Positions 1 through 64,000 of a DNA stretch of 64,000 nt are shown piece by piece. The stretch comes from Pseudomonadota bacterium (GTDB lineage Bacteria > Pseudomonadota > Alphaproteobacteria > Rhodobacterales > Rhodobacteraceae). Location: contig JAIUPD010000004.1 of assembly GCA_020161615.1 (NCBI GenBank), positions 310,001 through 374,000 on the forward strand. Direction: 5' to 3'. Below the pieces are notes generated by a model, which saw only the letters and a program-made list of their open reading frames with translations, was not told where the DNA came from and ran no database searches. The translations under genes and the position numbers were made by a program. The stretch's first letter is position 1. Every line of letters starts with the position of its first letter.

Positions 1-589
1 GGGGCAGGGTGATCTGAAAGAAGCTCGCGACAGGCCCCGCGCCGAGGCTTGAGGAGGCCTGCAGCAGATCCTCGGGGATATTCTCCAGCACGCCGACCAG
101 CACCAGCACCATCAGCGGCACGAAGATATAGACCATGGCGACGATCACCGCGCCGGGGGTGTAGAGCATGGCGACCGGCCCATCCGTCAGCCCGGTGGCC
201 TGCAGGATCTGGTTCACCATCCCCTCGCGCCCCAGCAGGACCAGCCAGGCGAAGGAGCGAACGACCACCCCCGTCAGCAGCGGAAAGACCGCCAGCACGA
301 TCAGCGTGGATTTCATCCAGGGCGGGCAGCGGGCGACGACATAGGCGGTGGCGAGCCCCGCCGCCAGCGAAATGACCGTCACCCAGCCCGCCACAGTGAA
401 GGTCCGCCACAGCACGTTGCGGCGAAAGCCCGAGGCGAAGAAATCGGCATAGGGCTGCACGATGCCCCAATCGCCTTGCCCCGGGCTGCCGAAGCTGAGG
501 CCCACGGTGATCGCCACCGGGATCACCAGAAGGAAGGTGATCGCCAGTGTCGCCGGTGAGGCGAGCATCCATCCGGCCAGTCGTTTCAT
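1..589 (-). CDS. ABC transporter permease, PotB-like (3' end cut by window)
   Basis: Inner-membrane permease of a spermidine/putrescine-class ABC importer; the first 195 residues are visible. The product begins MKRLAGWMLA and has several hydrophobic helices. The last visible residues are an EAA-type coupling loop (ASSSLGAGPVASFFQITLP), the site where this family contacts its ATPase. It lies 59 bp downstream of a periplasmic binding protein on the same strand, so both probably serve one importer, with a second permease and the ATPase expected beyond the left edge. The nearby purine-salvage genes suggest a nucleoside or nucleobase substrate, but the permease alone does not show this. Confidence 0.85.
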   Translation of the reverse strand, partial: MKRLAGWMLASPATLAITFLLVIPVAITVGLSFGSPGQGDWGIVQPYADFFASGFRRNVLWRTFTVAGWVTVISLAAGLATAYVVARCPPWMKSTLIVLAVFPLLTGVVVRSFAWLVLLGREGMVNQILQATGLTDGPVAMLYTPGAVIVAMVYIFVPLMVLVLVGVLENIPEDLLQASSSLGAGPVASFFQITLP

Positions 590-608
590 GGGGCTCTCCG
601 GCAGGTCT

Positions 609-629
609 GGCCCCCGTCAGCCGGGGGCC
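609..629 (-). promoter_or_regulatory. Intercistronic stem-loop in ABC operon
   Basis: Perfect 8-bp stem GGCCCCCG / CGGGGGCC with a 5-nt loop, between the binding-protein stop and the permease start. Hairpins here are common in importer operons, where they stabilise the binding-protein message and lower downstream expression. There is no T-run, so full termination is unlikely. Confidence 0.6.
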
Positions 630-648
630 TGTCGTCGCGTGCGTCGGC

Positions 649-1689
649 TTACATGCCGAAGGTTTCGTTCCAGCGGTCCAGCCAGCGGTCGCGGGCCGGG
701 TTCAGCTGCGAATAGTCGATCCGTTGCAGACTGTCGATCTGCTCTTGTCCATAGGTCCAGGCAGCGGCGGCCTCGGGCGAGAGTTCGACGGTGGCATTGA
801 CCGGCGCGTCGACGCCCTGCTCGGCCAGCTGGCGCTGGATATCGGCCGAGAGGACGAAGTTGATGAACTGATGCGCCAGTTCCACATTCTCGGATCCGGT
901 CGGGATGTTGATCGTGTTCAGGACCGCGATCTCGCCATCCTCCAGCGCCGCCCATTCGATGGTCGGCACCGCCTCGCGCAGGCGGCCCAGCGTGAAGTCC
1001 TGCGTCATCGACACCGAAATCTCGCCGGTAGAGAAGAGGTTGATCATCTCGGAGCCGGTGTTGTAGTTGGTGACGATATTCGGCACCAGCTCGGCCAGCG
1101 CGGCAAAGGTGGCCTCTTCATCGGTATAGGCATCGACGCCCGCGTGGCGTCCCGCCTGCAGCACGACCATGGGGCCGGCGGTGGTGGTGATGTTCGGCAG
1201 GGACAGCGAGCTTGCCAGATCCGCGCGCCACAGGTCGTTCCACGAGGTGATCGGCGGATCGACGCGGGCGGCGTCATAGACCAGGCCGATGCGGCCGACG
1301 GTATAGGCCGGGCCGAACTCGCCCTGCGGCGCCTGGGCGAGGTCATAAAGCTCGGCGATGTTCGGGATCTGGGCGCGGTCGATGGGCTGGAAGAGGCCCT
1401 GCTCGATGCCCGCCTGGCTGTAGCTGTCGGTCAGATAGATCACATCGACCCCGGCGCCCGAGCGCATCGCCAGACGGTTCAGCCGGTCGCCGTTGTTGCC
1501 CGTCTCGAACACGACTTCGCAGCCGCACATCTCCTGGAACGGGTTGACGATGATCTCCTGCATCTTGTCGCCATTGAAGCCCCACCACGAGATGGTGAAG
1601 GTCGTGGCGCCGGCCGGCAGGGCGGCGAACAGGGCGGCGGCGGAAATCGAGGACAGGGCAAGGCGCTGGAATCGGGGCATGGCAGGCAT
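649..1689 (-). CDS. ABC transporter substrate-binding protein, PotD-like
   Basis: Periplasmic binding protein of 346 aa. Residues 1-28 form a Sec signal peptide with a hydrophobic core and cleavage after a GA motif. The mature chain has the spermidine/putrescine-binding layout (FTISWWGFN near the start, SEMINLFSTGEISVSMTQ in the hinge region). Start at 1689 is used; an in-frame ATG three codons in is an alternative. It sits downstream of adenine deaminase across a 104-bp gap and upstream of the permease, so it is probably the specificity subunit of a purine-related importer. The ligand is inferred from neighbours only; polyamine or amino-acid derivatives remain possible. Confidence 0.85.
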   Translation of the reverse strand: MPAMPRFQRLALSSISAAALFAALPAGATTFTISWWGFNGDKMQEIIVNPFQEMCGCEVVFETGNNGDRLNRLAMRSGAGVDVIYLTDSYSQAGIEQGLFQPIDRAQIPNIAELYDLAQAPQGEFGPAYTVGRIGLVYDAARVDPPITSWNDLWRADLASSLSLPNITTTAGPMVVLQAGRHAGVDAYTDEEATFAALAELVPNIVTNYNTGSEMINLFSTGEISVSMTQDFTLGRLREAVPTIEWAALEDGEIAVLNTINIPTGSENVELAHQFINFVLSADIQRQLAEQGVDAPVNATVELSPEAAAAWTYGQEQIDSLQRIDYSQLNPARDRWLDRWNETFGM

Positions 1690-1793
1690 CCGCTGTGGAA
1701 AGGGTGGCAGGGGCGCCCGGACGGGCGGCCTCGGCCGGAAGGCTACGGGCCTGTTAGCGCCAATGCAAGGGATCCTGCCATGCGGGCCCCGGG

Positions 1794-3656
1794 CTACCAG
1801 ACCACCGGATGCGTCTGCCCCGTCGCAACATTGACGAAGCCTTCGGGCGCCAGCGGCGAGGGCGCGACCAGCACCCAGCGCCAGGGCGCGCAGGTCAGGG
1901 TGGCGAAGGCCAGACGCTCGGGGAAGCCCGGGAACCAGCGGGGGCTGAAGGTGGGTTCGTACATCCAGTCGATTTTCGCGCCCTCGGCGTAGAGGTGCTG
2001 CATCTCGGCGTCGAGGTCCTCTGGCGGGCGGCAGGTCATCAGCCCGGCGATCTCGTAGCGGACGGTGGCGACCAATTGCCCCTCGCGGACCAGCGCCCAG
2101 CCGCCTTGCAGGTCATTGAGTGCATTCACCGCCGTGGCCATTGCCTGATCCGAGGACCCGACTGCCCAGATATTGTGCTTGTCATGTCCCATGGAACAGG
2201 CAAGTGCCGAATCAGGCGTCTTCGGCCCGGTGCCCAGCCAGAACATGGCCGAGGTCCGACCCTCGCCCGAGAAACGGTCCACGATGGCGAATTTGGTGAT
2301 GTTGCGGGCGGCGTCGCGCTGGACCTCGCCGTCTTCGACCGGCAGCTCGGCGGTGAGGAAATCGTCGGCCCAGTGGAAGGGGCGCAGAAGTGCCGCCTGC
2401 ATGGTCTGCCGCCCCGGTTCGGCCTTGATGGCGAAATCGGCGGCGGTCATCGGACGGGCGATGTTGACCGTCCTCGTGGCCCAGTCCGGCCAGTCGATGC
2501 GGGGCACCGGCTTGAGGTAACGCGTGCCCTCGGAGACCTGCTCGCCATCGGCCCAGACCTCGGCGATGGAGAGGGTGGGAAGGTCGTCCAGAAGCACCAG
2601 ATCGGCGAAGCGGCCGGGCGCGATGGAGCCGACCCAGGGCGTCAGCCGCATGTGGCGGGCGGGGTTCAGCGTGACCATCTGGATGGCGATTTCCGGCGCC
2701 AGCCCGGCCTCGATAGCGAGGCGCACGTTATAGTCGGTCGCGCCCATCTTCATCGTGTCCGAGCAGGACCGGTCATCGGTGGTCAGCGCGAACTGGCTCC
2801 ATTCGCTGAGCCCGGCCTTGAGCAGACCTTGGATCATCTCGCGCGCCGAATGGGGGCGCAGCTCCATGAAGAGGCCGCGGTGCAGCTTGTCCAGCACCTC
2901 CTCCGCCGTCCAAGCCTCGTGGTCGGAGGCGAGGCCCGCGGCGGCGAAAGCATTGATGTTGGGCAGGTCGCGGATGCCGGCCGCGTGCCCCTCGACCACG
3001 CCGCGTGCGGCAAACGTGGCCTCGATCATACCCCAGAGGCGCTCGTGCGAGGGGTTCTCGGGCGACCAGACGGCGGGCCAGTCCATCACCTCGTCAAGGC
3101 CCGCGACCATCAGGCTTTCCGACAGGAACGCCGCCTGTTCGTCGCGCCCGAAATACCCGCCGCCCCATTCATAGGCGGTGGGCGGCACGGCCGAGCCGGG
3201 CAGCGGGAAGATCTTCTGCGGTGAGCCTGCCAACCGCGCCGCCAGCCAGAAATCCAGCGTCTTCGGGCCGTTCACGTTGGAAAATTCGTGGCTCGCTTCG
3301 CAGGTCCAGGTGTTGCCATGGGGCAGGACCAGCGCGGCCTCCCATTCCGGGGAAACGTGGCTCGATTCGATGTGTTTGTGGACCTCGCCGAAGCCCGGCA
3401 CGGCCATCAGGGATGAACGGTCCAGCGTTTCCGCCGCCGTCCCGGGCCAGGAACCGAAGGGCCCGACATAGGCGATGCGGCGCCCGGCGATGATGATCTC
3501 CTGATCCTCCAGCCACATGCGTGAATGCACGTCCAGCAGGCGCCCTACCCGGACACGCCGGTCGGCGGGCAGATCACCCCGTGCCACGCGGGTCAGGCGC
3601 TGACGGATCGCCACTTCGTCCTTGGGATTGATCAGCAGGTCGTCGGGGAGGGTCAT
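1794..3656 (-). CDS. ade: Adenine deaminase
   Basis: Metallo-dependent hydrolase of 620 aa predicted to convert adenine to hypoxanthine and ammonia. The metal-binding signature PGFGEVHKHIESS puts the H-K-H pair at residues 93-95, followed further on by GHAAG and TTDDRSCSD, as in the Ade family; the C-terminal Ade-specific domain is present and the length fits. The start is the ATG whose first bases overlap the upstream nucleoside hydrolase stop (ATGA), giving translational coupling. The frame stays open upstream, antisense to other coding DNA, but that extension is not protein-like. Together with the hydrolase it makes hypoxanthine from adenosine. Confidence 0.9.
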   Translation of the reverse strand: MTLPDDLLINPKDEVAIRQRLTRVARGDLPADRRVRVGRLLDVHSRMWLEDQEIIIAGRRIAYVGPFGSWPGTAAETLDRSSLMAVPGFGEVHKHIESSHVSPEWEAALVLPHGNTWTCEASHEFSNVNGPKTLDFWLAARLAGSPQKIFPLPGSAVPPTAYEWGGGYFGRDEQAAFLSESLMVAGLDEVMDWPAVWSPENPSHERLWGMIEATFAARGVVEGHAAGIRDLPNINAFAAAGLASDHEAWTAEEVLDKLHRGLFMELRPHSAREMIQGLLKAGLSEWSQFALTTDDRSCSDTMKMGATDYNVRLAIEAGLAPEIAIQMVTLNPARHMRLTPWVGSIAPGRFADLVLLDDLPTLSIAEVWADGEQVSEGTRYLKPVPRIDWPDWATRTVNIARPMTAADFAIKAEPGRQTMQAALLRPFHWADDFLTAELPVEDGEVQRDAARNITKFAIVDRFSGEGRTSAMFWLGTGPKTPDSALACSMGHDKHNIWAVGSSDQAMATAVNALNDLQGGWALVREGQLVATVRYEIAGLMTCRPPEDLDAEMQHLYAEGAKIDWMYEPTFSPRWFPGFPERLAFATLTCAPWRWVLVAPSPLAPEGFVNVATGQTHPVVW

Positions 3657-4594
3657 GCGGATACCGAGGCGGAATAGAGGGCGATGACGCGGGCGATGTC
3701 GCAGCGGCGGACCAGCGTGACGGGCGGCGTGCCGAGGCGGCCCGAGGGATCGACGACGACCATCCCGCGCGTGAGGCCGGGGGCGAGGGACACGGCGAGC
3801 GAGGCGCGCAGGCTTTCGGTCACGATCCCCGGCTCGATCAGCACCGCCGCCGCCAGCGGATCGACGAAGCGGAAGTAATCCTTGCCGGTGAAACCCTTGA
3901 TGACCCGCATCGCATGCCTCGAAAGGGCGGCCGAGAACCGGGCGAGGTCGCCGTCCGGCAGGCCCGCGAACAGTGCCGCCACCTGATCGCCCGGCATCCG
4001 GTGATCGGCGCAGGCCTCCCACGGGACCAGCGTGCAGTCGAGGCCCGCGGTCAGCACGATCTGCGCGGCCTCGGGATCGGCATAGATGTTGAACTCGGCG
4101 GCGGGGGTGACGTTGCCGCGCCCGTCGATGGTGCCGCCCATGATCACCAGCCGCCCGACGCCCGCCGCACAGTCCGGCGCCTGCCGCAGCACCAGCGCGA
4201 GGTTGGTCAGCGGCCCGATCATCATCAGATCGACCGTCCAGCCCCCGGCGATGGCGGCGCGCAACTCGGCGATCAGGAAGCCCACCGCATCGCTGCCCGC
4301 CGCCTGCGGCTGCTGCGCGGGGCGAGGCGCACCGCCCAGACCGTCCTCGCCATGGATCTCGCGCGCGGCGATCGGCGGGTTGATCAGCGCCGCCGCCGCG
4401 CCCCTGTGGACCGGCACCCCGGGCAGGCCGGCATGGGCCAATACGCTCAGGATATTGCCGGTCGCCGTCTCCAGATCGACGTTGCCGAAGACGGTCGTCA
4501 CCGCATCCGGCACCCGCCCGGCCGCGATCAGCATCAAGAGCGCCTGCGCGTCGTCCACGCCGCCGTCGGTATCGAGGATCAATCTGTTGCGCAT
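3653..4594 (-). CDS. Nucleoside hydrolase (IunH/Rih family)
   Basis: A 313-aa hydrolase that splits nucleosides into base and ribose. The calcium-binding motif LDTDGGVDDA is at residues 7-16 (Asp10, Asp14 and Asp15 are the family ligands), and MMIGPLTNLALVL and VIMGGTIDGRGN match the family core. It is the first gene of a leftward pair with adenine deaminase, overlapping it by 4 bp. The base specificity cannot be read from sequence; the partner gene points to adenosine or inosine. The region upstream carries divergent promoters shared with the amidohydrolase at 4810. Confidence 0.92.
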   Translation of the reverse strand: MRNRLILDTDGGVDDAQALLMLIAAGRVPDAVTTVFGNVDLETATGNILSVLAHAGLPGVPVHRGAAAALINPPIAAREIHGEDGLGGAPRPAQQPQAAGSDAVGFLIAELRAAIAGGWTVDLMMIGPLTNLALVLRQAPDCAAGVGRLVIMGGTIDGRGNVTPAAEFNIYADPEAAQIVLTAGLDCTLVPWEACADHRMPGDQVAALFAGLPDGDLARFSAALSRHAMRVIKGFTGKDYFRFVDPLAAAVLIEPGIVTESLRASLAVSLAPGLTRGMVVVDPSGRLGTPPVTLVRRCDIARVIALYSASVSA

Positions 4595-4707
4595 CGCTCA
4601 CCTTCTCGGGTCCGGGCTCGCGCCCGGGGTCAGACTTTGCCCAAGCCTGCGCGATTGTCCATGCCCCGCCGAAGCAGCGCCGCGTCGCAGGTTCCCTGAG
4701 ATTTGAT

Positions 4708-4730
4708 ATTGTGTATGCCGAAAATACAAT
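4708..4730. promoter_or_regulatory. Candidate operator dyad (ATTGT...ACAAT)
   Basis: Inverted repeat ATTGTgTAT / ATACAAT around a GCCGAA-type centre in the 215-bp divergent region between the nucleoside hydrolase (leftward) and the amidohydrolase at 4810 (rightward). It is the only AT-rich part of that region. The IclR regulator at 5830-6657 is a possible ligand, from proximity alone. Confidence 0.4.
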
Positions 4731-4809
4731 GTTGAATGACGCAGCCCGCACCAAGCGCGGGTGGCGCGTGCCCCGCACGCGGCCGGACTTCGCCGCCCGG
4801 GAGGAGCGC

Positions 4810-5826
4810 ATGAAAAAGATCGACGTATTCAACCACATCTGGCCCGAGCCGTTTTTCAACGCGCTGATCAAGCAGATCGGTTCGATGAGCGACATGACCA
4901 AGCGGTCGGGCGATGTGCCGATGATGACCGACCTCGACCGCCGGTTCGAGGTGATGGACATGTTCGGCGAGGATTACTGCCAGATCCTGTCGCTGGCCTC
5001 GCCGCCCTTGGAGAAATTCGGCGATCCCGAGATCGCGCTGGAACTGTCGAAGATCGGCTCGGATTCGATGGCCGAGCTCTGCCAGAAATACCCCGAGCGT
5101 TTCCCCGGTTTCGTCGGCACCGCGCCGATCACCCACCCCGAGGGGATGGTGACGGAATCGAAGCGCGCCATCGAGGAGCTGGGCGCGGTCGGGATGCAGA
5201 TCTTCACCAATGTGAACGGGACCGCGCTGGATCTGCCCGCCTATGCGCCCTTCTTCGAATACATGAACAGCGTCGGCAAACCGATCTGGCTGCACCCGGC
5301 GCGGGGTCAGGATTTCGCCGATTACAAGACCGAGAGCCGCTCGGAATACGAGATCTTCTGGACCTTCGGCTGGCCCTACGAGACCTCGGCGGCGATGGCG
5401 CGGATGGTCTTCTCGCAATTCTTCGACAAATGGCCGGATCTCAAGATCATCACCCACCATGCGGGCGGCATGATCCCCTATTTCGAGGGCCGCGTCGGCC
5501 CCGGCTGGGACCAGATGGGCAAGCGCACCTCGGACCGTGACCTGAGCGTGGTGCGCAAGGCGCTGAAACGCCCGCATCTGGAGTATTTCAAGGAGTTCTA
5601 CGCCGATACCGCGTCCTTCGGCTCGCGCAAGGCCATCGAGCACGCGATCGAATTCTTCGGCGAGAACCGGGTGCTGTTCGCCTCGGACGCGCCCTTCGAT
5701 CCCGAGGGCGGACCCTATTACATCCGCGAGACGATCAACCTGATCGAGCGGATGGACATCTCGGAAGAGCTGCGGCGCAAGATCTTCCAGGACAACGCGG
5801 TCGAGCTGCTGGGCCTGAAGCTCTGA
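4810..5826 (+). CDS. Amidohydrolase-family (ACMSD-like) decarboxylase/hydrolase
   Basis: A 338-aa TIM-barrel metal enzyme of the amidohydrolase-2 (PF04909) group, which includes ACMSD, gamma-resorcylate and 5-carboxyvanillate decarboxylases. Visible landmarks are FNHIWPEP at residues 7-14, WLHPARG, ITHHAGGMIPYFEGR and FASDAPFDPEGG carrying the metal-binding Asp. The first metal motif has one His (H9) where many relatives have H-x-H. The start ATG is chosen because GGGAGGAG lies just upstream; the frame is open for 33 more codons without a ribosome site. Its stop is 3 bp from the convergent IclR gene. Substrate unknown; an aromatic acid is plausible. Confidence 0.75.
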   Translation: MKKIDVFNHIWPEPFFNALIKQIGSMSDMTKRSGDVPMMTDLDRRFEVMDMFGEDYCQILSLASPPLEKFGDPEIALELSKIGSDSMAELCQKYPERFPGFVGTAPITHPEGMVTESKRAIEELGAVGMQIFTNVNGTALDLPAYAPFFEYMNSVGKPIWLHPARGQDFADYKTESRSEYEIFWTFGWPYETSAAMARMVFSQFFDKWPDLKIITHHAGGMIPYFEGRVGPGWDQMGKRTSDRDLSVVRKALKRPHLEYFKEFYADTASFGSRKAIEHAIEFFGENRVLFASDAPFDPEGGPYYIRETINLIERMDISEELRRKIFQDNAVELLGLKL

Positions 5827-5829
5827 GGC

Positions 5830-6657
5830 TCAGGCCCGGACGCGCGGCACATAGCCCAGGCGCCGCGACAACCTTCCGGTGGTCTCCAGCAGGACGCTGG
5901 TGACCGCCTTCGCCTTGGTCCCGGTCATCGACTTGTCCGAGCCCAGCACCGTGACCGTCGCCGCGATCTGCCCCGAATGGTCGAAGACCGGCGCGGCCAT
6001 GGCGGCGAAATTGGCGTTGATGTTGTTCTTCGAGGTGGCATAGCCCCGCTCGCGCACGCCCTTGATCAGCGCCTCCAGCCGCTCGGTATCGGCGATGAGG
6101 TCGGGGTTCAGCGTCCAGTTTTCCTCGCTCAGCCGGGCGCTGTTGCGCTCTTCCTCGAGGATCGGCCGGGTCACGCCGCGGTCGAGCCAGGCGAGGAACA
6201 CCTGCCCCGTGGCCGAAGCGGTCAGCGGCAGCACATAGCCCAGCCGCACGGCCAGCGAGCCCTGCCGGTGGCCATCGACCTTCGACACGATCCCCGGTCC
6301 CCGGTTGCCCCAGAGCGACAGATAGGTGGCAAAGCCCGTCGCCGCCTGCAAGACGCCCAGTTCCTCGCGCGCGAGGTCGACGATATCGACCTGCCGGATC
6401 GCCGAATGGCCCAGCTGGATGGCAAAGGCACCCAGCCCGTAATGGCCGGTGTGGGGGTCCTGCCGCACCAGCCCCTCACGGATGAAGCTGACGAGGTAGA
6501 GATGCGCCTTCGACGGCGGCATGCCGGCGGCGGCGGCGATGTCGCGCAGCGGCATGGGGCCATCGGCGGCCTCCATGGCGCGGATCACCTTGAAGCCCAC
6601 CTCGATGGACTGGATGCGCCGCTGCGACCAATCCTCGTCTTTCTCGCCCTTCTTCAT
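5830..6657 (-). CDS. IclR-family transcriptional regulator
   Basis: A 275-aa regulator with an N-terminal winged helix (RDIAAAAGMPPSKAHLYLVSF, about residues 37-57) and a C-terminal IclR effector domain ending in GRLSRRLGY. The ATG at 6657 is preferred over a GTG 14 codons upstream because GGGGACAGG precedes it. It runs leftward, 54 bp after the amidohydrolase gene that ends at 6712, and may be cotranscribed with that operon. IclR proteins often control aromatic catabolism with ring acids as effectors; the ligand here is unknown. Confidence 0.88.
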   Translation of the reverse strand: MKKGEKDEDWSQRRIQSIEVGFKVIRAMEAADGPMPLRDIAAAAGMPPSKAHLYLVSFIREGLVRQDPHTGHYGLGAFAIQLGHSAIRQVDIVDLAREELGVLQAATGFATYLSLWGNRGPGIVSKVDGHRQGSLAVRLGYVLPLTASATGQVFLAWLDRGVTRPILEEERNSARLSEENWTLNPDLIADTERLEALIKGVRERGYATSKNNINANFAAMAAPVFDHSGQIAATVTVLGSDKSMTGTKAKAVTSVLLETTGRLSRRLGYVPRVRA

Positions 6658-6711
6658 GCCTGTCCCCGGCCCGTTTCGACCTGTTCTAACCGGCTTCACG
6701 GGGGGAATCCA

Positions 6712-7944
6712 TCACAGGGTCTTCACCGGCCGCGGGTCCAGGCCAAAGAGCTTGGCCGCGTTGAGCCCGAGGATGTTGCGCTTGGCCTGTTCGCTGAGGA
6801 AGGGCAGGTCGTAGATCTCCTGCGGGAGGTCGAAGTCGAAATGCGGCCAGTCCGAGGCGAACAGAAGCTGGCTCTCGGCGTTGATCATCTCCAGCGTGAC
6901 TTGCAGCGCCTTCATGTTCACGGTTTCCATCGGCTGGGTCGTGTACCAGCAATGCTCGCGCATGTACTCGGACGGCAGGCGTTTCAGCTGCGGCGCCTCG
7001 GAGGGGCGCATCAGGTACTGGTCATCCAGCCGCTGCATCAGGAAGGGCACCCAGGCCAGCCCGCTTTCCACCCAGATGCTTTTCAGCTTCGGAAAGCGCT
7101 CAGGAATGCCGTTCAGGATCCAGTTGGTCATGTGGACCATGTTGCACCAGGCAAAGCCCAGCGCATGCATGCCCAGGAACCGGTTCACGGTCGCCAGCGA
7201 GGGGTCCTGCCAGTGATAGGCGGCGTGGAAGGCCACCGGTTTGCCCAACTCCTGCAACATCGCGTAGCAGCGCATGTAATCGTTGTGGTGCAGCGCCTTG
7301 TGGCGGACCGAGGGGACGCAGAAGCCGATCACCCCGGGCTGGTCGGCAAATTCGGTGATCATCGCCTCGGCTTCGCGGGGGGTGTTGAAGGGAAGGTAAG
7401 CCAGCGTCTTGATGCGGCTGTCGGCCTTCAGCACATTGTCGATGAGCCAATGGTTGTAGGCGCGGGACAAATGCACCTCCATCTCGGGCTGCGGATGCAG
7501 GCCGAGGGTCAGCATCGGCGTGGGGAACAGGACCATGTAGTCGACCCCCAACGACTGCATCGCCCGCCGGGTCAGGGTCACGTCGCGGTGGACCGACTTG
7601 TCGTCCACCGGCTCACGCACGCCGGCCTGATGCGGGATGCGGCCGCCCACGTCCTGATATTTCAGCCCCGCGTCGCCGTTCAGCCCATAGGGCGCGCCGC
7701 CGGTCTTTTCCTGATGGAACAGCATCGCCTGATGACGGATCACCGGGTCCTCGATGTATCGGACCATCTCGTGCCAGTTCACCGTCTCGACGTGATGCGC
7801 GTCCACGTCGCAGATCAGCCAGTCCTGAAAGCTGCGTTTCTGCGCGCCTTGCTGGGCGTGGCGCAGGACCTCGCGCGTGTCGGTGAAGACGTCGATTTCC
7901 TGCACGGGCAGGGGGCGGGCGGCAGGGATCGGTTTGGCGTCCAT
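6712..7944 (-). CDS. Amidohydrolase-family protein (TIM barrel)
   Basis: A 410-aa metal-dependent hydrolase/decarboxylase of the amidohydrolase-2 superfamily. Landmarks are CDVDAHHVETVNWHEM near residue 45, FHAAYHWQDPS in the middle and FASDWPHFDFDLP near residue 355, with the metal-ligand Asp. The C-terminus NILGLNAAKLFGL is typical. The ATG overlaps the stop of the small upstream gene (TGATG); a TTG one codon earlier is less likely. It is the third gene of a Rieske / 112-aa protein / amidohydrolase unit and is probably cotranslated with them. The reaction is not identifiable; homologues often sit in aromatic operons as C-C hydrolases or decarboxylases. Confidence 0.78.
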   Translation of the reverse strand: MDAKPIPAARPLPVQEIDVFTDTREVLRHAQQGAQKRSFQDWLICDVDAHHVETVNWHEMVRYIEDPVIRHQAMLFHQEKTGGAPYGLNGDAGLKYQDVGGRIPHQAGVREPVDDKSVHRDVTLTRRAMQSLGVDYMVLFPTPMLTLGLHPQPEMEVHLSRAYNHWLIDNVLKADSRIKTLAYLPFNTPREAEAMITEFADQPGVIGFCVPSVRHKALHHNDYMRCYAMLQELGKPVAFHAAYHWQDPSLATVNRFLGMHALGFAWCNMVHMTNWILNGIPERFPKLKSIWVESGLAWVPFLMQRLDDQYLMRPSEAPQLKRLPSEYMREHCWYTTQPMETVNMKALQVTLEMINAESQLLFASDWPHFDFDLPQEIYDLPFLSEQAKRNILGLNAAKLFGLDPRPVKTL

Positions 7945-8282
7945 CAATCGGCCTTCATCTCTTCGGGGCGGTGGCGGAACCAGAGCGCCAGTTCCATCGG
8001 GCTGAGGTGCTGGGCGCGCAGCAGTTCCGAGACGGCGGTCAGCAGTTCGGTGGCGCTGATACGGTCGCCGCGGCCGGTCAGCGGCGGGAAGGTCCGTTCC
8101 TCGCCATCCGACTTGGCGGCGTAGAGGCGGATCGCCGCCGTCATCAGCTGCGCGACCGCCTCGTCCGAGACGCGCGCGGCCTCACCCCCCTCGACCAGCG
8201 CGACCGAGGCCTCGTCGATGGCCCGCGCGGCCTCGTCGATCCAGCCGTAGGGGTCGTTTTTCAGGGGATCAGACGCTGACAT
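7944..8282 (-). CDS. Uncharacterised 112-aa protein in Rieske/amidohydrolase operon
   Basis: I do not recognise this family. The product is acidic and predicted alpha-helical, with IDEAARAIDEASVALVEGG near the N-terminus and SATELLTAVSELLRAQHL followed by SPMELALWFRHRP at the end. There is no signal peptide or membrane segment. It starts inside the Rieske gene (14-bp overlap) and its stop overlaps the amidohydrolase start (TGATG), so all three are translationally coupled. That tight packing suggests a small subunit or assembly partner of one of its neighbours; this is inference. Confidence 0.7.
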   Translation of the reverse strand: MSASDPLKNDPYGWIDEAARAIDEASVALVEGGEAARVSDEAVAQLMTAAIRLYAAKSDGEERTFPPLTGRGDRISATELLTAVSELLRAQHLSPMELALWFRHRPEEMKAD

Positions 8283-8634
8283 AGACCACGCCCCCGTCCT
8301 CGCGCAGCTCGGCGGGCCTGAGCCGCATCGCGTCCCGGCCCTGACAGCGGCCGGTTTCCAGATCGAATTCGTAGCCGTGCCAGGGGCAGACGAGATGCCG
8401 TTCATCCTCGTCATAAGCCAGAAGCCGGGTCGTGCCGTCCGGCGCCACGGGTTCCACGACGCGGGCATAGATCCGGCCCTGACAGACCGGCCCCTGCCGA
8501 TGCGGGCAGAGGTTGTGCCAGGCGACCAGCCGGCCCTTCAGGCGGAATACGCCCACTTCGGTCCCGTCGCAATCGACCACCAGCCGCCCGCCTTCGGCAA
8601 TCGCCTCGGCGGGGCCCACGAGGAATTCCCGCAT
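8269..8634 (-). CDS. Rieske-type [2Fe-2S] ferredoxin
   Basis: A 121-aa stand-alone Rieske protein. Cluster ligands are visible as C-P-H (HNLCPHRQGPV, about residues 42-52) and C-P-W-H (HLVCPWHGYEF, about residues 80-90). GGGAGG precedes the ATG. Stand-alone Rieske ferredoxins carry electrons to oxygenases, but no oxygenase large subunit is adjacent. Instead it heads an operon with the 112-aa protein and an amidohydrolase. Two palindromes and a candidate MarR operator lie in the 135 bp before the divergent thioesterase gene. Confidence 0.85.
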   Translation of the reverse strand: MREFLVGPAEAIAEGGRLVVDCDGTEVGVFRLKGRLVAWHNLCPHRQGPVCQGRIYARVVEPVAPDGTTRLLAYDEDERHLVCPWHGYEFDLETGRCQGRDAMRLRPAELREDGGVVYVSV

Positions 8635-8645
8635 GCTGCCTCCCG

Positions 8646-8660
8646 TTCAACATTGTTGAA
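8646..8660. promoter_or_regulatory. Perfect palindrome upstream of Rieske operon
   Basis: TTCAACA-T-TGTTGAA, 7-bp arms with a 1-nt centre, 11 bp before the Rieske start codon. A second small palindrome (CTGTC-T-GACAG) follows at 8663-8673. The half-site TGTTGAA recurs at 4730-4736 beside the dyad before the other amidohydrolase, so both may be read by the same regulator, perhaps the IclR protein between them. Confidence 0.5.
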
Positions 8661-8709
8661 TCCTGTCTGACAGTGTTACCCGCGGTGGACGGCGGGGCAA
8701 GGGCTTCTT

Positions 8710-8726
8710 TATCAACTTGCCTTATA
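8710..8726. promoter_or_regulatory. Candidate MarR operator, site 1
   Basis: TATCAACTTGCCTTATA. It matches the other four sites (13265, 26618, 27590, 31972) in the TATCA left arm and the GCCTTATA right arm, and is identical to the 31972 site over the last 9 bases. It lies midway between the divergent Rieske and thioesterase genes. Confidence 0.5.
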
Positions 8727-8769
8727 TTCGGGCGCCCCCTAGGCTGCGGCCAAAACGGAGGGGCAAAGG

Positions 8770-9690
8770 GTGGATACCGAAGTCTGGCGGGGCAGTGTCG
8801 CGGCCTGGGAATGCGACGAGATGGGGCATCTGAACACGCGGTTCTACGTGCTGCGCGCGGTCGAGGGGTTGGCCATGCTGCTGGCGCAGCTGGGCCTGCC
8901 GGGCACGACCCGCGCCGATGCCGAGACCAGTTTCGCCGTCGAGGACATGCATATCCGCTTCCACCGCGAGGCGCGGCAGGCGGCGTCGCTCAGCCTCTCG
9001 GGCGGGGTGCTGGAGGCGGGCGAGGACTGGGCCGAGGTTCTGCTGGTGATGGAGGATGTGGCCAAGGCCGAGGTCAAGGCCACTTTCCGCATCCGCCTGC
9101 GCCACATCCGCCCGGCGAGCGACGCGGCCCTGCCCTGGCCTGAGGGTTTCCCCGCTCGTGCCGAAGCCCGGCGCGTGTCGATGCCCGAGATCGCCGCCCC
9201 GCGCTCGACCCCGGTGGGGCCGGTCGTCTCGCGCGCCTCGGCCGCGGCGGCGCGGGGCATGGCGCGGCTGTCGATGGGGGTTGTCGGGCCCGACCGGGTC
9301 GACGCCTTCGGCCGGATGGGGGCCTGGAACTTCATCGGCGCGGTCTCGGACGGGATCCGCTCGCTGACCGGGCCTTTCCGCGACATCATCGCCCAGAACG
9401 CGGATCCCGTTCCCGCGCGCGTCGGCGGCGCGGTGGTCGAGTTCCGCATCCTGCATCTGGACTGGCCGCGGCTGGGGGACGCCTATGAGGTGCGTGGGGG
9501 GTTGCAGGGGATCGAGGGGCAGGTGCAGAAGCTGGTGTTCTGGATGCTGGACCCGGTTTCCGGGCGGGTCTGGGGCACGATGCAGTCGATCGCGGTGAAT
9601 TTCGACCTGGATACGCGGAAGGTGATCCGGGTATCCGACCGCGCGCGGGCGGTGCTGGCGCCGTTGAGCCTGCCGGGGTTGGAGCTGTAA
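8770..9690 (+). CDS. Double hot-dog acyl-CoA thioesterase-like protein
   Basis: A 306-aa cytoplasmic protein with two hot-dog repeats. The first (about residues 1-115) carries the 4-hydroxybenzoyl-CoA thioesterase-like segment WECDEMGHLNTRFYV, where the Asp and His-Asn positions match the catalytic region of that family; the second (about 165-300) is diverged. The start is GTG, preceded by GGAGGGG. Predicted role: hydrolysis of an acyl- or aroyl-CoA, which fits the CoA-based aromatic genes nearby. A REP-like repeat cluster follows the stop. The substrate is not determined. Confidence 0.7.
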   Translation: MDTEVWRGSVAAWECDEMGHLNTRFYVLRAVEGLAMLLAQLGLPGTTRADAETSFAVEDMHIRFHREARQAASLSLSGGVLEAGEDWAEVLLVMEDVAKAEVKATFRIRLRHIRPASDAALPWPEGFPARAEARRVSMPEIAAPRSTPVGPVVSRASAAAARGMARLSMGVVGPDRVDAFGRMGAWNFIGAVSDGIRSLTGPFRDIIAQNADPVPARVGGAVVEFRILHLDWPRLGDAYEVRGGLQGIEGQVQKLVFWMLDPVSGRVWGTMQSIAVNFDLDTRKVIRVSDRARAVLAPLSLPGLEL

Positions 9691-9697
9691 GGCGCAT

Positions 9698-10051
9698 GGT
9701 GGGATGAAATCCCACCCTACGGGGGGTGCCGGGGTGGATCGGTGCGTGCGTGAACGCACCCTACGGCACTGCCCCTGTCACGGCGATCTCGGGGTGAGAC
9801 AGGGATCGGAACATTTGTAGGGTGGGATTTCATCCCACTATCCAAGCGGGGTGCGTGCTCGCACGCACCTGTCCGCCCCGCATTGGCAAACGCCGAACGC
9901 CGCCGCGCGGGGTGGGATGAAATCCCACCCCTACAGTGCGTAAGGGACGCGGCCCTTTCCGCCGGAGTTGGATCGGTGCGTGCTCGCGCGCATCAACTCC
10001 CGCTTCGCGGAACGACGCGAACCGCCCCGTAGGGTGGATTTTCAACCCACC
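9698..10051. repeat. Cluster of REP-like GTAG-footed palindromes
   Basis: The 370-bp gap holds no gene but has seven palindromic units of two kinds. Type A, GTAG + GGTGGGATttcATCCCACC (either strand): 9698-9720, 9817-9838, 9912-9935, and a variant at 10029-10051. Type B, GGTGCGTGC...GCACGCACC: 9741-9764, 9850-9869, degenerate at 9975-9991. Most copies carry the tetranucleotide GTAG (or CTAC on the other strand) at one foot, the hallmark of REPs mobilised by RAYT transposases. The same two types recur at 19069-19385. No RAYT gene is in the window. Confidence 0.8.
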
Positions 10052-10060
10052 CCGCGCCCC

Positions 10061-10774
10061 CTACCGGAACCGCTCGGCCGTCGCCGCCGCGTTCAGCAAC
10101 GCCGCCAGCTCCTGCCGCGTCGCGCCCGAGGCCTCGGGCGCGCGCTTGAGGAAGGCCTTGACCGCCCGCACCACGGCCGGGGAATTGGCCGTGAGCGCCT
10201 CGACCACGCCCGCCACCGCCGTGTCCAGATCCTCGGCCACCACGCCGATCAGACCCATCGCCTGCGCCTCCGCCGCGCTGACCGGCTGGCGGGTCAGCAC
10301 CAGCCGGGCCAGCACCGCCCTTGGCACGCGGTCGACCAGCGCGTCCATGACCAGCGTCGGGGCGATGTCGTGACCCATCTCGGGCACGGAGAAGTCCGCA
10401 CCCCGATCCGCGACCGCCACATCCGCCAGCGCCGCCAGCGCGCAGCCGACCCCTGCGGCGCGGCCCTGTACGCGCGCCACCACCGGCACCGGGGCCGAGC
10501 GCAGCGCCTCGTAGAAACCCAGCACCGGGTCCGAGATCTTCGCCCTGAGGTCATTGGCCGTCAGCCGCGCGTCCTTCGGCGGCATGACCGGGGCGCGGCC
10601 GGTGCAGAAATCCGCCCCCTCGGCTTTCAGCAGGATCACCGTGACCTCCGGCGCCGGGGCCGAGACCGCCGCTGCGATCCCTTCCGTCATGCCCGCGGTC
10701 AGCGCGTTCCCCGCCTCGCCCCGGCAGAGCGTGATCTCCAGCACCTTGCCCTTCGTCTCGACCCTAAGCTCCAT
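10061..10774 (-). CDS. Enoyl-CoA hydratase/isomerase family protein
   Basis: A 237-aa crotonase-fold protein. The oxyanion-hole segment reads VARVQGRAAGVGCALAALAD, and the second catalytic region FSVPEMGHDIAPT has a Glu where hydratases carry one. The chain is shorter and more diverged than the two hydratase/lyase proteins at 22152 and 31082. Its start overlaps the end of the molybdenum hydroxylase gene by 11 bp, so it is the second gene of a leftward pair. A REP-like cluster lies directly downstream. Substrate unknown; a CoA thioester from an aromatic or branched acid is plausible. Confidence 0.75.
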   Translation of the reverse strand: MELRVETKGKVLEITLCRGEAGNALTAGMTEGIAAAVSAPAPEVTVILLKAEGADFCTGRAPVMPPKDARLTANDLRAKISDPVLGFYEALRSAPVPVVARVQGRAAGVGCALAALADVAVADRGADFSVPEMGHDIAPTLVMDALVDRVPRAVLARLVLTRQPVSAAEAQAMGLIGVVAEDLDTAVAGVVEALTANSPAVVRAVKAFLKRAPEASGATRQELAALLNAAATAERFR

Positions 10775-13127
10775 CGCGCGCCCTCCCGATCGCTTCCCAG
10801 ATGGCCAGCGGTGTTGCCGGCATTTCCACATGATGCACGCCCAGATCCCCCAGGGCATCGGCAATCGCGCTGACGAAAACGCCGAGCGCCGGGGTCGTGC
10901 CCCCCTCGCCCCCGGGGCGGAAGCCCATCGGGTGGCTGGTCGCGGGAACCTCGCTGAGCGCCGTGGCGAAGGAGGGGTAATCCGTCGCGCGCGGCATGGC
11001 ATAGTCCATGAAACTCGCGCTGACCTGCTGGCCGTCCTCGTCGAAACGGATCGCTTCCTGCCAGGCCTGACCCACGCCCTGCACGATCCCGCCATGGGTC
11101 TGCCCGTGCAGGATCAAGGGGTTCAGCGCCCGGCCGACATCATCGACCGAGGTATAGCGCGGGATGGTCAGGGCGCCCGTCTCGGGGTCGATCTCGACCT
11201 CGCAGACAGCGGCGCCATAGGGGAAGCTCAGCCCCGCCGTCACCGCATCGCCGACCGCCGTCAGCGGGCCTTGCAGGTTCTCGGGCAGGGCGGGGTCGGC
11301 GGTGCGGGCCGCGATCTCGAAGAGACTCATGGCGAGGTTGGTGCCCGGCGCGCGGAACACGCCGTCCTCGAACGCGGCCTCGGCCCCGGTCAGCGCGCCG
11401 AACACGGCCTTGGCGCGGGCCAGCACGCCCTTGACCGCCTGATCCATGACGATGCTGCCGAACCGCAGCGAGCGCCCGGAATGCGAACCGCCCCCGGCGA
11501 TCACGTCGTCCGTATCGCCGGTCTTCAGCACCACCTGTTCGGGCTCCAGCCCCAGCCAGCCCGCCACCAGTTGCGCGAAGGCCGTGCGGTGGCCCTGGCC
11601 GGTGTCCTGGGTGCCCAGCACCACCTCCACCCGGTCCTCCTGCACTGTCACCACGGCGCGTTCGCGGGGGAAACCGCCCGCGCCCTCGATGTAATTGCCG
11701 ATGCCGAGGCCCCGGTACATCCCGCGCGTCCGCGCCTCGGCCCGCCGCGCCTCGAACCCCGCCGCATCGGCCATCTCCAGCGCGGTCGCCAGCGTCGCCA
11801 GATGGTCGCCGCTGTCATAGGTGACGCCGAAGGGGTTGCGATAGGGGAAGGCCTCGCGCGGGATCATGTTGCGGCGGCGCAGTTCCACCCGGTCGATGCC
11901 GGTCTGCAAGGCCGCCAGATCCACCAGCCGCTCGATGGCATAGATCGCCTCGGGCCGTCCGGCGCTGCGGTAGGGAATGGTCGAGGGCGTGTTGGTCAGG
12001 ACCGCCCGCCCGACCGCATGGGCGACCGGCACGCGGTAGACGCCGGTCATCAGCTGCAGACCCTTGTTCAGGGGGGTGTAGCTGACGGTATGGGCGCCGA
12101 GGTTCGAGGTGTTGACGCAGCGCAAGGCGAGGAAATTGCCTTCGGCATCCAGCGCCAGCTCCGCCTCGATATGCAGGTCGCGGGCCTGAAAGTCGCTGAC
12201 GAAGGCCTCCAGCCGTTCGACCCGATGCTTCACCGGGCGGCCGATCAGCCGGGCGGCATGGGCGATGACCACCCATTCGGGATAGGTCGCGTTGCGGCTG
12301 CCGAAATTGCCGCCCACATCCGGCGGGGCGAGAATGCGCACCGCCTCCATCCCTACGCCCAGCGAGGCGGCGATATGCTCGCGGATCTGCACCACGCCGC
12401 CACCGCCCGAGCAATGCACGGTATAGCGGCCGTCCCGGTACTCGGCGGCGGCGGTGCGGGGCTCCATGTGCACGCCGGTCACGCGATTGACGTGGCTCTC
12501 GAAGCGGACGACATGCGCGGCGCGGGCGAAGGCGGCCTCGGTCGCGGCGGCGTCGCCAAGCTCCGCCTCAAGGGCCAGATTGCCGGGGACATTGTGCCAG
12601 ATCTCGGGCGCCGCGGGGTCCAGCGCCTTGATCGCGTTCGTGACGGCGGGCAGGTCGTCGAACTCGGCCTCGATCAGCTCGGCCGCGTCCTTGGCGATGT
12701 CGGGCGTTTCGGCCACGACGCAGGCATAGGCCTCACCCGCGAAGCGCACGGCATCCAGCGGCAGCGGATGGTGCAGCGTCCTGAGCCGCGCCGAGCCGTC
12801 GCGCTGGCGCAGCGGCATGTCCGAGCCCCGGTCGGCACTGCCGATCTGATGCGGGATCGGGCCGATCCCCGCCGCCGCCAGATCGGCGCCCGTCAGCACG
12901 GCCAGCACGCCGGGCACCGCGCGCGCGGCCTCCACATCGAGGCTGAGGATCCGCGCATGGGCCACCGGCGCCCGGGCGAAGACGGCAAAGGCGGCGCCGG
13001 GCAGGGACAGGTCGTCGGCATAGCGCCCCCCGCCCTGCAACAGCGGCACATCCTCGCGCCGGGGCAGGGCGGCGCCGATCCAGCGGTTGCCGGCGCCGCG
13101 AGTCGGGGGGGCTTCCGGGTCGCTCAT
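10764..13127 (-). CDS. Molybdenum hydroxylase large subunit (xanthine dehydrogenase/CoxL family)
   Basis: A 787-aa molybdopterin-binding subunit. The N-terminal hammerhead domain begins RREDVPLLQGGGRYADDL; the MoCo region has PPDVGGNFGSRNATYPEW and YRSAGRPEAIYAIERL; near residue 738 GEGGTTPALG carries the family's catalytic Glu. AGAAGGAC precedes the ATG. Members hydroxylate aldehydes, purines or N-heterocycles using water. The usual FAD (CoxM) and 2Fe-2S (CoxS) subunits are not adjacent or elsewhere in the window, which is unusual: the partners must be encoded elsewhere or replaced. It is cotranscribed with an enoyl-CoA hydratase. Confidence 0.85.
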   Translation of the reverse strand: MSDPEAPPTRGAGNRWIGAALPRREDVPLLQGGGRYADDLSLPGAAFAVFARAPVAHARILSLDVEAARAVPGVLAVLTGADLAAAGIGPIPHQIGSADRGSDMPLRQRDGSARLRTLHHPLPLDAVRFAGEAYACVVAETPDIAKDAAELIEAEFDDLPAVTNAIKALDPAAPEIWHNVPGNLALEAELGDAAATEAAFARAAHVVRFESHVNRVTGVHMEPRTAAAEYRDGRYTVHCSGGGGVVQIREHIAASLGVGMEAVRILAPPDVGGNFGSRNATYPEWVVIAHAARLIGRPVKHRVERLEAFVSDFQARDLHIEAELALDAEGNFLALRCVNTSNLGAHTVSYTPLNKGLQLMTGVYRVPVAHAVGRAVLTNTPSTIPYRSAGRPEAIYAIERLVDLAALQTGIDRVELRRRNMIPREAFPYRNPFGVTYDSGDHLATLATALEMADAAGFEARRAEARTRGMYRGLGIGNYIEGAGGFPRERAVVTVQEDRVEVVLGTQDTGQGHRTAFAQLVAGWLGLEPEQVVLKTGDTDDVIAGGGSHSGRSLRFGSIVMDQAVKGVLARAKAVFGALTGAEAAFEDGVFRAPGTNLAMSLFEIAARTADPALPENLQGPLTAVGDAVTAGLSFPYGAAVCEVEIDPETGALTIPRYTSVDDVGRALNPLILHGQTHGGIVQGVGQAWQEAIRFDEDGQQVSASFMDYAMPRATDYPSFATALSEVPATSHPMGFRPGGEGGTTPALGVFVSAIADALGDLGVHHVEMPATPLAIWEAIGRARDGA

Positions 13128-13257
13128 CGGGCCAGTCCTTCTTGCGTGACTATCATGAACCAGTTTAGACAATGACAAACAAGGCGCGGGTGCGCCGGGT
13201 TGCGGGGGACGCCCGTTTCGGAGGGCTGGCAGGCGGGCACGGGACGGTCCTCGAATG

Positions 13258-13285
13258 TTGACAATATCAGGCTTTCTTATATCAA
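13258..13285 (+). promoter_or_regulatory. Promoter with candidate MarR operator, site 2
   Basis: A TTGACA -35 at 13258-13263 and a TATCAA -10 at 13280-13285 (16-bp spacer) point toward the aldehyde dehydrogenase. The 17-mer TATCAGGCTTTCTTATA (13265-13281) fills the spacer, the position expected for a repressor. It shares TATCAGG and CTTATA with the site before marR. Confidence 0.6.
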
Positions 13286-13345
13286 AGCGGAACCGGCGGG
13301 CGAGGGCAAGGCCCGATTGCGCGGCCGGATCAGGGGGAGGATCGC

Positions 13346-14806
13346 ATGACCGACAGCGCGGAAGTGCTTGTGCCGCAAGGCTATACCGAGGCGGAACTCT
13401 TGATCGACGGCGAGTGGATCGGCGCCGATGCCCGTCATTCCACGCCCGTCGTGAACCCCGCGACCGGCCGCGCCATCGGCCGCGTGCCCCATGCCACGGC
13501 CGAGGATCTGGACCGGGCGCTGGCCGCGGCCGAGCGGGAGTTTCCCAAATGGCGGAAGCTCTCGCCACGCGAACGGGGGCGTATCCTGAAACGCGCCGCC
13601 GACCTGCTGCACGACCGGGGCGATGCCATCGCCCGGCTGGCGACGCTGGAAATGGGCAAGCCTCTGGGCGAGGCCAAAATCGAGCTGCATGTCGCCTGCG
13701 AAGAGCTGGAATGGTTCGCCGAGGAAGCGCGCCGCACCTGGGGTCGCATCCCGCCGGGTCGCTTCGGCGATACCCGCTTCAGCGTGATCCGCCAGCCGGT
13801 CGGCCCTGCCGCCGGCTTCTCGGCCTGGAATTTCCCGATCGGCAACGCCTGCCGCAAGATGGGCTCGGCGCTCGCCGCCGGCTGCCCCATGATCTACAAG
13901 CCGGGCGAAGAGGCCCCGGCCTCGGCCCTTGCCGTCGCGCGTTGTCTGGTCGATGCCGGGGTTCCCGCGGGCGTCATCGCCGTGGTCTTCGGCGTGCCGG
14001 ACACGATCTCGCGCCACCTCATCGCCTCGCCGGTCATCCGCAAGATTTCGTTCACCGGCTCGGTCCCGGTCGGCAAACACCTGATCAAGCTGGCCGCCGA
14101 AGGCGTGAAACGCACGACGATGGAACTGGGCGGCCATGCGCCGGTGCTGGTCTTCGACGACGCGCCTTTTGACGCCACGCTGGAACAATCCGTGTTCCGC
14201 AAATACCGCAACGCGGGGCAGGTCTGCGTCTCGCCCACGCGCTTCTATGTGCAGGACGCCACCTATGACGCTTTCTGCGCGGGCTTCGCCGAACGGGCGA
14301 AGAAGATCCGCGTCGGCGACGGGCTGGCAGCGGATACGCAGATGGGCCCCCTGGTCCATGCGCGGCGCCGCGACGGGATCGAGGCGCTGGTGCAGGACGC
14401 CGTGTCCAAGGGCGCCAAGCTGCTGGCGGGGGGCGAGCGGCTGGGCAACGACGGCTTCTATTACGCGCCGACCGTGCTGGCCGATGTCCCGGACGAGGCA
14501 CGGATCATGTCCGAGGAACCCTTCGGCCCGGTCGCCGTGCTGAACCGCTTCACCGGCATCGACGATGCGATCCAAAAGGCGAATGCGCTGCCCTATGGCC
14601 TCGCCGCCTATGCCTTCACCCAGTCGGTCGCCAACATCCACCGGCTTTCGGACGAGATCGAGGCCGGGATGTTTGGCATCAATTCCTTCAACATCTCGAT
14701 GCCCGAGACCCCTTTCGGCGGGGTCAAGGAAAGCGGGCTGGGCTCCGAGGTCGGGACCGAGGGTCTGGACGCCTATCTCGTCACCCGCACCATCTCTGTC
14801 ACCTGA
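13346..14806 (+). CDS. NAD(P)-dependent aldehyde dehydrogenase
   Basis: A 486-aa ALDH-superfamily enzyme close in layout to succinate-semialdehyde and aromatic aldehyde dehydrogenases. The catalytic Cys is residue 294 (GQVCVSP) and the general-base Glu is residue 260 (MELGGHAP); the N-terminal nucleotide region has FSAWNFPIGN and KPGEEAPAS. GGGGGAGG precedes the ATG. It heads a rightward four-gene unit with a ThDP decarboxylase and two 2-hydroxyacid dehydrogenases, so its likely substrate is the aldehyde released by the decarboxylase. About 40% identical by eye to the enzyme at 22996, so the two may serve different aldehydes. Confidence 0.85.
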   Translation: MTDSAEVLVPQGYTEAELLIDGEWIGADARHSTPVVNPATGRAIGRVPHATAEDLDRALAAAEREFPKWRKLSPRERGRILKRAADLLHDRGDAIARLATLEMGKPLGEAKIELHVACEELEWFAEEARRTWGRIPPGRFGDTRFSVIRQPVGPAAGFSAWNFPIGNACRKMGSALAAGCPMIYKPGEEAPASALAVARCLVDAGVPAGVIAVVFGVPDTISRHLIASPVIRKISFTGSVPVGKHLIKLAAEGVKRTTMELGGHAPVLVFDDAPFDATLEQSVFRKYRNAGQVCVSPTRFYVQDATYDAFCAGFAERAKKIRVGDGLAADTQMGPLVHARRRDGIEALVQDAVSKGAKLLAGGERLGNDGFYYAPTVLADVPDEARIMSEEPFGPVAVLNRFTGIDDAIQKANALPYGLAAYAFTQSVANIHRLSDEIEAGMFGINSFNISMPETPFGGVKESGLGSEVGTEGLDAYLVTRTISVT

Positions 14807-14814
14807 GGCCGTCC

Positions 14815-16515
14815 ATGAAATACCAGATCCCGACCGGCACCACCGCGGCCGAAGACGTCCTGAGCCGCCTGAAAGCTGCGGGGGTCGAGGTGCTGTTCGC
14901 CAATGGCGGCACCGATTTCCCCTCGATCATCGAGGCGTATGCGAATGCGGGCGAAAGCGGGCTGGACCTGCCGACGGTGCACACGATCACCCATGAGGGC
15001 GTGGCGCTGGGCATGGCGCATGGCTGGTATCTGATGAAGGGCACGCCCGCCGGGGTCATGGTGCATGTGAACGTCGGGCTGGCCAACGCGGTGATGGGCC
15101 TGATCAACGCCCGCTCGGAAAGCGTGCCGGTGGTGATGTGTTCCGGCCGGACGCCCCTGACCGAGGGCAACAGGTTCGGCTCGCGCTCCTCGCCGATCCA
15201 CTGGGGGCAGGAGATGCGCGATCAGGCGGCGATGATCCGCGAGGTGGTGAAATGGGATTACGAGCTGCGCTATCCCGAGCAGGGCGGCGCGGTCGTGGAC
15301 CGGGCCGTCAGCATCGCCATGAGCGAGCCGCGCGGGCCGGTCTACCTGTCCCTGCCGCGCGAGGTTCTGGCCGAGGAAAAGCCGATCCCGCCGCATCGCC
15401 CGGGCACCAATGTCGCGCCCACCAGCTACGCCGCCGCCGATCCCGCCGCGATCCGTCGGGCGGCCGAGGCGCTGGCCAGGGCCAAGCGCCCGGTCATCAT
15501 TTCGCAAAGCCCCGACCATTTCGCGGGCTTCGATCTGCTGGCCGCGCTGGCCGAGACCCACGCGATCCCGGTCGTCGAATACTGGTCGATCCGGCAGGCG
15601 CTGCCGACAACCCACCCGATGCATGCGGGCCGCGAGCCGACGCCCTGGGTCAAGGACGCCGACGTGATCGTGGCGTTGAACGCCATGGTCCCCTGGATCC
15701 CCGAGACGGTCGAGCCGCCGGTTGACTGCACGATCATCGCGCTGGGCCCGGATCCGCTGCACCAGACGGTGCCGAACCGGGGCTTCCCCATCGACATCTC
15801 GCTGGCGGGCGGCATCACGCCGACGCTGACCGCGCTGAAGGCGGAACTGGACGCGCTGGCCGGGGACACCGCGCATCCCGAACGCCGCGCCCAGGTGGCG
15901 GAGTTCCGCGCTCGTCAAGCCGAGGGCGTGGCGAAGCGCGTCGCCGCCGGGCAGGGGCAGCCGATGAGCCCGGCCTATGTCTCGAAATGCCTGTCCGACG
16001 CGGCCGACGACAGCTTCACCTTCGTCAACGAGCTGGGCGTCGATCCCTCGGTGATGGAATTCCGGGCGCCGAAGACACTGTTCGGCTCGCCCCTGTCCGG
16101 GGGCCTCGGCTGGGGGATGACCGCGGCCTTGGGCGCGCAGCTGGCGGCGCCGGACCGGCAGGTGGTGGCCTGTGTGGGCGACGGCTCCTATCTTTTCGCC
16201 AACCCCTCGGCCTGCCACCAGACGGCGGCCGCGCTGGGCCTGCCGCTGCTTACCGTGGTCTTCAACAACGGCATCTGGAACGCGGTCCGCCGCTCGACGC
16301 TCTATATGTACCCCGAGGGGAAAGCGGCGCAGGCCAACACCATGCCGATCACCTCGCTGGCGCCGATGCCCGACCATGCGGCGGCGGCCCGGGCCCATGG
16401 CGCCCATGCCGAGCAGGTGGTGGACGGCGCCGACCTGCCCGCCGCGATCCAGCGCGCGCTGGCCGCGACGAAGGCCGGGCAGCAGGCGCTTCTGGAAGTG
16501 GTGGTGAGCTATTGA
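14815..16515 (+). CDS. Thiamine-diphosphate-dependent decarboxylase (benzoylformate decarboxylase/ALS-like)
   Basis: A 566-aa ThDP enzyme. The N-terminal Pyr domain has THEGVALGMAHG with the cofactor-activating Glu near residue 61; the C-terminal PP domain has the metal/diphosphate motif VGDGSYLFANPSACHQT ending in VVFNNGIWN. In this superfamily acetolactate synthase, benzoylformate decarboxylase and oxalyl-CoA decarboxylase share the fold, so the name rests on context: it lies 8 bp after an aldehyde dehydrogenase and overlaps a mandelate-dehydrogenase-like gene (TGATG). Predicted role: 2-oxo acid to aldehyde plus CO2. A carboligase role is the main alternative. Confidence 0.75.
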   Translation: MKYQIPTGTTAAEDVLSRLKAAGVEVLFANGGTDFPSIIEAYANAGESGLDLPTVHTITHEGVALGMAHGWYLMKGTPAGVMVHVNVGLANAVMGLINARSESVPVVMCSGRTPLTEGNRFGSRSSPIHWGQEMRDQAAMIREVVKWDYELRYPEQGGAVVDRAVSIAMSEPRGPVYLSLPREVLAEEKPIPPHRPGTNVAPTSYAAADPAAIRRAAEALARAKRPVIISQSPDHFAGFDLLAALAETHAIPVVEYWSIRQALPTTHPMHAGREPTPWVKDADVIVALNAMVPWIPETVEPPVDCTIIALGPDPLHQTVPNRGFPIDISLAGGITPTLTALKAELDALAGDTAHPERRAQVAEFRARQAEGVAKRVAAGQGQPMSPAYVSKCLSDAADDSFTFVNELGVDPSVMEFRAPKTLFGSPLSGGLGWGMTAALGAQLAAPDRQVVACVGDGSYLFANPSACHQTAAALGLPLLTVVFNNGIWNAVRRSTLYMYPEGKAAQANTMPITSLAPMPDHAAAARAHGAHAEQVVDGADLPAAIQRALAATKAGQQALLEVVVSY

Positions 16516-17696
16516 TGGACCCGCGCCTCGTCCCGCTGCGGCGTCGTTTCCCCATGGTGGCGGATCTGGAACGCCGGGCGCGCTGGCGCATCCCGCGTTT
16601 CGCCTTCGACTTCCTGCAGGGCGGCGCGGGGGACGAGACGGGCATGCCCCGCAACCGCCGCGCGCTGCAAGCGGTCGAGGTGATGCCGCGCTATGGCGTG
16701 AAGGTCGGAAATGTGGACCCCTCTGCCGAGCTGTTCGGGCATCGCTATGCTGCCCCGGTGGGGATCGCGCCCATCGGCTTTGACGGGATCATGTGGCCCG
16801 GCGCGACCCGCGCTTTCGCCGAGGCGGCGCAGGCGCTGAACCTGCCTTATATGGTCGGCACGCTGGCGACCGAGACGATCGAGACGGTGGCGGCACTCGC
16901 GCCCGACGTGACCTGGTTCCAGCTTTATCCGCTGGCGGCCGAGGATCACCGGATAACCTTTGACCTCGCCGACCGGGCCGAGCGCGCGGGCGCCAAGGTG
17001 CTGGCCGCGACGCTCGATGTGCCGGCCCGCACCAAGCGGCCGCGCGACATGCGCAACGGCTTCGGGATGCCCTTCCGCCTGACCGCGAGCCTGTTCGCGC
17101 AGGCCGCCGTGGCCTGGCCCTGGTCACTGGCCATCGCCCGGCACGGCATCCCGACCTTCGCCAACATCGTTCCGTACTCCGGCCCCGGCCGCGACGTAAC
17201 CGCGGCTTTCGTCGGCAAGCATGTCGGCGGCGGTTTCGACTGGGACGCGCTGGCGCGGCTGCGCGACCGCTGGCCCCGGGCGATGATGGTCAAGGGCGTG
17301 ATGCATCCCGAGGATGCGGAGCGGGCGGTGGCTTTGGGTATCGACGGCGTGGTCGTCTCGAACCACGGCGGGCGGCAGTTCGACGCGGCCCCGGCCCCGG
17401 TCGACGTGTTGCCGCTGGTGGCAGGGGCGGTCGGGTCGCGGGCCACAGTGATGCTGGACAGTGGCGTCACGGCAGGCGTGGACGTGCTGCGCGCGCTGGC
17501 CCTGGGCGCCAAGGGCGTGCTGGCGGGGCGGGCCTTCATGCTGTCGCTCGCTGCGCTGGGCGATATCGGGGCGCGGCACATGGGCGGCGCGTTCATCGAG
17601 GAGTTGAGCCTCGCCATGGGTCAGACCGGCGTTACCCGTGTCGAGGACATCCAGACCCTCGCGACCCGTCACCCGGGCGCCTGGAGGCTGCCATGA
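16515..17696 (+). CDS. FMN-dependent L-2-hydroxyacid dehydrogenase (mandelate/lactate dehydrogenase-like)
   Basis: A 393-aa FMN alpha-hydroxyacid oxidoreductase. The active-site motif SNHGGRQFD is at residues 282-290, His284 being the proton acceptor, with the phosphate-binding region DSGVTAGVDVLRALALGAKGVLAGRA split across the C-terminal third and VKGVMHPEDA supplying the Lys. Start ATG overlaps the decarboxylase stop, and its stop overlaps the next start (ATGA). Expected to oxidise the L/S enantiomer of a 2-hydroxy acid to the 2-oxo acid used by the upstream decarboxylase. Substrate not proven; mandelate, 4-hydroxymandelate and lactate-type acids are candidates. Confidence 0.85.
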   Translation: MDPRLVPLRRRFPMVADLERRARWRIPRFAFDFLQGGAGDETGMPRNRRALQAVEVMPRYGVKVGNVDPSAELFGHRYAAPVGIAPIGFDGIMWPGATRAFAEAAQALNLPYMVGTLATETIETVAALAPDVTWFQLYPLAAEDHRITFDLADRAERAGAKVLAATLDVPARTKRPRDMRNGFGMPFRLTASLFAQAAVAWPWSLAIARHGIPTFANIVPYSGPGRDVTAAFVGKHVGGGFDWDALARLRDRWPRAMMVKGVMHPEDAERAVALGIDGVVVSNHGGRQFDAAPAPVDVLPLVAGAVGSRATVMLDSGVTAGVDVLRALALGAKGVLAGRAFMLSLAALGDIGARHMGGAFIEELSLAMGQTGVTRVEDIQTLATRHPGAWRLP

Positions 17697-19060
17697 CCCC
17701 GTTCCTGAGCGAATTGACCGAGGCTTTGGGCGAGAAGGTCTCGCTGAATGAGGCCGTCCGCGACCACCACGGCCACGACATGAGCCGCCTGCCGGCGCAT
17801 CGCCCCGACGCCGTGGTCTTCCCGACCGAGGAGGCCGATGTGGTCGCCGCCGTTAAGCTCTGCGCGAAGCATGGCGTGCCGGTGGTGGCGGTCGGTGCGG
17901 GCTCGTCGATGGAGGGGCATACGATCCCGGTGAAGGGCGGCATCAGCCTGGACCTGAAGGGCATGAACCGGATCCTCGCCGTCCATGACGCCGATTTCGA
18001 CGCGGTGGTCGAGGCGGGCGTGACCCGCAAGCGGCTGAACGAGCACCTGCGCGACCGGGGGCTGATGTTCACCGTCGACCCCGGGGCCGATGCGACGCTG
18101 GGCGGCATGGCCTCGACCCGCGCCTCGGGCACCACGGCAGTCCGCTATGGCACGATGCGCGAGGCGGTGATCGCGCTTCGCGTGGTGACGGCCTCGGGCG
18201 AGGTGGTGGAAACCGGGCGGCGGGTCAAGAAATCCTCGACCGGCTATGATCTGACGAAGCTGTTCGTGGGGGCCGAGGGGACGCTGGGCATCATCACCGA
18301 GGTGACGGTCCGGCTGCATCCGATACCGGAGGTCACGGCCTCGGCCATCTGCGCCTTCGCGACGATGGAGGGGGCGGTGCAGACGGTGGTCGAGACCCTG
18401 CAATCGGCGCTGCCGGTGGCGCGGATCGAATTCCTGGACGAGGTGGCGGTTCAGGCGGCCAATGCCCATGCCGGGCTGGGCCTGACCGTGGCGCCGACGC
18501 TGTTTCTGGAGTTCCATGGGTCCGAGCGCTGGGTCGCCGAGCAATCCGAGGCGGTCCGGGCGCTGGCCTCGGAGAACGGCGGCGCCGATTTCGCCTGGTC
18601 GACGCGGCCCGAGGACCGGGCGCGGCTCTGGAAGGCGCGGCACGAGACGATCTATTCCAACCAGTCGCTGCGCCCGGGCTGCAAGACCTATACGACCGAT
18701 GTCTGCGTGCCGGTGTCGCGGCTGGCCGAGGCGGTGCTGGAAGCCCGGCGCGAGGCGGATACGGCGCCCTTCCCGGTCAAGATCATCGGCCATGTGGGCG
18801 ACGGGAATTTCCACGTCGGCTATCTGATCATGCCGGGGGACGAGCGCGAATACGCCATCGCCGACGCGCTGGCCGAGCGGCTCTACCAGCGGACCATGGA
18901 TATGGGCGGGACGTTCTCGGGCGAGCATGGGGTCGGGGTGTCGAAGCTCAAGTACATCAGGCGCGAGCATGGCGGAGGCGTCGATTTGATGAAGGCGATC
19001 AAGGCGGCGCTGGACCCGCGAGGGATCATGAACCCGGGGAAGCTGGGACAGGAGGGGTAG
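17693..19060 (+). CDS. FAD-linked D-2-hydroxyacid dehydrogenase (D-lactate dehydrogenase/GlcD-like)
   Basis: A 455-aa VAO-type flavoprotein. The FAD-binding PCMH segment includes VVAVGAGSSMEGHTIP and DPGADATLGGMASTRASGT; the C-terminal FAD-oxidase domain has KIIGHVGDGNFH and SGEHGVGVSKLKYI, matching cytochrome-linked D-lactate dehydrogenases. GGAGG lies inside the previous gene and the ATG overlaps its stop. Family members oxidise D-2-hydroxy acids to 2-oxo acids, passing electrons to cytochrome c or quinone. Together with the L-specific FMN enzyme it would handle both enantiomers without a racemase. Last gene of the operon; a repeat cluster follows. Confidence 0.87.
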   Translation: MTPFLSELTEALGEKVSLNEAVRDHHGHDMSRLPAHRPDAVVFPTEEADVVAAVKLCAKHGVPVVAVGAGSSMEGHTIPVKGGISLDLKGMNRILAVHDADFDAVVEAGVTRKRLNEHLRDRGLMFTVDPGADATLGGMASTRASGTTAVRYGTMREAVIALRVVTASGEVVETGRRVKKSSTGYDLTKLFVGAEGTLGIITEVTVRLHPIPEVTASAICAFATMEGAVQTVVETLQSALPVARIEFLDEVAVQAANAHAGLGLTVAPTLFLEFHGSERWVAEQSEAVRALASENGGADFAWSTRPEDRARLWKARHETIYSNQSLRPGCKTYTTDVCVPVSRLAEAVLEARREADTAPFPVKIIGHVGDGNFHVGYLIMPGDEREYAIADALAERLYQRTMDMGGTFSGEHGVGVSKLKYIRREHGGGVDLMKAIKAALDPRGIMNPGKLGQEG

Positions 19061-19068
19061 GCGGGGAT

Positions 19069-19385
19069 GGTGCGTGCGAGCATGCACCCTACGGGGGGCG
19101 CCGTGGTGGGATGAAATCCCGCGCTACGGGGGCTCGGGCTGGGTTGCCTTGGCTCGAAACAGGAATGTCTCGCCGAGCAGCGCCCTCCACGCGCAACGAG
19201 AGGTCGTGGATGAGGGATGAAACGCAGAGTGCGTGCGCGCACGCACCTTGGCGTGGGCGATGGTGGGATGAAATCCCACCCTACAGGGTGACGCGACAAA
19301 GGTAGGGTGGGATTTCATCCCACCCCGTCGCGGACCCCGTGTTCGTGCGGCCGGGCGCCCCCGTAGGGTGGGGTTTCACCCCACC
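19069..19385. repeat. Second cluster of REP-like GTAG-footed palindromes
   Basis: The 331-bp gap between two convergent genes holds no gene. Type A units: 19105-19127 (mutated), 19262-19284, 19302-19324, 19363-19385. Type B units: 19069-19092 and 19229-19246, the latter a perfect 18-bp palindrome GTGCGTGCG/CGCACGCAC. The units are in both orientations, as in BIME-type REP clusters. They match the cluster at 9698-10051 nearly base for base. Confidence 0.8.
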
Positions 19386-19391
19386 ACCCCC

Positions 19392-19865
19392 TCACCGCGT
19401 CAACCCCGCCGTCTTGCACCCCAGGACCCGCAGGATCTCGGCCGGGGCGATCCGCACCTGCAACCCGCGCGCGCCGCCGTTCACATAGATCGCCTCAAAC
19501 CCCAGCGCGCTGTCGTCCAGCACCACCGGCGCCCGGGACCGCTGGCCGAAGGGGCTGACCCCGCCGACCTTGTAACCCGTCCGCCGCTCCGCATCCGGCA
19601 CCGCCATCATCTTCGCCGTCTTCCCGCCCAGGGCCGCCGCCGCCAGCTTCATGGTCAGTTCCTGATCCGAGGGCAGGATGGCGCAGGCGGGTTTGCCGTC
19701 GACCTCGATCATCAGCGTCTTGAAGACCTGCGCCGGCGGCATGCCCAGGGCCTCGGCCGCCTGAAGGCCGACGCGGGGCGCCTCGGGGTCGTAGTCATAG
19801 GTCGCGAGGGTAAAGGCCGCCTTGGCCTTGACCAGCGCCTGCGTCGCGGGGGTCGTCTTTGCCAT
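19392..19865 (-). CDS. ybaK: Cys-tRNA(Pro)/Cys-tRNA(Cys) deacylase YbaK
   Basis: A 157-aa cytoplasmic editing enzyme that removes cysteine mischarged onto tRNA-Pro. The family Lys is in AQVFKTLMIEV (about residue 48), and the loop TGYKVGGVSPFGQRS (about 95-110) is diagnostic for YbaK/EbsC. Length is normal. It lies 36 bp downstream of the fused acyl-CoA dehydrogenase on the same strand and may be read through from that operon, although its housekeeping role is unrelated. A REP-like hairpin cluster follows and may end the transcript. Confidence 0.92.
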   Translation of the reverse strand: MAKTTPATQALVKAKAAFTLATYDYDPEAPRVGLQAAEALGMPPAQVFKTLMIEVDGKPACAILPSDQELTMKLAAAALGGKTAKMMAVPDAERRTGYKVGGVSPFGQRSRAPVVLDDSALGFEAIYVNGGARGLQVRIAPAEILRVLGCKTAGLTR

Positions 19866-19901
19866 GCAGGCTTTCTGGACCCCCGCGCGATCCGGCGCAA
19901 G

Positions 19902-22151
19902 TCAGCCGATGAGGGCGCGGGCGATGATCGCCAACTGGATCTCGTTCGCGCCGCCGAAGATGCTCTGCGCCCGCGCATTCAGATAGGCGGGGACCGCGAC
20001 CTTGCGCTCCTCGGCCAAGGCGCTCTCCACAGGCAGGGCATCCAGCGGCCGTGTCGCCTCCCAGCGCAGAGCCTCCGGCCCGAGGGAATGGGCGGCGAGT
20101 TCGGTGATCGCCTGCCGGATGCGGCTGCGTTCGATCTTCATCACCGCCGCGGGAACCGCGCCCGGGTTCCCGCCCGAGGCCACGGCCGACATCGACCCCA
20201 GTTCCAGCATGTCATTGGCGTCGATATCGGTGCCGATCTCGGCGAAGCGGGCGCGGAACAGGGGATCGGCGGTCAGGTCCGAGCCCTCGGCGATGCGCCA
20301 GAGCCTCGCGTAGAGCGCGCGCAGCAGTCCCCCGGCAAAGGACCCGCCACGCTCGAATTCCAGCAGATACTTGGCGATCTCCCAGCCATCGCCTTCCTCG
20401 CCCACGCGGTCGGCCACCGGCACCCGCACGCCGTCAAAGAAGGTCTGGTTGAACTCATGCGTCCCGTCGATCGACCGGATCGGGCGCAGGCTGACGCCCG
20501 GCGCCTTCAGGTCGATCAGCAGGAAAGTGATGCCGTGCTGCTTCTTGCCGCCGTCGTCGGTGCGGACCAGCGCGAACATCTTCGTCGCGTGATGGGCATG
20601 GGTGGACCAGATCTTCGAGCCAGTGACGATGTAGTCGTCGCCCTCCCGCACCGCCCTGCACGACAGCGAGGCGAGGTCCGAGCCAGAGCCTGGTTCGGAA
20701 TAGCCCTGCGCCCAGAAATCCTGACCGTTCAGGATGCGGGGCAGGTAATGGGCCTTCTGCGCCTCGGTCCCGTAGCGCATCAGGACAGGCGCGATCATCT
20801 TGAAACTGGCGCCCCGGAAATGCGGCTCGCCGGCGCGCTCGCTCTCCTGATCGAAGAGATAGCGCTGGGTGAGGGTCCAGCCGGGGCCGCCATGCTCGGC
20901 GGGCCAGGAGGGCACGGCCCAGCCTTTGGGAAGCTTCTGCAACCAGGCCAGCCCGGTCGGCGGATGGGCCAAGAACGAGGGGTTCAGCCGTTCGGCCCGC
21001 TCGGTGGTAGGGTCCAGGGTCGCCTTGAAGAAGGCGCGGACCTGATCGCGGAAGGCGACGTCCTCAGGGGAAAGCGACAGGTTCATCCCCTCATCCGGGC
21101 CGGGGCGCAGCAGGCCTTCCTCGCGCAGGGCGGGGTCGGCCATCAGCTCGCCATAGCGGGAGAGGTGGGCGTCGGTATGGCCCCAGGTATTCTCGAAAGC
21201 GAAGAGGCGGCGCAGCCAGAGGCCCAGCGGCATTTCCTCGGATACGCCCATGGCGCCGTGCAGCTGGATCGCCTCATGCGCGACCTGCCGCGACACCCGC
21301 CCGATCTTGGCCCGCGCACCCGAGACGGCGCGGGCGCGGTCCCTGGGCGAGAGCGTCAGGCTGAGGGCGGCGAGGAGGGCGGAACCCCGCGCCTCGTCGC
21401 GTTTCACGGCCATCTCGGCCATGCGGTGCCTGAGCGCCTGGAACTTGGCCAGCGGCTGGCCGAATTGGATGCGGGTTTTGGTGTACTCGACCGTGGCCTC
21501 GATCAGCCCCTCCATGGCGCCGAGCGCCTCGGCGCAGGCGGCGGCATTGGCGCGGTCGAGCGCTTCGAGGATTGCGGACGTGGCGTCCACCGTGGCGTCG
21601 CCAAGGGGGGTTGCTGGGGTAGCGGCAAAGGTCAGATCCGCCGCGCGGCCGCCGTCGATATGGTCGTACTCACTGACCGCAAAAGGCGTCACAGCGACGA
21701 CGCCGAGGCCCGCAGGCATGACTGCGGTCACCAGCCAGAGGTCGGCCGTTCCGGCATCGGCCACCGCCGGTTTGACGCCATGCAGCGCCCCGTCCCAACG
21801 GGTCGAGACGCCCAGAATCCCGCGCCCCTCGCTATGCGCGACAGCGACGCGCAGCCGGCCCTCGGCCAGCGCGGGCAGCCATTCGGCCTTTTGCGCCGGG
21901 CTGGCTGCGGCCTCGATCAGCGCGGCGGGCAGGACGGCACCGGCAACCCAGCCGGGGACACGGGCGCGGCCCATTTCCTCGGCCAGAACCGCGATCAGGG
22001 GGCCCGAACCGCCGAGCCCGCCGAAGGCCTCGCCCACCGGCAGGGCCAGCCAGCCCTGTTCGGCGAAATCCGCCCAGCCCGCGCCACGCGCCAGCACCCC
22101 CCGCGCGGCATCGCGCAAGAGGCGCTCGTCATCCCCCGGGGTCAGGCGCAT
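19902..22151 (-). CDS. Fused tandem acyl-CoA dehydrogenase (two ACAD modules)
   Basis: At 749 aa this is about twice the usual ACAD length. The N-module (about residues 1-365) keeps the C-terminal ACAD signature (YTKTRIQFGQPLAKFQALRH and LHGAMGVSEEMPL) but lacks a clear TEPxxGSD flavin motif. The C-module (about 370-749) has the reverse: YSEPGSGSDLASL and VTGSKIWSTHAHHA plus the closing SIFGGANEIQLAII. Complementary decay of this kind resembles alpha2-beta2 FadE pairs that share one FAD site across the interface. It directly abuts the hydratase/lyase stop with no gap. Likely an aryl-alkanoyl- or long side-chain-CoA dehydrogenase; the substrate is inferred from context. Confidence 0.85.
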   Translation of the reverse strand: MRLTPGDDERLLRDAARGVLARGAGWADFAEQGWLALPVGEAFGGLGGSGPLIAVLAEEMGRARVPGWVAGAVLPAALIEAAASPAQKAEWLPALAEGRLRVAVAHSEGRGILGVSTRWDGALHGVKPAVADAGTADLWLVTAVMPAGLGVVAVTPFAVSEYDHIDGGRAADLTFAATPATPLGDATVDATSAILEALDRANAAACAEALGAMEGLIEATVEYTKTRIQFGQPLAKFQALRHRMAEMAVKRDEARGSALLAALSLTLSPRDRARAVSGARAKIGRVSRQVAHEAIQLHGAMGVSEEMPLGLWLRRLFAFENTWGHTDAHLSRYGELMADPALREEGLLRPGPDEGMNLSLSPEDVAFRDQVRAFFKATLDPTTERAERLNPSFLAHPPTGLAWLQKLPKGWAVPSWPAEHGGPGWTLTQRYLFDQESERAGEPHFRGASFKMIAPVLMRYGTEAQKAHYLPRILNGQDFWAQGYSEPGSGSDLASLSCRAVREGDDYIVTGSKIWSTHAHHATKMFALVRTDDGGKKQHGITFLLIDLKAPGVSLRPIRSIDGTHEFNQTFFDGVRVPVADRVGEEGDGWEIAKYLLEFERGGSFAGGLLRALYARLWRIAEGSDLTADPLFRARFAEIGTDIDANDMLELGSMSAVASGGNPGAVPAAVMKIERSRIRQAITELAAHSLGPEALRWEATRPLDALPVESALAEERKVAVPAYLNARAQSIFGGANEIQLAIIARALIG

Positions 22152-22985
22152 TCAGCCCTCGCGGACATAGGACCCATGGCCGGGCCGATAGGTCTTGTCG
22201 TCGAGGAACTGTTTCAGCCCGTGCTCGCGGCCCTTTTCCGGGTCCACGAAAGTCGTCTGGTCGGCCTTGGCGGTCAGGTATTCCGCCGCCTGCTCCCAAT
22301 CCATGTAGCGGGCGTATTTATAGGCCATGCGCGCCTGCCGCAGGACGGTCGGATTCTTGCCCAGTAGCACCTTGGCCAACTCGGTCGTGCGGGCACGCAG
22401 CTGGTCGGCGGGCACGGCCTCGTTGATCAGGCCCATTTCCTCGGCCCTCCGGCCGTCGAATTTCTCGCCGGTCATGACGTAATACATCGCCTTGCGGTCG
22501 CCCATCACGGTCGAGATGGCCTTCGACACCACGCCGCCCGGGATCACGCCCCAGTTGATTTCTGACAGGCCGAAGGTCGCGCCCTCATCGGCAATCGCCA
22601 GATCGCAGCAGATCAGCGGCGTGAAGGCGCCGCCGAAGCACCAGCCGTTGACCATGGCGATCGTGGGCTTGGCGTAGTGGATCAGCCCCCGCCATTGCCA
22701 GTAGCGGGTCGAGCGATAGGCGCGCATCCGCTCCACATCCGAGACGCCATCGGTCGCGCGGAAGAAATCCTTCAGGTCCATCCCGGCCGAAAACGCCTCG
22801 CCCACGCCGGTCAGCACGATGACGCCGCAGCGCTCATCTACCTCCAGCGCGTCGAGCGTGGCGCTCATTTCCTTGGCCAATCCCACCGACATGGCGTTGC
22901 GCTTTTCCGGGCGGTTCAGTTGCACCCAGGCGATGCCGTCTTCGAAGTCGACCAGAACGTCCTGGCCCCAGGGTTCGTTGGACAT
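22152..22985 (-). CDS. Hydroxycinnamoyl-CoA hydratase/lyase-like crotonase (paralogue 1)
   Basis: A 277-aa crotonase resembling p-hydroxycinnamoyl-CoA hydratase/lyase (HCHL, Ech/FerB), which converts feruloyl- or coumaroyl-CoA to vanillin or 4-hydroxybenzaldehyde plus acetyl-CoA. Diagnostic stretches are AKPTIAMVNGWCFGGAF and ATFGLSEINWG, with the catalytic Glu of the Pseudomonas enzyme (Glu143, as I recall) conserved. The residue matching its Ser123 is Thr (GGAFTPL), and Tyr75 is Phe (DLKDFF). It sits between an aldehyde dehydrogenase and the fused ACAD in an operon headed by a CoA ligase, the expected neighbours. The substitutions may alter ring specificity. Confidence 0.82.
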   Translation of the reverse strand: MSNEPWGQDVLVDFEDGIAWVQLNRPEKRNAMSVGLAKEMSATLDALEVDERCGVIVLTGVGEAFSAGMDLKDFFRATDGVSDVERMRAYRSTRYWQWRGLIHYAKPTIAMVNGWCFGGAFTPLICCDLAIADEGATFGLSEINWGVIPGGVVSKAISTVMGDRKAMYYVMTGEKFDGRRAEEMGLINEAVPADQLRARTTELAKVLLGKNPTVLRQARMAYKYARYMDWEQAAEYLTAKADQTTFVDPEKGREHGLKQFLDDKTYRPGHGSYVREG

Positions 22986-22995
22986 GGGGTTCTCC

Positions 22996-24444
22996 TTAAG
23001 ATTGACTGACGGTCTTGGTGACCAGATAGGCGTCCATCCCCTCGGTCCCGCCCTCGCTGCCGTAGCCGGATTGCTTGACGCCGCCGAAGGGGGTTTCGGG
23101 CATGTTGATCATGACATTGTTGATGCCGAGCATCCCGGCCTCGACCCGGTCGGCCAGCGCCTGCGCGGTCGCCGTGTCGCGGGTGAAGGCATAGGAGGCG
23201 AGGCCGAAGGGCAGGCGGTTGGCCTGATGGATCACCTCGTCCAGAGACTGGAACCGGGCGGTCACGGCGACGGGGCCGAAGGGCTCCTCGTTCATGATCC
23301 GGGCGGTGTCGGGGACATCGGTCAGGATGGTCGGCGCGAAGAAATTGCCCCGGTTGCCCAAGGCCTCGCCGCCCAGTCTGAGGCCTGCGCCGTGGTTCAG
23401 CGCATCCTCGACCAGCCCCTGCATGGCACTGATCCGGCGGGGATTGGCCAGCGGCCCCATGGTCGTGGCGGGGTCCATCCCGTCGCCAACTTTCAGCTTT
23501 TCGGCAGCGGCAGCGAAGCCCTCCACGAAACGGTCATGCACCGCCTCGTGAATATAGAAGCGGGTCGGCGCGATGCAGATCTGGCCGGCGTTGCGGAACT
23601 TCGCCCCGGCCAGCACCTGCACGGCGGCGTCCACATCGGCATCCTCGAAGATCATCACCGGCGCGTGGCCGCCCAATTCCATCGTCGCGCGCTTGACGCC
23701 CGCCTTGGCGGCCAGCACCGCCAGTTGCTGGCCGACGCCGGTCGAGCCGGTAAAGGTGATCTTGCGGATTTCCGGGGCGGCGATCAGGCGTTCGCTGACC
23801 TCGGCCGGGACGCCGCAGACGACGTTGAGCACGCCCTTCGGCAGGCCCGCATCGTCCAGCGCGCGGGCCAGTTCGATGACCGAGGCCGGGGTTTCCTCGG
23901 AGGGTTTGATGACCATGGTGCAGCCGGTCGCCAGCGCTGCCGAGATCTTGCGCGCCGGGATCACGGCGGGGAAGTTCCAGGGGGTGAAGGCGGCGACCGG
24001 GCCGACCGGCTCGCGCGTCACCATCCAGCGCATGCCGGCCACACGGGCGGGGACGATGCGGCCATAGGTCCGGCGGCCCTCGTCGGCGGTATAGTCGAAG
24101 ATATCGGCCGAGATCAGCGCCTCCAGCCGCGCCTCGGCGAAGGGCTTGCCCTGTTCCAGCGTCATCCGGCGGCCGATGTGGTCGGCGCGCTCGCGCAAGA
24201 GGGTCGCTGCCTTGCGCAGGATCATCGCCCGGTCATAGGCCGGCACCCGGCGCCAACTGGCGAAGGCCGCTTCCGCCGCCGCTGCCGCGCGGTCCAGATC
24301 CGCGGCGCTGGCATGGGGCAGCAGGCCCACCGGTTCGCCCGTCGCGGGGTTCAGCACCGGTTCGGTTACGCGGCCTTCGGTGCCCAGCCATTCACCGGCG
24401 ATGAACAGCTGCAAGGGGCCGTAGCGGTCGTCGATCTTGGTCAT
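22996..24444 (-). CDS. Aldehyde dehydrogenase (aromatic aldehyde/vanillin dehydrogenase-like)
   Basis: A 482-aa NAD(P)-dependent ALDH. It carries the Cys motif GQICIAP, the Glu motif MELGGHAPVMIF, the Rossmann-side FTPWNFPAVIPAR and KPSEETPAS. It lies 3 bp after the CoA ligase gene and 10 bp before the hydratase/lyase gene, so it probably oxidises the aromatic aldehyde released by that lyase to the acid, giving 4-hydroxybenzoate or vanillate. By sequence alone succinate-semialdehyde dehydrogenase is equally compatible; the context decides. Confidence 0.85.
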   Translation of the reverse strand: MTKIDDRYGPLQLFIAGEWLGTEGRVTEPVLNPATGEPVGLLPHASAADLDRAAAAAEAAFASWRRVPAYDRAMILRKAATLLRERADHIGRRMTLEQGKPFAEARLEALISADIFDYTADEGRRTYGRIVPARVAGMRWMVTREPVGPVAAFTPWNFPAVIPARKISAALATGCTMVIKPSEETPASVIELARALDDAGLPKGVLNVVCGVPAEVSERLIAAPEIRKITFTGSTGVGQQLAVLAAKAGVKRATMELGGHAPVMIFEDADVDAAVQVLAGAKFRNAGQICIAPTRFYIHEAVHDRFVEGFAAAAEKLKVGDGMDPATTMGPLANPRRISAMQGLVEDALNHGAGLRLGGEALGNRGNFFAPTILTDVPDTARIMNEEPFGPVAVTARFQSLDEVIHQANRLPFGLASYAFTRDTATAQALADRVEAGMLGINNVMINMPETPFGGVKQSGYGSEGGTEGMDAYLVTKTVSQS

Positions 24445-24447
24445 GGC

Positions 24448-26568
24448 TCACTCCGTCACGAAGAGGGCGTCGAGCGCGACCGCGCCCTCCGCATGGACAA
24501 CCAGCGGGTTGATATCGACCTCGAGGATCTGCGGATTGGCCCGCATCAGCGCGCCCAGCCGCACCGCCACCTCGGCCACCGCATCCACGTCGCGGGCGGG
24601 CTGACCGCGGAACGGGCCGAGCAGACGCGCGGATTTCAGCGACAGGATCTCGGCCTTGGCGCGGGCGAGGCTGACATCGGCCGGCATCAGGCGGGAATCG
24701 CGCAGCACCTCGATCCAGACGCCACCCAGACCGACCAGCACCATCGGCCCCCAGTTCGGGTCGCGCTTGGCGCCGATCACCAGTTCGAGGCCGGGCTGCA
24801 CCATCTCCTCGACCAACACGCCGTCCAGCGTCAGGTCCGGCGCGGCGGCCTCAATATTGGCATGGAGCCGGTCCCATCCGGCGCGCAGCGCGGCCTCGTC
24901 CTTGAGGCCCACGATGACACCGCCCGCGTCGCTTTTGTGGCTCAGCTTGGCGGCTTGGGCCTTCAGGACCAGCGGGTAGCCGATGCGGTTGGCGATGGCG
25001 ACGGCCTCGTCGGCGGTCCTCGCCATGCCGCCCTTCGGCACCGAGAGGCCCAGATCGGCGAGCACCTGCTTGCCGATATATTCCACCACCGCCCCGCCCT
25101 TGGGCAGGTCCAGTGCCGGTGCGGTCCTTGTGTCGCGATCCTCGGCGGCGACGCGGGCGGCGGCGTAATCGGCGACCAGCTTCATCGCCCGCATGGCCCG
25201 TTCGGGCGAGCGGAAGAAGGGAATGCCGCAGGCCTTCACCTTCTCCACGAAGGCGGGCGCCAGCGGGTAATCGTCGCCGATCAGGCAGAAGACGATGGGC
25301 TTGTCGGCCTGCTCATAGACCGGCAGCAGGTAGTCGATCTTCTTTTCCTGCATGGCGGGCGAGCCGCCGGCATGGACGCTGAGGATGATACCGACGCCCG
25401 GGTCCTTCAGCATCGCCGTGGCCGAGGTGCCGTAGATCCCGGGATTGGCAAAGCCCGTGGTGCCGATGTCGAAAGGGTTGTCGACATGGACATAGGGCGG
25501 GACCTGTTCGGTCAGTTCGGCCGTAACCTCGGGCGTCAGCGTGGCGATGGGCAGGCCGATCGTCTCGCCGAAGTCGAAGGCGAGGCCGCGGATCGCGCCC
25601 GAATTGGTGACGATGCCCGCGGCACCCGGGGCGGGGGCGGGGAAACGGGCGAGGATGGCGCAGGTGTCGAACATCTCGTCCAGCGTCGGCACGCAGACCA
25701 CGGCCTCGGCCCGGGCTGCGGCCAGCATCAGCGCGTGATCGCCCGCGAGCGCCCCGGTGTGGGATTCCGCCGCCTTCCGGCCCCGTTCGGACGAGCCCGG
25801 GTGCAGCATGACGATGGGCTTGGCCAGCGCCCGCGCCCGGGCGGCGAGCGTCAGGAACCGCGCCGGGTCGCGCAGTTGTTCGACATAGACGGCGATGACG
25901 GCGATCTTGGCGTCATCGAGCGCGTGGTCGATGAAATCTTCGGCCCCCAGCAGCGCCTCGTTGCCGGTGGCCACGACATGCGAGATGGCGACCGAGCGGG
26001 CCTGCAGCGCGAAGCGGATATTGGCCGCCGTGGCGCCCGACTGGGCGATGATCGCCACGCGTGAGCCCTGACCCACGTCATGCCTGGCGACCGGCTCGAA
26101 GGTCATTGGCACGCCGGCGACGAAATTGGTGTAGCCCATGCAGTTCGGACCCAGCAGCGCCACGCCCGCGTCAGCGCAAAGCTGCGCCAGTTCCTCCTGC
26201 GCGCGACGGCCGTCTTCGGAGGCCTCGGCAAAGCCCGAGGTGAAGATGACGATGGCGCCGACGCCCTGCGCGATACAGGCCACGACCGAGTCGCGGATCG
26301 CCTTGAAGGGCACGATCAGCACCGCGACATCGACGCCGTGCGGCAGGTCGGCCACCGATTTGACGCAGGGCCGGCCGTTGATCTCGTCGCGTGAGCGGCT
26401 GACGAGGTGGATGTCGCCGGTGAAGCCGAAAAGCTCCAGGTTCGACAGGACCCCGCCGCCCACCGAATCGCGTTCCGGCGTCGCGCCCAGGATCGCCACC
26501 GAGCGCGGGTTGAGCAGGCGCTCGACGGCGCCCCGCGCGCTCCCCTCCGGTCTTGCAATTCCACCCAT
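24448..26568 (-). CDS. NDP-forming acyl-CoA ligase, FerA-like
   Basis: A 706-aa fused alpha-beta ligase of the ADP-forming acetyl-CoA synthetase superfamily, the group of feruloyl-CoA synthetase FerA of Sphingobium SYK-6. Order: CoA-binding domain (residues about 20-115, RSVAILGATPERDSVG), succinyl-CoA-ligase-like domains with the phosphorylated His in AAESHTGALAGDH, and a C-terminal ATP-grasp (about 485-700, VLKAQAAKLSHKSDAGGV). ATG is chosen because GGAGG is 6 nt upstream; a GTG one codon earlier is poorer. First gene of the ligase-ALDH-lyase-ACAD operon. Predicted to activate a hydroxycinnamate or related acid. Confidence 0.82.
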   Translation of the reverse strand: MGGIARPEGSARGAVERLLNPRSVAILGATPERDSVGGGVLSNLELFGFTGDIHLVSRSRDEINGRPCVKSVADLPHGVDVAVLIVPFKAIRDSVVACIAQGVGAIVIFTSGFAEASEDGRRAQEELAQLCADAGVALLGPNCMGYTNFVAGVPMTFEPVARHDVGQGSRVAIIAQSGATAANIRFALQARSVAISHVVATGNEALLGAEDFIDHALDDAKIAVIAVYVEQLRDPARFLTLAARARALAKPIVMLHPGSSERGRKAAESHTGALAGDHALMLAAARAEAVVCVPTLDEMFDTCAILARFPAPAPGAAGIVTNSGAIRGLAFDFGETIGLPIATLTPEVTAELTEQVPPYVHVDNPFDIGTTGFANPGIYGTSATAMLKDPGVGIILSVHAGGSPAMQEKKIDYLLPVYEQADKPIVFCLIGDDYPLAPAFVEKVKACGIPFFRSPERAMRAMKLVADYAAARVAAEDRDTRTAPALDLPKGGAVVEYIGKQVLADLGLSVPKGGMARTADEAVAIANRIGYPLVLKAQAAKLSHKSDAGGVIVGLKDEAALRAGWDRLHANIEAAAPDLTLDGVLVEEMVQPGLELVIGAKRDPNWGPMVLVGLGGVWIEVLRDSRLMPADVSLARAKAEILSLKSARLLGPFRGQPARDVDAVAEVAVRLGALMRANPQILEVDINPLVVHAEGAVALDALFVTE

Positions 26569-26617
26569 CACGCCCCTCCCTCACGTCCCGGCTTTTCATC
26601 CTCCGGCGTGGAATGGG

Positions 26618-26643
26618 TATCAGGGAGCCGTATATCTGTCAAC
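26618..26643 (-). promoter_or_regulatory. Promoter region with candidate MarR operator, site 3
   Basis: The 17-mer TATCAGGGAGCCGTATA (26618-26634) is followed, reading leftward, by a TTGACA -35 at 26643-26638. The order TTGACA-G-dyad is the same as at 31972-31995. It lies 50 bp upstream of the CoA ligase start and so should control the ligase operon. Confidence 0.6.
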
Positions 26644-26671
26644 GCGCCCCCTGATGCCCCGTCGCCGGTAC

Positions 26672-27397
26672 TCAGCCGCGGCCGAGGAAGGGCATGGTCA
26701 CTGGCAGGATCGTGCTTTCGTAAAGGTTAACGTCATCGGGCAGCGATGCCATCAGCACCACGACGCGCGCAACGTCCGAGGCCGCCATGGTGCCCGGCCG
26801 CGGCTGGTCGGTGATGCCCGGCACCAGCGAGCTGACGGTGGAGCCGGGGTGCACCATCGACACGGCGATGCCATGCGGGCGGCCGTCCAGCGCCAGCGAA
26901 TGGGTCAGCCCCTCGAGCCCGAATTTGGTCGCGGCATAGGCGGCGGTATCCGGGCGCGGCACCTTGGCCGAGATCGAGCCCACGTTGATCACCCGCCCGC
27001 CGCCTGCCGGGATCATGGCGCGAAAGGCGGCCCGCGCCCCCAGGAAGACCGAGGTGAGGTTGATCGCTACAACCTCGGACCAGCGGTCGAGCGTCAGGTC
27101 CACGGTGGGCGTGTGATCGGCGATGCCGGCATTGTTGACCACCAGCCGGGGCGTACCGAAGGCTGCTTCACAGGCGGCAAACAGCGCTTCGACCTGCGCC
27201 TCGTCGGTCATGTCGGTCGGAACGGCCAGCGCCGTGCCGCCCGCGGCCTCGATCCGGGCGACCAGCGCCCCCAGCTTGTCGGCGCTGCGCGCGGCAACGA
27301 CGACCCGCGCCCCCTCGGCCGCCAGCCCTTCGGCGATGGCCAGCCCGATGCCCGAGCTTGCGCCCGTCACGATGGCGATACGATCCTTCAGCAGCAT
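26672..27397 (-). CDS. SDR-family oxidoreductase
   Basis: A 241-aa short-chain dehydrogenase. The Rossmann motif is TGASSGIG (residues about 12-19), followed by NNAGIAD, Ser in NVGSIS and the catalytic YAATK pair. The ATG at 27397 follows GGGAGG with 6-nt spacing; a start 7 codons upstream lacks one. It precedes the ligase operon but ends 104 bp before it, with a separate operator between them. It may oxidise or reduce a side-chain alcohol/ketone intermediate of the pathway; the substrate is unknown. Confidence 0.85.
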   Translation of the reverse strand: MLLKDRIAIVTGASSGIGLAIAEGLAAEGARVVVAARSADKLGALVARIEAAGGTALAVPTDMTDEAQVEALFAACEAAFGTPRLVVNNAGIADHTPTVDLTLDRWSEVVAINLTSVFLGARAAFRAMIPAGGGRVINVGSISAKVPRPDTAAYAATKFGLEGLTHSLALDGRPHGIAVSMVHPGSTVSSLVPGITDQPRPGTMAASDVARVVVLMASLPDDVNLYESTILPVTMPFLGRG

Positions 27398-27862
27398 GTG
27401 TTCCTCCCTGCCTGCCATGTTTCGGCCCCGACCCCGCGACCAGAATCAGCCCGGGGGTCACGGCAATCCTCCTGCGGTTGAACGCCGGTCGCCGCGGTCC
27501 CCGCCCCCGGAGGCGATCTGCCCGCTGGATCGGCCGCAGAAGGCGCGTCATCCGATATCGTATAAATTCATGTGACAGAGTTGAAGTTATATTCGGGAGC
27601 CGAATATACAAAAAATCTGTTGTAATACAGATATTTGCGAATGGTTTACGCGAACGTTAAGCGTGAACTCGGCACGAATCACCGCGAAAATACCTGTTGA
27701 CTGCGGGGACCTGTGCCGCATGAATGAGGGCAGGAAGCGGTCGATCGACCGGGTTCCCGTTCGGATCGTACCCCGGCAAAAGGCGGGTCCGTTCCGACGA
27801 AATCCGGGTGCGACCGCCGCCGACACCGAGCGTGCCTCAGGGAGATTGGGAGGATTGACCCT
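27398..27862. other. AT-rich divergent control region without genes
   Basis: A 465-bp gap between the SDR (leftward) and tctC (rightward). The half near the SDR is ordinary GC-rich sequence; 27545-27700 is strikingly AT-rich for this genome and holds a promoter/operator (27581-27610). From there to tctC a leader of about 245 nt would be transcribed, with no ORF I can support. No riboswitch was recognised. Confidence 0.6.
27581..27610 (+). promoter_or_regulatory. tct promoter enclosing candidate MarR operator, site 5
   Basis: TTGAAG (27581-27586), an 18-bp spacer and TATACA (27605-27610) form a sigma-70-like promoter toward tctC. The spacer is filled by a perfect dyad, TATATTCGG-gag-CCGAATATA (27588-27608). 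Its core TATTCGGGAGCCGAATA matches the 26618 site at 14 of 17 bases. Confidence 0.65.
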
Positions 27863-28855
27863 ATGAAGGACCTGCTTACCACCACCCGCCGACAGCTGCT
27901 ATCGCTGGTCGGTGCCGCAGCCATGACCGCGGCCGTTTCGGCCCCGGCGCTGGCCCAGACCGGCGATTATCCGAACCGGCCGATCACCTTCATCTGCGCC
28001 TTCCCGGCCGGGAGCGGCGCCGACACGCTGGTTCGCTATTTCGCCAATGCGATCCAGGAAGCGACCGGCCACACCATCATCGTCGACAACAAGCCGGGCG
28101 CGGCGGGGACGATCTCGGCCGAGTATGTCGCGCGGTCGGATCCCGACGGCTATACCGTCTATGTCCATTCGGGCTTTTCCACCGCCGTGAACTATTCGCT
28201 GTGGAACAACCCGGCCATCGACCCGCGCACCGATCTGCGCGGCGTTGCCGGGATCAACGAACAGCCCTTCTTCATCGTCGTGGGCGTCGATTCGACGATC
28301 CAGTCGATCGAGGAGCTGAACGCCTATCTGCTGGCCGAGGGCGAGAATGCGACCTATGGCACGTCGGCCACCTCGGGGCGTCTGCTGGCCGCGCAATACC
28401 TGTCCGAACTGGGCGCCACTCCGACCGAAGTGCCCTATCGCACCGGGATCGAGATGGTGCCCGATGTCGTGAACCTGGCCGTCGATTTCGCCGTCACGGA
28501 CCCGGTTACCGCCATGGTGCAGGCCCGCGAAGGCCGCCTGCGCGTGCTGGCGACCGGCTCGGGCTCGCGGATGGACATTGCCCCTGACGTGCCCTCGCTG
28601 ACCGAATATGGCATGACCGTGGATCAGGTCGGCGTCTGGGCCGCCTGGGTGCCCGCCGGGACGCCCGACGATGTCGTCGCCACCCTGGCGGAGATGTTCG
28701 GCACGGTGATGCAGGAGCAGGAGACGCAGGACTTCCTGCGCACGATGGGCGGCGTTCCGTGGATCGCCACGCCCGAGGAAGTCGATCAGCGGATGCGCGA
28801 GAACGTCGAGCAGGGCGCCTTCCTCGTCGATCTGGCGCAGCTGCCGCGCAACTGA
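27863..28855 (+). CDS. tctC: Tripartite tricarboxylate transporter substrate-binding protein (TctC family)
   Basis: A 330-aa periplasmic receptor of the Bug/TctC family. The N-terminus has a twin-arginine-like signal (TTRRQLLSLVG) and cleavage after APALA near residue 31, so Tat or Sec export is possible. The mature start YPNRPITFICAFPAGSGADTLVRY and the VVDNKPGAAGTIS-type loop are family hallmarks. It is followed by tctB and tctA, forming a complete transporter. The family takes up carboxylates including aromatic acids; placement between the ligase and lyase genes and a shared operator suggest it imports the pathway substrate. Confidence 0.92.
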   Translation: MKDLLTTTRRQLLSLVGAAAMTAAVSAPALAQTGDYPNRPITFICAFPAGSGADTLVRYFANAIQEATGHTIIVDNKPGAAGTISAEYVARSDPDGYTVYVHSGFSTAVNYSLWNNPAIDPRTDLRGVAGINEQPFFIVVGVDSTIQSIEELNAYLLAEGENATYGTSATSGRLLAAQYLSELGATPTEVPYRTGIEMVPDVVNLAVDFAVTDPVTAMVQAREGRLRVLATGSGSRMDIAPDVPSLTEYGMTVDQVGVWAAWVPAGTPDDVVATLAEMFGTVMQEQETQDFLRTMGGVPWIATPEEVDQRMRENVEQGAFLVDLAQLPRN

Positions 28856-28970
28856 CCCGGGGCGCGCGTGACCGCGCCACCTGCACGAACCGGGCGTCGG
28901 GGGGCAGGGCTCTCCGACGCTCTTGCATGAGGGGCCCGACGCCAGGGTCCAAGGCACACGGGAGGTGCTT

Positions 28971-29429
28971 TTGAGCAGAATAAAGGCAGTCGACATCCTG
29001 GCAGGGGGATTCGTCGTACTCATCGGCGTCCTTGCCATCGTTGAATCGACCAGTTTCGACATGGGCACCTCGCGCCGCATCGGGCCGGGATATTTCCCGT
29101 TCTACGTGGGCATGCTGATGGTCCTCCTCGGCATCGCCATCGCGGTCGAGAATCTCTGGGCCAGAACCAGCAGCGACTTCGGCTGGAGCTTGCCGCCGAT
29201 GCGCTCTCCCCTCCTGATCCTTGCCGCCGTCGCCGCCTTCGCGGTGATGATCGAACGCTTCGGCATGTTTCCGTCGATCTTCGCGGCGGTGTTCCTGGGC
29301 TCGCTGGCCGATACCAACACCGCGATCTGGCAGAAGCTGGCGATCTCGGTCGCCGTGCCCGTCGTCTGCGTCGTCATCTTCAAATACGGCCTGTCGCTCA
29401 ACGTCGATGTCATCCGGTGGCGGCCATGA
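28971..29429 (+). CDS. tctB: Tripartite tricarboxylate transporter small membrane subunit TctB
   Basis: A 152-aa inner-membrane protein with four hydrophobic helices (first at AVDILAGGFVVLIGVLAIV, last at LAISVAVPVVCVVIFKYG), the size and layout of TctB. The start is taken as TTG because GGAGG lies 5 nt upstream; an in-frame ATG 16 codons earlier has no ribosome site. The stop overlaps the tctA start (ATGA). It forms the membrane complex with TctA. Confidence 0.85.
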   Translation: MSRIKAVDILAGGFVVLIGVLAIVESTSFDMGTSRRIGPGYFPFYVGMLMVLLGIAIAVENLWARTSSDFGWSLPPMRSPLLILAAVAAFAVMIERFGMFPSIFAAVFLGSLADTNTAIWQKLAISVAVPVVCVVIFKYGLSLNVDVIRWRP

Positions 29430-30949
29430 GCGATTTTGCCTCGAACCTCGCGCTGGGCTTTTCGGTCGCCTTCTCGTGGCAGGCGATGTGGTATTGCTTC
29501 GTCGGCGTCTCGCTGGGGACCTTCATCGGCGTCCTGCCGGGGATTGGCGCGCTGGCGGCCATCGCGCTGTTGCTGCCGCTGACCTTCGGCATGGAACCGG
29601 CGCATGCGCTGATCATGCTGGCAGGCATCTATTACGGGTCGAATTACGGCGGCTCGACTGCCTCGATCCTGCTGAACCTGCCGGGCACGCCCTCGTCCGC
29701 CGTCACCTGCATCGAGGGCTATCCAATGTCCCAGCAGGGCCGGGCGGGTGTCGCGCTGTTCATGACGGCCATTGCGTCCTTCATCGGCTCGATCTGCGGC
29801 ATGCTGATCATGGCGATCTTCTCGCCGCCCATCGCCGCACTGGCTTTCAGCTTTTCCGCGCCCGAGTTCTTTTCGCTGATGGTGCTGGGCATGGTCGCGG
29901 CCTCGACGCTGGCCTCGGGCTCGCCCCTCAAGGGGCTGGCGATGATCGGGCTGGGGCTGATCCTGGGCATGGTCGGGCGTGACCTCTACTCGGGGCTGCT
30001 GCGCTTTTCCTATGGCGTTGATCAGCTTTACGAAGGCCTGCCGCTGGTGGCCGTCGCCCTCGGCATCTTCGGCCTGCCCGAGGTGATCAAGAACGCGGGC
30101 CAGATCACCGGCCGCACGGTCGAGGCGCGCTCGATCTCGTTCGCGTCCATGTGGCCGACGCGGGACGACTGGCGCCGCAGCTGGGGCGCGATGTTTCGCG
30201 GCACCGGGCTGGGATCCTTCTTCGGCGCGTTGCCCGGCACCGGCGGCTTGCTGGCCAGCTTCATGTCCTACGCCACCGAGCGCCGGGTCGCCAAGGATCC
30301 GTCGCGCTTCGGCAAGGGTGCCATCGAGGGCATCGCCGGGCCCGAGGCCGCCAACAACGCCGCCGTGCAGACCGCCTTCATCCCGACGCTGACGCTGGGC
30401 ATTCCGGGCGATATCGTCATGGCGATCATGCTGGGGGCGCTGACCATCCACGGCATCCAGCCGGGCGTCTCGGTGATCAACAACCACCCGGACCTGTTCT
30501 GGGGGCTGCTGGTCAGCTTCCTGCTGGGCAACTTCCTGCTGCTGATCCTGAACATCCCGCTGATCGGGCTCTGGGTGCGGATCCTCGCGATCCCCTATTG
30601 GGTGCTCTATCCGTTCATCATCGCCTTCATCTGCATCGGTGTTTACAGCGTCTCCAACTCGGTCGTGGACCTCTATGTGCTGATGTTCTTCGGCGTCCTC
30701 GGCATCGTGATGAACATCCTGCGGTTCGAACCGGCGCCCCTGGTGCTGGGGCTGATCCTGGGGCCGATGCTGGAGGAAAACCTGCGCCGCTCGCTCACGC
30801 TCTATCGCGGCAGCTATACGGTGTTCCTGACGCGGCCGATCTCGGCCCTGTTCATCGGCATCGCCGTGCTGATCCTGGCCTGGACGATCTATGGCATGTT
30901 CCGCGCCCGGGCCCGCCGCCGGGCCGCGCTGGCCGCGGGCGAGGAGTGA
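29426..30949 (+). CDS. tctA: Tripartite tricarboxylate transporter large membrane subunit TctA
   Basis: A 507-aa polytopic inner-membrane transporter subunit. The conserved LPGIGALAAIALLLPLTFG and GIYYGSNYGGSTASILLNLP segments near residues 35-85, and their internal repeat ALPGTGGLLASF plus GPEAANNAAVQ, are TctA signatures. The ATG overlaps the tctB stop; a GTG 9 bp upstream is not needed. It drives proton- or sodium-coupled uptake of the ligand bound by TctC. A strong terminator follows 20 bp after the stop. Confidence 0.93.
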   Translation: MSDFASNLALGFSVAFSWQAMWYCFVGVSLGTFIGVLPGIGALAAIALLLPLTFGMEPAHALIMLAGIYYGSNYGGSTASILLNLPGTPSSAVTCIEGYPMSQQGRAGVALFMTAIASFIGSICGMLIMAIFSPPIAALAFSFSAPEFFSLMVLGMVAASTLASGSPLKGLAMIGLGLILGMVGRDLYSGLLRFSYGVDQLYEGLPLVAVALGIFGLPEVIKNAGQITGRTVEARSISFASMWPTRDDWRRSWGAMFRGTGLGSFFGALPGTGGLLASFMSYATERRVAKDPSRFGKGAIEGIAGPEAANNAAVQTAFIPTLTLGIPGDIVMAIMLGALTIHGIQPGVSVINNHPDLFWGLLVSFLLGNFLLLILNIPLIGLWVRILAIPYWVLYPFIIAFICIGVYSVSNSVVDLYVLMFFGVLGIVMNILRFEPAPLVLGLILGPMLEENLRRSLTLYRGSYTVFLTRPISALFIGIAVLILAWTIYGMFRARARRRAALAAGEE

Positions 30950-30968
30950 GCGGACCCCCATGACGGAC

Positions 30969-31001
30969 AAAAGGGCGGCAGGGTAAACCTGCCGCCCTTT
31001 T
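30969..31001 (+). terminator. Rho-independent terminator of tctCBA
   Basis: AAAAGGGCGGCAGG / CCTGCCGCCCTTTT with a 5-nt loop: a 14-bp perfect stem flanked by A and T runs. Confidence 0.9.
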
Positions 31002-31027
31002 CAGTGGGCGCCCGGGAGAGCGATACG

Positions 31028-31058
31028 AAAAAAGGGCGGCCGGATCGCCCCGCCGCCC
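31028..31058 (-). terminator. Rho-independent terminator of hydratase/lyase gene
   Basis: Read leftward: GGGCGGC, 11-nt loop, GCCGCCC, then six T. It lies 24 bp beyond the stop of the leftward gene at 31082 and back to back with the tct terminator. Confidence 0.85.
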
Positions 31059-31081
31059 CTGTTCGTGCCGATGGGCTGCGG

Positions 31082-31930
31082 TCAGTCGCCGCTGCGATCA
31101 TAAGCGCCCAGACCCGGGCGATAGCGCTTCTCGTCGATGAACTGGCTCATGCCCTTGGCCGCGCCCTGCGTCCGGTCGCGGAAGGTCGTGGAATCGGCCT
31201 TGGCCATCAGGTATTCCAGCGCCTGATCCCAGCCCATCTGCCGGACATGGTGATAGGCAGTCTTGGCGCCCCGCAGCACATGCTGGTTCTTGCCCCGCAG
31301 GGTCTGCGCCAGTTTCGTGACCTCGGCATGCAGCTGGTCGGCCGGGACCGCCTTGTTCACCAGCTTCATCTCGGCGGCCTGTTTGCCGTCGAAGGTCTCG
31401 CCGGTCATGATGTAATACATCGCGTCGCGCTGGCTCATCACCATGGACACCGATTTCGTCACGATGCCGGCGGGAATGATGCCCCAGTTGATTTCCGACA
31501 GGCCGAAGGTCGCATCCTCGGCCGCGATCGCCAGATCGCAGCCAATCAGGATCTGGAAGGCGCCACCGAAGCACCAGCCGTTGACCGCGGCAATGGTCGG
31601 CTTCCTGTAGAACATGGTCCGGCGCCATTGCCAGGCCGCGTTCATCGCGAAGAGCCGGTCGCGCTCATGCGGCGGCCAGGCCTCGGTCTCGCGGAAATAT
31701 TCCTTCAGGTCCTGCCCGGCGGAGAAGGCATTCCCGGCGCCGGTGACGACGATCACCTCGGCCTCGTCCATGCCTTCCAGCGCATCCATCACCGCCGTCA
31801 TCTCATAGACGATGCCCGGGTTGATGGCGTTGCGCTTGTCGGGGCGGTTCAGGGTGACCCAGGCCACGCCGTCCTCGATGGCGAGGGTGACATTCTCCCC
31901 CCAGCCCTTGCCTGCACCACCGTGACTCAT
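31082..31930 (-). CDS. Hydroxycinnamoyl-CoA hydratase/lyase-like crotonase (paralogue 2)
   Basis: A 282-aa paralogue of the protein at 22152, with KPTIAAVNGWCFGGAF and ATFGLSEINWG including the catalytic Glu. Unlike paralogue 1 it keeps the active-site Tyr (DLKEYF), but the position matching Ser123 of the Pseudomonas lyase is Gln (GGAFQIL). It stands alone between its own terminator and the divergent marR gene, with an operator in the 64-bp gap. The two paralogues may split substrates by ring substitution or side chain; which is the true lyase is not decidable from sequence. Confidence 0.82.
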   Translation of the reverse strand: MSHGGAGKGWGENVTLAIEDGVAWVTLNRPDKRNAINPGIVYEMTAVMDALEGMDEAEVIVVTGAGNAFSAGQDLKEYFRETEAWPPHERDRLFAMNAAWQWRRTMFYRKPTIAAVNGWCFGGAFQILIGCDLAIAAEDATFGLSEINWGIIPAGIVTKSVSMVMSQRDAMYYIMTGETFDGKQAAEMKLVNKAVPADQLHAEVTKLAQTLRGKNQHVLRGAKTAYHHVRQMGWDQALEYLMAKADSTTFRDRTQGAAKGMSQFIDEKRYRPGLGAYDRSGD

Positions 31931-31971
31931 TGTCAGACTCCCTGAGTTCCACTACGCTTTGAGGGAGACCA

Positions 31972-31995
31972 TATCAGGGTGCCTTATACTGTCAA
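31972..31995. promoter_or_regulatory. Candidate MarR operator, site 4, with TTGACA
   Basis: TATCAGGGTGCCTTATA at 31972-31988, with TTGACA on the minus strand at 31995-31990 toward the hydratase/lyase gene. The dyad ends 6 bp before the marR ATG, so binding would block both genes and give autoregulation. Confidence 0.65.
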
Positions 31996-32444
31996 TGTCC
32001 GAAAACATCGCTTTGTCCGACCTTCGCCCCCGGCTGATCTATCTGGTCAACAACATCAACCTGCTGACCCGCAAATCGCTGGACGAGCGCCTGAAGGCGC
32101 ATCAGCTGGGCGGGCTGCAATACACGATCCTGACGCTGGTGCGGGACCGGGAGGGGATCTCCTCGGCCGAATTGTCGCGCCGGTTCTTCGTCACGCCACA
32201 GACGATGAACGAAAGCGTCACGGCGCTGGAACGCCGGGGCCTGATCACCCGTTCCGAGAGCGAGGCGAACAAGCGCATCCTCTGCGCCCGGATCACCGAC
32301 GAGGGCCGCGCTTTGCTGACGCAATGCGATGCCATCGCCAACGAGGTCGAGGCCGAGGTCTTTGGCAGCGTCAGCCCCGCCGACATGAAGGTGCTGCACC
32401 GCATCCTGCGCGACCAGCTGCACCGCCTGATGCAGCAGGTCTAG
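31995..32444 (+). CDS. MarR-family transcriptional regulator
   Basis: A 149-aa winged-helix regulator. The DNA-recognition region reads SSAELSRRFFVTPQTMNES followed by the wing GLITRSESEANKRIL, typical of MarR. The ATG has no clear ribosome site: the operator dyad lies immediately upstream, so the message may be leaderless or nearly so. Divergent from a hydratase/lyase gene, as FerC of SYK-6 is from ferBA; FerC is a MarR repressor released by hydroxycinnamoyl-CoA. By analogy this protein is the best candidate to bind the five 17-bp dyads. Its last 4 bp overlap the convergent monooxygenase gene. Confidence 0.9.
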   Translation: MSENIALSDLRPRLIYLVNNINLLTRKSLDERLKAHQLGGLQYTILTLVRDREGISSAELSRRFFVTPQTMNESVTALERRGLITRSESEANKRILCARITDEGRALLTQCDAIANEVEAEVFGSVSPADMKVLHRILRDQLHRLMQQV

Positions 32445-33643
32445 GCCGGAATCGGCAGCCGCGTCGCGTCGTATTCGAAGAGCCAATCGTAGCGCATCCG
32501 CACCTTGTCGGGTTGCCATTCGCTTTCGACGTATTGCGGGGCCTTCACGGGATCGGCCAGCACCGGGTTGTGGAAGCGGTGCAGATTGGCCTCGGAGCCC
32601 TTGACGATGGCCGCCGTCCGCTCGCTGCGCAACCCTTCGTAGGTCATCAGCGCCGAGGCCGGATCGGCCTGGCTCTCGTCCAGACAGCGGGCCAGGATAT
32701 AGCCGTCCTCGATCGCCATGATCGCGCCCTGCGCCAGGAAGGGCAGGGTCGGGTGGCAGGCGTCGCCCAGCAGCGTGACGCGCCCCTGGGTCCAGTGCGG
32801 CAGCGGGTCGCGCGCGGCCAGCGCCCAGCGGAAGGGCGTGCCCATCACGTCGATGACGCTGTGGATCAACGGGTTCCAGCCGGCGAAATCGGCCTTGCAT
32901 TCCCCGGTACTGCCTGCCGCGGTCCAGCTTTCGCTGGTCCATTCGCGGTTTTCCACCAGCCCCACGAAATTCAGCAGCCGGTTGCCGCTGATCGGATAGG
33001 TGATGACGTGGCCGCCCGGCCCGATCCAGTTGGTCCCCACCGGGCGTTGCAGCTCGGCCGGCAGGGCCTCCATCGGTGCCAGCCCGCGCCAGGCCATCAG
33101 CCCGGTGAACCGCGCCTTCGGCGACTGCCACATCTGCGAACGCATCCGCGAATGCACGCCATCCGCGCCGACCAGCACATCGCCCCGCACCCGCCGCCCA
33201 TCGGCCATGAGCAGCGTGACGCCGCTGTCGTCCTGTTCGAACCCGGTGGCCTGAGCGCCGGTCACTACCGCGCCGGGCTTCGCGGCCAGCACCGCCTCGG
33301 TCAGTACCCGGTGCAACTCGCCCCGATGCGCCATCCAATAGGGCGCCCCGAACCGGGCGATGCTGTCCGCGCCGAGGTCGAAGAGCTTCCAGCTCTGCCC
33401 GGTGTTCCACAGCCGCACCTCCTTGGCCGCGGCTTCGCAGATCACCGGCTTCAGGGCCTCCTCCAGCCCCATCTCGATCAGCACCCGGGTGCCGTTGGCC
33501 GCCAGTTGCAGCCCCGCGCCCAGTTCCTTCAACTCGGGCGCCTGTTCATAGACCGTGACGTCGAAGCCGCGTTGCAGCAGGGCCAGCGCCGCGGTCATGC
33601 CGCCGATCCCGCCGCCTGCGATCAGTACCGTCGCCTTGGCCAT
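32441..33643 (-). CDS. FAD-dependent aromatic monooxygenase (salicylate/3-hydroxybenzoate hydroxylase-like)
   Basis: A 400-aa class A flavoprotein hydroxylase. It shows the FAD motif VLIAGGGIGGMTAALAL (residues 6-22), the NAD(P)H/FAD DG motif VGADGVHSRMR and the GD motif LLGDACHPTLPFLAQGA. Members use NAD(P)H and O2 to hydroxylate phenolic acids such as salicylate, 3-hydroxybenzoate or 6-hydroxynicotinate. It follows an alpha/beta hydrolase gene with a 1-nt gap, so the two are cotranscribed. The regiochemistry cannot be read from sequence. Downstream, its stop overlaps marR tail to tail. Confidence 0.85.
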   Translation of the reverse strand: MAKATVLIAGGGIGGMTAALALLQRGFDVTVYEQAPELKELGAGLQLAANGTRVLIEMGLEEALKPVICEAAAKEVRLWNTGQSWKLFDLGADSIARFGAPYWMAHRGELHRVLTEAVLAAKPGAVVTGAQATGFEQDDSGVTLLMADGRRVRGDVLVGADGVHSRMRSQMWQSPKARFTGLMAWRGLAPMEALPAELQRPVGTNWIGPGGHVITYPISGNRLLNFVGLVENREWTSESWTAAGSTGECKADFAGWNPLIHSVIDVMGTPFRWALAARDPLPHWTQGRVTLLGDACHPTLPFLAQGAIMAIEDGYILARCLDESQADPASALMTYEGLRSERTAAIVKGSEANLHRFHNPVLADPVKAPQYVESEWQPDKVRMRYDWLFEYDATRLPIPA

Positions 33644-33644
33644 G

Positions 33645-34820
33645 TCAGCCCTCCAGCTTGCGGGCGGCGCACCAGTCGGCCACCGCGTCGATACAGGCCG
33701 CCAGAAGCTCGGGCTGGCCCAGGTAGTAATGCGTCGCGCCTTCCAGTTCGACATAGGTCTTGTCCGGCGTCGCCAGTGCGTCGCGGATCGCCGGGTTATG
33801 CGTGGCGGGCACGGCATCGTCGGCGGTGTTGACGATCTGCAGGACCGGCGCGCGGGTGATCTTTGCCGCGTTCATCGGGCCCCTGGCGTTGGACAGGTCA
33901 TAGCTCCACTGGCTGAGCCAGGACCTGAGCGAGGTGTACCGCGCCAGCCCCACCGGCCCCACGTTCACCGTCAGCGGATGGCCCATATAGGTCCATTCCG
34001 GCCGCCGCCCGTTCGGGTCCAGCGTCGGGTCCAGCCAGCGCGGGTCGCACATCGTGCGGTGGACGACGAAGGCGCGCTCCACCTCGGACGCGCCGCGGGA
34101 TTTCAGGTCGTTCAGAAGGGTCAGCGCCCAATCGGTGATCCGCCGGTTCCGGGCCCGCTGGGCCTCGCGGAAGCGGGCGACGAAGGCCGGATCATAGGGC
34201 GGCTGATGCGGGCAATCGGGGCTGTAGATGTCGAGGTCGGGGTCGCGGCGGTCCGGGTTTGTCTCGTCCAGGACCGAGGGGTCCAGCCATTCGGTCAGCG
34301 TCTCGGCCCGGCTGAGATGGGCGGCGATGAAGATGACGCCATCCGCCGGGATCAGCCCCGCCGCGGTCAGGTCCACCGGATCGCCCGCGGGGGTATGCGT
34401 GATCGTCGGGTTTTCGGCCTGCGCCTGATAGAAGAGCGACAGCGACCCGCCCCCCGACCAGCCGACCAGCACGACCTTCTCATAGCCCAGGCTCTCGCGC
34501 GCATGGCGGACCCAGGCGCCGAGGTCCAGCGCGACCTTCTCCATGATCAGGGCGGAATCGTTGCGGGCATAGCGGCTGGCGGCGCAGAGGACATGGAAAC
34601 CCCGGTCGGCCAGCGCCATCGGCATCGGCAGAAGCTGCAGGGTCGAGGTCGGATGCATGAAGACGAAGACCGTCTTCGAGGGCCGCTCACCCTTCAGCAA
34701 TTGCCCCTCAAGATTCACCATCCCCGAGTTGCCGGCAAAGCCGTAAACCTCGGTCGCTTTGACCGCTTCGGCGAAGGAGACGATCTGCAAATGCCGCTGC
34801 CACGGGGTTTTCTGCTGCAT
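33645..34820 (-). CDS. Alpha/beta hydrolase
   Basis: A 391-aa hydrolase with nucleophile elbow VGWSGGGSLS near residue 120, a candidate acid in NTADDAVPA and catalytic His in GATHYYLG near residue 368. It is about 100 aa longer than meta-cleavage hydrolases because of an inserted cap region (residues about 165-280). It precedes the FAD monooxygenase with a 1-nt gap. Its AT-rich upstream region has a TATTC-c-GAATA dyad at 34897-34907. Could be an esterase releasing a phenolic acid or a C-C hydrolase; unassigned. Confidence 0.75.
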   Translation of the reverse strand: MQQKTPWQRHLQIVSFAEAVKATEVYGFAGNSGMVNLEGQLLKGERPSKTVFVFMHPTSTLQLLPMPMALADRGFHVLCAASRYARNDSALIMEKVALDLGAWVRHARESLGYEKVVLVGWSGGGSLSLFYQAQAENPTITHTPAGDPVDLTAAGLIPADGVIFIAAHLSRAETLTEWLDPSVLDETNPDRRDPDLDIYSPDCPHQPPYDPAFVARFREAQRARNRRITDWALTLLNDLKSRGASEVERAFVVHRTMCDPRWLDPTLDPNGRRPEWTYMGHPLTVNVGPVGLARYTSLRSWLSQWSYDLSNARGPMNAAKITRAPVLQIVNTADDAVPATHNPAIRDALATPDKTYVELEGATHYYLGQPELLAACIDAVADWCAARKLEG

Positions 34821-34938
34821 TTTCAGGGTCTTTCCGTTTCTCTTCCCAAGGGCGCCCGCGCACCGAAGAATTTGCTTTTGTCAAACGTAGTTCAATTATT
34901 CCGAATATCTGCTCCGCGTCAACCACCTCGCAGGCATG

Positions 34939-34965
34939 AAAAAGGCCGCCCCCGCGGCGGCCTTT
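34939..34965 (-). terminator. Rho-independent terminator of VOC gene
   Basis: Read leftward: AAAGGCCGCC, short loop, GGCGGCC, followed by five T. It ends 20 bp past the VOC stop and separates that gene from the alpha/beta hydrolase promoter. Confidence 0.85.
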
Positions 34966-34983
34966 CCCGGCATCGGAAGGGGC

Positions 34984-35502
34984 TCAGGCCCTGGCCAGCA
35001 GCTTGGCCTTCTTGGCGCCCCAGGCCTTGAGGACGTCATGCGCTTCCTTCGCCTGCTGCTCCAGATAGCCGGGCTCGTCGACCCGGGCGGTGACTTCCAG
35101 CCGCAGCCCGTTCGGGTCGAAGAAATAGATCGACTTGATGAAATGATGGTCCACCACCGGCGTGACGCTGACGCCCGCCGCCTTCAGCCGCGCGCCCATC
35201 GCCTCGACCTCGGCCACGCTCGCCACTTCGACGGCGAAATGCATGACCCAGCCGGGGGTGTTGGGCGAGGGTTCCGGCATCTGGTTCTCGCCCAGATCGA
35301 AGAAGGCGATGTAGGAGCCGTCGCCCATCTCGAAGAAGAAATGCGCATAGGGCTTTTCCTCGCCGGTCGAGGGCACCTTGTCCGACATCATGCAGGCCAC
35401 CAGCGGCAGGCCCAGGATGTCCTCATAGAAGTGGCGCGTCTCCTCGCCGTCGCGGCAGGGGAACGAGTAATGGTAAAGACCCTTGATCTTGGGCGGTTGC
35501 AT
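34984..35502 (-). CDS. VOC-superfamily (glyoxalase/extradiol dioxygenase-fold) protein
   Basis: A 172-aa single-domain vicinal-oxygen-chelate protein. Possible metal ligands are His11 (LYHYSFP), the His in WVMHFAVEVA and the Glu in FFDPNGLRLEVT, the H/H/E pattern of the superfamily. GAGGAGG precedes the ATG. It has its own terminator and a divergent LuxR-type regulator. It may be a lyase, epimerase or small ring-cleavage dioxygenase for a product of the neighbouring monooxygenase; this is open. Confidence 0.78.
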   Translation of the reverse strand: MQPPKIKGLYHYSFPCRDGEETRHFYEDILGLPLVACMMSDKVPSTGEEKPYAHFFFEMGDGSYIAFFDLGENQMPEPSPNTPGWVMHFAVEVASVAEVEAMGARLKAAGVSVTPVVDHHFIKSIYFFDPNGLRLEVTARVDEPGYLEQQAKEAHDVLKAWGAKKAKLLARA

Positions 35503-35581
35503 GGAATCCTCCTCAGCTTGCCTTGACAGGATGGCATGGACGAGGGCAGTCTGGCGTCCCCATTCAAGGGGGACAGACGCC

Positions 35582-36394
35582 ATGCCGGACCCGCTCGCCG
35601 ATCTGATCCTGACGCTGGGCGAACCCGGTTTCGGACCCGCGCTGATGCGATTTCTGCACCGGGAATGCGGCGCGGATCTCTGTTCCGTCTTCGCCATCGA
35701 GGGCGACAGCGCCCGGGTGCTGGTCGCCGAAAGCGCCGCACCCGAGGCCAGCGCCTTTGCCCGCATCGCCTCGCTCCGCTACGCGCAGCGCTATTGGCGG
35801 CGCGACACCTCGGCGGTGACCGCGCTGGGGCGGGCGCACCGGGCGATGCAGGTGCTGAAGCGACCGGCGCAGGGGATCCGCGACATCGACTATCGCCACG
35901 AATGCTATACCGAGGGCGCGGTGCTGGAGCGTTTGTCGCTTTATCGCGCGGGCGCGCCGGCCATCATCGCCAACGCCTATCGCGCGCGCGACACCGGCCC
36001 CTTTCCGCCCGCGGCGCTGCATGCTTTCGCCGAGCGCGCGCCGGTTCTGCACGCGGCCCTGTTGCGGCATGCCCAGCTGGTGCCGGCCGCCCCGCCTTCC
36101 GATCCGCTGGCGGGCCTCAGCCTGCGCGAAGCGCAGGTGGCACGCCTGACCGCGGCCGGCCAGGACCAGCCCCGCATCGCCGAGGCCCTCGGCCTCGCGC
36201 CCAGTTCCGTGATCACCTACCGCCGCCGCGCCTATGCCAAGCTGGGCATCAACGACCGTCATCAGTTGCGGCTGTTGCTTGAGACCGGGGGCAGACAGCC
36301 GGCAGAATGGGCGCCTGAGGAGCCGGTCAGGCCGATGGTGCCGGAAAGCCGCGAGGCCGAGGAGTCCGGCTGGGTCGCCGCGCCGGAACGCTGA
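35582..36394 (+). CDS. LuxR-type (GerE HTH) transcriptional regulator
   Basis: A 270-aa protein with a C-terminal LuxR helix-turn-helix (about residues 178-235: LSLREAQVARLTAAG, then IAEALGLAPSSVITYRRRAYAKLG). The N-terminal 165 residues are a sensor-like domain I do not recognise. The ATG follows AAGGGGGACAG; upstream in-frame codons run into the divergent VOC promoter. The C-terminal 35 residues are Pro/Glu-rich. It is divergent from the VOC gene, so that gene is its likely target. No LuxI-type synthase is nearby, so quorum sensing is not implied. Confidence 0.82.
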   Translation: MPDPLADLILTLGEPGFGPALMRFLHRECGADLCSVFAIEGDSARVLVAESAAPEASAFARIASLRYAQRYWRRDTSAVTALGRAHRAMQVLKRPAQGIRDIDYRHECYTEGAVLERLSLYRAGAPAIIANAYRARDTGPFPPAALHAFAERAPVLHAALLRHAQLVPAAPPSDPLAGLSLREAQVARLTAAGQDQPRIAEALGLAPSSVITYRRRAYAKLGINDRHQLRLLLETGGRQPAEWAPEEPVRPMVPESREAEESGWVAAPER

Positions 36395-36783
36395 GACGAG
36401 CGGCCGGATCGGCAGTGGCGAAGCATCGGAGGCAACCGGGCAGAGCGCCGCCTTTTGCCCGTGCTGCGACTGAATCGTAAACCAGAGGTGCCGCCGCGAT
36501 CTTCCCGGGACCACGGGGCAGTCTTTCCGGTGGGGCCGACCGGTGGCTTCCGGCCTGTCGGCCAGAAACCGGCGGGCTCCTTGCGCCGCGGGCACGGCGA
36601 AGGCAGCCCTCGCGAAGGCAGGGGGGAATTGCCGGGTCCAAGCGCCAGGCCGCCGCGCCGGACGAAGCACGCCCCGCCGGCGGGAAATCTCCACCCGCCC
36701 TCGCCGCTACCGGGCAGGGTCCCGTCGCCGGGCATGCCGGATGATGCCGCGCCTTGTCCCGCCGCCTGGACCAGCCCTTTGGG
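36395..36783. other. Gene-free GC-rich gap
   Basis: 389 bp between the LuxR-type gene and cheD, which converge on it. Open frames exist on both strands but are composition artefacts with no ribosome site or protein-like pattern. I see no repeat, RNA gene or strong terminator here. Confidence 0.5.
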
Positions 36784-37350
36784 CTAGAACAGGGTGACCC
36801 CCCCCGCCAGCGGGGGCCTTGCCGAGAGCCGGGGCGGGGGTGGTGCGGCGATGGCGGGTTCGACGGTGCCCGTCACATGCACGACCCGCGCCTTGCCGGT
36901 CGCCGGATGGAAATTGACCCGCCGCGCCTCGGCCCCGCCCAGGTCGCGGGCGACCACCGGGAATTCCTCGGCCGCGAGGTAGCGCAGGGCGAATTCCACG
37001 TTGCGGGGGCCGATATCGGCGAAACGCCCGCTCATCCGGCTTCCCCCGAACACTTTCGCCTGCAGCCGCGACCGCGCTGCACCGCGCCTGAGCAGGTTGT
37101 TGATCAGCAATTCCATGGCATTGGCGCCGTATTTCAGGCTCGTCGCCTCCCCCTCCGAGGGGTCGGCGAGCAGATAATGGTTCATCCCGCCCAAGCCGAA
37201 GGCCGGATCGAAGAGGCAGACCGACACACAGGAGCCGAGGACAGTCGACAGCACCACATCAGGATCGTCCGAGACCAGGAATTCGCCGCGGATGACCGGC
37301 ACGACATGCGTGCTGTAGCCCTCGGGCCAGGTGTGTTTCGAGGGGCTCAC
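36784..37350 (-). CDS. cheD: Chemoreceptor glutamine deamidase CheD
   Basis: A 188-aa enzyme that deamidates receptor glutamines. The catalytic Cys is in LGSCVSVCLFD (about residues 38-48), followed by GGMNHYLLADP and FGGSRM, all CheD hallmarks. The start is GTG, overlapping the cheB stop (GTGA). The C-terminus is Pro-rich. It is the last gene of the ten-gene chemotaxis operon and would act on the receptor encoded two genes upstream. Confidence 0.93.
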   Translation of the reverse strand: MSPSKHTWPEGYSTHVVPVIRGEFLVSDDPDVVLSTVLGSCVSVCLFDPAFGLGGMNHYLLADPSEGEATSLKYGANAMELLINNLLRRGAARSRLQAKVFGGSRMSGRFADIGPRNVEFALRYLAAEEFPVVARDLGGAEARRVNFHPATGKARVVHVTGTVEPAIAAPPPPRLSARPPLAGGVTLF

Positions 37351-38303
37351 GCGCGTATCCTCTGCGTGGCCTTCAGCAGGGCCGGGCCGATGGCCGACAG
37401 CGGCAACTCCTGGTCCACGGCGTCGAGGTCGCGCGCCGCGCCCGGCATGCCATAGACCACCGAGGTGGCCCGGTCCTGTCCGATGGTGCGCGCGCCCGCC
37501 CGGCGCAGGGCCAGCAGCCCCTCGGCCCCGTCGCGGCCCATCCCGGTCAGCAGCGCCGCCGTCACGCGCCGCGCGACCGGCTCGGCCGAGCGGAACAGCG
37601 CGTCGACCGAGGGGCGATGCCCGCTGATCCGGTCCGCGGTCTTCAATCGGCAGCGCAGGGTCGGTTGGTGCTCCAGCACCAGATGGGCCTCGGCCCCCGG
37701 GGCGATCAGGATGCGACCGAAGGCGGGCACCTCGCCCTCGGCCGCCTCGCGCACATCGGGGACCACGTTGCGGTCGAGGAGCCGCGCCAGCCCCGCGCTG
37801 TAGGCGGCGCCGGTGTGCTGAACCACCAGGGTCGGCGGGCAATCGGCCGGAAAGCTGCCGAGGACGCGCAACAGGGCATCGACGCCGCCGGTCGACGAAC
37901 CGATCAGGATCAGCCGGTCGGACCCGGCCGGATCGACCGCACGCAAGAGGCCGGCGCCCGCCGACGGGGGTGGCAGGTCCCCGCCCCGCAGGCAACGGTG
38001 CAGACCTTCCGCCAGGGTGGCGTCATCGGCCTCGGGGTCGAGGCCGGTCCCGCCCGGCCGCACTGCCAGCACTGCCCAGCGGACCGACAGCGTGCGGAAC
38101 AGGATCTCCATCATTTCGAATTCCGGACGCCGGGTCAGGTCCTCGGCCAGAAGCGCCAGGGTCGGTGGCCGATGCTCGACCGCGTTGAAGGTCTCGGTCA
38201 GGTCGCTGCACAGGTCGCTGAGCGTCACGTCGGCCTGCGTCGCCAGCCGTTCGGCAAGGCGCCGCCGCCGGTTCTTGTCAGGATCTGCCACCAGGATGCG
38301 CAT
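37347..38303 (-). CDS. cheB: Chemotaxis methylesterase CheB with degenerate receiver domain
   Basis: A 318-aa methylesterase that removes receptor methyl groups. The catalytic domain is intact: Ser137 (IGSSTGG), His163 (VVQHTG) and Asp in GMGRDGAEG. The N-terminal receiver is decayed. The phosphoacceptor Asp position reads Ala53 (LALLAEDL where active receivers have LLD), and the acidic pocket is VADPD. Regulation by CheA phosphorylation is therefore doubtful, and the enzyme may be constitutive or controlled by binding. It follows the receptor gene by 29 bp and overlaps cheD. Confidence 0.9.
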   Translation of the reverse strand: MRILVADPDKNRRRRLAERLATQADVTLSDLCSDLTETFNAVEHRPPTLALLAEDLTRRPEFEMMEILFRTLSVRWAVLAVRPGGTGLDPEADDATLAEGLHRCLRGGDLPPPSAGAGLLRAVDPAGSDRLILIGSSTGGVDALLRVLGSFPADCPPTLVVQHTGAAYSAGLARLLDRNVVPDVREAAEGEVPAFGRILIAPGAEAHLVLEHQPTLRCRLKTADRISGHRPSVDALFRSAEPVARRVTAALLTGMGRDGAEGLLALRRAGARTIGQDRATSVVYGMPGAARDLDAVDQELPLSAIGPALLKATQRIRA

Positions 38304-38332
38304 CGTTTCCCCCCTTCATGGATCCGCCTGGA

Positions 38333-40708
38333 TCAGAAATCCTGCCAGCGCGCGGCGTTGGCCGCGATGGGCAGCACGGGGGGCAGCGGATCCTCCGCCC
38401 CATCGGCGAAAGCCTGCTCCAGGCCGAAATCGGCCGGCGGGGCCCGGCGGGGCACGAGGTCGCCGAGCGGGGTCGCGTCGCGGGTCACCGGCTCGGCCGG
38501 GTTGCTGACGCGGAAGCGCGCGACGACCTGGCTGAGGGACAGGGATTCGTTCTTCAGCGTCACCGAGGCGGCCGTCACCTCCTCGACCATGGCGGCGTTC
38601 TGCTGGGTCACCTGGTCCAGTTGCGACACGCCCACGTTGATCTCCTGCAGGCCCGAGCTTTGTTCGCGCGCCCCATTGGCGATGGCGCCGATCAACTGGT
38701 CGATATTGCCGACCCGCTGGATGATCATGGTCAAGGTCTCGCCGGCGCGGCCGACCAGTCCGACCCCGGTTTCGACCTGTTCGGTCGAGCCGGTGATCAG
38801 GATCTTGATCTGCTTGGCGGCCTCGGACGAGCGCTGGGCGAGCGCCCGCACTTCCGACGCCACGACCGCGAAGCCGCGCCCGGCATCCCCCGCCCGCGCG
38901 GCCTCGACCCCCGCGTTCAGGGCCAGAAGGTTGGTCTGGAAGGCGATATCGTCGATCACGCCGATGATCTGCGAGATTTCGGTCGAGGATTTGCGGATCA
39001 GCGACATGGCGGCGACCGCTTCGGACACGACCTGACCGCTTTTTTCGGCCTCTTTCCGGGCGTCGGCGACCACGGTCTCGACCTCGGACGCCGACTCGGC
39101 CGCGGCCCGCACGCTGGCGGTCAACTCGTCCAGCGCGGCGGCCGTCTCCTCCAGCGTGGCCGCCTGGGTTTCGGTCCGGTGCGACAGGTCGTCGGAGGAG
39201 GCGCTGATTTCTTCGGCCCTCGCGCGGATCTCGCTGGCGTTGGCAGCGATGGTGCGCATCAGCGTTTCCATCGTGTCCACCGTCGCATTGAAATCCGTGC
39301 GCAGCTTTTCGTAGCCCGCGGAATAGGGACTCTCCAACCGCATGTCGAGGTGCCCGCTGGCCAGGTCGCGCAGCCCGCGTCCCAGATCGGCCACCACCCG
39401 AGTCTGTTCGGCGCGGCTTCTTTCCTGGGTCTGCGCGGCTTCCTCGGCCGCGGCCAGCGACAGGCGGAAGGTGTCCAGACCGCGGAACAAGCCGCCAAAC
39501 TCGTCCCGTCGCGCGGTGCCGGGCAGGGGCTCATCATAGCGCTTGTCGACCAGCCCCTGCACCGACAGCGAGATTGCCCCCAACGGCCGGGTGATCGAGC
39601 GGGCGACGGCCCAGCCCACGGCCAGCGACAGCAGCACGCCGACCGCCACCACGATCAGGGCGCGTTGATTGAAATCGGCGAGGGCGCTGAATGCCTCTGC
39701 CTGATCGAGCTCGACCACCGCGCTCCATTGATGGCCATGGGCCCTGAAGGCATGGACCGCGACGATGGCCGGCGCCCCGTGAACGCCGGTCGCATCGCTG
39801 AGTTCGGCGCCCTCGCCGGCCCGGGCGGCGGCGACCTGCGGCAGATCGGGCAGGGTGCCGAACATCGGGAAGGCGTCGCCCAGCCGGCTGGCGTTGCGCG
39901 TCCGGCCGTCCGGGGCCAAGATATAGATCTCGTCCCGGTCGTTCAGATCGGCGGCCTCGAGCGCGGCACCGATGCCTGCGTCGGAGACCTGGAGCGCGAC
40001 GACGCCGATCACCGGATTGCCGGGCGCCTCATGATCGACGATCCGCCGGGCGACGAAGGCGGCGGGGGTGCCGTCGCTGGGCGCATAGGGGGCGAAATCG
40101 GTGAAGGCGGTGGTTCCGGCGGGCCCCTCCATCGCCGCGCGCCAGACCTGCGCCAGTTCGGTGTCGCGCATCGGTCCCGTGGTCAGATTGACCGCGAAAT
40201 CGCTTTCCTTGGAAAGGGTGTAGATGACATCCCCCTCTGCCGTGATCAGGAACAGATCGTAATAGCCGAACCTGTCGCGATGGGCCCGCATATAGGGGTT
40301 GAACTCCTCATGCACCGCATCATAGGCCGGGCGGCTCTCGCCCCGGTCAAGCTCGGCGCGCCTTTCGGCGGGCAGCGGGTTGCGCTCGGCATAGGCGGTG
40401 CGCACTTCCTCCAGCCAGCCCGGGGATTGCAGCGCCAGCGCCTCGTTGAAAAGGCGCATCGCGTCCGGGGCGAGATGACCTTCGCCCAGATCCTCGACCG
40501 TGCGGAACATCCGGTTCAACCAGTTCGTATAGGCGGTGCCGGCATGCTGGGCCAGAAGGCTCGCCCGCTCGCGGGTCTGCAATTCCAGTTCGGTCCGGAA
40601 CAGCGAATGGTAAACCCAGGTCGAGGCGCCGAGGGTCAGGACCAGCGCCGCGGCGATCAGCAGGGGCAGCCGCAGGGCGATGGGGGATTGGGTGAGGCGT
40701 TGGAACAT
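38333..40708 (-). CDS. Methyl-accepting chemotaxis protein with periplasmic sensor
   Basis: A 791-aa transmembrane chemoreceptor. TM1 is about residues 11-31; a 300-residue periplasmic domain follows that looks Cache-like; TM2 is about 342-365 ([19 protein letters not shown]); then come HAMP and the signalling domain with the conserved hairpin [20 protein letters not shown]. The C-terminus ends RWQDF, matching the xWxxF tether by which CheR/CheB dock to major receptors. As the only receptor in the operon it is probably the main input. The ligand is unknown; the surrounding catabolic genes make aromatic acids an attractive guess. Confidence 0.9.
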
Positions 40709-40732
40709 GGCGAAACCTGTGAAAACAAAGGC

Positions 40733-41149
40733 CTAGGGCGTGTCGGGCTGCGGGGCCGGTCCAGCCGGGGGCGCCCCGTCATCATCGGCCGGAACAAGCG
40801 GGGCGAAGAGATCGATGCGGGGCGGCGGCTGCCGCTCTGCCGCCGCAGGCAAGGCGGCGGACAGGAACCGGGTGCGGCTTCGTTCCAGCCGCAGACCCGC
40901 CAGCGGCAGGGCGTTGTGCGCCATCATGTCGGGCGGCAGTTCCTGACCCAGAAGCCGGGCGATATGCTCCAGATCCTGCAGGAGCTGGACGGCAAGGTCG
41001 AAATCCTGCACCGCCTGCCGGCTGGCGGTTGCGCCGGGGGCTTCGACCATCGCCGCCTCGTAGCGCAGCAGCATCAGGCGGATCTCGCCCATGGCCTCGG
41101 CCATGCCGGCGAGCAGCGGCGAGAGGGGGAAGGGCGCGGCGAGGGTCAT
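40733..41149 (-). CDS. Uncharacterised chemotaxis-operon protein (138 aa)
   Basis: I do not recognise this family. Residues 1-75 look helical (AGMAEAMGEIRLMLLRYEAA and QDFDLAVQLLQDLEHIARLL), and the last 40 are Pro/Ala-rich and probably disordered. Its start overlaps the cheY stop (ATGA) and the receptor gene follows 24 bp later, so it belongs to the operon. Size, helical character and position would fit a small adaptor or a CheZ-like function, but no phosphatase motif is visible. Confidence 0.7.
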   Translation of the reverse strand: MTLAAPFPLSPLLAGMAEAMGEIRLMLLRYEAAMVEAPGATASRQAVQDFDLAVQLLQDLEHIARLLGQELPPDMMAHNALPLAGLRLERSRTRFLSAALPAAAERQPPPRIDLFAPLVPADDDGAPPAGPAPQPDTP

Positions 41150-41532
41150 AGGCGACCCACCACCGCCTCGATCGACGCTTTCAGGCTGGCCGTGGTGAAG
41201 GGTTTCTTGATCAGGTTGTTCAGCCCCAGCTTCATGCCGCGGTCCAGCATCTCCTGGCTGGGCGAGCCTGTGATCAGGATGAAGCCGATCTTCGCCGTCA
41301 TCTTGTTGGCGCGCAGGGTTTCCAGCAGGTCGAGCCCGCTCATCCCCGGCATGTTGTAATCGCTGATCACCAGATGCGCGGGATTGACCGCCAGCCGGTT
41401 CAGCGCCTCGGCGCCCGAGGTCTGGAAGTCGATGTTCTTGACGCCGATTTCCTCCAGGCTCTGGGTCATCAGGCCGCGGCTGACCGACATGTCGTCGACG
41501 ATCATGATCTTGAGGACGTCCTTAAGGGCCAT
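41146..41532 (-). CDS. cheY: Chemotaxis response regulator CheY (copy 2)
   Basis: A 128-aa single-domain receiver with the full active site: Asp13-Asp14, phosphoacceptor Asp58 (VISDYNMPGMSG), Thr88 and Lys110. It lies 13 bp after cheR and overlaps the unknown 138-aa gene. With a second CheY at 45013, one may bind the motor while the other acts as a phosphate sink; which is which cannot be told here. Confidence 0.93.
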   Translation of the reverse strand: MALKDVLKIMIVDDMSVSRGLMTQSLEEIGVKNIDFQTSGAEALNRLAVNPAHLVISDYNMPGMSGLDLLETLRANKMTAKIGFILITGSPSQEMLDRGMKLGLNNLIKKPFTTASLKASIEAVVGRL

Positions 41533-41545
41533 GGCGGGTCTGCTT

Positions 41546-42427
41546 TCAGCTGGGGGCCGTGCCGTTGGGAGGGGCGGCGCGGCGGTAGGTGGTAATGCCC
41601 GCAGGATCGAGTCCGATCTCCTGAGGGTCGGCGATGCGCTCGGAATGGCCGATCAGCAGCCAGGCGCCGGGATGCAGGACCTCGGCGAAACGGGCCCAGA
41701 GCTGTCGCTGCGTCGGTTTGTCGAAATAGATGACCACGTTGCGGCAGAGGATCACGTCGAAGCGCCCGCTGATCGGCCAGGGTTTGACCAGGTTCAGGCG
41801 GCGGAAGGTGACCAGCGCCTTCAGCTCTGGCCGGACCGGCCGCAGGGCGGTGGTGACCGGGGCGCGGCCGAAGACTCGCTCTTCCAGCGCCGGGGTCGGG
41901 AAGAGACAGATCTTGGGGTCGTAGAGCCCCGCCTGCGCGATCTGCAGTACCGTCGGGTCGATGTCGGTGCCGAGGATGCGCAGATCGAGCCGCGCGGCTT
42001 CGGGGGCGAGCGCCAGGATGGAGCCGGCGAGCGAATAGGCCTCCTGCCCGCTGGAGCAGCCGGCCGACCACAGGCGCACCCGCTTGCCAGACCGCGCCGC
42101 CTGCAGGATCGGTGGCAGGATCTGGTTTTCCAGCATCTCGAAATGATGCGCCTCGCGGTAGAAATGCGTGACATTGGTGGTCAGGGCGGTGACGAAATGG
42201 TCGGATTCCTGCGCCTCACCCGCTTCGACGACATCGCAATAGGCGTCGAAACTGGCCAGACCCAGCGCCCTTACCCGGCGGCCCAGGCGCGAGCGGATCA
42301 GGGGCCGCTTGGCGCTTTCCAGACTGAGGCCCCAGCCCGCCTTGGCGATCCGCGCGATGCGCGCGAAATCGGCCTCGGTCAGCGGCAGGTCGCCGTCGCC
42401 GGCGGAGGGGCGCGCCATGGGGGTCAC
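41546..42427 (-). CDS. cheR: Chemotaxis protein methyltransferase CheR
   Basis: A 293-aa SAM-dependent enzyme that methylates receptor glutamates. Residues about 95-115 give TNVTHFYREAHHFEML, the SAM site is LWSAGCSSGQEAYSLA, and ILGTDIDPTVL and FDVILCRNVVIYFD follow, all CheR signatures. The GTG start overlaps the cheW stop (GTGA) and GGAGG lies just upstream; ATG nine bases on is possible but poorly spaced. It would dock on the RWQDF tail of the operon's receptor. Confidence 0.93.
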   Translation of the reverse strand: MTPMARPSAGDGDLPLTEADFARIARIAKAGWGLSLESAKRPLIRSRLGRRVRALGLASFDAYCDVVEAGEAQESDHFVTALTTNVTHFYREAHHFEMLENQILPPILQAARSGKRVRLWSAGCSSGQEAYSLAGSILALAPEAARLDLRILGTDIDPTVLQIAQAGLYDPKICLFPTPALEERVFGRAPVTTALRPVRPELKALVTFRRLNLVKPWPISGRFDVILCRNVVIYFDKPTQRQLWARFAEVLHPGAWLLIGHSERIADPQEIGLDPAGITTYRRAAPPNGTAPS

Positions 42428-42891
42428 GCGGCCTCCTCGCCGTCGCGGGCAAAGAGCGCGTCGAGGTCGAGGACCCGGAGCATGATGTCGTCCACCGGCA
42501 GAAGGCCGGTCACATGGCTGGCGCCGCCGTCGCGGCGGATCGTGGGGTTGGGGCGGATCGTCTCGCTGTCGACCGAGAGGATCTCGGACACCGAATCGAC
42601 CAGCATGCCCATGATCCTTGTGCCGATGGCGACGACCACGACGATGTTGCGGGTGCCGATCTCGGTGGTGCCGAGGCCGAGCCGGGCGGCGAGGTCGACG
42701 ATCGGGATCACGGCGCCCCTCAGGTTCATCACCCCCAGCACCGAATCCTCGGCGAAGGGCAGGGCGGTCACCTGGCTCCAGCGCCGGATCTCGCGGATCG
42801 AGGTGATGGGGACGCAGAACCCCTGGCCGCCCGCGGAAAGCGACACGAATTCAATGGTGTTGCCGCGGTCGTTGGTTTCCTCGTCGCTCAT
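42424..42891 (-). CDS. cheW: Chemotaxis coupling protein CheW
   Basis: A 155-aa adaptor linking receptors to CheA. It is a single CheW domain with FCVPITSIREIRRWSQVTALP, VLGVMNLRGAVIPIVDLAARLGL and the typical VDSVSEIL. The start is 1 bp past the cheA stop and the end overlaps cheR. Confidence 0.93.
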   Translation of the reverse strand: MSDEETNDRGNTIEFVSLSAGGQGFCVPITSIREIRRWSQVTALPFAEDSVLGVMNLRGAVIPIVDLAARLGLGTTEIGTRNIVVVVAIGTRIMGMLVDSVSEILSVDSETIRPNPTIRRDGGASHVTGLLPVDDIMLRVLDLDALFARDGEEAA

Positions 42892-42892
42892 G

Positions 42893-45016
42893 TCAGGCCT
42901 CCAGTTCGATGAGGGGGCGGGCGTTGCGGCGCGGCGAGACCAGCTCGACCAGCGCCTCGGAATCGATGATCAGGGCGATCTTGCCGTCGCCCAGGATTGT
43001 GGCCGCGGCGATGCCGGGGACGGTGCCGTAATTGCCCTCGAGGCTTTTGATCACCACCTGGCGCTGGTCCTGGATCGCGTCGACGGCGACGGCGATGCTG
43101 GCGCCGCCCGCGTCCAGGAGGACATAGGACCGCTCGGCGCTCTGGCCCTTGGCGCTGCGCATCCCGAAAAGCAGCGCCAGATCGACGATCGGCACATAGG
43201 TGCCGCGGACCGAGAGCACCAGTTCGCCGGCGATCTCGTGGATGTCGCGGCGTTGCGGGCGCACGGTTTCGACCACGCTGGAGAGCGGCAGCACCATGGT
43301 CTCGGCCCCGACCCCGATGATCATGCCGTCCAGCACCGCCAGCGTCAGCGGCAGCGAGATGGTGAAGGTCGAGCCCTCGCCGGCCAGGCTGCTGATGCCG
43401 ACCTTGCCGCCAAGCGAGGTGATGGTCGTCTTGACCACATCCATGCCCACGCCCCGGCCCGAGAGATTGGTCACATTCTCGGCCGTCGAGAAGCCGGGCA
43501 TGAAGAGGAGGTTGTCGATCTCGGGCTCGGTCAGCTTGGCGTCGGGCGGGACCAGGCCCTTTTCCATCGCCTTGGCGAGGATCCGCTCGCGGTTGAGGCC
43601 GGCGCCGTCGTCCGAGACCTCGATCACCACATGGCCCGAACGATGCGCCGCGCTGAGGCGGACGCTGCCCACCTCGCTCTTGCCGGCGGCGCGGCGTTTC
43701 TCGGCGGTTTCCAGCCCGTGATCGACCGAATTGCGCAGCATATGCGTCAGCGGATCGGCCAGGCGTTCGAGGATCGTCTTGTCGATCTCGGTCGCCTCAC
43801 CCTCGCTGATGAACATGACCGGTTTGCCCGTCGCCTCACCGGCCTCGCGCACCACGCGGCCCATGCGCTGAAACAGCGCCTTGACCGGCTGGGCGCGGAT
43901 CGACATCACCGCTTCCTGGATCTCACGGGCCAGATAGCGGTAATCGTCCAGCGCGGCCATGATCTCGGAATCGGTGCCGAGACCGCAGGAATCCAGCTTC
44001 TGGCTGATGACCGCGTGGTTGATGATCAATTCGCCGACGCTGTTGATCAGCCGGTCCACCCGCTCGGGATCGACGCGGAGCGTGGTCTGCACGGCGGGCG
44101 CGGGGGTGCGGGGGGCGGCGCGGGCCGGGGGGGCGGCCGGGGCGGCCGCCTGCGGCGTGGCTTCGGCGGGTTCGGGCGCGGACCCCTCGGCCGGTATGTC
44201 CGCCGGGGGCGGGGCGGGGGCGCGGGCGATGAAGAGGGGGGCGGGCTCGGTCGCGACTTCGGGCAGGGGCGAACCCTCGCCCAGGGGGGCGATGTCGAGC
44301 GTGCAAAGCCCCTCGGCGAAGGCGAAGACCCGGCGGATCGCGTCTTCGTCGGTGGCCCCTTCGAGGCGCAGGTTCCAGACCAGATAGCCCGTGTCGACAT
44401 CGAACCCATCGAGGGGCGGCACCGCGCTGGCATCGCAGGCAACGCTCAACGTGCCGAGCGCGTCGAGCGCCGAGAGGAAGCGCACCGGCTCGTGCCCGTT
44501 GGCGTAGAAGGCGCCGCCCGGGGCGAAGCGGATCGAGAAGCCGGTCGCGGCGGGCGCCGGTTCCTCGACCTCGATCGGCAGGAGCGCGAGCGGGGCCCAG
44601 GTGAACTCCGGCTCGGGCGGCGTGTCGGCCTTGGCATCCTTCGCCGTTGCCTCCAACTCGCCGATCAGGTCGCGCACCGGGTCCAGCGAGGCCGATCCCT
44701 GCTGGCGGGTGGTATCGACCAATTCGGCCAGCGCGTCAGAGGAACGGGTGATCAGCCGCAGCACCTCGGGCGCGATGTCGAGCTTGTCCGAGCGGATCAG
44801 GTCCAGCACCGTCTCATAGGCATGGGCGAAGGTCACCAGATCGGTGAAGCCGAAGGCGCCGGCCGCGCCCTTGATCGAATGCACCGCCCGGAAGATGGCG
44901 TTGATCGTCTCGCCGTCCCAGGCGCCGGAGGCCACGACCTCCAACCCTTCGGTCAGCGATTCGATCAATTCCTCGCATTCGGCGAAGAACGTGTCGCGCA
45001 GGGTTTCGTTGCTCAT
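42893..45016 (-). CDS. cheA: Chemotaxis histidine kinase CheA
   Basis: A 707-aa cytoplasmic kinase. The HPt domain carries phospho-His46 (FRAVHSIKGAAGAFGF); a Pro/Ala-rich linker (about residues 255-310) follows; then the dimerisation domain, the ATPase (N box MLRNSVDHGLE, G1 DDGAGLN, G2 GRGVGMDVV) and a C-terminal CheW-like regulatory domain (LPLSSVVETV onward). Length is ordinary. The ATG overlaps the cheY copy 1 stop (ATGA). The HPt-linked P2-type region is acidic and lacks a clear known fold. Confidence 0.95.
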   Translation of the reverse strand: MSNETLRDTFFAECEELIESLTEGLEVVASGAWDGETINAIFRAVHSIKGAAGAFGFTDLVTFAHAYETVLDLIRSDKLDIAPEVLRLITRSSDALAELVDTTRQQGSASLDPVRDLIGELEATAKDAKADTPPEPEFTWAPLALLPIEVEEPAPAATGFSIRFAPGGAFYANGHEPVRFLSALDALGTLSVACDASAVPPLDGFDVDTGYLVWNLRLEGATDEDAIRRVFAFAEGLCTLDIAPLGEGSPLPEVATEPAPLFIARAPAPPPADIPAEGSAPEPAEATPQAAAPAAPPARAAPRTPAPAVQTTLRVDPERVDRLINSVGELIINHAVISQKLDSCGLGTDSEIMAALDDYRYLAREIQEAVMSIRAQPVKALFQRMGRVVREAGEATGKPVMFISEGEATEIDKTILERLADPLTHMLRNSVDHGLETAEKRRAAGKSEVGSVRLSAAHRSGHVVIEVSDDGAGLNRERILAKAMEKGLVPPDAKLTEPEIDNLLFMPGFSTAENVTNLSGRGVGMDVVKTTITSLGGKVGISSLAGEGSTFTISLPLTLAVLDGMIIGVGAETMVLPLSSVVETVRPQRRDIHEIAGELVLSVRGTYVPIVDLALLFGMRSAKGQSAERSYVLLDAGGASIAVAVDAIQDQRQVVIKSLEGNYGTVPGIAAATILGDGKIALIIDSEALVELVSPRRNARPLIELEA

Positions 45017-45390
45017 CCCTCCGCCCCCGTGACCAGCTTGAGGATATCGACCAATTGCCGGTCCTCGAAGGGTTTGACGATCCAGCCGGTGGCGCCGAGG
45101 TTGCGGGCCTTGTCCTTGAATTCCGGCGAACTTTCGGTGGTCAGCACCAGGATCGGCACCTTGCGGTTGGCGCCGCCGCCGCGGATCGCCGCGATCACGC
45201 CGAACCCGTCCAGCCTGGGCATGTTGATATCGGTGATCACGGCGTCGAACCGGTTGCTCTGGAAGGTGCTGACCCCGTCGGCACCATCGACGGCGGTGGT
45301 GACGGAGAACCCGGCATCGCCCAGGGTCTGCGACACGAGCTGCCGGATGGTGCGGGAATCGTCGATGGCGAGGATGGTCTTGACGCTCAT
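45013..45390 (-). CDS. cheY: Chemotaxis response regulator CheY (copy 1)
   Basis: A 125-aa receiver with Asp10-Asp11, phosphoacceptor Asp54 (VITDINMPRLDG), Thr in LTTESS and Lys in GWIVKPFE. It overlaps the STAS gene upstream and cheA downstream by 4 bp each. It resembles the CheY that precedes cheA in many alphaproteobacterial operons. Confidence 0.93.
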   Translation of the reverse strand: MSVKTILAIDDSRTIRQLVSQTLGDAGFSVTTAVDGADGVSTFQSNRFDAVITDINMPRLDGFGVIAAIRGGGANRKVPILVLTTESSPEFKDKARNLGATGWIVKPFEDRQLVDILKLVTGAEG

Positions 45391-45668
45391 GGCGCGGGCT
45401 CCAGCAGCAGGCCGAGGCCGATGGCATCCAGGCTTTGACGGGCGGCCTCCGATGGATCCTCGATCCGGAAGGCGCGGCCCTGGGACAGGGCGGAGGCGCG
45501 GGCGGCCAGCAGGATCTGCGCCACTTGCGCGGGGATCGGCCCGGCACCGGCGGCGTCGATCACCAGATCGGTGCCGCCACGGCGGCGCAGCCGCTCAAGA
45601 ATGACCTGGGGGGCATCGCTCCAGCCGTCGGGATCGAGCGACAATCGGTCGGAAGCGGGATCGGGCAC
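45387..45668 (-). CDS. STAS-domain protein heading the chemotaxis operon
   Basis: A 93-aa single STAS-like domain (DLVIDAAGAGPIPAQVAQIL, then FRIEDPSEAARQSLDAIGL). The usual phosphorylated Ser/Thr after the DAA strand is not obvious (Gly-Ala-Gly). A GTG start is chosen because AGGTGA lies 5 nt upstream; the frame runs further but into the promoter. It overlaps cheY by 4 bp. STAS proteins at the head of che clusters are known but their role is poorly defined. Confidence 0.8.
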   Translation of the reverse strand: MPDPASDRLSLDPDGWSDAPQVILERLRRRGGTDLVIDAAGAGPIPAQVAQILLAARASALSQGRAFRIEDPSEAARQSLDAIGLGLLLEPAP

Positions 45669-45895
45669 GGGATCACCTTTTAACAACAAGCAACGTCCTG
45701 GCCTCTGGTTCTGCCAGCCAACCCTTAAGAATGGGTTCGTGGCGCCGGGGCGGCCGCCGGCCCGCCGCCTCTTCACGCAGCCGGGACTTGCCTGACATGC
45801 CCCGACATGCGTAACCTGAGGGTCCCGCCCCCTGATTTTCGGGGCGGAACGATTTTCGACGACGACTTTTCAAGCCGCTGCCCATGGAGGACATA

Positions 45896-46909
45896 ATGCG
45901 GATCATTTACGGGGCCGCCCTGGCTCAGGCCCTCAGCCTTGGCGCTCTGCCCGCCCTTGCCCAAACGGGAACCGAGACGGTGACGCTGACCATGGAGGTC
46001 AACCAGCCGTCGCTCTTCGACACCGGCCGCCGGGATACTTTCCGCACGGTGATCGACGACCGCAGCGGCACGACGACGCTGAACGTGGAATGCTCGGCGG
46101 GGACCTCGGCGCTCTTCGGCCTCAGCCGCACGGACGAGGCCTGCGCCGTCTCGGGCTCGGGCGTGATCAAGAACCCCAACAACCCGTCACAGACCGTGCC
46201 GCGGGTCGATTTCGCGGGCGGATTCACCATCTCGGGGGCGCAGGACGGCTTCACCGACATGCGCACGCTGACCGTGGGATACCGCCGCGTCGGCTCGGCC
46301 CCGCAGGAGGCCACGACCTTCGGCGGCAGTCTGGTGATGATGCCGGAAAGCCCCTCGGCCTCGGCCATGGAGATCGGGCGCAACGCTCTGGCCTATCTGC
46401 AGCAGAACGCGGCAGGCAGCGCGCCGGTCGAATACGACACGCGCATCGATTCCATCAGTTTCAACAACTTCGCCATCCCGCATGTGGGGCAGGCCAATGC
46501 CACCGGCTGCACCTGGAACGGCGATTGGGTCTATTCCTACGCCGCCGAATCCTGGAACGGTGCCTTCGACGTGACCTGCGGCGACACCCGGTTCCGCATG
46601 GAAGGCAACATGTCCCTGGGCGAGGCCCCGGAAGGGTCGGACCATGACGAGGAATATGTCGTCAACCTGGTGATCCCGGGCGAGGGCGGATCGGGGGGCG
46701 ATCCCTTCGCGGCGCCGGACCCCTTCGCCACCGTCGATGGCATCACCGGCACGCTGGCCATGTCGAATTCGGGCCGGGCGACCGATGACGGGGTTTATAC
46801 CAATGTCTCGGTCACCGGGCAGTTGGTGGGCACGAACGTGCCGCTGGAGGCCGTGCGCGGCTGGGGGCAGATCGTGGCGATCCTCGGCCGGGCCTTCATG
46901 GGTGAATGA
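45896..46909 (+). CDS. Secreted uncharacterised protein (337 aa)
   Basis: I do not recognise a family. Residues 1-24 are a Sec signal peptide (cleavage after LPALA). The mature chain is acidic and rich in Gly, Ser, Thr and Asn, with predicted beta structure and four Cys residues (VECSAG, DEACAV, ATGCTWNG, DVTCGD) that could form two disulfides. The region GEGGSGGDPFAAPDPF is a flexible linker. The start is ATG with GGAGG 6 nt upstream; an ATG 12 bp earlier overlaps that ribosome site. It stands alone, divergent from the che operon, so a periplasmic or surface role is likely. Confidence 0.7.
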   Translation: MRIIYGAALAQALSLGALPALAQTGTETVTLTMEVNQPSLFDTGRRDTFRTVIDDRSGTTTLNVECSAGTSALFGLSRTDEACAVSGSGVIKNPNNPSQTVPRVDFAGGFTISGAQDGFTDMRTLTVGYRRVGSAPQEATTFGGSLVMMPESPSASAMEIGRNALAYLQQNAAGSAPVEYDTRIDSISFNNFAIPHVGQANATGCTWNGDWVYSYAAESWNGAFDVTCGDTRFRMEGNMSLGEAPEGSDHDEEYVVNLVIPGEGGSGGDPFAAPDPFATVDGITGTLAMSNSGRATDDGVYTNVSVTGQLVGTNVPLEAVRGWGQIVAILGRAFMGE

Positions 46910-46928
46910 TCGGCGGCGAATGATCAGC

Positions 46929-46960
46929 GCAGCCCGGCGCGCAGGGGCGTGCCGGGCTGC
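46929..46960. terminator. Hairpin between convergent genes
   Basis: GCAGCCCGGC / GCCGGGCTGC, a 10-bp perfect stem with a 12-nt loop, in the 56-bp gap between the secreted protein and oxyR, which converge. There is no T-run, so termination efficiency is uncertain. Confidence 0.55.
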
Positions 46961-46965
46961 ATCCG

Positions 46966-47862
46966 TCAGGGCAGGGCCAGCGCCGTGTCCCGCACCACCG
47001 CGGCGATCTGCATCAGCTGTTTGGAAAGCGGGCTGGAATTGCGCCAGATCATGCCGATCGTGCGGCGCGGCTGCGGTTCGGGAAAATGCGAGACCGCGAC
47101 ATCGGCCGAGCGGGTTTCGACCGCCACCGCCATTTCGGGAATCAGCGTCACGCCGATCCCCGCGCCGACCATCTGCACCAGTGTCGACAGAGACGAGCCG
47201 TCCAGCAATTCGCGCGGCAGGGCGCTTTGCAGGTTGCAAAAGCTCAGCGCCTGATCGCGGAAGCAATGCCCTTCTTCCAGCAGAAGAAGCCGCATCTCGC
47301 GCAGCAGGTCCGGGGTCGGGACCGGCAGATTGGCCTCGGACCGGGGGCGGACCAGTACGAAATCCTCGGAACACAGCGCCACCTCGGTGAAGGCGGGTTC
47401 CGAGACGGGCAGGGCGACGATGGCCGTGTCGAGCCGCCCTTCATGCAATTCGGTCAAGAGCTTCGGCGTCACCGTCTCGCGCACATGGATGTCGAGGTCG
47501 GCGTTCAGCCGGGTCAGATTGCCGATCAGCGCCGGCAGCAGATAGGGCGCAATGGTCGGAATCACCCCCAGCCTGAGCCGCCCCACCAGCCGCGCCTGCG
47601 AGGCGCGGGCCAGATCCTCCAGCTCGTCCACCGCGCGCAGGATCTCGCGCACCCGGCCGGCGAATTCCTCGCCGAACGAGGTCAGCCGGACCTGCCGCGC
47701 CGCCCGCTCGAAGAGCGGGGTGCCCAGCGTTTCCTCCATCTCCTTGATCTGCATGGACAAGGCGGGCTGCGAGATGGCGCAGGCATCGGCGGCGCGGCCG
47801 AAATGGCCGAGCCGGGCGAGGGCCTCGAAATAGCGGAACTGACGGAGGGTCAGGTTGATCAT
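46966..47862 (-). CDS. oxyR: Hydrogen-peroxide-sensing regulator OxyR
   Basis: A 298-aa LysR-family regulator. The HTH is in residues about 5-62 (FGRAADACAISQPALSMQI). The redox pair is Cys200 and Cys209 (EEGHCFRDQALSFC), the spacing of the OxyR disulfide switch. It is divergent from katG, its standard target. Start is ATG; the next Met is absent until residue 37, so the start is secure. Confidence 0.95.
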   Translation of the reverse strand: MINLTLRQFRYFEALARLGHFGRAADACAISQPALSMQIKEMEETLGTPLFERAARQVRLTSFGEEFAGRVREILRAVDELEDLARASQARLVGRLRLGVIPTIAPYLLPALIGNLTRLNADLDIHVRETVTPKLLTELHEGRLDTAIVALPVSEPAFTEVALCSEDFVLVRPRSEANLPVPTPDLLREMRLLLLEEGHCFRDQALSFCNLQSALPRELLDGSSLSTLVQMVGAGIGVTLIPEMAVAVETRSADVAVSHFPEPQPRRTIGMIWRNSSPLSKQLMQIAAVVRDTALALP

Positions 47863-50197
<2,335 letters not shown>

Positions 50198-50218
50198 GCC
50201 TGACGGCAAGACATCGGG

Positions 50219-50247
50219 CGGGCGCTGTCTTCGGACGGCGCCCGTTT
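50219..50247. terminator. Shared terminator between katG and GT90 gene
   Basis: CGGGCGC-t-GTC / GAC-g-GCGCCCG with a 4-nt loop, followed rightward by TTT, lying in the 54-bp gap between two convergent genes. Confidence 0.65.
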
Positions 50248-50251
50248 CCGT

Positions 50252-51328
50252 TCAGGCCAGCAGGCCCAGACGGTCCAGCACGACCCCTTCCGCCTCGGCC
50301 CAGAGGCGGGCGTCCTGCATCCGCGCATGGGCGTCGTTGGCGCGTTCAATGATGGCGAGGCACAGCGCGGGATTGGCCTCGCAATAGGCGATCTTGTCGC
50401 GCAGGTCGCTCAGGTCCCGGGCGATGGGCACGTAATGCACCCAGGGTGCCAGGAAATAATCCACGATCACCTCGAACTCGGTCTCGACCTTCAGTGCCAG
50501 GCTGTTCGAGCCGATCACCCAGTAAAGCTGGGTCGCCACGTCATTGCCGGGCAGGCAGAGCTGGTAGCGGTTGCGCAGCAGCCAGTCGAGGCCGCGCTTG
50601 CGGTCCTCCAGCGCGCCGAGCGGCGCCTCGCTGCCGCGCTTGCGGCGCACCTTGGCCCCGGCAACGAAGCGGCAATCCAGCAGCTCCGGCTCCTGCACCG
50701 ACAGCAGCACCGCCTGCGCGCGGGGGTAATGGCGGGGCAGGGTGGCGATGTCCAGATGCGTGCCCAGGCGCTCGAAACCATGGGGCGAGGTCCAGGTGAT
50801 CCCGGTCCAATTGCCGCGCCAGACCACCCGGGGGCGCTTGTCGAGGAAGGGCAGGTCATCGCGCAGAGGCTCCCCCTCGGGGAGGCTGCCCAAACGCGGC
50901 GAGGGCTCGTAATAGCCGTCGAGTCGCCAGAGCACGGCGCTGCGGTCGCCCCGACGGCGGGTGTACTGGAACAGGTTGGCCGGGGCGCCGAAATAGAGTT
51001 CAGGGGCAAAAGGCGCGCTGTCGTGCATGTTGCTGACGAACCAGCGCGCCCCATGCCCGGCCATCTGCGTGACCATCTGGTGCTGGCGCCGTGCCTGCCG
51101 CATGGCGCCGAAGGGCTCGGGCCCGGCCAGCGCCGCTTCGGTGTCGGTTTCGGCCAGCGGCACGGGGCTGTCATCGGCGGGCGCGGGCTCCTGAAAGACG
51201 ATGCGCCCGGCCTCCAGATCGCAGACCATGCCCATCAGGGCCGGAAACCGGGAAAGCAGCCGCGGATCGGCGCGCAGGCGCGCGGTCTCGGGATGGACGC
51301 TCGGGCAGATGAAATGGTGAAAATCCAT
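50252..51328 (-). CDS. GT90 (CAP10/LpsA-like) glycosyltransferase
   Basis: A 358-aa cytoplasmic or peripheral-membrane glycosyltransferase of the KTR/CAP10 group, which includes xylosyl- and glucosyltransferases of capsule and LPS. Landmarks are RPRVVWRGNWTGITW near residue 165, the sugar-nucleotide region LCLPGNDVATQLYWVIGSN and the closing PWVHYVPIARDLSDLRDKI. The ATG at 51328 is favoured; the frame continues upstream into galE without a ribosome site. It is third in the galU-galE-GT90 set, so UDP-glucose or UDP-galactose is the likely donor. Confidence 0.8.
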   Translation of the reverse strand: MDFHHFICPSVHPETARLRADPRLLSRFPALMGMVCDLEAGRIVFQEPAPADDSPVPLAETDTEAALAGPEPFGAMRQARRQHQMVTQMAGHGARWFVSNMHDSAPFAPELYFGAPANLFQYTRRRGDRSAVLWRLDGYYEPSPRLGSLPEGEPLRDDLPFLDKRPRVVWRGNWTGITWTSPHGFERLGTHLDIATLPRHYPRAQAVLLSVQEPELLDCRFVAGAKVRRKRGSEAPLGALEDRKRGLDWLLRNRYQLCLPGNDVATQLYWVIGSNSLALKVETEFEVIVDYFLAPWVHYVPIARDLSDLRDKIAYCEANPALCLAIIERANDAHARMQDARLWAEAEGVVLDRLGLLA

Positions 51329-51350
51329 GGCCCCGCCCCCCGATCCGCGC

Positions 51351-52340
51351 TCAGCCGCTGTAGCCGCCGGTCCGGTGCCAGGTCCAGGCATCCTTGATCA
51401 TGGTCTTGAGCGAGGATCGCGTCGGATCCCAACCCAGCTCGCTCAGGGCCCGTTGGGAGCCCGACACCAGCGAGGCCGCATCGCCCTCGCGCCGCGGGCC
51501 GAAGCGGTGCGGGACCTTGTGGCCGGTCGCGGCGCGGGCGTGGCTGATCACCTCGCGCACCGTGAACCCGGCCCCGGTGCCCAGGTTGAAGACCCGGCTC
51601 TCATTGCCTGCCTTGAGCCAGCCAAGGCCCAGCACATGCGCCTCGGCCAGGTCCATGACATGCACGTAATCGCGGACACAGGTGCCGTCCGGGGTCGGGT
51701 AATCGGTGCCATGCACCACCAGTTCCGGGCGCTGGCCGTCGATGGCCTCCAGCATGACCGGGATGAGATGGGTCTCGGGCCGGTGGCATTCACCGACCTC
51801 GCCCTCGGGATCGGCGCCCGCCACGTTGAAATAGCGGAAGATGACGGTCCTCAGCCCATGCGCGGCGCGGAAATCGCGCAGGATTTCCTCGATGGCGCGC
51901 TTGGACGAGCCATAGGCGTTGATCGGCTGCTGTGCCGAATCCTCGGTCAGCAGCACCCCGTCCTGTTCGCCATAGGTCGCGCAGGTCGAGGAGAAGACCA
52001 GATCGAGGCACCGGGCCTCAACCGCGGCCTCGACCAGGTTGAGCGAGCCCAGGACGTTGTTGCGCCAGTATTTTCCGGGCTCGACCATGGCCTCGCCGAC
52101 CTGGCTGAAGGCCGCGAAATGCATGACCGCGACGGGCTGGTATTCGGCGAAAGCCGCCGCCAGCGCCGCCCGGTCCATCAGGTCGCCCTGCACGAAGGGG
52201 CCGAATTTGACCGCCTGCGCCCAGCCGGTCGAGAGATTGTCGAAGGTCACCGGCTCGTAACCCTTCGCCGCAAGTACCTTGCAGGCATGCGAGCCGATAT
52301 AGCCCGCGCCGCCCGTCACCAGCACTCTACCAAGCGTCAT
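51351..52340 (-). CDS. galE: UDP-glucose 4-epimerase GalE
   Basis: A 329-aa extended SDR interconverting UDP-glucose and UDP-galactose. NAD motif VTGGAGYIGSH (residues 8-18), FSSTCATYGEQD with the catalytic Ser/Thr, and YGSSKRAIEE with the Tyr-Lys pair. It lies 22 bp downstream of galU and 22 bp upstream of the GT90 gene, a compact sugar-nucleotide operon for surface polysaccharide. Confidence 0.95.
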   Translation of the reverse strand: MTLGRVLVTGGAGYIGSHACKVLAAKGYEPVTFDNLSTGWAQAVKFGPFVQGDLMDRAALAAAFAEYQPVAVMHFAAFSQVGEAMVEPGKYWRNNVLGSLNLVEAAVEARCLDLVFSSTCATYGEQDGVLLTEDSAQQPINAYGSSKRAIEEILRDFRAAHGLRTVIFRYFNVAGADPEGEVGECHRPETHLIPVMLEAIDGQRPELVVHGTDYPTPDGTCVRDYVHVMDLAEAHVLGLGWLKAGNESRVFNLGTGAGFTVREVISHARAATGHKVPHRFGPRREGDAASLVSGSQRALSELGWDPTRSSLKTMIKDAWTWHRTGGYSG

Positions 52341-52362
52341 GCGGCCTCCCGGGGCGTTGGGT

Positions 52363-53271
52363 TCACGCGGCGGGCCCTTTGCCCGCCTCGGAATCGTGCT
52401 TGCTCAGGCGGTCGCGGATCAGCGCATAGAAACGGTCGCTGAATTCGTCATGCGCGATGGCATGGTCGACGATCGCCGTCAGATAGCCGAATTTCGAGCC
52501 GCAATCGTAGCGCGTCGCCGACATCTCCATCGCCGCGACGCGGCCGCGGGCGGCCAGTTCGTCGATGGCATCCGCCAGCTGGATCTCGCCACCCGTGCCG
52601 GGCTTGGTCCGACGCAGCACGTCGAAGATCTCGGGGTCGAAGACATAGCGGCCCATCGAGGCCAGATGCGAGGGCGCATCCTTCAGCGCGGGCTTCTCGA
52701 CCACACCGGCGACGGTGACCCCGCCGTCCGGGCCCGCGGGACCGGGCTTGATGATGCCGTATTTGTGCACGTCCTCGTCCGCGACCTCGGTCACGCAGAG
52801 GTAATTGGTCGGGTTGCGCTCATAGGCGGCGACCATCTCGGCGGTGGGCAGCGAGTCGCCTTTCATCAGGTCGTCGGCCAGGAGCACGACAAAGGGCGAA
52901 TCGCCCACGGCCGGTGCGGCGCAGAGCACGGCGTCGCCCAGGCCCTTCGGCTCGGGCTGGCGGATGAAGATGCAATGCACCCCTTCCGGCACGATGTTGC
53001 GCACCATGTCGCGCTCCTTGTGCTTGCCCTTCTGGGATAGCTGGAACTCGAGCTCGAGATTGGCGTCGAAATGGTCGCCGATGGCGCGCTTGGGACGGCC
53101 CGTCACGAAGACCAGTTCGGTGATCCCGGCGGCAATCGCCTCTTCGACGGCGTATTGGATGATCGGCTTGTCGATGATCGGCAGGAGTTCCTTGGGCATG
53201 GCCTTGGTCGCCGGCAGGAACCGCGTTCCCAGGCCTGCAACAGGAAAGACTGCCTTCTTGATTCTCTTCAT
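52363..53271 (-). CDS. galU: UTP-glucose-1-phosphate uridylyltransferase GalU
   Basis: A 302-aa nucleotidyltransferase making UDP-glucose. The signature VAGLGTRFLPATKAMPKELL (residues 11-30) is diagnostic, with QPEPKGLGDAVLCA and VEKPALKDAPS further on. It is the first gene of the galU-galE-GT90 operon; the 230-bp gap upstream holds its promoter and the ligC terminator. Confidence 0.96.
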   Translation of the reverse strand: MKRIKKAVFPVAGLGTRFLPATKAMPKELLPIIDKPIIQYAVEEAIAAGITELVFVTGRPKRAIGDHFDANLELEFQLSQKGKHKERDMVRNIVPEGVHCIFIRQPEPKGLGDAVLCAAPAVGDSPFVVLLADDLMKGDSLPTAEMVAAYERNPTNYLCVTEVADEDVHKYGIIKPGPAGPDGGVTVAGVVEKPALKDAPSHLASMGRYVFDPEIFDVLRRTKPGTGGEIQLADAIDELAARGRVAAMEMSATRYDCGSKFGYLTAIVDHAIAHDEFSDRFYALIRDRLSKHDSEAGKGPAA

Positions 53272-53451
53272 GATCGAATAACTTCCGTCTGCGTCGTCGG
53301 GGCGGCACGGGGCCGGCCCTGCGTTGTGATTAGCGCGGTGGCGCGTGTTCCGCCAGTGACCCGCGATGCGTGCGGTCTATTCGTCCCATATAGCGCGGCA
53401 GGCCGCCACCCCGGGAATGTCACGAAATTTTAAGGATCGATCAGGGCAACA

Positions 53452-53482
53452 GAAAGGCGCCGGCCCAGCGGACCGGCGCCTA
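53452..53482 (-). terminator. Rho-independent terminator of lig operon
   Basis: Read leftward: GGCGCCGG, 9-nt loop, CCGGCGCC, then TTTCT. It lies 20 bp beyond the ligC stop. Confidence 0.8.
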
Positions 53483-53501
53483 TTCCGGGTCGAAACTGCC
53501 C

Positions 53502-54446
53502 TTACTTGAAGCAGCGCTCGATCTTGTCCAGCGTGCGCATCGCGTCCAGCACCTGATGGACCGAGCCGTTCGGCTGGCGGCCTTCCTGGATCGCCGCAAT
53601 GAACTCGCGGTCGATCAGCTCGATCCCGTTGTTCGACACCGCGACGCCCGACAGATCGACCGGCTTTTCATAGCCGTCGAACAGGTCGTCATAGCGGGCG
53701 ATATAGGTGCCGTTGTCGCAAATATAGCGGAAGAACGTGCCGAGCGGCCCGTTGTTGTTGAAGCTCAGCGACAGCGTGCAGATCGCGCCCGAGGGGGTCT
53801 TCATGCCGATGGACATATCCATGGCGATCCCCAGCTCCGGGTGATGCGGCCCCTCAAGCCCGAAGGCCTCGGACACCACTTCGCCGGTCTGGTACTGGAA
53901 CAGGTCGACCGTGTGGCAGGCGTGGTGCCAGAGCAGATGGTCGGTCCAGCTGCGCGGCTCACCCTTGGCGTTCATGTTCGAGCGGCGGAAGAAATAGGTC
54001 TGGACGTCCATCTGCTGGACCTTCAGCTCGCCCGCGTCGATCTTGTTCTTGATCCACTGATGCGAGGGGTTGAAGCGGCGGACCTGACCCGCCATGGCCA
54101 GCACGCCCGTCTCTTCCTGAACGCGGCAGATTTCTTCGCTTTCCTCCAGGCTGTCGGCCATCGGGATCTCGATCAGCACCGGCTTGCCCGCCTTCATGCA
54201 GGCAATCGCCTGTTCGGCATGCAGCTGCGTCGGCGTCGCCAGGATCACCGCGTCCACATCGTCCCGCGCCAGGCATTCGGCCAGGTCGGTGGCGGCGTGG
54301 CCGATGCCGCGCTCGGCGGCCAGCGCGTCGATCTTGGCCCGGGTTGGGCCCATCACCGAGGTGACGGTCACGCCCTCGATGGCCTTCAGCGCGTCGAGAT
54401 GCTTGATGCCGAAGGCGCCATAGGCGCCTGCTACACAGAGTCGCAT
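53502..54446 (-). CDS. ligC: 4-Carboxy-2-hydroxymuconate-6-semialdehyde dehydrogenase LigC
   Basis: A 314-aa NADP-dependent Gfo/Idh/MocA-fold enzyme oxidising the protocatechuate ring-cleavage product to 2-pyrone-4,6-dicarboxylate. The N-terminus has AGAYGAFGIKHLD (residues 7-19). The stretches QQMDVQTYFFRRSNMNAKGE, PRSWTDHLLWHHACHTVD and FFRYICDNGTYIARYDD match the SYK-6 LigC as I know it. It follows ligB by 15 bp on the same strand. An ordinary glucose-fructose oxidoreductase is excluded by those segments. Confidence 0.95.
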   Translation of the reverse strand: MRLCVAGAYGAFGIKHLDALKAIEGVTVTSVMGPTRAKIDALAAERGIGHAATDLAECLARDDVDAVILATPTQLHAEQAIACMKAGKPVLIEIPMADSLEESEEICRVQEETGVLAMAGQVRRFNPSHQWIKNKIDAGELKVQQMDVQTYFFRRSNMNAKGEPRSWTDHLLWHHACHTVDLFQYQTGEVVSEAFGLEGPHHPELGIAMDMSIGMKTPSGAICTLSLSFNNNGPLGTFFRYICDNGTYIARYDDLFDGYEKPVDLSGVAVSNNGIELIDREFIAAIQEGRQPNGSVHQVLDAMRTLDKIERCFK

Positions 54447-54461
54447 GAAATTCCCCTTCGC

Positions 54462-55735
<1,274 letters not shown>

Positions 55736-55816
55736 GGTATTCTCCCGTTTATCGCGGTGCTCCGAACCCGTTGCGCCAGGCCATGATGCCAGCGCGGGCC
55801 AAGACCCGATCGCGCA

Positions 55817-55826
55817 ATGTATACAT
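55817..55826. promoter_or_regulatory. Palindrome in ligA promoter region
   Basis: ATGTATACAT, a perfect 10-bp palindrome about 80 bp upstream of ligA in the gap after the LysR gene. A position upstream of the promoter would fit an activator, but its identity is unproven. Confidence 0.35.
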
Positions 55827-55878
55827 CCGCAGGGCGGTTCCGTGCCAATAGAATCGCGCGGGCTAGCATTGAAAAAAG

Positions 55879-57129
55879 CTATGACGCAGGTATCTTTCGG
55901 CCGGTTTCCGCCGGGCTGGACTGGCGCAGAAGCTCCAGGAAACGGGCCTGCGTCGCGGTCGGGCGCCAGCTGGTGCGATACGTCAGGCCGATGCTGCGGG
56001 CGTTGCCGGTCAGCGCCACATTCAGCGGCACCAGATGCCCGTCCGCGATCTCGGTGCTGATCTGGTGCAGTGAAACGATGGTGACGTAATCGCCCTCGGC
56101 CATCAGCCCGCGCAGGAACACCAGCGACGAGGAAACCACCCGCACCGGCGTCCGCGGCCGGTCCTGAATGCGCAGGGTTTCATAGAGGTAACTGCCCGCG
56201 GGCGTCGATTTCGGCGGCGCGACCCAGGGGTAGGCCAGCGTCTCCTCGACCGAGACCTGCGTCCGCCCGGCCAAGGGGTGCCTTGGATGGGTGACGATGG
56301 CCAGCAGGTCGTCGAAAAGCGGCTCCTGCGTCACGTCCTCGGCCGGGTCGGGGCTGCGCAGCGCGCCGATCAGGCAATCCAGCTCGCCCTCGCGCAGGCT
56401 GCGCAACAGTTCCGAATAGCGGCCGTCCACCACCCGGACCTGCACGCCCTGCGTCTCGGCGATCATCGCATGGGTAGCGCGGGGGACGATGGTGGTGCGG
56501 GCCAGCGGCAAGGAACCCAGCGTGAAGGTGCCGCGGTCGTCGCCCAATTCGCGGCCGATCTCCTCGAATCCCTGGCGGATCTCGGCTTGGGCCAGTTTCG
56601 CCCCCAGCGCGAAGGCCTGCGCCGCGGCGGTCAGCTCCACCCCGCTGACCGTGGTCTGGAAGAAGGGCACGCCCGCCACATCCTCCAGCGAGCGGGCGGC
56701 GCGGTGGATGGTCGGCTGCGACAGGCCCAGGGCCTGCGCGGCCAGGGTGAAACTGCCGCTGCCCGCCACCGCGATCAGCGCGCGAAGTTGCGCTGCCGTC
56801 ACCAGATGATCGAAGGCCGCGCGTCCCGATCCCGCCCGCCAGGTCGCCCCCTCGCGCGCCGAACGCAGCGCAGAACGCGCGCCCTGGTGCAGATGGTCGA
56901 GCGCCGCCTCGACCCGGCGCACGAAAAGCCCGCCTGCCGGGGTCGGGCTGAAGCGGCGGGTGCGGCGGACCAGAAGGGGCGTGCCCACCTCGGCCTCCAG
57001 CCGGGCGATGGCCTGGGTGGCGGCGGGCTGCGACAGAAGGCAGCGTTCGGCCGCGGCCGAGACCGATCCGGTCCGCGCCGTTTCCAGAAAAACCCGCATG
57101 TGGCGGAGGTTGGGCAGGGCTTCGGTCAT
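55879..57129 (-). CDS. LysR-type regulator with two tandem HTH domains
   Basis: A 416-aa regulator, about 110 residues longer than standard LysR proteins. HTH 1 spans residues about 6-66 (AAAERCLLSQPAATQAIARL) and a second LysR-like HTH spans about 108-170 (LAAQALGLSQPTIHRAARSL, followed by a PFFQTTVSGVELTAAA wing). The C-terminal 230 residues are a LysR effector domain (TFTLGSLPLARTTIVPRA onward). It lies between ligI (divergent) and ligABC (downstream, same strand), so it should be the protocatechuate-pathway activator. Confidence 0.88.
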   Translation of the reverse strand: MTEALPNLRHMRVFLETARTGSVSAAAERCLLSQPAATQAIARLEAEVGTPLLVRRTRRFSPTPAGGLFVRRVEAALDHLHQGARSALRSAREGATWRAGSGRAAFDHLVTAAQLRALIAVAGSGSFTLAAQALGLSQPTIHRAARSLEDVAGVPFFQTTVSGVELTAAAQAFALGAKLAQAEIRQGFEEIGRELGDDRGTFTLGSLPLARTTIVPRATHAMIAETQGVQVRVVDGRYSELLRSLREGELDCLIGALRSPDPAEDVTQEPLFDDLLAIVTHPRHPLAGRTQVSVEETLAYPWVAPPKSTPAGSYLYETLRIQDRPRTPVRVVSSSLVFLRGLMAEGDYVTIVSLHQISTEIADGHLVPLNVALTGNARSIGLTYRTSWRPTATQARFLELLRQSSPAETGRKIPAS

Positions 57130-57138
57130 GTTGCACCC

Positions 57139-57157
57139 GAATAGCGAAAACTTATTC
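57139..57157. promoter_or_regulatory. Candidate LysR operator before ligI
   Basis: GAATA-N9-TATTC dyad 10 bp from the LysR start codon and 90 bp from ligI. LysR sites typically have a T-N11-A core with short dyad arms, and the position fits divergent autoregulation. Confidence 0.5.
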
Positions 57158-57247
57158 TAGGGCCTCAGTTCGAAATAGGCAATTCGCCCCGGATGCGGCA
57201 GGATGCGCTGCCAAGGCGGCGGCCGGCTGCCCAGGGAGAAGGCTGAC

Positions 57248-58141
57248 ATGAATACCCAACCGCAACCGATGGATGCCGACTGGCTGGTGGTCCACCCCAA
57301 CCCGAAAAAGCCCGATTACGTCCTGCCCAAGGGCGCGGTGGATGCGCATTGCCACGTCTTCGGCCCCTCGGCCGAATTCCCCTATGCGCCCGAACGCAAA
57401 TACACGCCCGGCGATCAGGGCAAGGACAAGCTGTTCGCGCTGCGCGACTACCTGGGGTTCGAGCGCAACGTGATCGTGCAGGCCACCTGTCATGGCAAGG
57501 ACAACCGCGCCATGGTCGACGCCTGCATCGCGGCGGGTGACAAGGCGCGCGGCGTGGCCTCGGTCGGCAAGGACATCACCCGCGAGGAGTTGAAAGCGCT
57601 GCACGAAGGCGGCGTGCGCGGCGTGCGCTTCAACTTCGTCAAGCGGCTGGTCGATGCCACGCCGCCCGAGGTCTTTCTGGGCATCGCCGACAAGATCCAG
57701 GAATTTGGCTGGTCCACGGTGGTCTATTTCGAGGCGCAGGATCTGGAAAGCCTTGAGCCCTTCCTCAACACTCTGCCGGGGATCATCGTCGTGGACCACA
57801 TGGGCCGCCCGGATGTGACCAAGGGCGTCGATCACCCGGACTTCCAGCGCTTCATCAACCTGATGGCGCAGAACGAGCGGATCTGGACCAAGGTGACCTG
57901 CCCCGAGCGGCTGACCAAACAGGGTGAGCCCTATGACGACGTGGTGCCCTATTATCAGGCAATTGTTGACAGGTTCGAGGACCGGGTCCTCTGGGGCACC
58001 GACTGGCCGCATCCGAACATGAAATCCCACATGCCGGATGATGGCCTCCTGGTCGATTACATCCCCCGCATCGCCCGGACCGAGGCTCAGCGCCAGAAGC
58101 TGCTGGTGGACAATCCGATGCGGCTTTACTGGGCCGATTGA
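57248..58141 (+). CDS. ligI: 2-Pyrone-4,6-dicarboxylate lactonase LigI
   Basis: A 297-aa amidohydrolase-fold enzyme hydrolysing 2-pyrone-4,6-dicarboxylate to 4-oxalomesaconate. The signatures VDAHCHVFGPSAEFPY, RNVIVQATCHG, VRFNFVKRLVDATP, VVDHMGRPDV and WGTDWPHPN are characteristic of LigI. The ATG follows AGGGAGAAGG; the 15 codons upstream are not needed. It acts directly after LigC. Confidence 0.95.
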   Translation: MNTQPQPMDADWLVVHPNPKKPDYVLPKGAVDAHCHVFGPSAEFPYAPERKYTPGDQGKDKLFALRDYLGFERNVIVQATCHGKDNRAMVDACIAAGDKARGVASVGKDITREELKALHEGGVRGVRFNFVKRLVDATPPEVFLGIADKIQEFGWSTVVYFEAQDLESLEPFLNTLPGIIVVDHMGRPDVTKGVDHPDFQRFINLMAQNERIWTKVTCPERLTKQGEPYDDVVPYYQAIVDRFEDRVLWGTDWPHPNMKSHMPDDGLLVDYIPRIARTEAQRQKLLVDNPMRLYWAD

Positions 58142-58161
58142 CGGGCCTGTGACGACAAGAC

Positions 58162-58186
58162 AGGGCGCCCCCGGGGCGCCCTTTTT
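58162..58186 (+). terminator. Rho-independent terminator of ligI
   Basis: GGGCGCCCC / GGGGCGCCC stem with a minimal loop followed by five T, 21 bp after the ligI stop. Confidence 0.9.
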
Positions 58187-58257
58187 CATGCGCGCCGCCG
58201 TCCGGTCCATAAGTTTTCCGTCGCCGCTATTCGTTTCGTGTCCCGGGCCGGGCGCAC

Positions 58258-58271
58258 TTGATTCAGGTCAA
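58258..58271. promoter_or_regulatory. FNR/FixK-type box upstream of second LigAB operon
   Basis: TTGAT-TCAG-GTCAA fits the Crp/Fnr consensus TTGAY-N4-RTCAA exactly in both half-sites, 55 bp before the start of the second ligA-like gene. FnrL is standard in Rhodobacterales. A chance match cannot be excluded. Confidence 0.55.
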
Positions 58272-58325
58272 ATGGACCGCCCCCGGCGCATGCGACACTT
58301 CCTCATGAACGAAGGAGGAGATCCC

Positions 58326-58685
58326 ATGCACGACATGCCCGGATACGATTACCACATCGACATCCCCGGTACGGTGCTCTTCGACGGCAAGCAGGCCATG
58401 AAGGGCTATGCGCTCAACAAGATGTGCTACGACTTCAACAAGGCCGAGAACCGCGAGGGCTTCAAGGCCGATGAAGAGGGCTGGATGGCCAAATACGGCC
58501 TGACCGAGCCGCAGAAGGAAGCGGTGCGCAAGCGCGACATCCTGGCGATGATCGATGCCGGCGGGAACATCTATTACCTCGCCAAGCTGGCCGGGATCTT
58601 CAAGCTCTCGGTTCAGGATGTGGGGGGGCTGCAAACCGGCCGCACCACCGAGGAATTCAAGGAATATCTCGCCAGCCAGGCGTAA
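58326..58685 (+). CDS. LigA-like extradiol dioxygenase alpha subunit (second copy)
   Basis: A 119-aa paralogue of LigA: DIPGTVLFDGKQAMKGYALN, then KRDILAMIDAGGNIYYLAKL and VQDVGGLQTGRTTEEFKEYL. AAGGAGGAG precedes the ATG. It differs from the LigA at 55346 throughout its middle, so it is not a recent duplicate. It is followed 15 bp later by a LigB-like gene. Substrate unknown: gallate, 3-O-methylgallate or a substituted protocatechuate are candidates. Confidence 0.85.
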   Translation: MHDMPGYDYHIDIPGTVLFDGKQAMKGYALNKMCYDFNKAENREGFKADEEGWMAKYGLTEPQKEAVRKRDILAMIDAGGNIYYLAKLAGIFKLSVQDVGGLQTGRTTEEFKEYLASQA

Positions 58686-58700
58686 GCGGAGGACATCCAG

Positions 58701-59546
58701 ATGGCACGCATTCTCGGCGGGATCACCACCTCGCACATTCCGGCAGTGGGCAACGCGATCCAGAAGGGGCTCTACGACGATCCCTATTGGAAGCCCTTCT
58801 TCGACGGCTATCCGAAGGTTCATCAATGGATCCAGGACAACCGGCCCGATTACGTCATCAATATCTACAACGACCATGGGCTGGGGTTCTTCCTGGACCG
58901 GATGCCGACCTTCGCCATCGGCGCGGCGCATGAATACCGGAATGAGGACGAGGGCTGGGGCCTGCCCGCGCTCGACCCGTTCCCGGGCGCGCCGGAGCTG
59001 AGCTGGCACATCATCGAATCGCTGGTGGCGGATGAATTCGACATCACCTCGTGCCAGGAACTGGCGGTGGACCACGGTTTCGTGGTGCCGATGCAGCTGT
59101 TCTGGCCCGGGGCGCCGCACCACCCGCATATGCCCAAGGCCGTGCCGATCAGCGCCAATACCGTGCAGCACCCGATCCCGACGCTGAACCGGGCGCTGAA
59201 CTTCGGGAAAGCGCTGAGGAAGGCGCTGCTGTCGTTCCCCGAGGACGCGAAGATCGTGGTGCTGGGGACCGGCGGGCTCAGCCACCAGCTGGACGGCCAG
59301 CGCGCGGGCTTCATCAACAAGGACTTCGACCAGTATTGCCTGGAGAACATCGTCCACAACCCCGAGGAACTGACCAAGATCACCCGGCAGGAACTGGTGA
59401 AGCAGGCCGGCGCCCAGGGAACCGAATTCCTGATGTGGATGATGATGCGCGGCGCGCTGGGCGACGAGGTGACCGAGATCACCCGGAATTATCACATCCC
59501 GATCTCGAACACCGCTGCCGGCACCCTGCTGTTGGAATGTGCCTGA
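58701..59546 (+). CDS. LigB-like extradiol dioxygenase beta subunit (second copy)
   Basis: A 281-aa type II extradiol dioxygenase. Metal-site residues are His12 (TTSHIPA), His59 (YNDHGLGFF) and Glu in GTEFLMW, with the catalytic His in GTGGLSHQLD. Compared with the LigB at 54462 it has FFLDRMPTFAIG instead of a DASCIPTF stretch, and the TVQHPIP and NFGKALRKALLSFP features recall gallate dioxygenases of the DesB/GalA type. Likely ring-cleaving but with another substrate. The start follows GGAGGAC. G/C-run hairpins follow the stop. Confidence 0.85.
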   Translation: MARILGGITTSHIPAVGNAIQKGLYDDPYWKPFFDGYPKVHQWIQDNRPDYVINIYNDHGLGFFLDRMPTFAIGAAHEYRNEDEGWGLPALDPFPGAPELSWHIIESLVADEFDITSCQELAVDHGFVVPMQLFWPGAPHHPHMPKAVPISANTVQHPIPTLNRALNFGKALRKALLSFPEDAKIVVLGTGGLSHQLDGQRAGFINKDFDQYCLENIVHNPEELTKITRQELVKQAGAQGTEFLMWMMMRGALGDEVTEITRNYHIPISNTAAGTLLLECA

Positions 59547-59552
59547 AAGGCC

Positions 59553-59607
59553 GGGGGGCTGCCGCCCCCCGGACCCCCCGCCTCAGGGGGCGCAGGCGCC
59601 CCCTGAG
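59553..59607. repeat. G/C-run hairpin element (copy 1)
   Basis: Two stems: GGGGGGC-TGCC-GCCCCCC at 59553-59570 and the 12-bp perfect CTCAGGGGGCGC / GCGCCCCCTGAG at 59582-59607, ending before a CGTATTT stretch. It probably terminates between the convergent dioxygenase and AraC genes. The design recurs at 61921-61975. Confidence 0.6.
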
Positions 59608-59636
59608 AACCCCCCTGCGTATTTCCCGCAGAATGA

Positions 59637-61790
<2,154 letters not shown>

Positions 61791-61849
61791 TTCCGGGCTG
61801 TCCCAGGCTTGGGGCAGCCGCTCTTTCTTCGACATATCGAGGCCTTGCA

Positions 61850-61884
61850 AGGGCGCGTTCACCTTTCGGAAAGGAACGCGCCCT
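61850..61884 (+). terminator. Terminator hairpin after pobA
   Basis: AGGGCGCGTTC / GAACGCGCCCT, 11 bp, with an inner CCTTT/AAAGG extension making about 16 paired bases. It is followed by a short T-rich stretch. Confidence 0.7.
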
Positions 61885-61920
61885 CGCTTCTTTGCGCTGA
61901 AAATATCCACGGGGTTTCCA

Positions 61921-61975
61921 AAGGGGGGGGTGCCCCCCTTTGGCGAGGGGGTGCGGGGGGCGAGGAGCCCCCCGC
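61921..61975. repeat. G/C-run hairpin element (copy 2)
   Basis: Stems AAGGGGGG / CCCCCCTT (61921-61940) and GCGGGGGGC-GAGGA-GCCCCCCGC (61953-61975). Read leftward it ends in a GATATTT stretch, the same layout as the element at 59553. It lies between pobA and the TRAP permease, which converge. Confidence 0.6.
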
Positions 61976-62009
61976 TTCGGTCGCCCGAGGGAACCGAGGG
62001 CGAAACCCC

Positions 62010-63920
62010 TCAGCCGCGCGACGCCTGCCGCCAGACCATCGCCCCCAGCAGCACCAGCCCCAGGCCGCGCGCCGCCAGCACCCCCGCCTCTACCGACAGC
62101 ACCGGCGCGGGCCAGAGGACCAGCGCCGCGCCGGCCAGGGCGGCCAGCCGCCAGCCCCCGGTAATCGGCGCCAGGAACCAGCCGCCGAAGGCCAGCGTCA
62201 GCCCGGCGATCCCGGCGGTGGCCAGCGCCGCCGAGACGACGATCTCAACCCCTGAGCCAACCATCAACAGCCCCGGCATGGTGGCAAAGAGGAAGGGCAC
62301 CAGCAGCTTGACGAAACCCAGCCGCACCGCCTCGACCGCCGTCTTGTTGGCATCCGCCCCGGAAATCGAGGCCGCGGCATAGGCGGCCAGCGCCACCGGC
62401 GGCGTGATGGCCGAGACCAGCCCATAATAGAAGATGAACATATGCGCCACGACCGGCTCCATCCCCATGCGGGTCAGCGCGGGGGCCACCAGCACGGCGA
62501 GCAAGAGGTACGCGGCCGAGGTCGGCAGCCCCATGCCCAGGAAGAACGAGACCAGCGCCGTCAGGGCAAGGAGCGCCAGCATCGAATTGCCCGACAGATC
62601 GACGATCGCGCCCGAGAGCATCAGGGCCAGCCCGGTCAGGTTCAGGACGCCGATCACCACCCCCGCCGCCGCCACGGCCGTCACGATGGACAAGGTTGCC
62701 ACCAGCGTGTCGCGGCAGACCTGGATCAGGGCGATCAGGCCCACGCGCGTCTCTGGCCGCCAGGGGGAAATGACCAGCGCCACCACCATGCACAGCACCG
62801 CCGCGCGGGTCGGCGTGTAGCCCAGGGCGAGGAAGCCGACCAAGCCGATCAGCGGCAGCAGCAGGTAGCCGCGTTTCAGCAGGGTGTCCCTGAGCAAGGC
62901 AAATCCCGCCTGCGGGTCGCGGTCGAGGCCCAGCCGCCCGGCCTCGGCCCAGACGGCGATCATCAGCGCCAGCACGTACAGCAGCCCCGGGATCAGCGCG
63001 GCCAAAGCGATGGTCGCGTAGGGGACGCGGATGATCTCGGCCATGAGGAAGGCCGCGGCGCCCATCACGGGCGGCAGGATCTGACCGGCGGAACTGGCCG
63101 CGGCCTCGATGGCACCGGCGAGCGTCGCGGAATAGCCCGCGCGTTTCATCAGGGGGATGGTAAAGGTCCCGGTCGTCACCACATTCGCCACGGCCGAGCC
63201 GTTGATCGTGCCCAGCATGGTCGAGGACAGCGCCGCGGTCAGCCCCGGCCCGCCGCGCATCCGTCCGGTCAGCCCGCGGGCGATGTCGACGAAGACCTCC
63301 CCGGTGCCGATCTTCATCAGAAGGCCGCCCAGCAGCGCGAAGAGGAAGATGTATTGCACGGCCACGCCCATCGGCAGGCCGAAGATCCCCTCGGTCGAGA
63401 GCATCAGCATCGAGGCGAGGCGCGTCAGCGTATAGCCACGGTGGCCGTATTCGCCCGGGATCAGGTCGCCGAACATCGCATAGCCGATGGCGAGCGCCAC
63501 CAGTACCAGCAGCGCCCAGCCGACCGAACGGATGATCAACAGCACCAGCGCCGCCATCAGCCCGGCGAAGATCCACATGTCGAGGTCCTGCGCCATGCCG
63601 CCGCGGCGCACGATCTGGGCGTAGCTGTCCCAGATATGCAGCCCCGGCAGCACCACCACCGGCGCCAGCGCGTAGCTCAGCGCCCGAAGCCAGAGCCAGG
63701 GCGCCTTCACTCCGACCAGCAAGAGCCCCCCCGCCGCGACCAGCGAGAAGAACATCGCCCGCAGGATCAGCGCGGTGATCAGGCCGAAATAGGCGCCATA
63801 GATCACCAGCGCCGTCGCCGCCACCGCAAGGGTGGCGACGAGGAGCGAGATGACGGCAGTTTCGCGCGGGCCGCGCCGGGGCGCTTCCAGCCGCAGCGCG
63901 TCGATCCAGCCGGTCAGCAC
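62010..63920 (-). CDS. TRAP transporter permease, 4TM/12TM fusion (TAXI type)
   Basis: A 636-aa integral membrane protein combining the small (DctQ-like, residues about 20-160) and large (DctM-like, about 170-600) subunits. Helices follow one another along the chain; GTGEVFVDIARGLTGRMRGG, GTINGSAVANVVTTGTFTIP and GMGLPTSAAYLLLAVLVAP are conserved DctM segments. It starts 4 bp downstream of a TAXI receptor gene. TAXI systems import C4-dicarboxylates, glutamate-like or aromatic acids; the substrate is unknown. Confidence 0.93.
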   Translation of the reverse strand: MLTGWIDALRLEAPRRGPRETAVISLLVATLAVAATALVIYGAYFGLITALILRAMFFSLVAAGGLLLVGVKAPWLWLRALSYALAPVVVLPGLHIWDSYAQIVRRGGMAQDLDMWIFAGLMAALVLLIIRSVGWALLVLVALAIGYAMFGDLIPGEYGHRGYTLTRLASMLMLSTEGIFGLPMGVAVQYIFLFALLGGLLMKIGTGEVFVDIARGLTGRMRGGPGLTAALSSTMLGTINGSAVANVVTTGTFTIPLMKRAGYSATLAGAIEAAASSAGQILPPVMGAAAFLMAEIIRVPYATIALAALIPGLLYVLALMIAVWAEAGRLGLDRDPQAGFALLRDTLLKRGYLLLPLIGLVGFLALGYTPTRAAVLCMVVALVISPWRPETRVGLIALIQVCRDTLVATLSIVTAVAAAGVVIGVLNLTGLALMLSGAIVDLSGNSMLALLALTALVSFFLGMGLPTSAAYLLLAVLVAPALTRMGMEPVVAHMFIFYYGLVSAITPPVALAAYAAASISGADANKTAVEAVRLGFVKLLVPFLFATMPGLLMVGSGVEIVVSAALATAGIAGLTLAFGGWFLAPITGGWRLAALAGAALVLWPAPVLSVEAGVLAARGLGLVLLGAMVWRQASRG

Positions 63921-63924
63921 CGGC

Positions 63925-64000
63925 TTACTGCCCCGCGAAATAGGCGTCGGCGCCGGGGTGCAGCGGGATCGGCACGTTGACCGCCGTTTCGGGCGTGATC
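63925..64000 (-). CDS. TAXI-family TRAP substrate-binding protein (C-terminal end only)
   Basis: Only the last 24 residues are in the window; the visible tail contains VPIPLHPGADAYFAG before a TAA stop, the usual end of TAXI-type TRAP receptors. It is upstream of, and 4 bp from, the fused permease, the normal partner. Most of the gene lies beyond the right edge. Confidence 0.75.
   Translation of the reverse strand, partial: ITPETAVNVPIPLHPGADAYFAGQ

Follow-up and report, generated by a model that had tools for sequence, protein, structure and literature searches.

Control of hydroxycinnamate catabolism by regulators of the MarR family has been described in different bacteria. In Acinetobacter baylyi ADP1, the pathway, which proceeds via a CoA ligase and a hydratase/lyase, is controlled by HcaR, for which a response to hydroxycinnamoyl-CoA has been reported (passages of PMC5487221 and PMC10458429). 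In Sphingobium SYK-6, the ferulate catabolic genes are controlled by FerC, whose binding to DNA is inhibited by hydroxycinnamoyl-CoAs (passages of PMC5487221). The CouR proteins of Rhodococcus jostii RHA1 and Rhodopseudomonas palustris, also of the MarR family, repress several p-hydroxycinnamate promoters (passages of PMC4737184 and PMC3610893); in RHA1 an inverted repeat lies over a promoter box, with cATTGA-N5-TCAATg covering the -35 (passages of PMC4737184), and the regulon of R. palustris includes ABC and TRAP transporters (passages of PMC3610893).

The locus described here belongs to a 64-kb stretch of DNA (the window) in which, as the earlier note had stated, a marR gene is divergent from a p-hydroxycinnamoyl-CoA hydratase/lyase (HCHL) gene:

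31995..32444 (+): marR, 149 aa, proposed repressor; alternative in-frame TTG at 31959
31082..31930 (-): p-hydroxycinnamoyl-CoA hydratase/lyase 2 (HCHL2), NF006588, 388 bits against a cut-off of 276

NCBIfam searches and phmmer matches to HcaR and other MarR structures place the marR product in the MarR winged helix-turn-helix family, the HpaR, OhrR, SlyA and MarR models of NCBIfam all matching below their equivalog cut-offs. Among the solved structures searched with phmmer, HcaR is the closest relative, yet a distant one (E 1.1e-12 over residues 10-126), and the PDB chain named CouR (6c28) gives a weak match (E 3e-4). The invariance of the helix-turn-helix (SSAxLxRxFFVTPQTM in 40 sequences) was dropped as evidence, since FFVTPQTM is one of the six peptide patterns used to find the loci, so that the invariance is at least partly a product of the search. 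FerC resembles the proposed window repressor in its described function, and to our knowledge it controls ferBA only.

As in the known hydroxycinnamate repressors, a CoA ligase-like gene and HCHL genes are linked, with candidate operators upstream, and two HCHL proteins exceed the NF006588 cut-off. The differences concern operator and targets. The half-site of the window dyad, TAT[A/C]AGG or more loosely TATNNGG, occurs as two inverted copies with a 3-bp spacer and differs in both sequence and spacing from the RHA1 CouR box as given in the passages of PMC4737184, so that the window half-sites do not fit that operator class. The proposed target set is broader than the hca operon named for HcaR in the passages of PMC5487221 and PMC10458429, and the importer is of the Tct type, in contrast with the ABC and TRAP transporters that the passages of PMC3610893 give for R. 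palustris CouR. Among the papers listed in literature searches, by which subscription papers are poorly covered, we recognised no account of this operator or of a Pararhodobacter hydroxycinnamate regulon.

The five dyad sites and the genes linked to them

The five 17-bp sites listed in the earlier note are present with the sequences and at the positions given there:

31972..31988 (no strand): operator 1, TATCAGGGTGCCTTATA, between hydratase/lyase (-) and marR (+)
26618..26634 (no strand): operator 2, TATCAGGGAGCCGTATA, upstream of the CoA-ligase operon (-)
27590..27606 (no strand): operator 3, inside the perfect 9+3+9 dyad TATATTCGGGAGCCGAATATA; weakest support of the five
13265..13281 (no strand): operator 4, TATCAGGCTTTCTTATA, upstream of the alpha-hydroxy-acid cassette
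8710..8726 (no strand): operator 5, TATCAACTTGCCTTATA, between a Rieske gene (-) and a thioesterase gene (+)

The sites at 31972, 26618 and 13265 are strong; the one at 8710 has a damaged left arm from which GG is absent, and at 27590 a divergent half-site is repeated as a perfect dyad. According to the gene calls used here all five are intergenic, operator 1 falling within marR only if the in-frame TTG is the start codon; it ends 6 nt before the ATG at 31995, and thus marR has in its own promoter a palindromic, operator-like site of about 15-20 bp, as is typical of the family. The genes linked to the sites are the following:

24448..26571 (-): ADP-forming acyl-CoA synthetase-like protein (CoA ligase), presumably FerA-like
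22996..24444 (-): aldehyde dehydrogenase 2, vanillin dehydrogenase-like by position only
22152..22985 (-): p-hydroxycinnamoyl-CoA hydratase/lyase 1, NF006588 above cut-off
19902..22151 (-): fused acyl-CoA dehydrogenase pair
26672..27418 (-): SDR oxidoreductase, divergent from tctC across operator 3
27863..28855 (+): TctC substrate-binding protein, PF03401
28923..29429 (+): TctB-like subunit, named by position; similar genes stand beside TctA/TctC in the related loci L039-L043
29417..30949 (+): TctA-like subunit, named by position, without a match in an NCBIfam search; similar genes in L039-L043
13346..14806 (+): aldehyde dehydrogenase 1 (ALDH1)
14815..16515 (+): TPP-dependent enzyme, PRK08327 family (635 bits against a cut-off of 456), putatively a 2-oxo-acid decarboxylase
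16512..17696 (+): FMN-dependent alpha-hydroxy-acid dehydrogenase, PF01070, E 7e-111
17693..19060 (+): GlcD-like FAD-linked alpha-hydroxy-acid dehydrogenase, below the equivalog cut-off
8770..9690 (+): 4HBT_2 thioesterase, 306 aa, PF13279
8269..8634 (-): Rieske [2Fe-2S] protein, regulon membership uncertain

The dyad is in clear excess in the window. With up to three mismatches, TATCAGGNNGCCNTATA gives nine matches against 1.07 expected from shuffles, namely the five sites, two second-strand readings of them, 52176 and 63459. With up to one mismatch, TATNNGGNNNCCNNATA, a pattern composed after the sites (27590 included) had been seen, gives five matches against 0.35 expected; these are 13265, 26618, 27590, 31972 and 8725, and 8710 is missed. 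A second, weak dyad may overlap operator 5 (8725-8741; 8725 scores 5.0 with the window matrix), and dyad pairs offset by 15 bp are seen in L048, L049 and L054. Tandem dyads were rejected as a general feature, an extra match at a 15-bp offset accompanying only 4 of 40 strong sites (window matrix).

The earlier note had named matches that are equally dense within coding DNA or ahead of unrelated genes as the observation that would speak against a regulon; in the genome-wide scan the matches outside the cluster are instead near the control level. At up to two mismatches, four of the 14 matches fall in the 23-kb cluster and ten outside, where a control pattern gives six, and the ten were not added as further targets. 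One is found where a gene whose sequence reads like a response regulator has its 3' end (C4:110840), one is intergenic and precedes the ATG of a MetE-like gene by 33 nt (C17:1366), one is in the intergenic stretch that separates a LysR gene from a putative hydro-lyase gene (C17:58882) and one may be intergenic (C18:36608); the others are inside long open frames. The MetE-like site is kept in the sister genome G198; in G207, G214 and G050 the 140 nt preceding the orthologue do not contain it.

Promoter position, motif recovery and co-occurrence with marR

The position of the sites relative to promoter boxes agrees with what had been proposed. Operator 1 lies in the spacer of a (-) promoter with TTGACA at 31995-31990, operator 2 adjoins TTGACA at 26642-26637 (-), and operator 3 is located between TTGAAG (27581-27586) and TATACA (27605-27610) on the (+) strand. 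For operator 4, which had been placed between a -35 and a -10, the TTGACA was found (13258-13263, +); at operator 5, intergenic like the others, a -35 is not recognisable, which counts against this site. Among 53 hand-picked site orientations, 26 have at least five of the six letters of TTGACA beside the dyad (background 2.6%), and in 25 of these the box is 1-3 nt upstream. Since a TTGACA box so often precedes the dyad by this distance, the dyad is to be placed between the -35 and the -10, a position as for a repressor that excludes RNA polymerase.

In order to recover the motif without the window matrix, palindromic motif sampling was performed de novo on the regions upstream of marR in 12 other loci, and it returned one dyad per locus. 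The 17-wide matrix ranks 31972 (23.0), 26618 (17.3), 13265 (17.0) and 8710 (11.6) as the first four places of the window, 8710 leading the next-best place (11.4) by only 0.2; with 16- and 15-wide matrices, other places are interleaved with the sites. When the same dyads were located via the window matrix, the resulting matrix placed 31972 first (24.6), 13265 second (21.3), 26618 third (19.0) and 8710 fourth (16.6), followed by a place scoring 12.4; in 60 first-order random sequences of 64 kb the best score had a median of 11.5 and a maximum of 19.0. At least five window matches were obtained with 9 of 500 column-permuted matrices, eight of which are not near-copies of the real one.

With the five-site window matrix, 20 of 39 related loci are seen to have a site no more than 250 nt before marR. 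Of 300 permuted matrices applied to the marR loci, two near-copies (correlation 0.92 and 0.83) reach 18, and the 293 with a correlation below 0.6 find a site in at most three. The same window matrix finds no site next to marR in the other 19 loci; 18 of these form one clade, within which L048, L049, L054 and L065 carry sites at promoters other than that of marR. At a score of 13, called coding DNA of the 39 loci contains 19 sites and noncoding DNA 42, a 14.5-fold ratio of densities obtained with a matrix trained in part on these loci and with a crude gene caller that overextends starts, so that several "coding" cases are promoter sites.

Orthologous promoters share the site as well. It occupies the same place before the CoA-ligase operon in L039-L043, and it is found upstream of ALDH1 in L138, L139, L140, L048, L049 and L054, before the thioesterase gene in L137-L140, L048 and L049, and before lyase orthologues. 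The place of operator 5 scores 18.9, 15.4 and 18.8 in L137, L138 and L140 and a weaker 11.8 in L139. The TPP/FMN/GlcD cassette of G050 lacks a site (the second-best score in L137 is 4.9). In the flanks (1.5 kb) of 25 HCHL loci of other genomes, a site is found in L162 only, which is also the only one with an adjacent MarR relative at E <1e-20.

Among 18 congeners, marR is present in four, and the same four have the thioesterase gene and three to six sites (up to one mismatch); the 14 congeners lacking marR have zero or one site each. In the family, TATMAGGNNNCCTKATA occurs exactly in 2 of 198 genomes, those with the closest MarR (100% and 64%), and the genome with the third-closest (48%) has a one-mismatch site beside its marR. 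One-mismatch counts are not discriminating across the 198 genomes: at least one place occurs in 41, and G013 and G059, which have no close MarR, contain four each (control counts two and zero), as do G000 and G050.

Extent of the proposed regulon and other readings

We regard it as highly likely that the marR product (31995-32444) uses the dyad as its operator; this protein would repress the linked promoters and respond to an inducer of the hydroxycinnamoyl-CoA type. The claim that a single repressor links five units is strongly supported for four of them, namely the lyase, the thioesterase gene, the CoA-ligase operon and the alpha-hydroxy-acid cassette, by matrix ranks, orthologous promoters and co-occurrence in the genus; it is weaker for the Tct importer. 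The Rieske genes need not belong to the regulon, since in G050 the site is flanked by an IclR-like gene and the thioesterase gene.

A narrower regulon, in which MarR controls the other four units and the dyad at 27590 is either the site of another regulator or a peculiarity of the lineage, is unlikely, yet it keeps an appreciable share of our belief. It agrees with the rank of 27590, which is 14th with the de novo matrix and 13th with that from the located dyads, and with the region upstream of tctC in L041-L043, where no good match to the dyad was found. On the other hand, 27590 fits TATNNGGNNNCCNNATA, a pattern composed with this site in view, exactly, and three of the four exact places in the genome lie within 5.4 kb; TTGAAG and the dyad are kept in L039 and, with an altered left arm, in L040/L139, and the TATTCG half-site is also present in L054. 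Since the dyad is kept only in close relatives, 27590 is considered the weaker member of the set.

That the dyad belongs to a different regulator, such as the IclR protein encoded at 5830-6699, is very improbable. The iclR gene is in the operon divergent from 8710, and relatives of its product (34-70% identical; 39% in L137) occur in several related loci; nevertheless, no IclR relative was found in the examined stretch of several loci with a site adjacent to marR, e.g., L044, L046, L059 and L068, and across the genus the presence of sites follows marR. A different dyad, TTCAACATTGTTGAA (8646-8660), stands directly before the Rieske/IclR operon and argues weakly in the same direction, since among the loci scanned it was found in L139 and L140 and is absent from the sister stretch L138 and 13 others. 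Finally, a chance likeness of AT-rich promoter spacers or -10 boxes in a G+C-rich genome is hardly credible: the TATA part does coincide with a -10-like sequence, 8710 and 27590 depart from the consensus, and some permuted matrices also find five to seven window places, but the GG/CC arms with their fixed spacing, the recovery of the same dyad de novo from marR promoters elsewhere and the excess of sites in marR-carrying congeners all stand against it.

Proposed mechanism and significance

In the MarR regulon proposed here, a MarR dimer bound to the dyad, within the -35/-10 spacer, would block the access of RNA polymerase. The units repressed in this way would be the divergent one next to the dimer's own gene, made up of hydratase/lyase 2 and probably marR itself, together with the thioesterase gene, the CoA-ligase operon and the alpha-hydroxy-acid cassette; repression of the Tct importer is also probable. 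By analogy with HcaR, FerC and CouR, the inducer is probably a hydroxycinnamoyl-CoA, most likely p-hydroxycinnamoyl-CoA or a close thioester of the pathway, which would free the dimer from the DNA. We also consider, as a rather improbable idea, that one plant substrate, e.g., an ester of a hydroxycinnamate and an aromatic alpha-hydroxy acid, feeds both side-chain cleavage and the alpha-hydroxy-acid route under MarR, the esterase being the alpha/beta-hydrolase encoded at 33645-34820, which is conserved in several related clusters. If true, a single MarR switch would govern a branch of phenylpropanoid catabolism that has not been described before.

The type of control is already known; the target set is newly mapped and broader. 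The analysis provides a testable operator consensus for a MarR group that occurs in Halomonas and alphaproteobacteria; a single similar site is present in L162, which is from a more distant genome. The repressor-operator pair might serve as a sensor for lignin-derived phenolics. The genes for phenolic-acid catabolism are very probably kept off by one MarR-type repressor until needed, and an uncharacterised mandelate-type alpha-hydroxy-acid cassette and a thioesterase are tied in this way to hydroxycinnamate degradation, which points to candidate substrates for them.

Putative operator sites and their gene context

The earlier note had placed five 17-bp sites, read as operators of one MarR regulator, in promoter regions across 23 kb. 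All five are present and are intergenic according to the gene calls of this analysis; the dyad consists of two copies of the half-site TAT(A/C)AGG inverted around 3 bp.

8710, site upstream of the thioesterase gene
13265, site upstream of the alpha-hydroxy-acid cassette (first gene ALDH1)
26618, site upstream of the CoA-ligase operon
27590, site upstream of tctC
31972, site between the second lyase gene and marR
31995-32444, forward strand, marR

The sites are surrounded by a catabolic cluster with the MarR gene and two p-hydroxycinnamoyl-CoA hydratase/lyase (HCHL) genes, both above the NF006588 cut-off. Its other products include aldehyde dehydrogenases and a fused acyl-CoA dehydrogenase, an ADP-forming acyl-CoA ligase-like protein, an SDR and a 4HBT_2 thioesterase. 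A Tct importer is also encoded, with TctC identified through Pfam and TctA/B from gene position, as are alpha-hydroxy-acid dehydrogenases of the FMN and GlcD types, accompanied by a TPP enzyme. An alpha/beta-hydrolase gene (33645-34820), 73-86% identical in several related clusters, could encode an ester hydrolase feeding the pathway; no matrix match was found near its 5' end.

Other repeated elements were observed in the window. A second perfect dyad, TTCAACATTGTTGAA (8646-8660), lies directly upstream of the Rieske/amidohydrolase/IclR operon and is a candidate for the DNA site recognized by IclR; it recurs with 11-12 of 12 arm letters in the related loci L139 and L140, and was not found in the sister stretch L138 or in 13 other loci scanned. 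The intergenic regions 9700-10060 and 19273-19325 contain several short inverted repeats around GGGTGGGAT/ATCCCACCC, resembling dispersed REP-type elements.

Matches to the dyad against chance

When up to three mismatches are allowed, the pattern TATCAGGNNGCCNTATA gives nine matches in the window versus 1.07 expected, a number reached in none of 100 shuffles; the nine include two opposite-strand readings of the same sites and two extra places, at 52176 and 63459. Column-permuted matrices gave at least five matches on the real window in 9 of 500 cases, and eight of these nine were not near-copies of the real matrix, so that the hit count alone is not decisive.

A palindromic motif was sampled upstream of marR in 12 other loci, leaving out the window's matrix; these are mostly from Rhizobiales or unplaced alphaproteobacteria, one (L059) being apparently the same as G162, which belongs to the window's family. 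In each locus the sampler found one dyad, identical to the one located earlier via the window's matrix. When all window positions were ranked by their fit to the 17-wide de novo matrix, the first four were 31972 (23.0), 26618 (17.3), 13265 (17.0) and 8710 (11.6), the next place scoring 11.4; 27590 ranked 14th. With de novo matrices of width 16 and 15, other window places are interleaved with the sites. The matrix built from the window-located dyads placed the same four sites at ranks 1-4 and set them further apart from the rest (24.6, 21.3, 19.0 and 16.6, the next place 12.4), 27590 being 13th. In 60 trials with random first-order sequences, the best score never exceeded 19.0 and its median was 11.5.

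In the whole genome, TATMAGGNNNCCTKATA with up to two mismatches occurs at 14 places, four in the 23-kb cluster and ten in the remaining 4.8 Mb; its reversed control occurs at six. The pattern TATNNGGNNNCCNNATA, composed after the sites had been seen, is found exactly at four places, of which three (26618, 27590 and 31972) belong to the window, and with one mismatch allowed at 32 places versus 36 for the control. Elsewhere in the same genome, TATCAGGTGCTCATATA lies 33 nt upstream of a MetE-like methyltransferase gene (L111, 1366-1382, contig C17); this site is kept in the sister genome G198, but the orthologous genes of G207, G214 and G050 lack it in the 140 nt preceding them.

Distribution among MarR relatives and conservation of each promoter

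A contig scan for relatives of the window MarR yielded 39 loci. A matrix of the five window sites detects a site no more than 250 nt upstream of marR in 20 of them. In a quick protein tree, 18 of the 19 loci without a marR-adjacent site form one clade, and the trait therefore changes only twice. Within this clade, other promoters have sites in L048, L049, L054 and L065, e.g., those of SDR, FMO, ALDH1 or thioesterase genes. A half-degenerate site, TATACGGCTCCCTGC, resembling the one at 26618, was observed in Neorhizobium-type loci having no site at marR (L050-L053, L055-L057 and L061, near 5100-5300; L065, at 9691).

Among 198 family genomes, the exact dyad occurs in two, G000 (MarR 100% identical to the query) and G050 (64%), and a one-mismatch dyad adjoins marR in G162 (MarR 48% identical). 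One-mismatch places are present in 41 of the 198; G013 and G059, lacking a close MarR, have four each, as do G000 and G050. Four of 18 genus genomes possess marR, the same four possess the thioesterase gene, and each has three to six places with at most one mismatch (in G198, three of six fall in the cluster); of the remaining 14, ten have none and four have one. As a lyase control, 25 HCHL loci of other genomes with 1.5-kb flanks were taken from a phylum sample of 398. A good site was found in one, L162, which is also the sole locus with a MarR relative at E < 1e-20 beside the lyase. Here, in a more distant genome of the same phylum, TATCAGGCTACCTGATA (2408-2424) lies upstream of the HCHL gene and the adjoining MarR is 32.5% identical, suggesting that the operator may extend beyond alphaproteobacteria and Halomonas.

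Conservation was followed promoter by promoter. Loci L039-L043 retain the site at the CoA-ligase operon; in the stretch of L047 (Oceanicella), which has a MarR relative, neither operon nor site was found. The cassette site is kept upstream of ALDH1 in L138, L139 and L140, and upstream of a 74-78% identical ALDH1 in L048, L049 and L054, which are Mesorhizobium/Aminobacter loci; no ALDH1 was detected in the G050 stretch (L137), whose TPP/FMN/GlcD genes are without a site. The site of the thioesterase gene is poor in the window; its scores are higher in G050 (TATCAGGTTGCCTTACA, 18.9) and G207 (TATCAGGGGTGCTGATA, 18.8) and amount to 15.4 in G198 and 11.8 in G214, and in Mesorhizobium a single divergent promoter region has sites for both cassette and thioesterase. 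At tctC the site forms a perfect 9+3+9 dyad; it is kept together with the TTGAAG box in L039 and, in a form with an altered left arm, in L040/L139, but no good dyad was found upstream of tctC in L041-L043. Overlapping dyad pairs offset by 15 bp and sharing an arm were seen in L048 (293-324, 6620-6651) and L054 (116-147, 6437-6468), a possible double-operator arrangement, of which 8710-8741 in the window may be a weak version.

Promoter geometry and relation to known regulators

In 26 of 53 site orientations, the dyad has five or all six of the TTGACA letters beside it, in 25 of them 1-3 nt upstream, versus a background of 2.6%; the orientations were hand-picked, with three window sites entered both ways, and the share is descriptive. 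In these promoters the dyad fills the spacer between the -35 and -10 boxes and reaches the latter, a position from which a repressor would exclude RNA polymerase. At 31972, the marR start codon shares bases with the -35 box from which the lyase would be transcribed. TATACT (31985-31990) could be the marR -10 box, in which case the marR message would be leaderless.

The window MarR system would work like HcaR, FerC and CouR, and HcaR is the nearest solved chain (E 1.1e-12); the inducer is presumed to be similar to theirs (PMC5487221, PMC10458429 and PMC4737184). The operator is unlike the CouR box of Rhodococcus, cATTGA-N5-TCAATg (PMC4737184), and operator sequences of HcaR and FerC were not found in the available sections of PMC11837543 and PMC7797058. 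In the accessible part of a survey of proteobacterial regulons, the MarR-family member presented is HmgS, of tyrosine degradation (PMC5343134). As far as the searches reach, what is new is the putative operator, the extension of the predicted regulon to four promoters or more, and its tie to an alpha-hydroxy-acid route.
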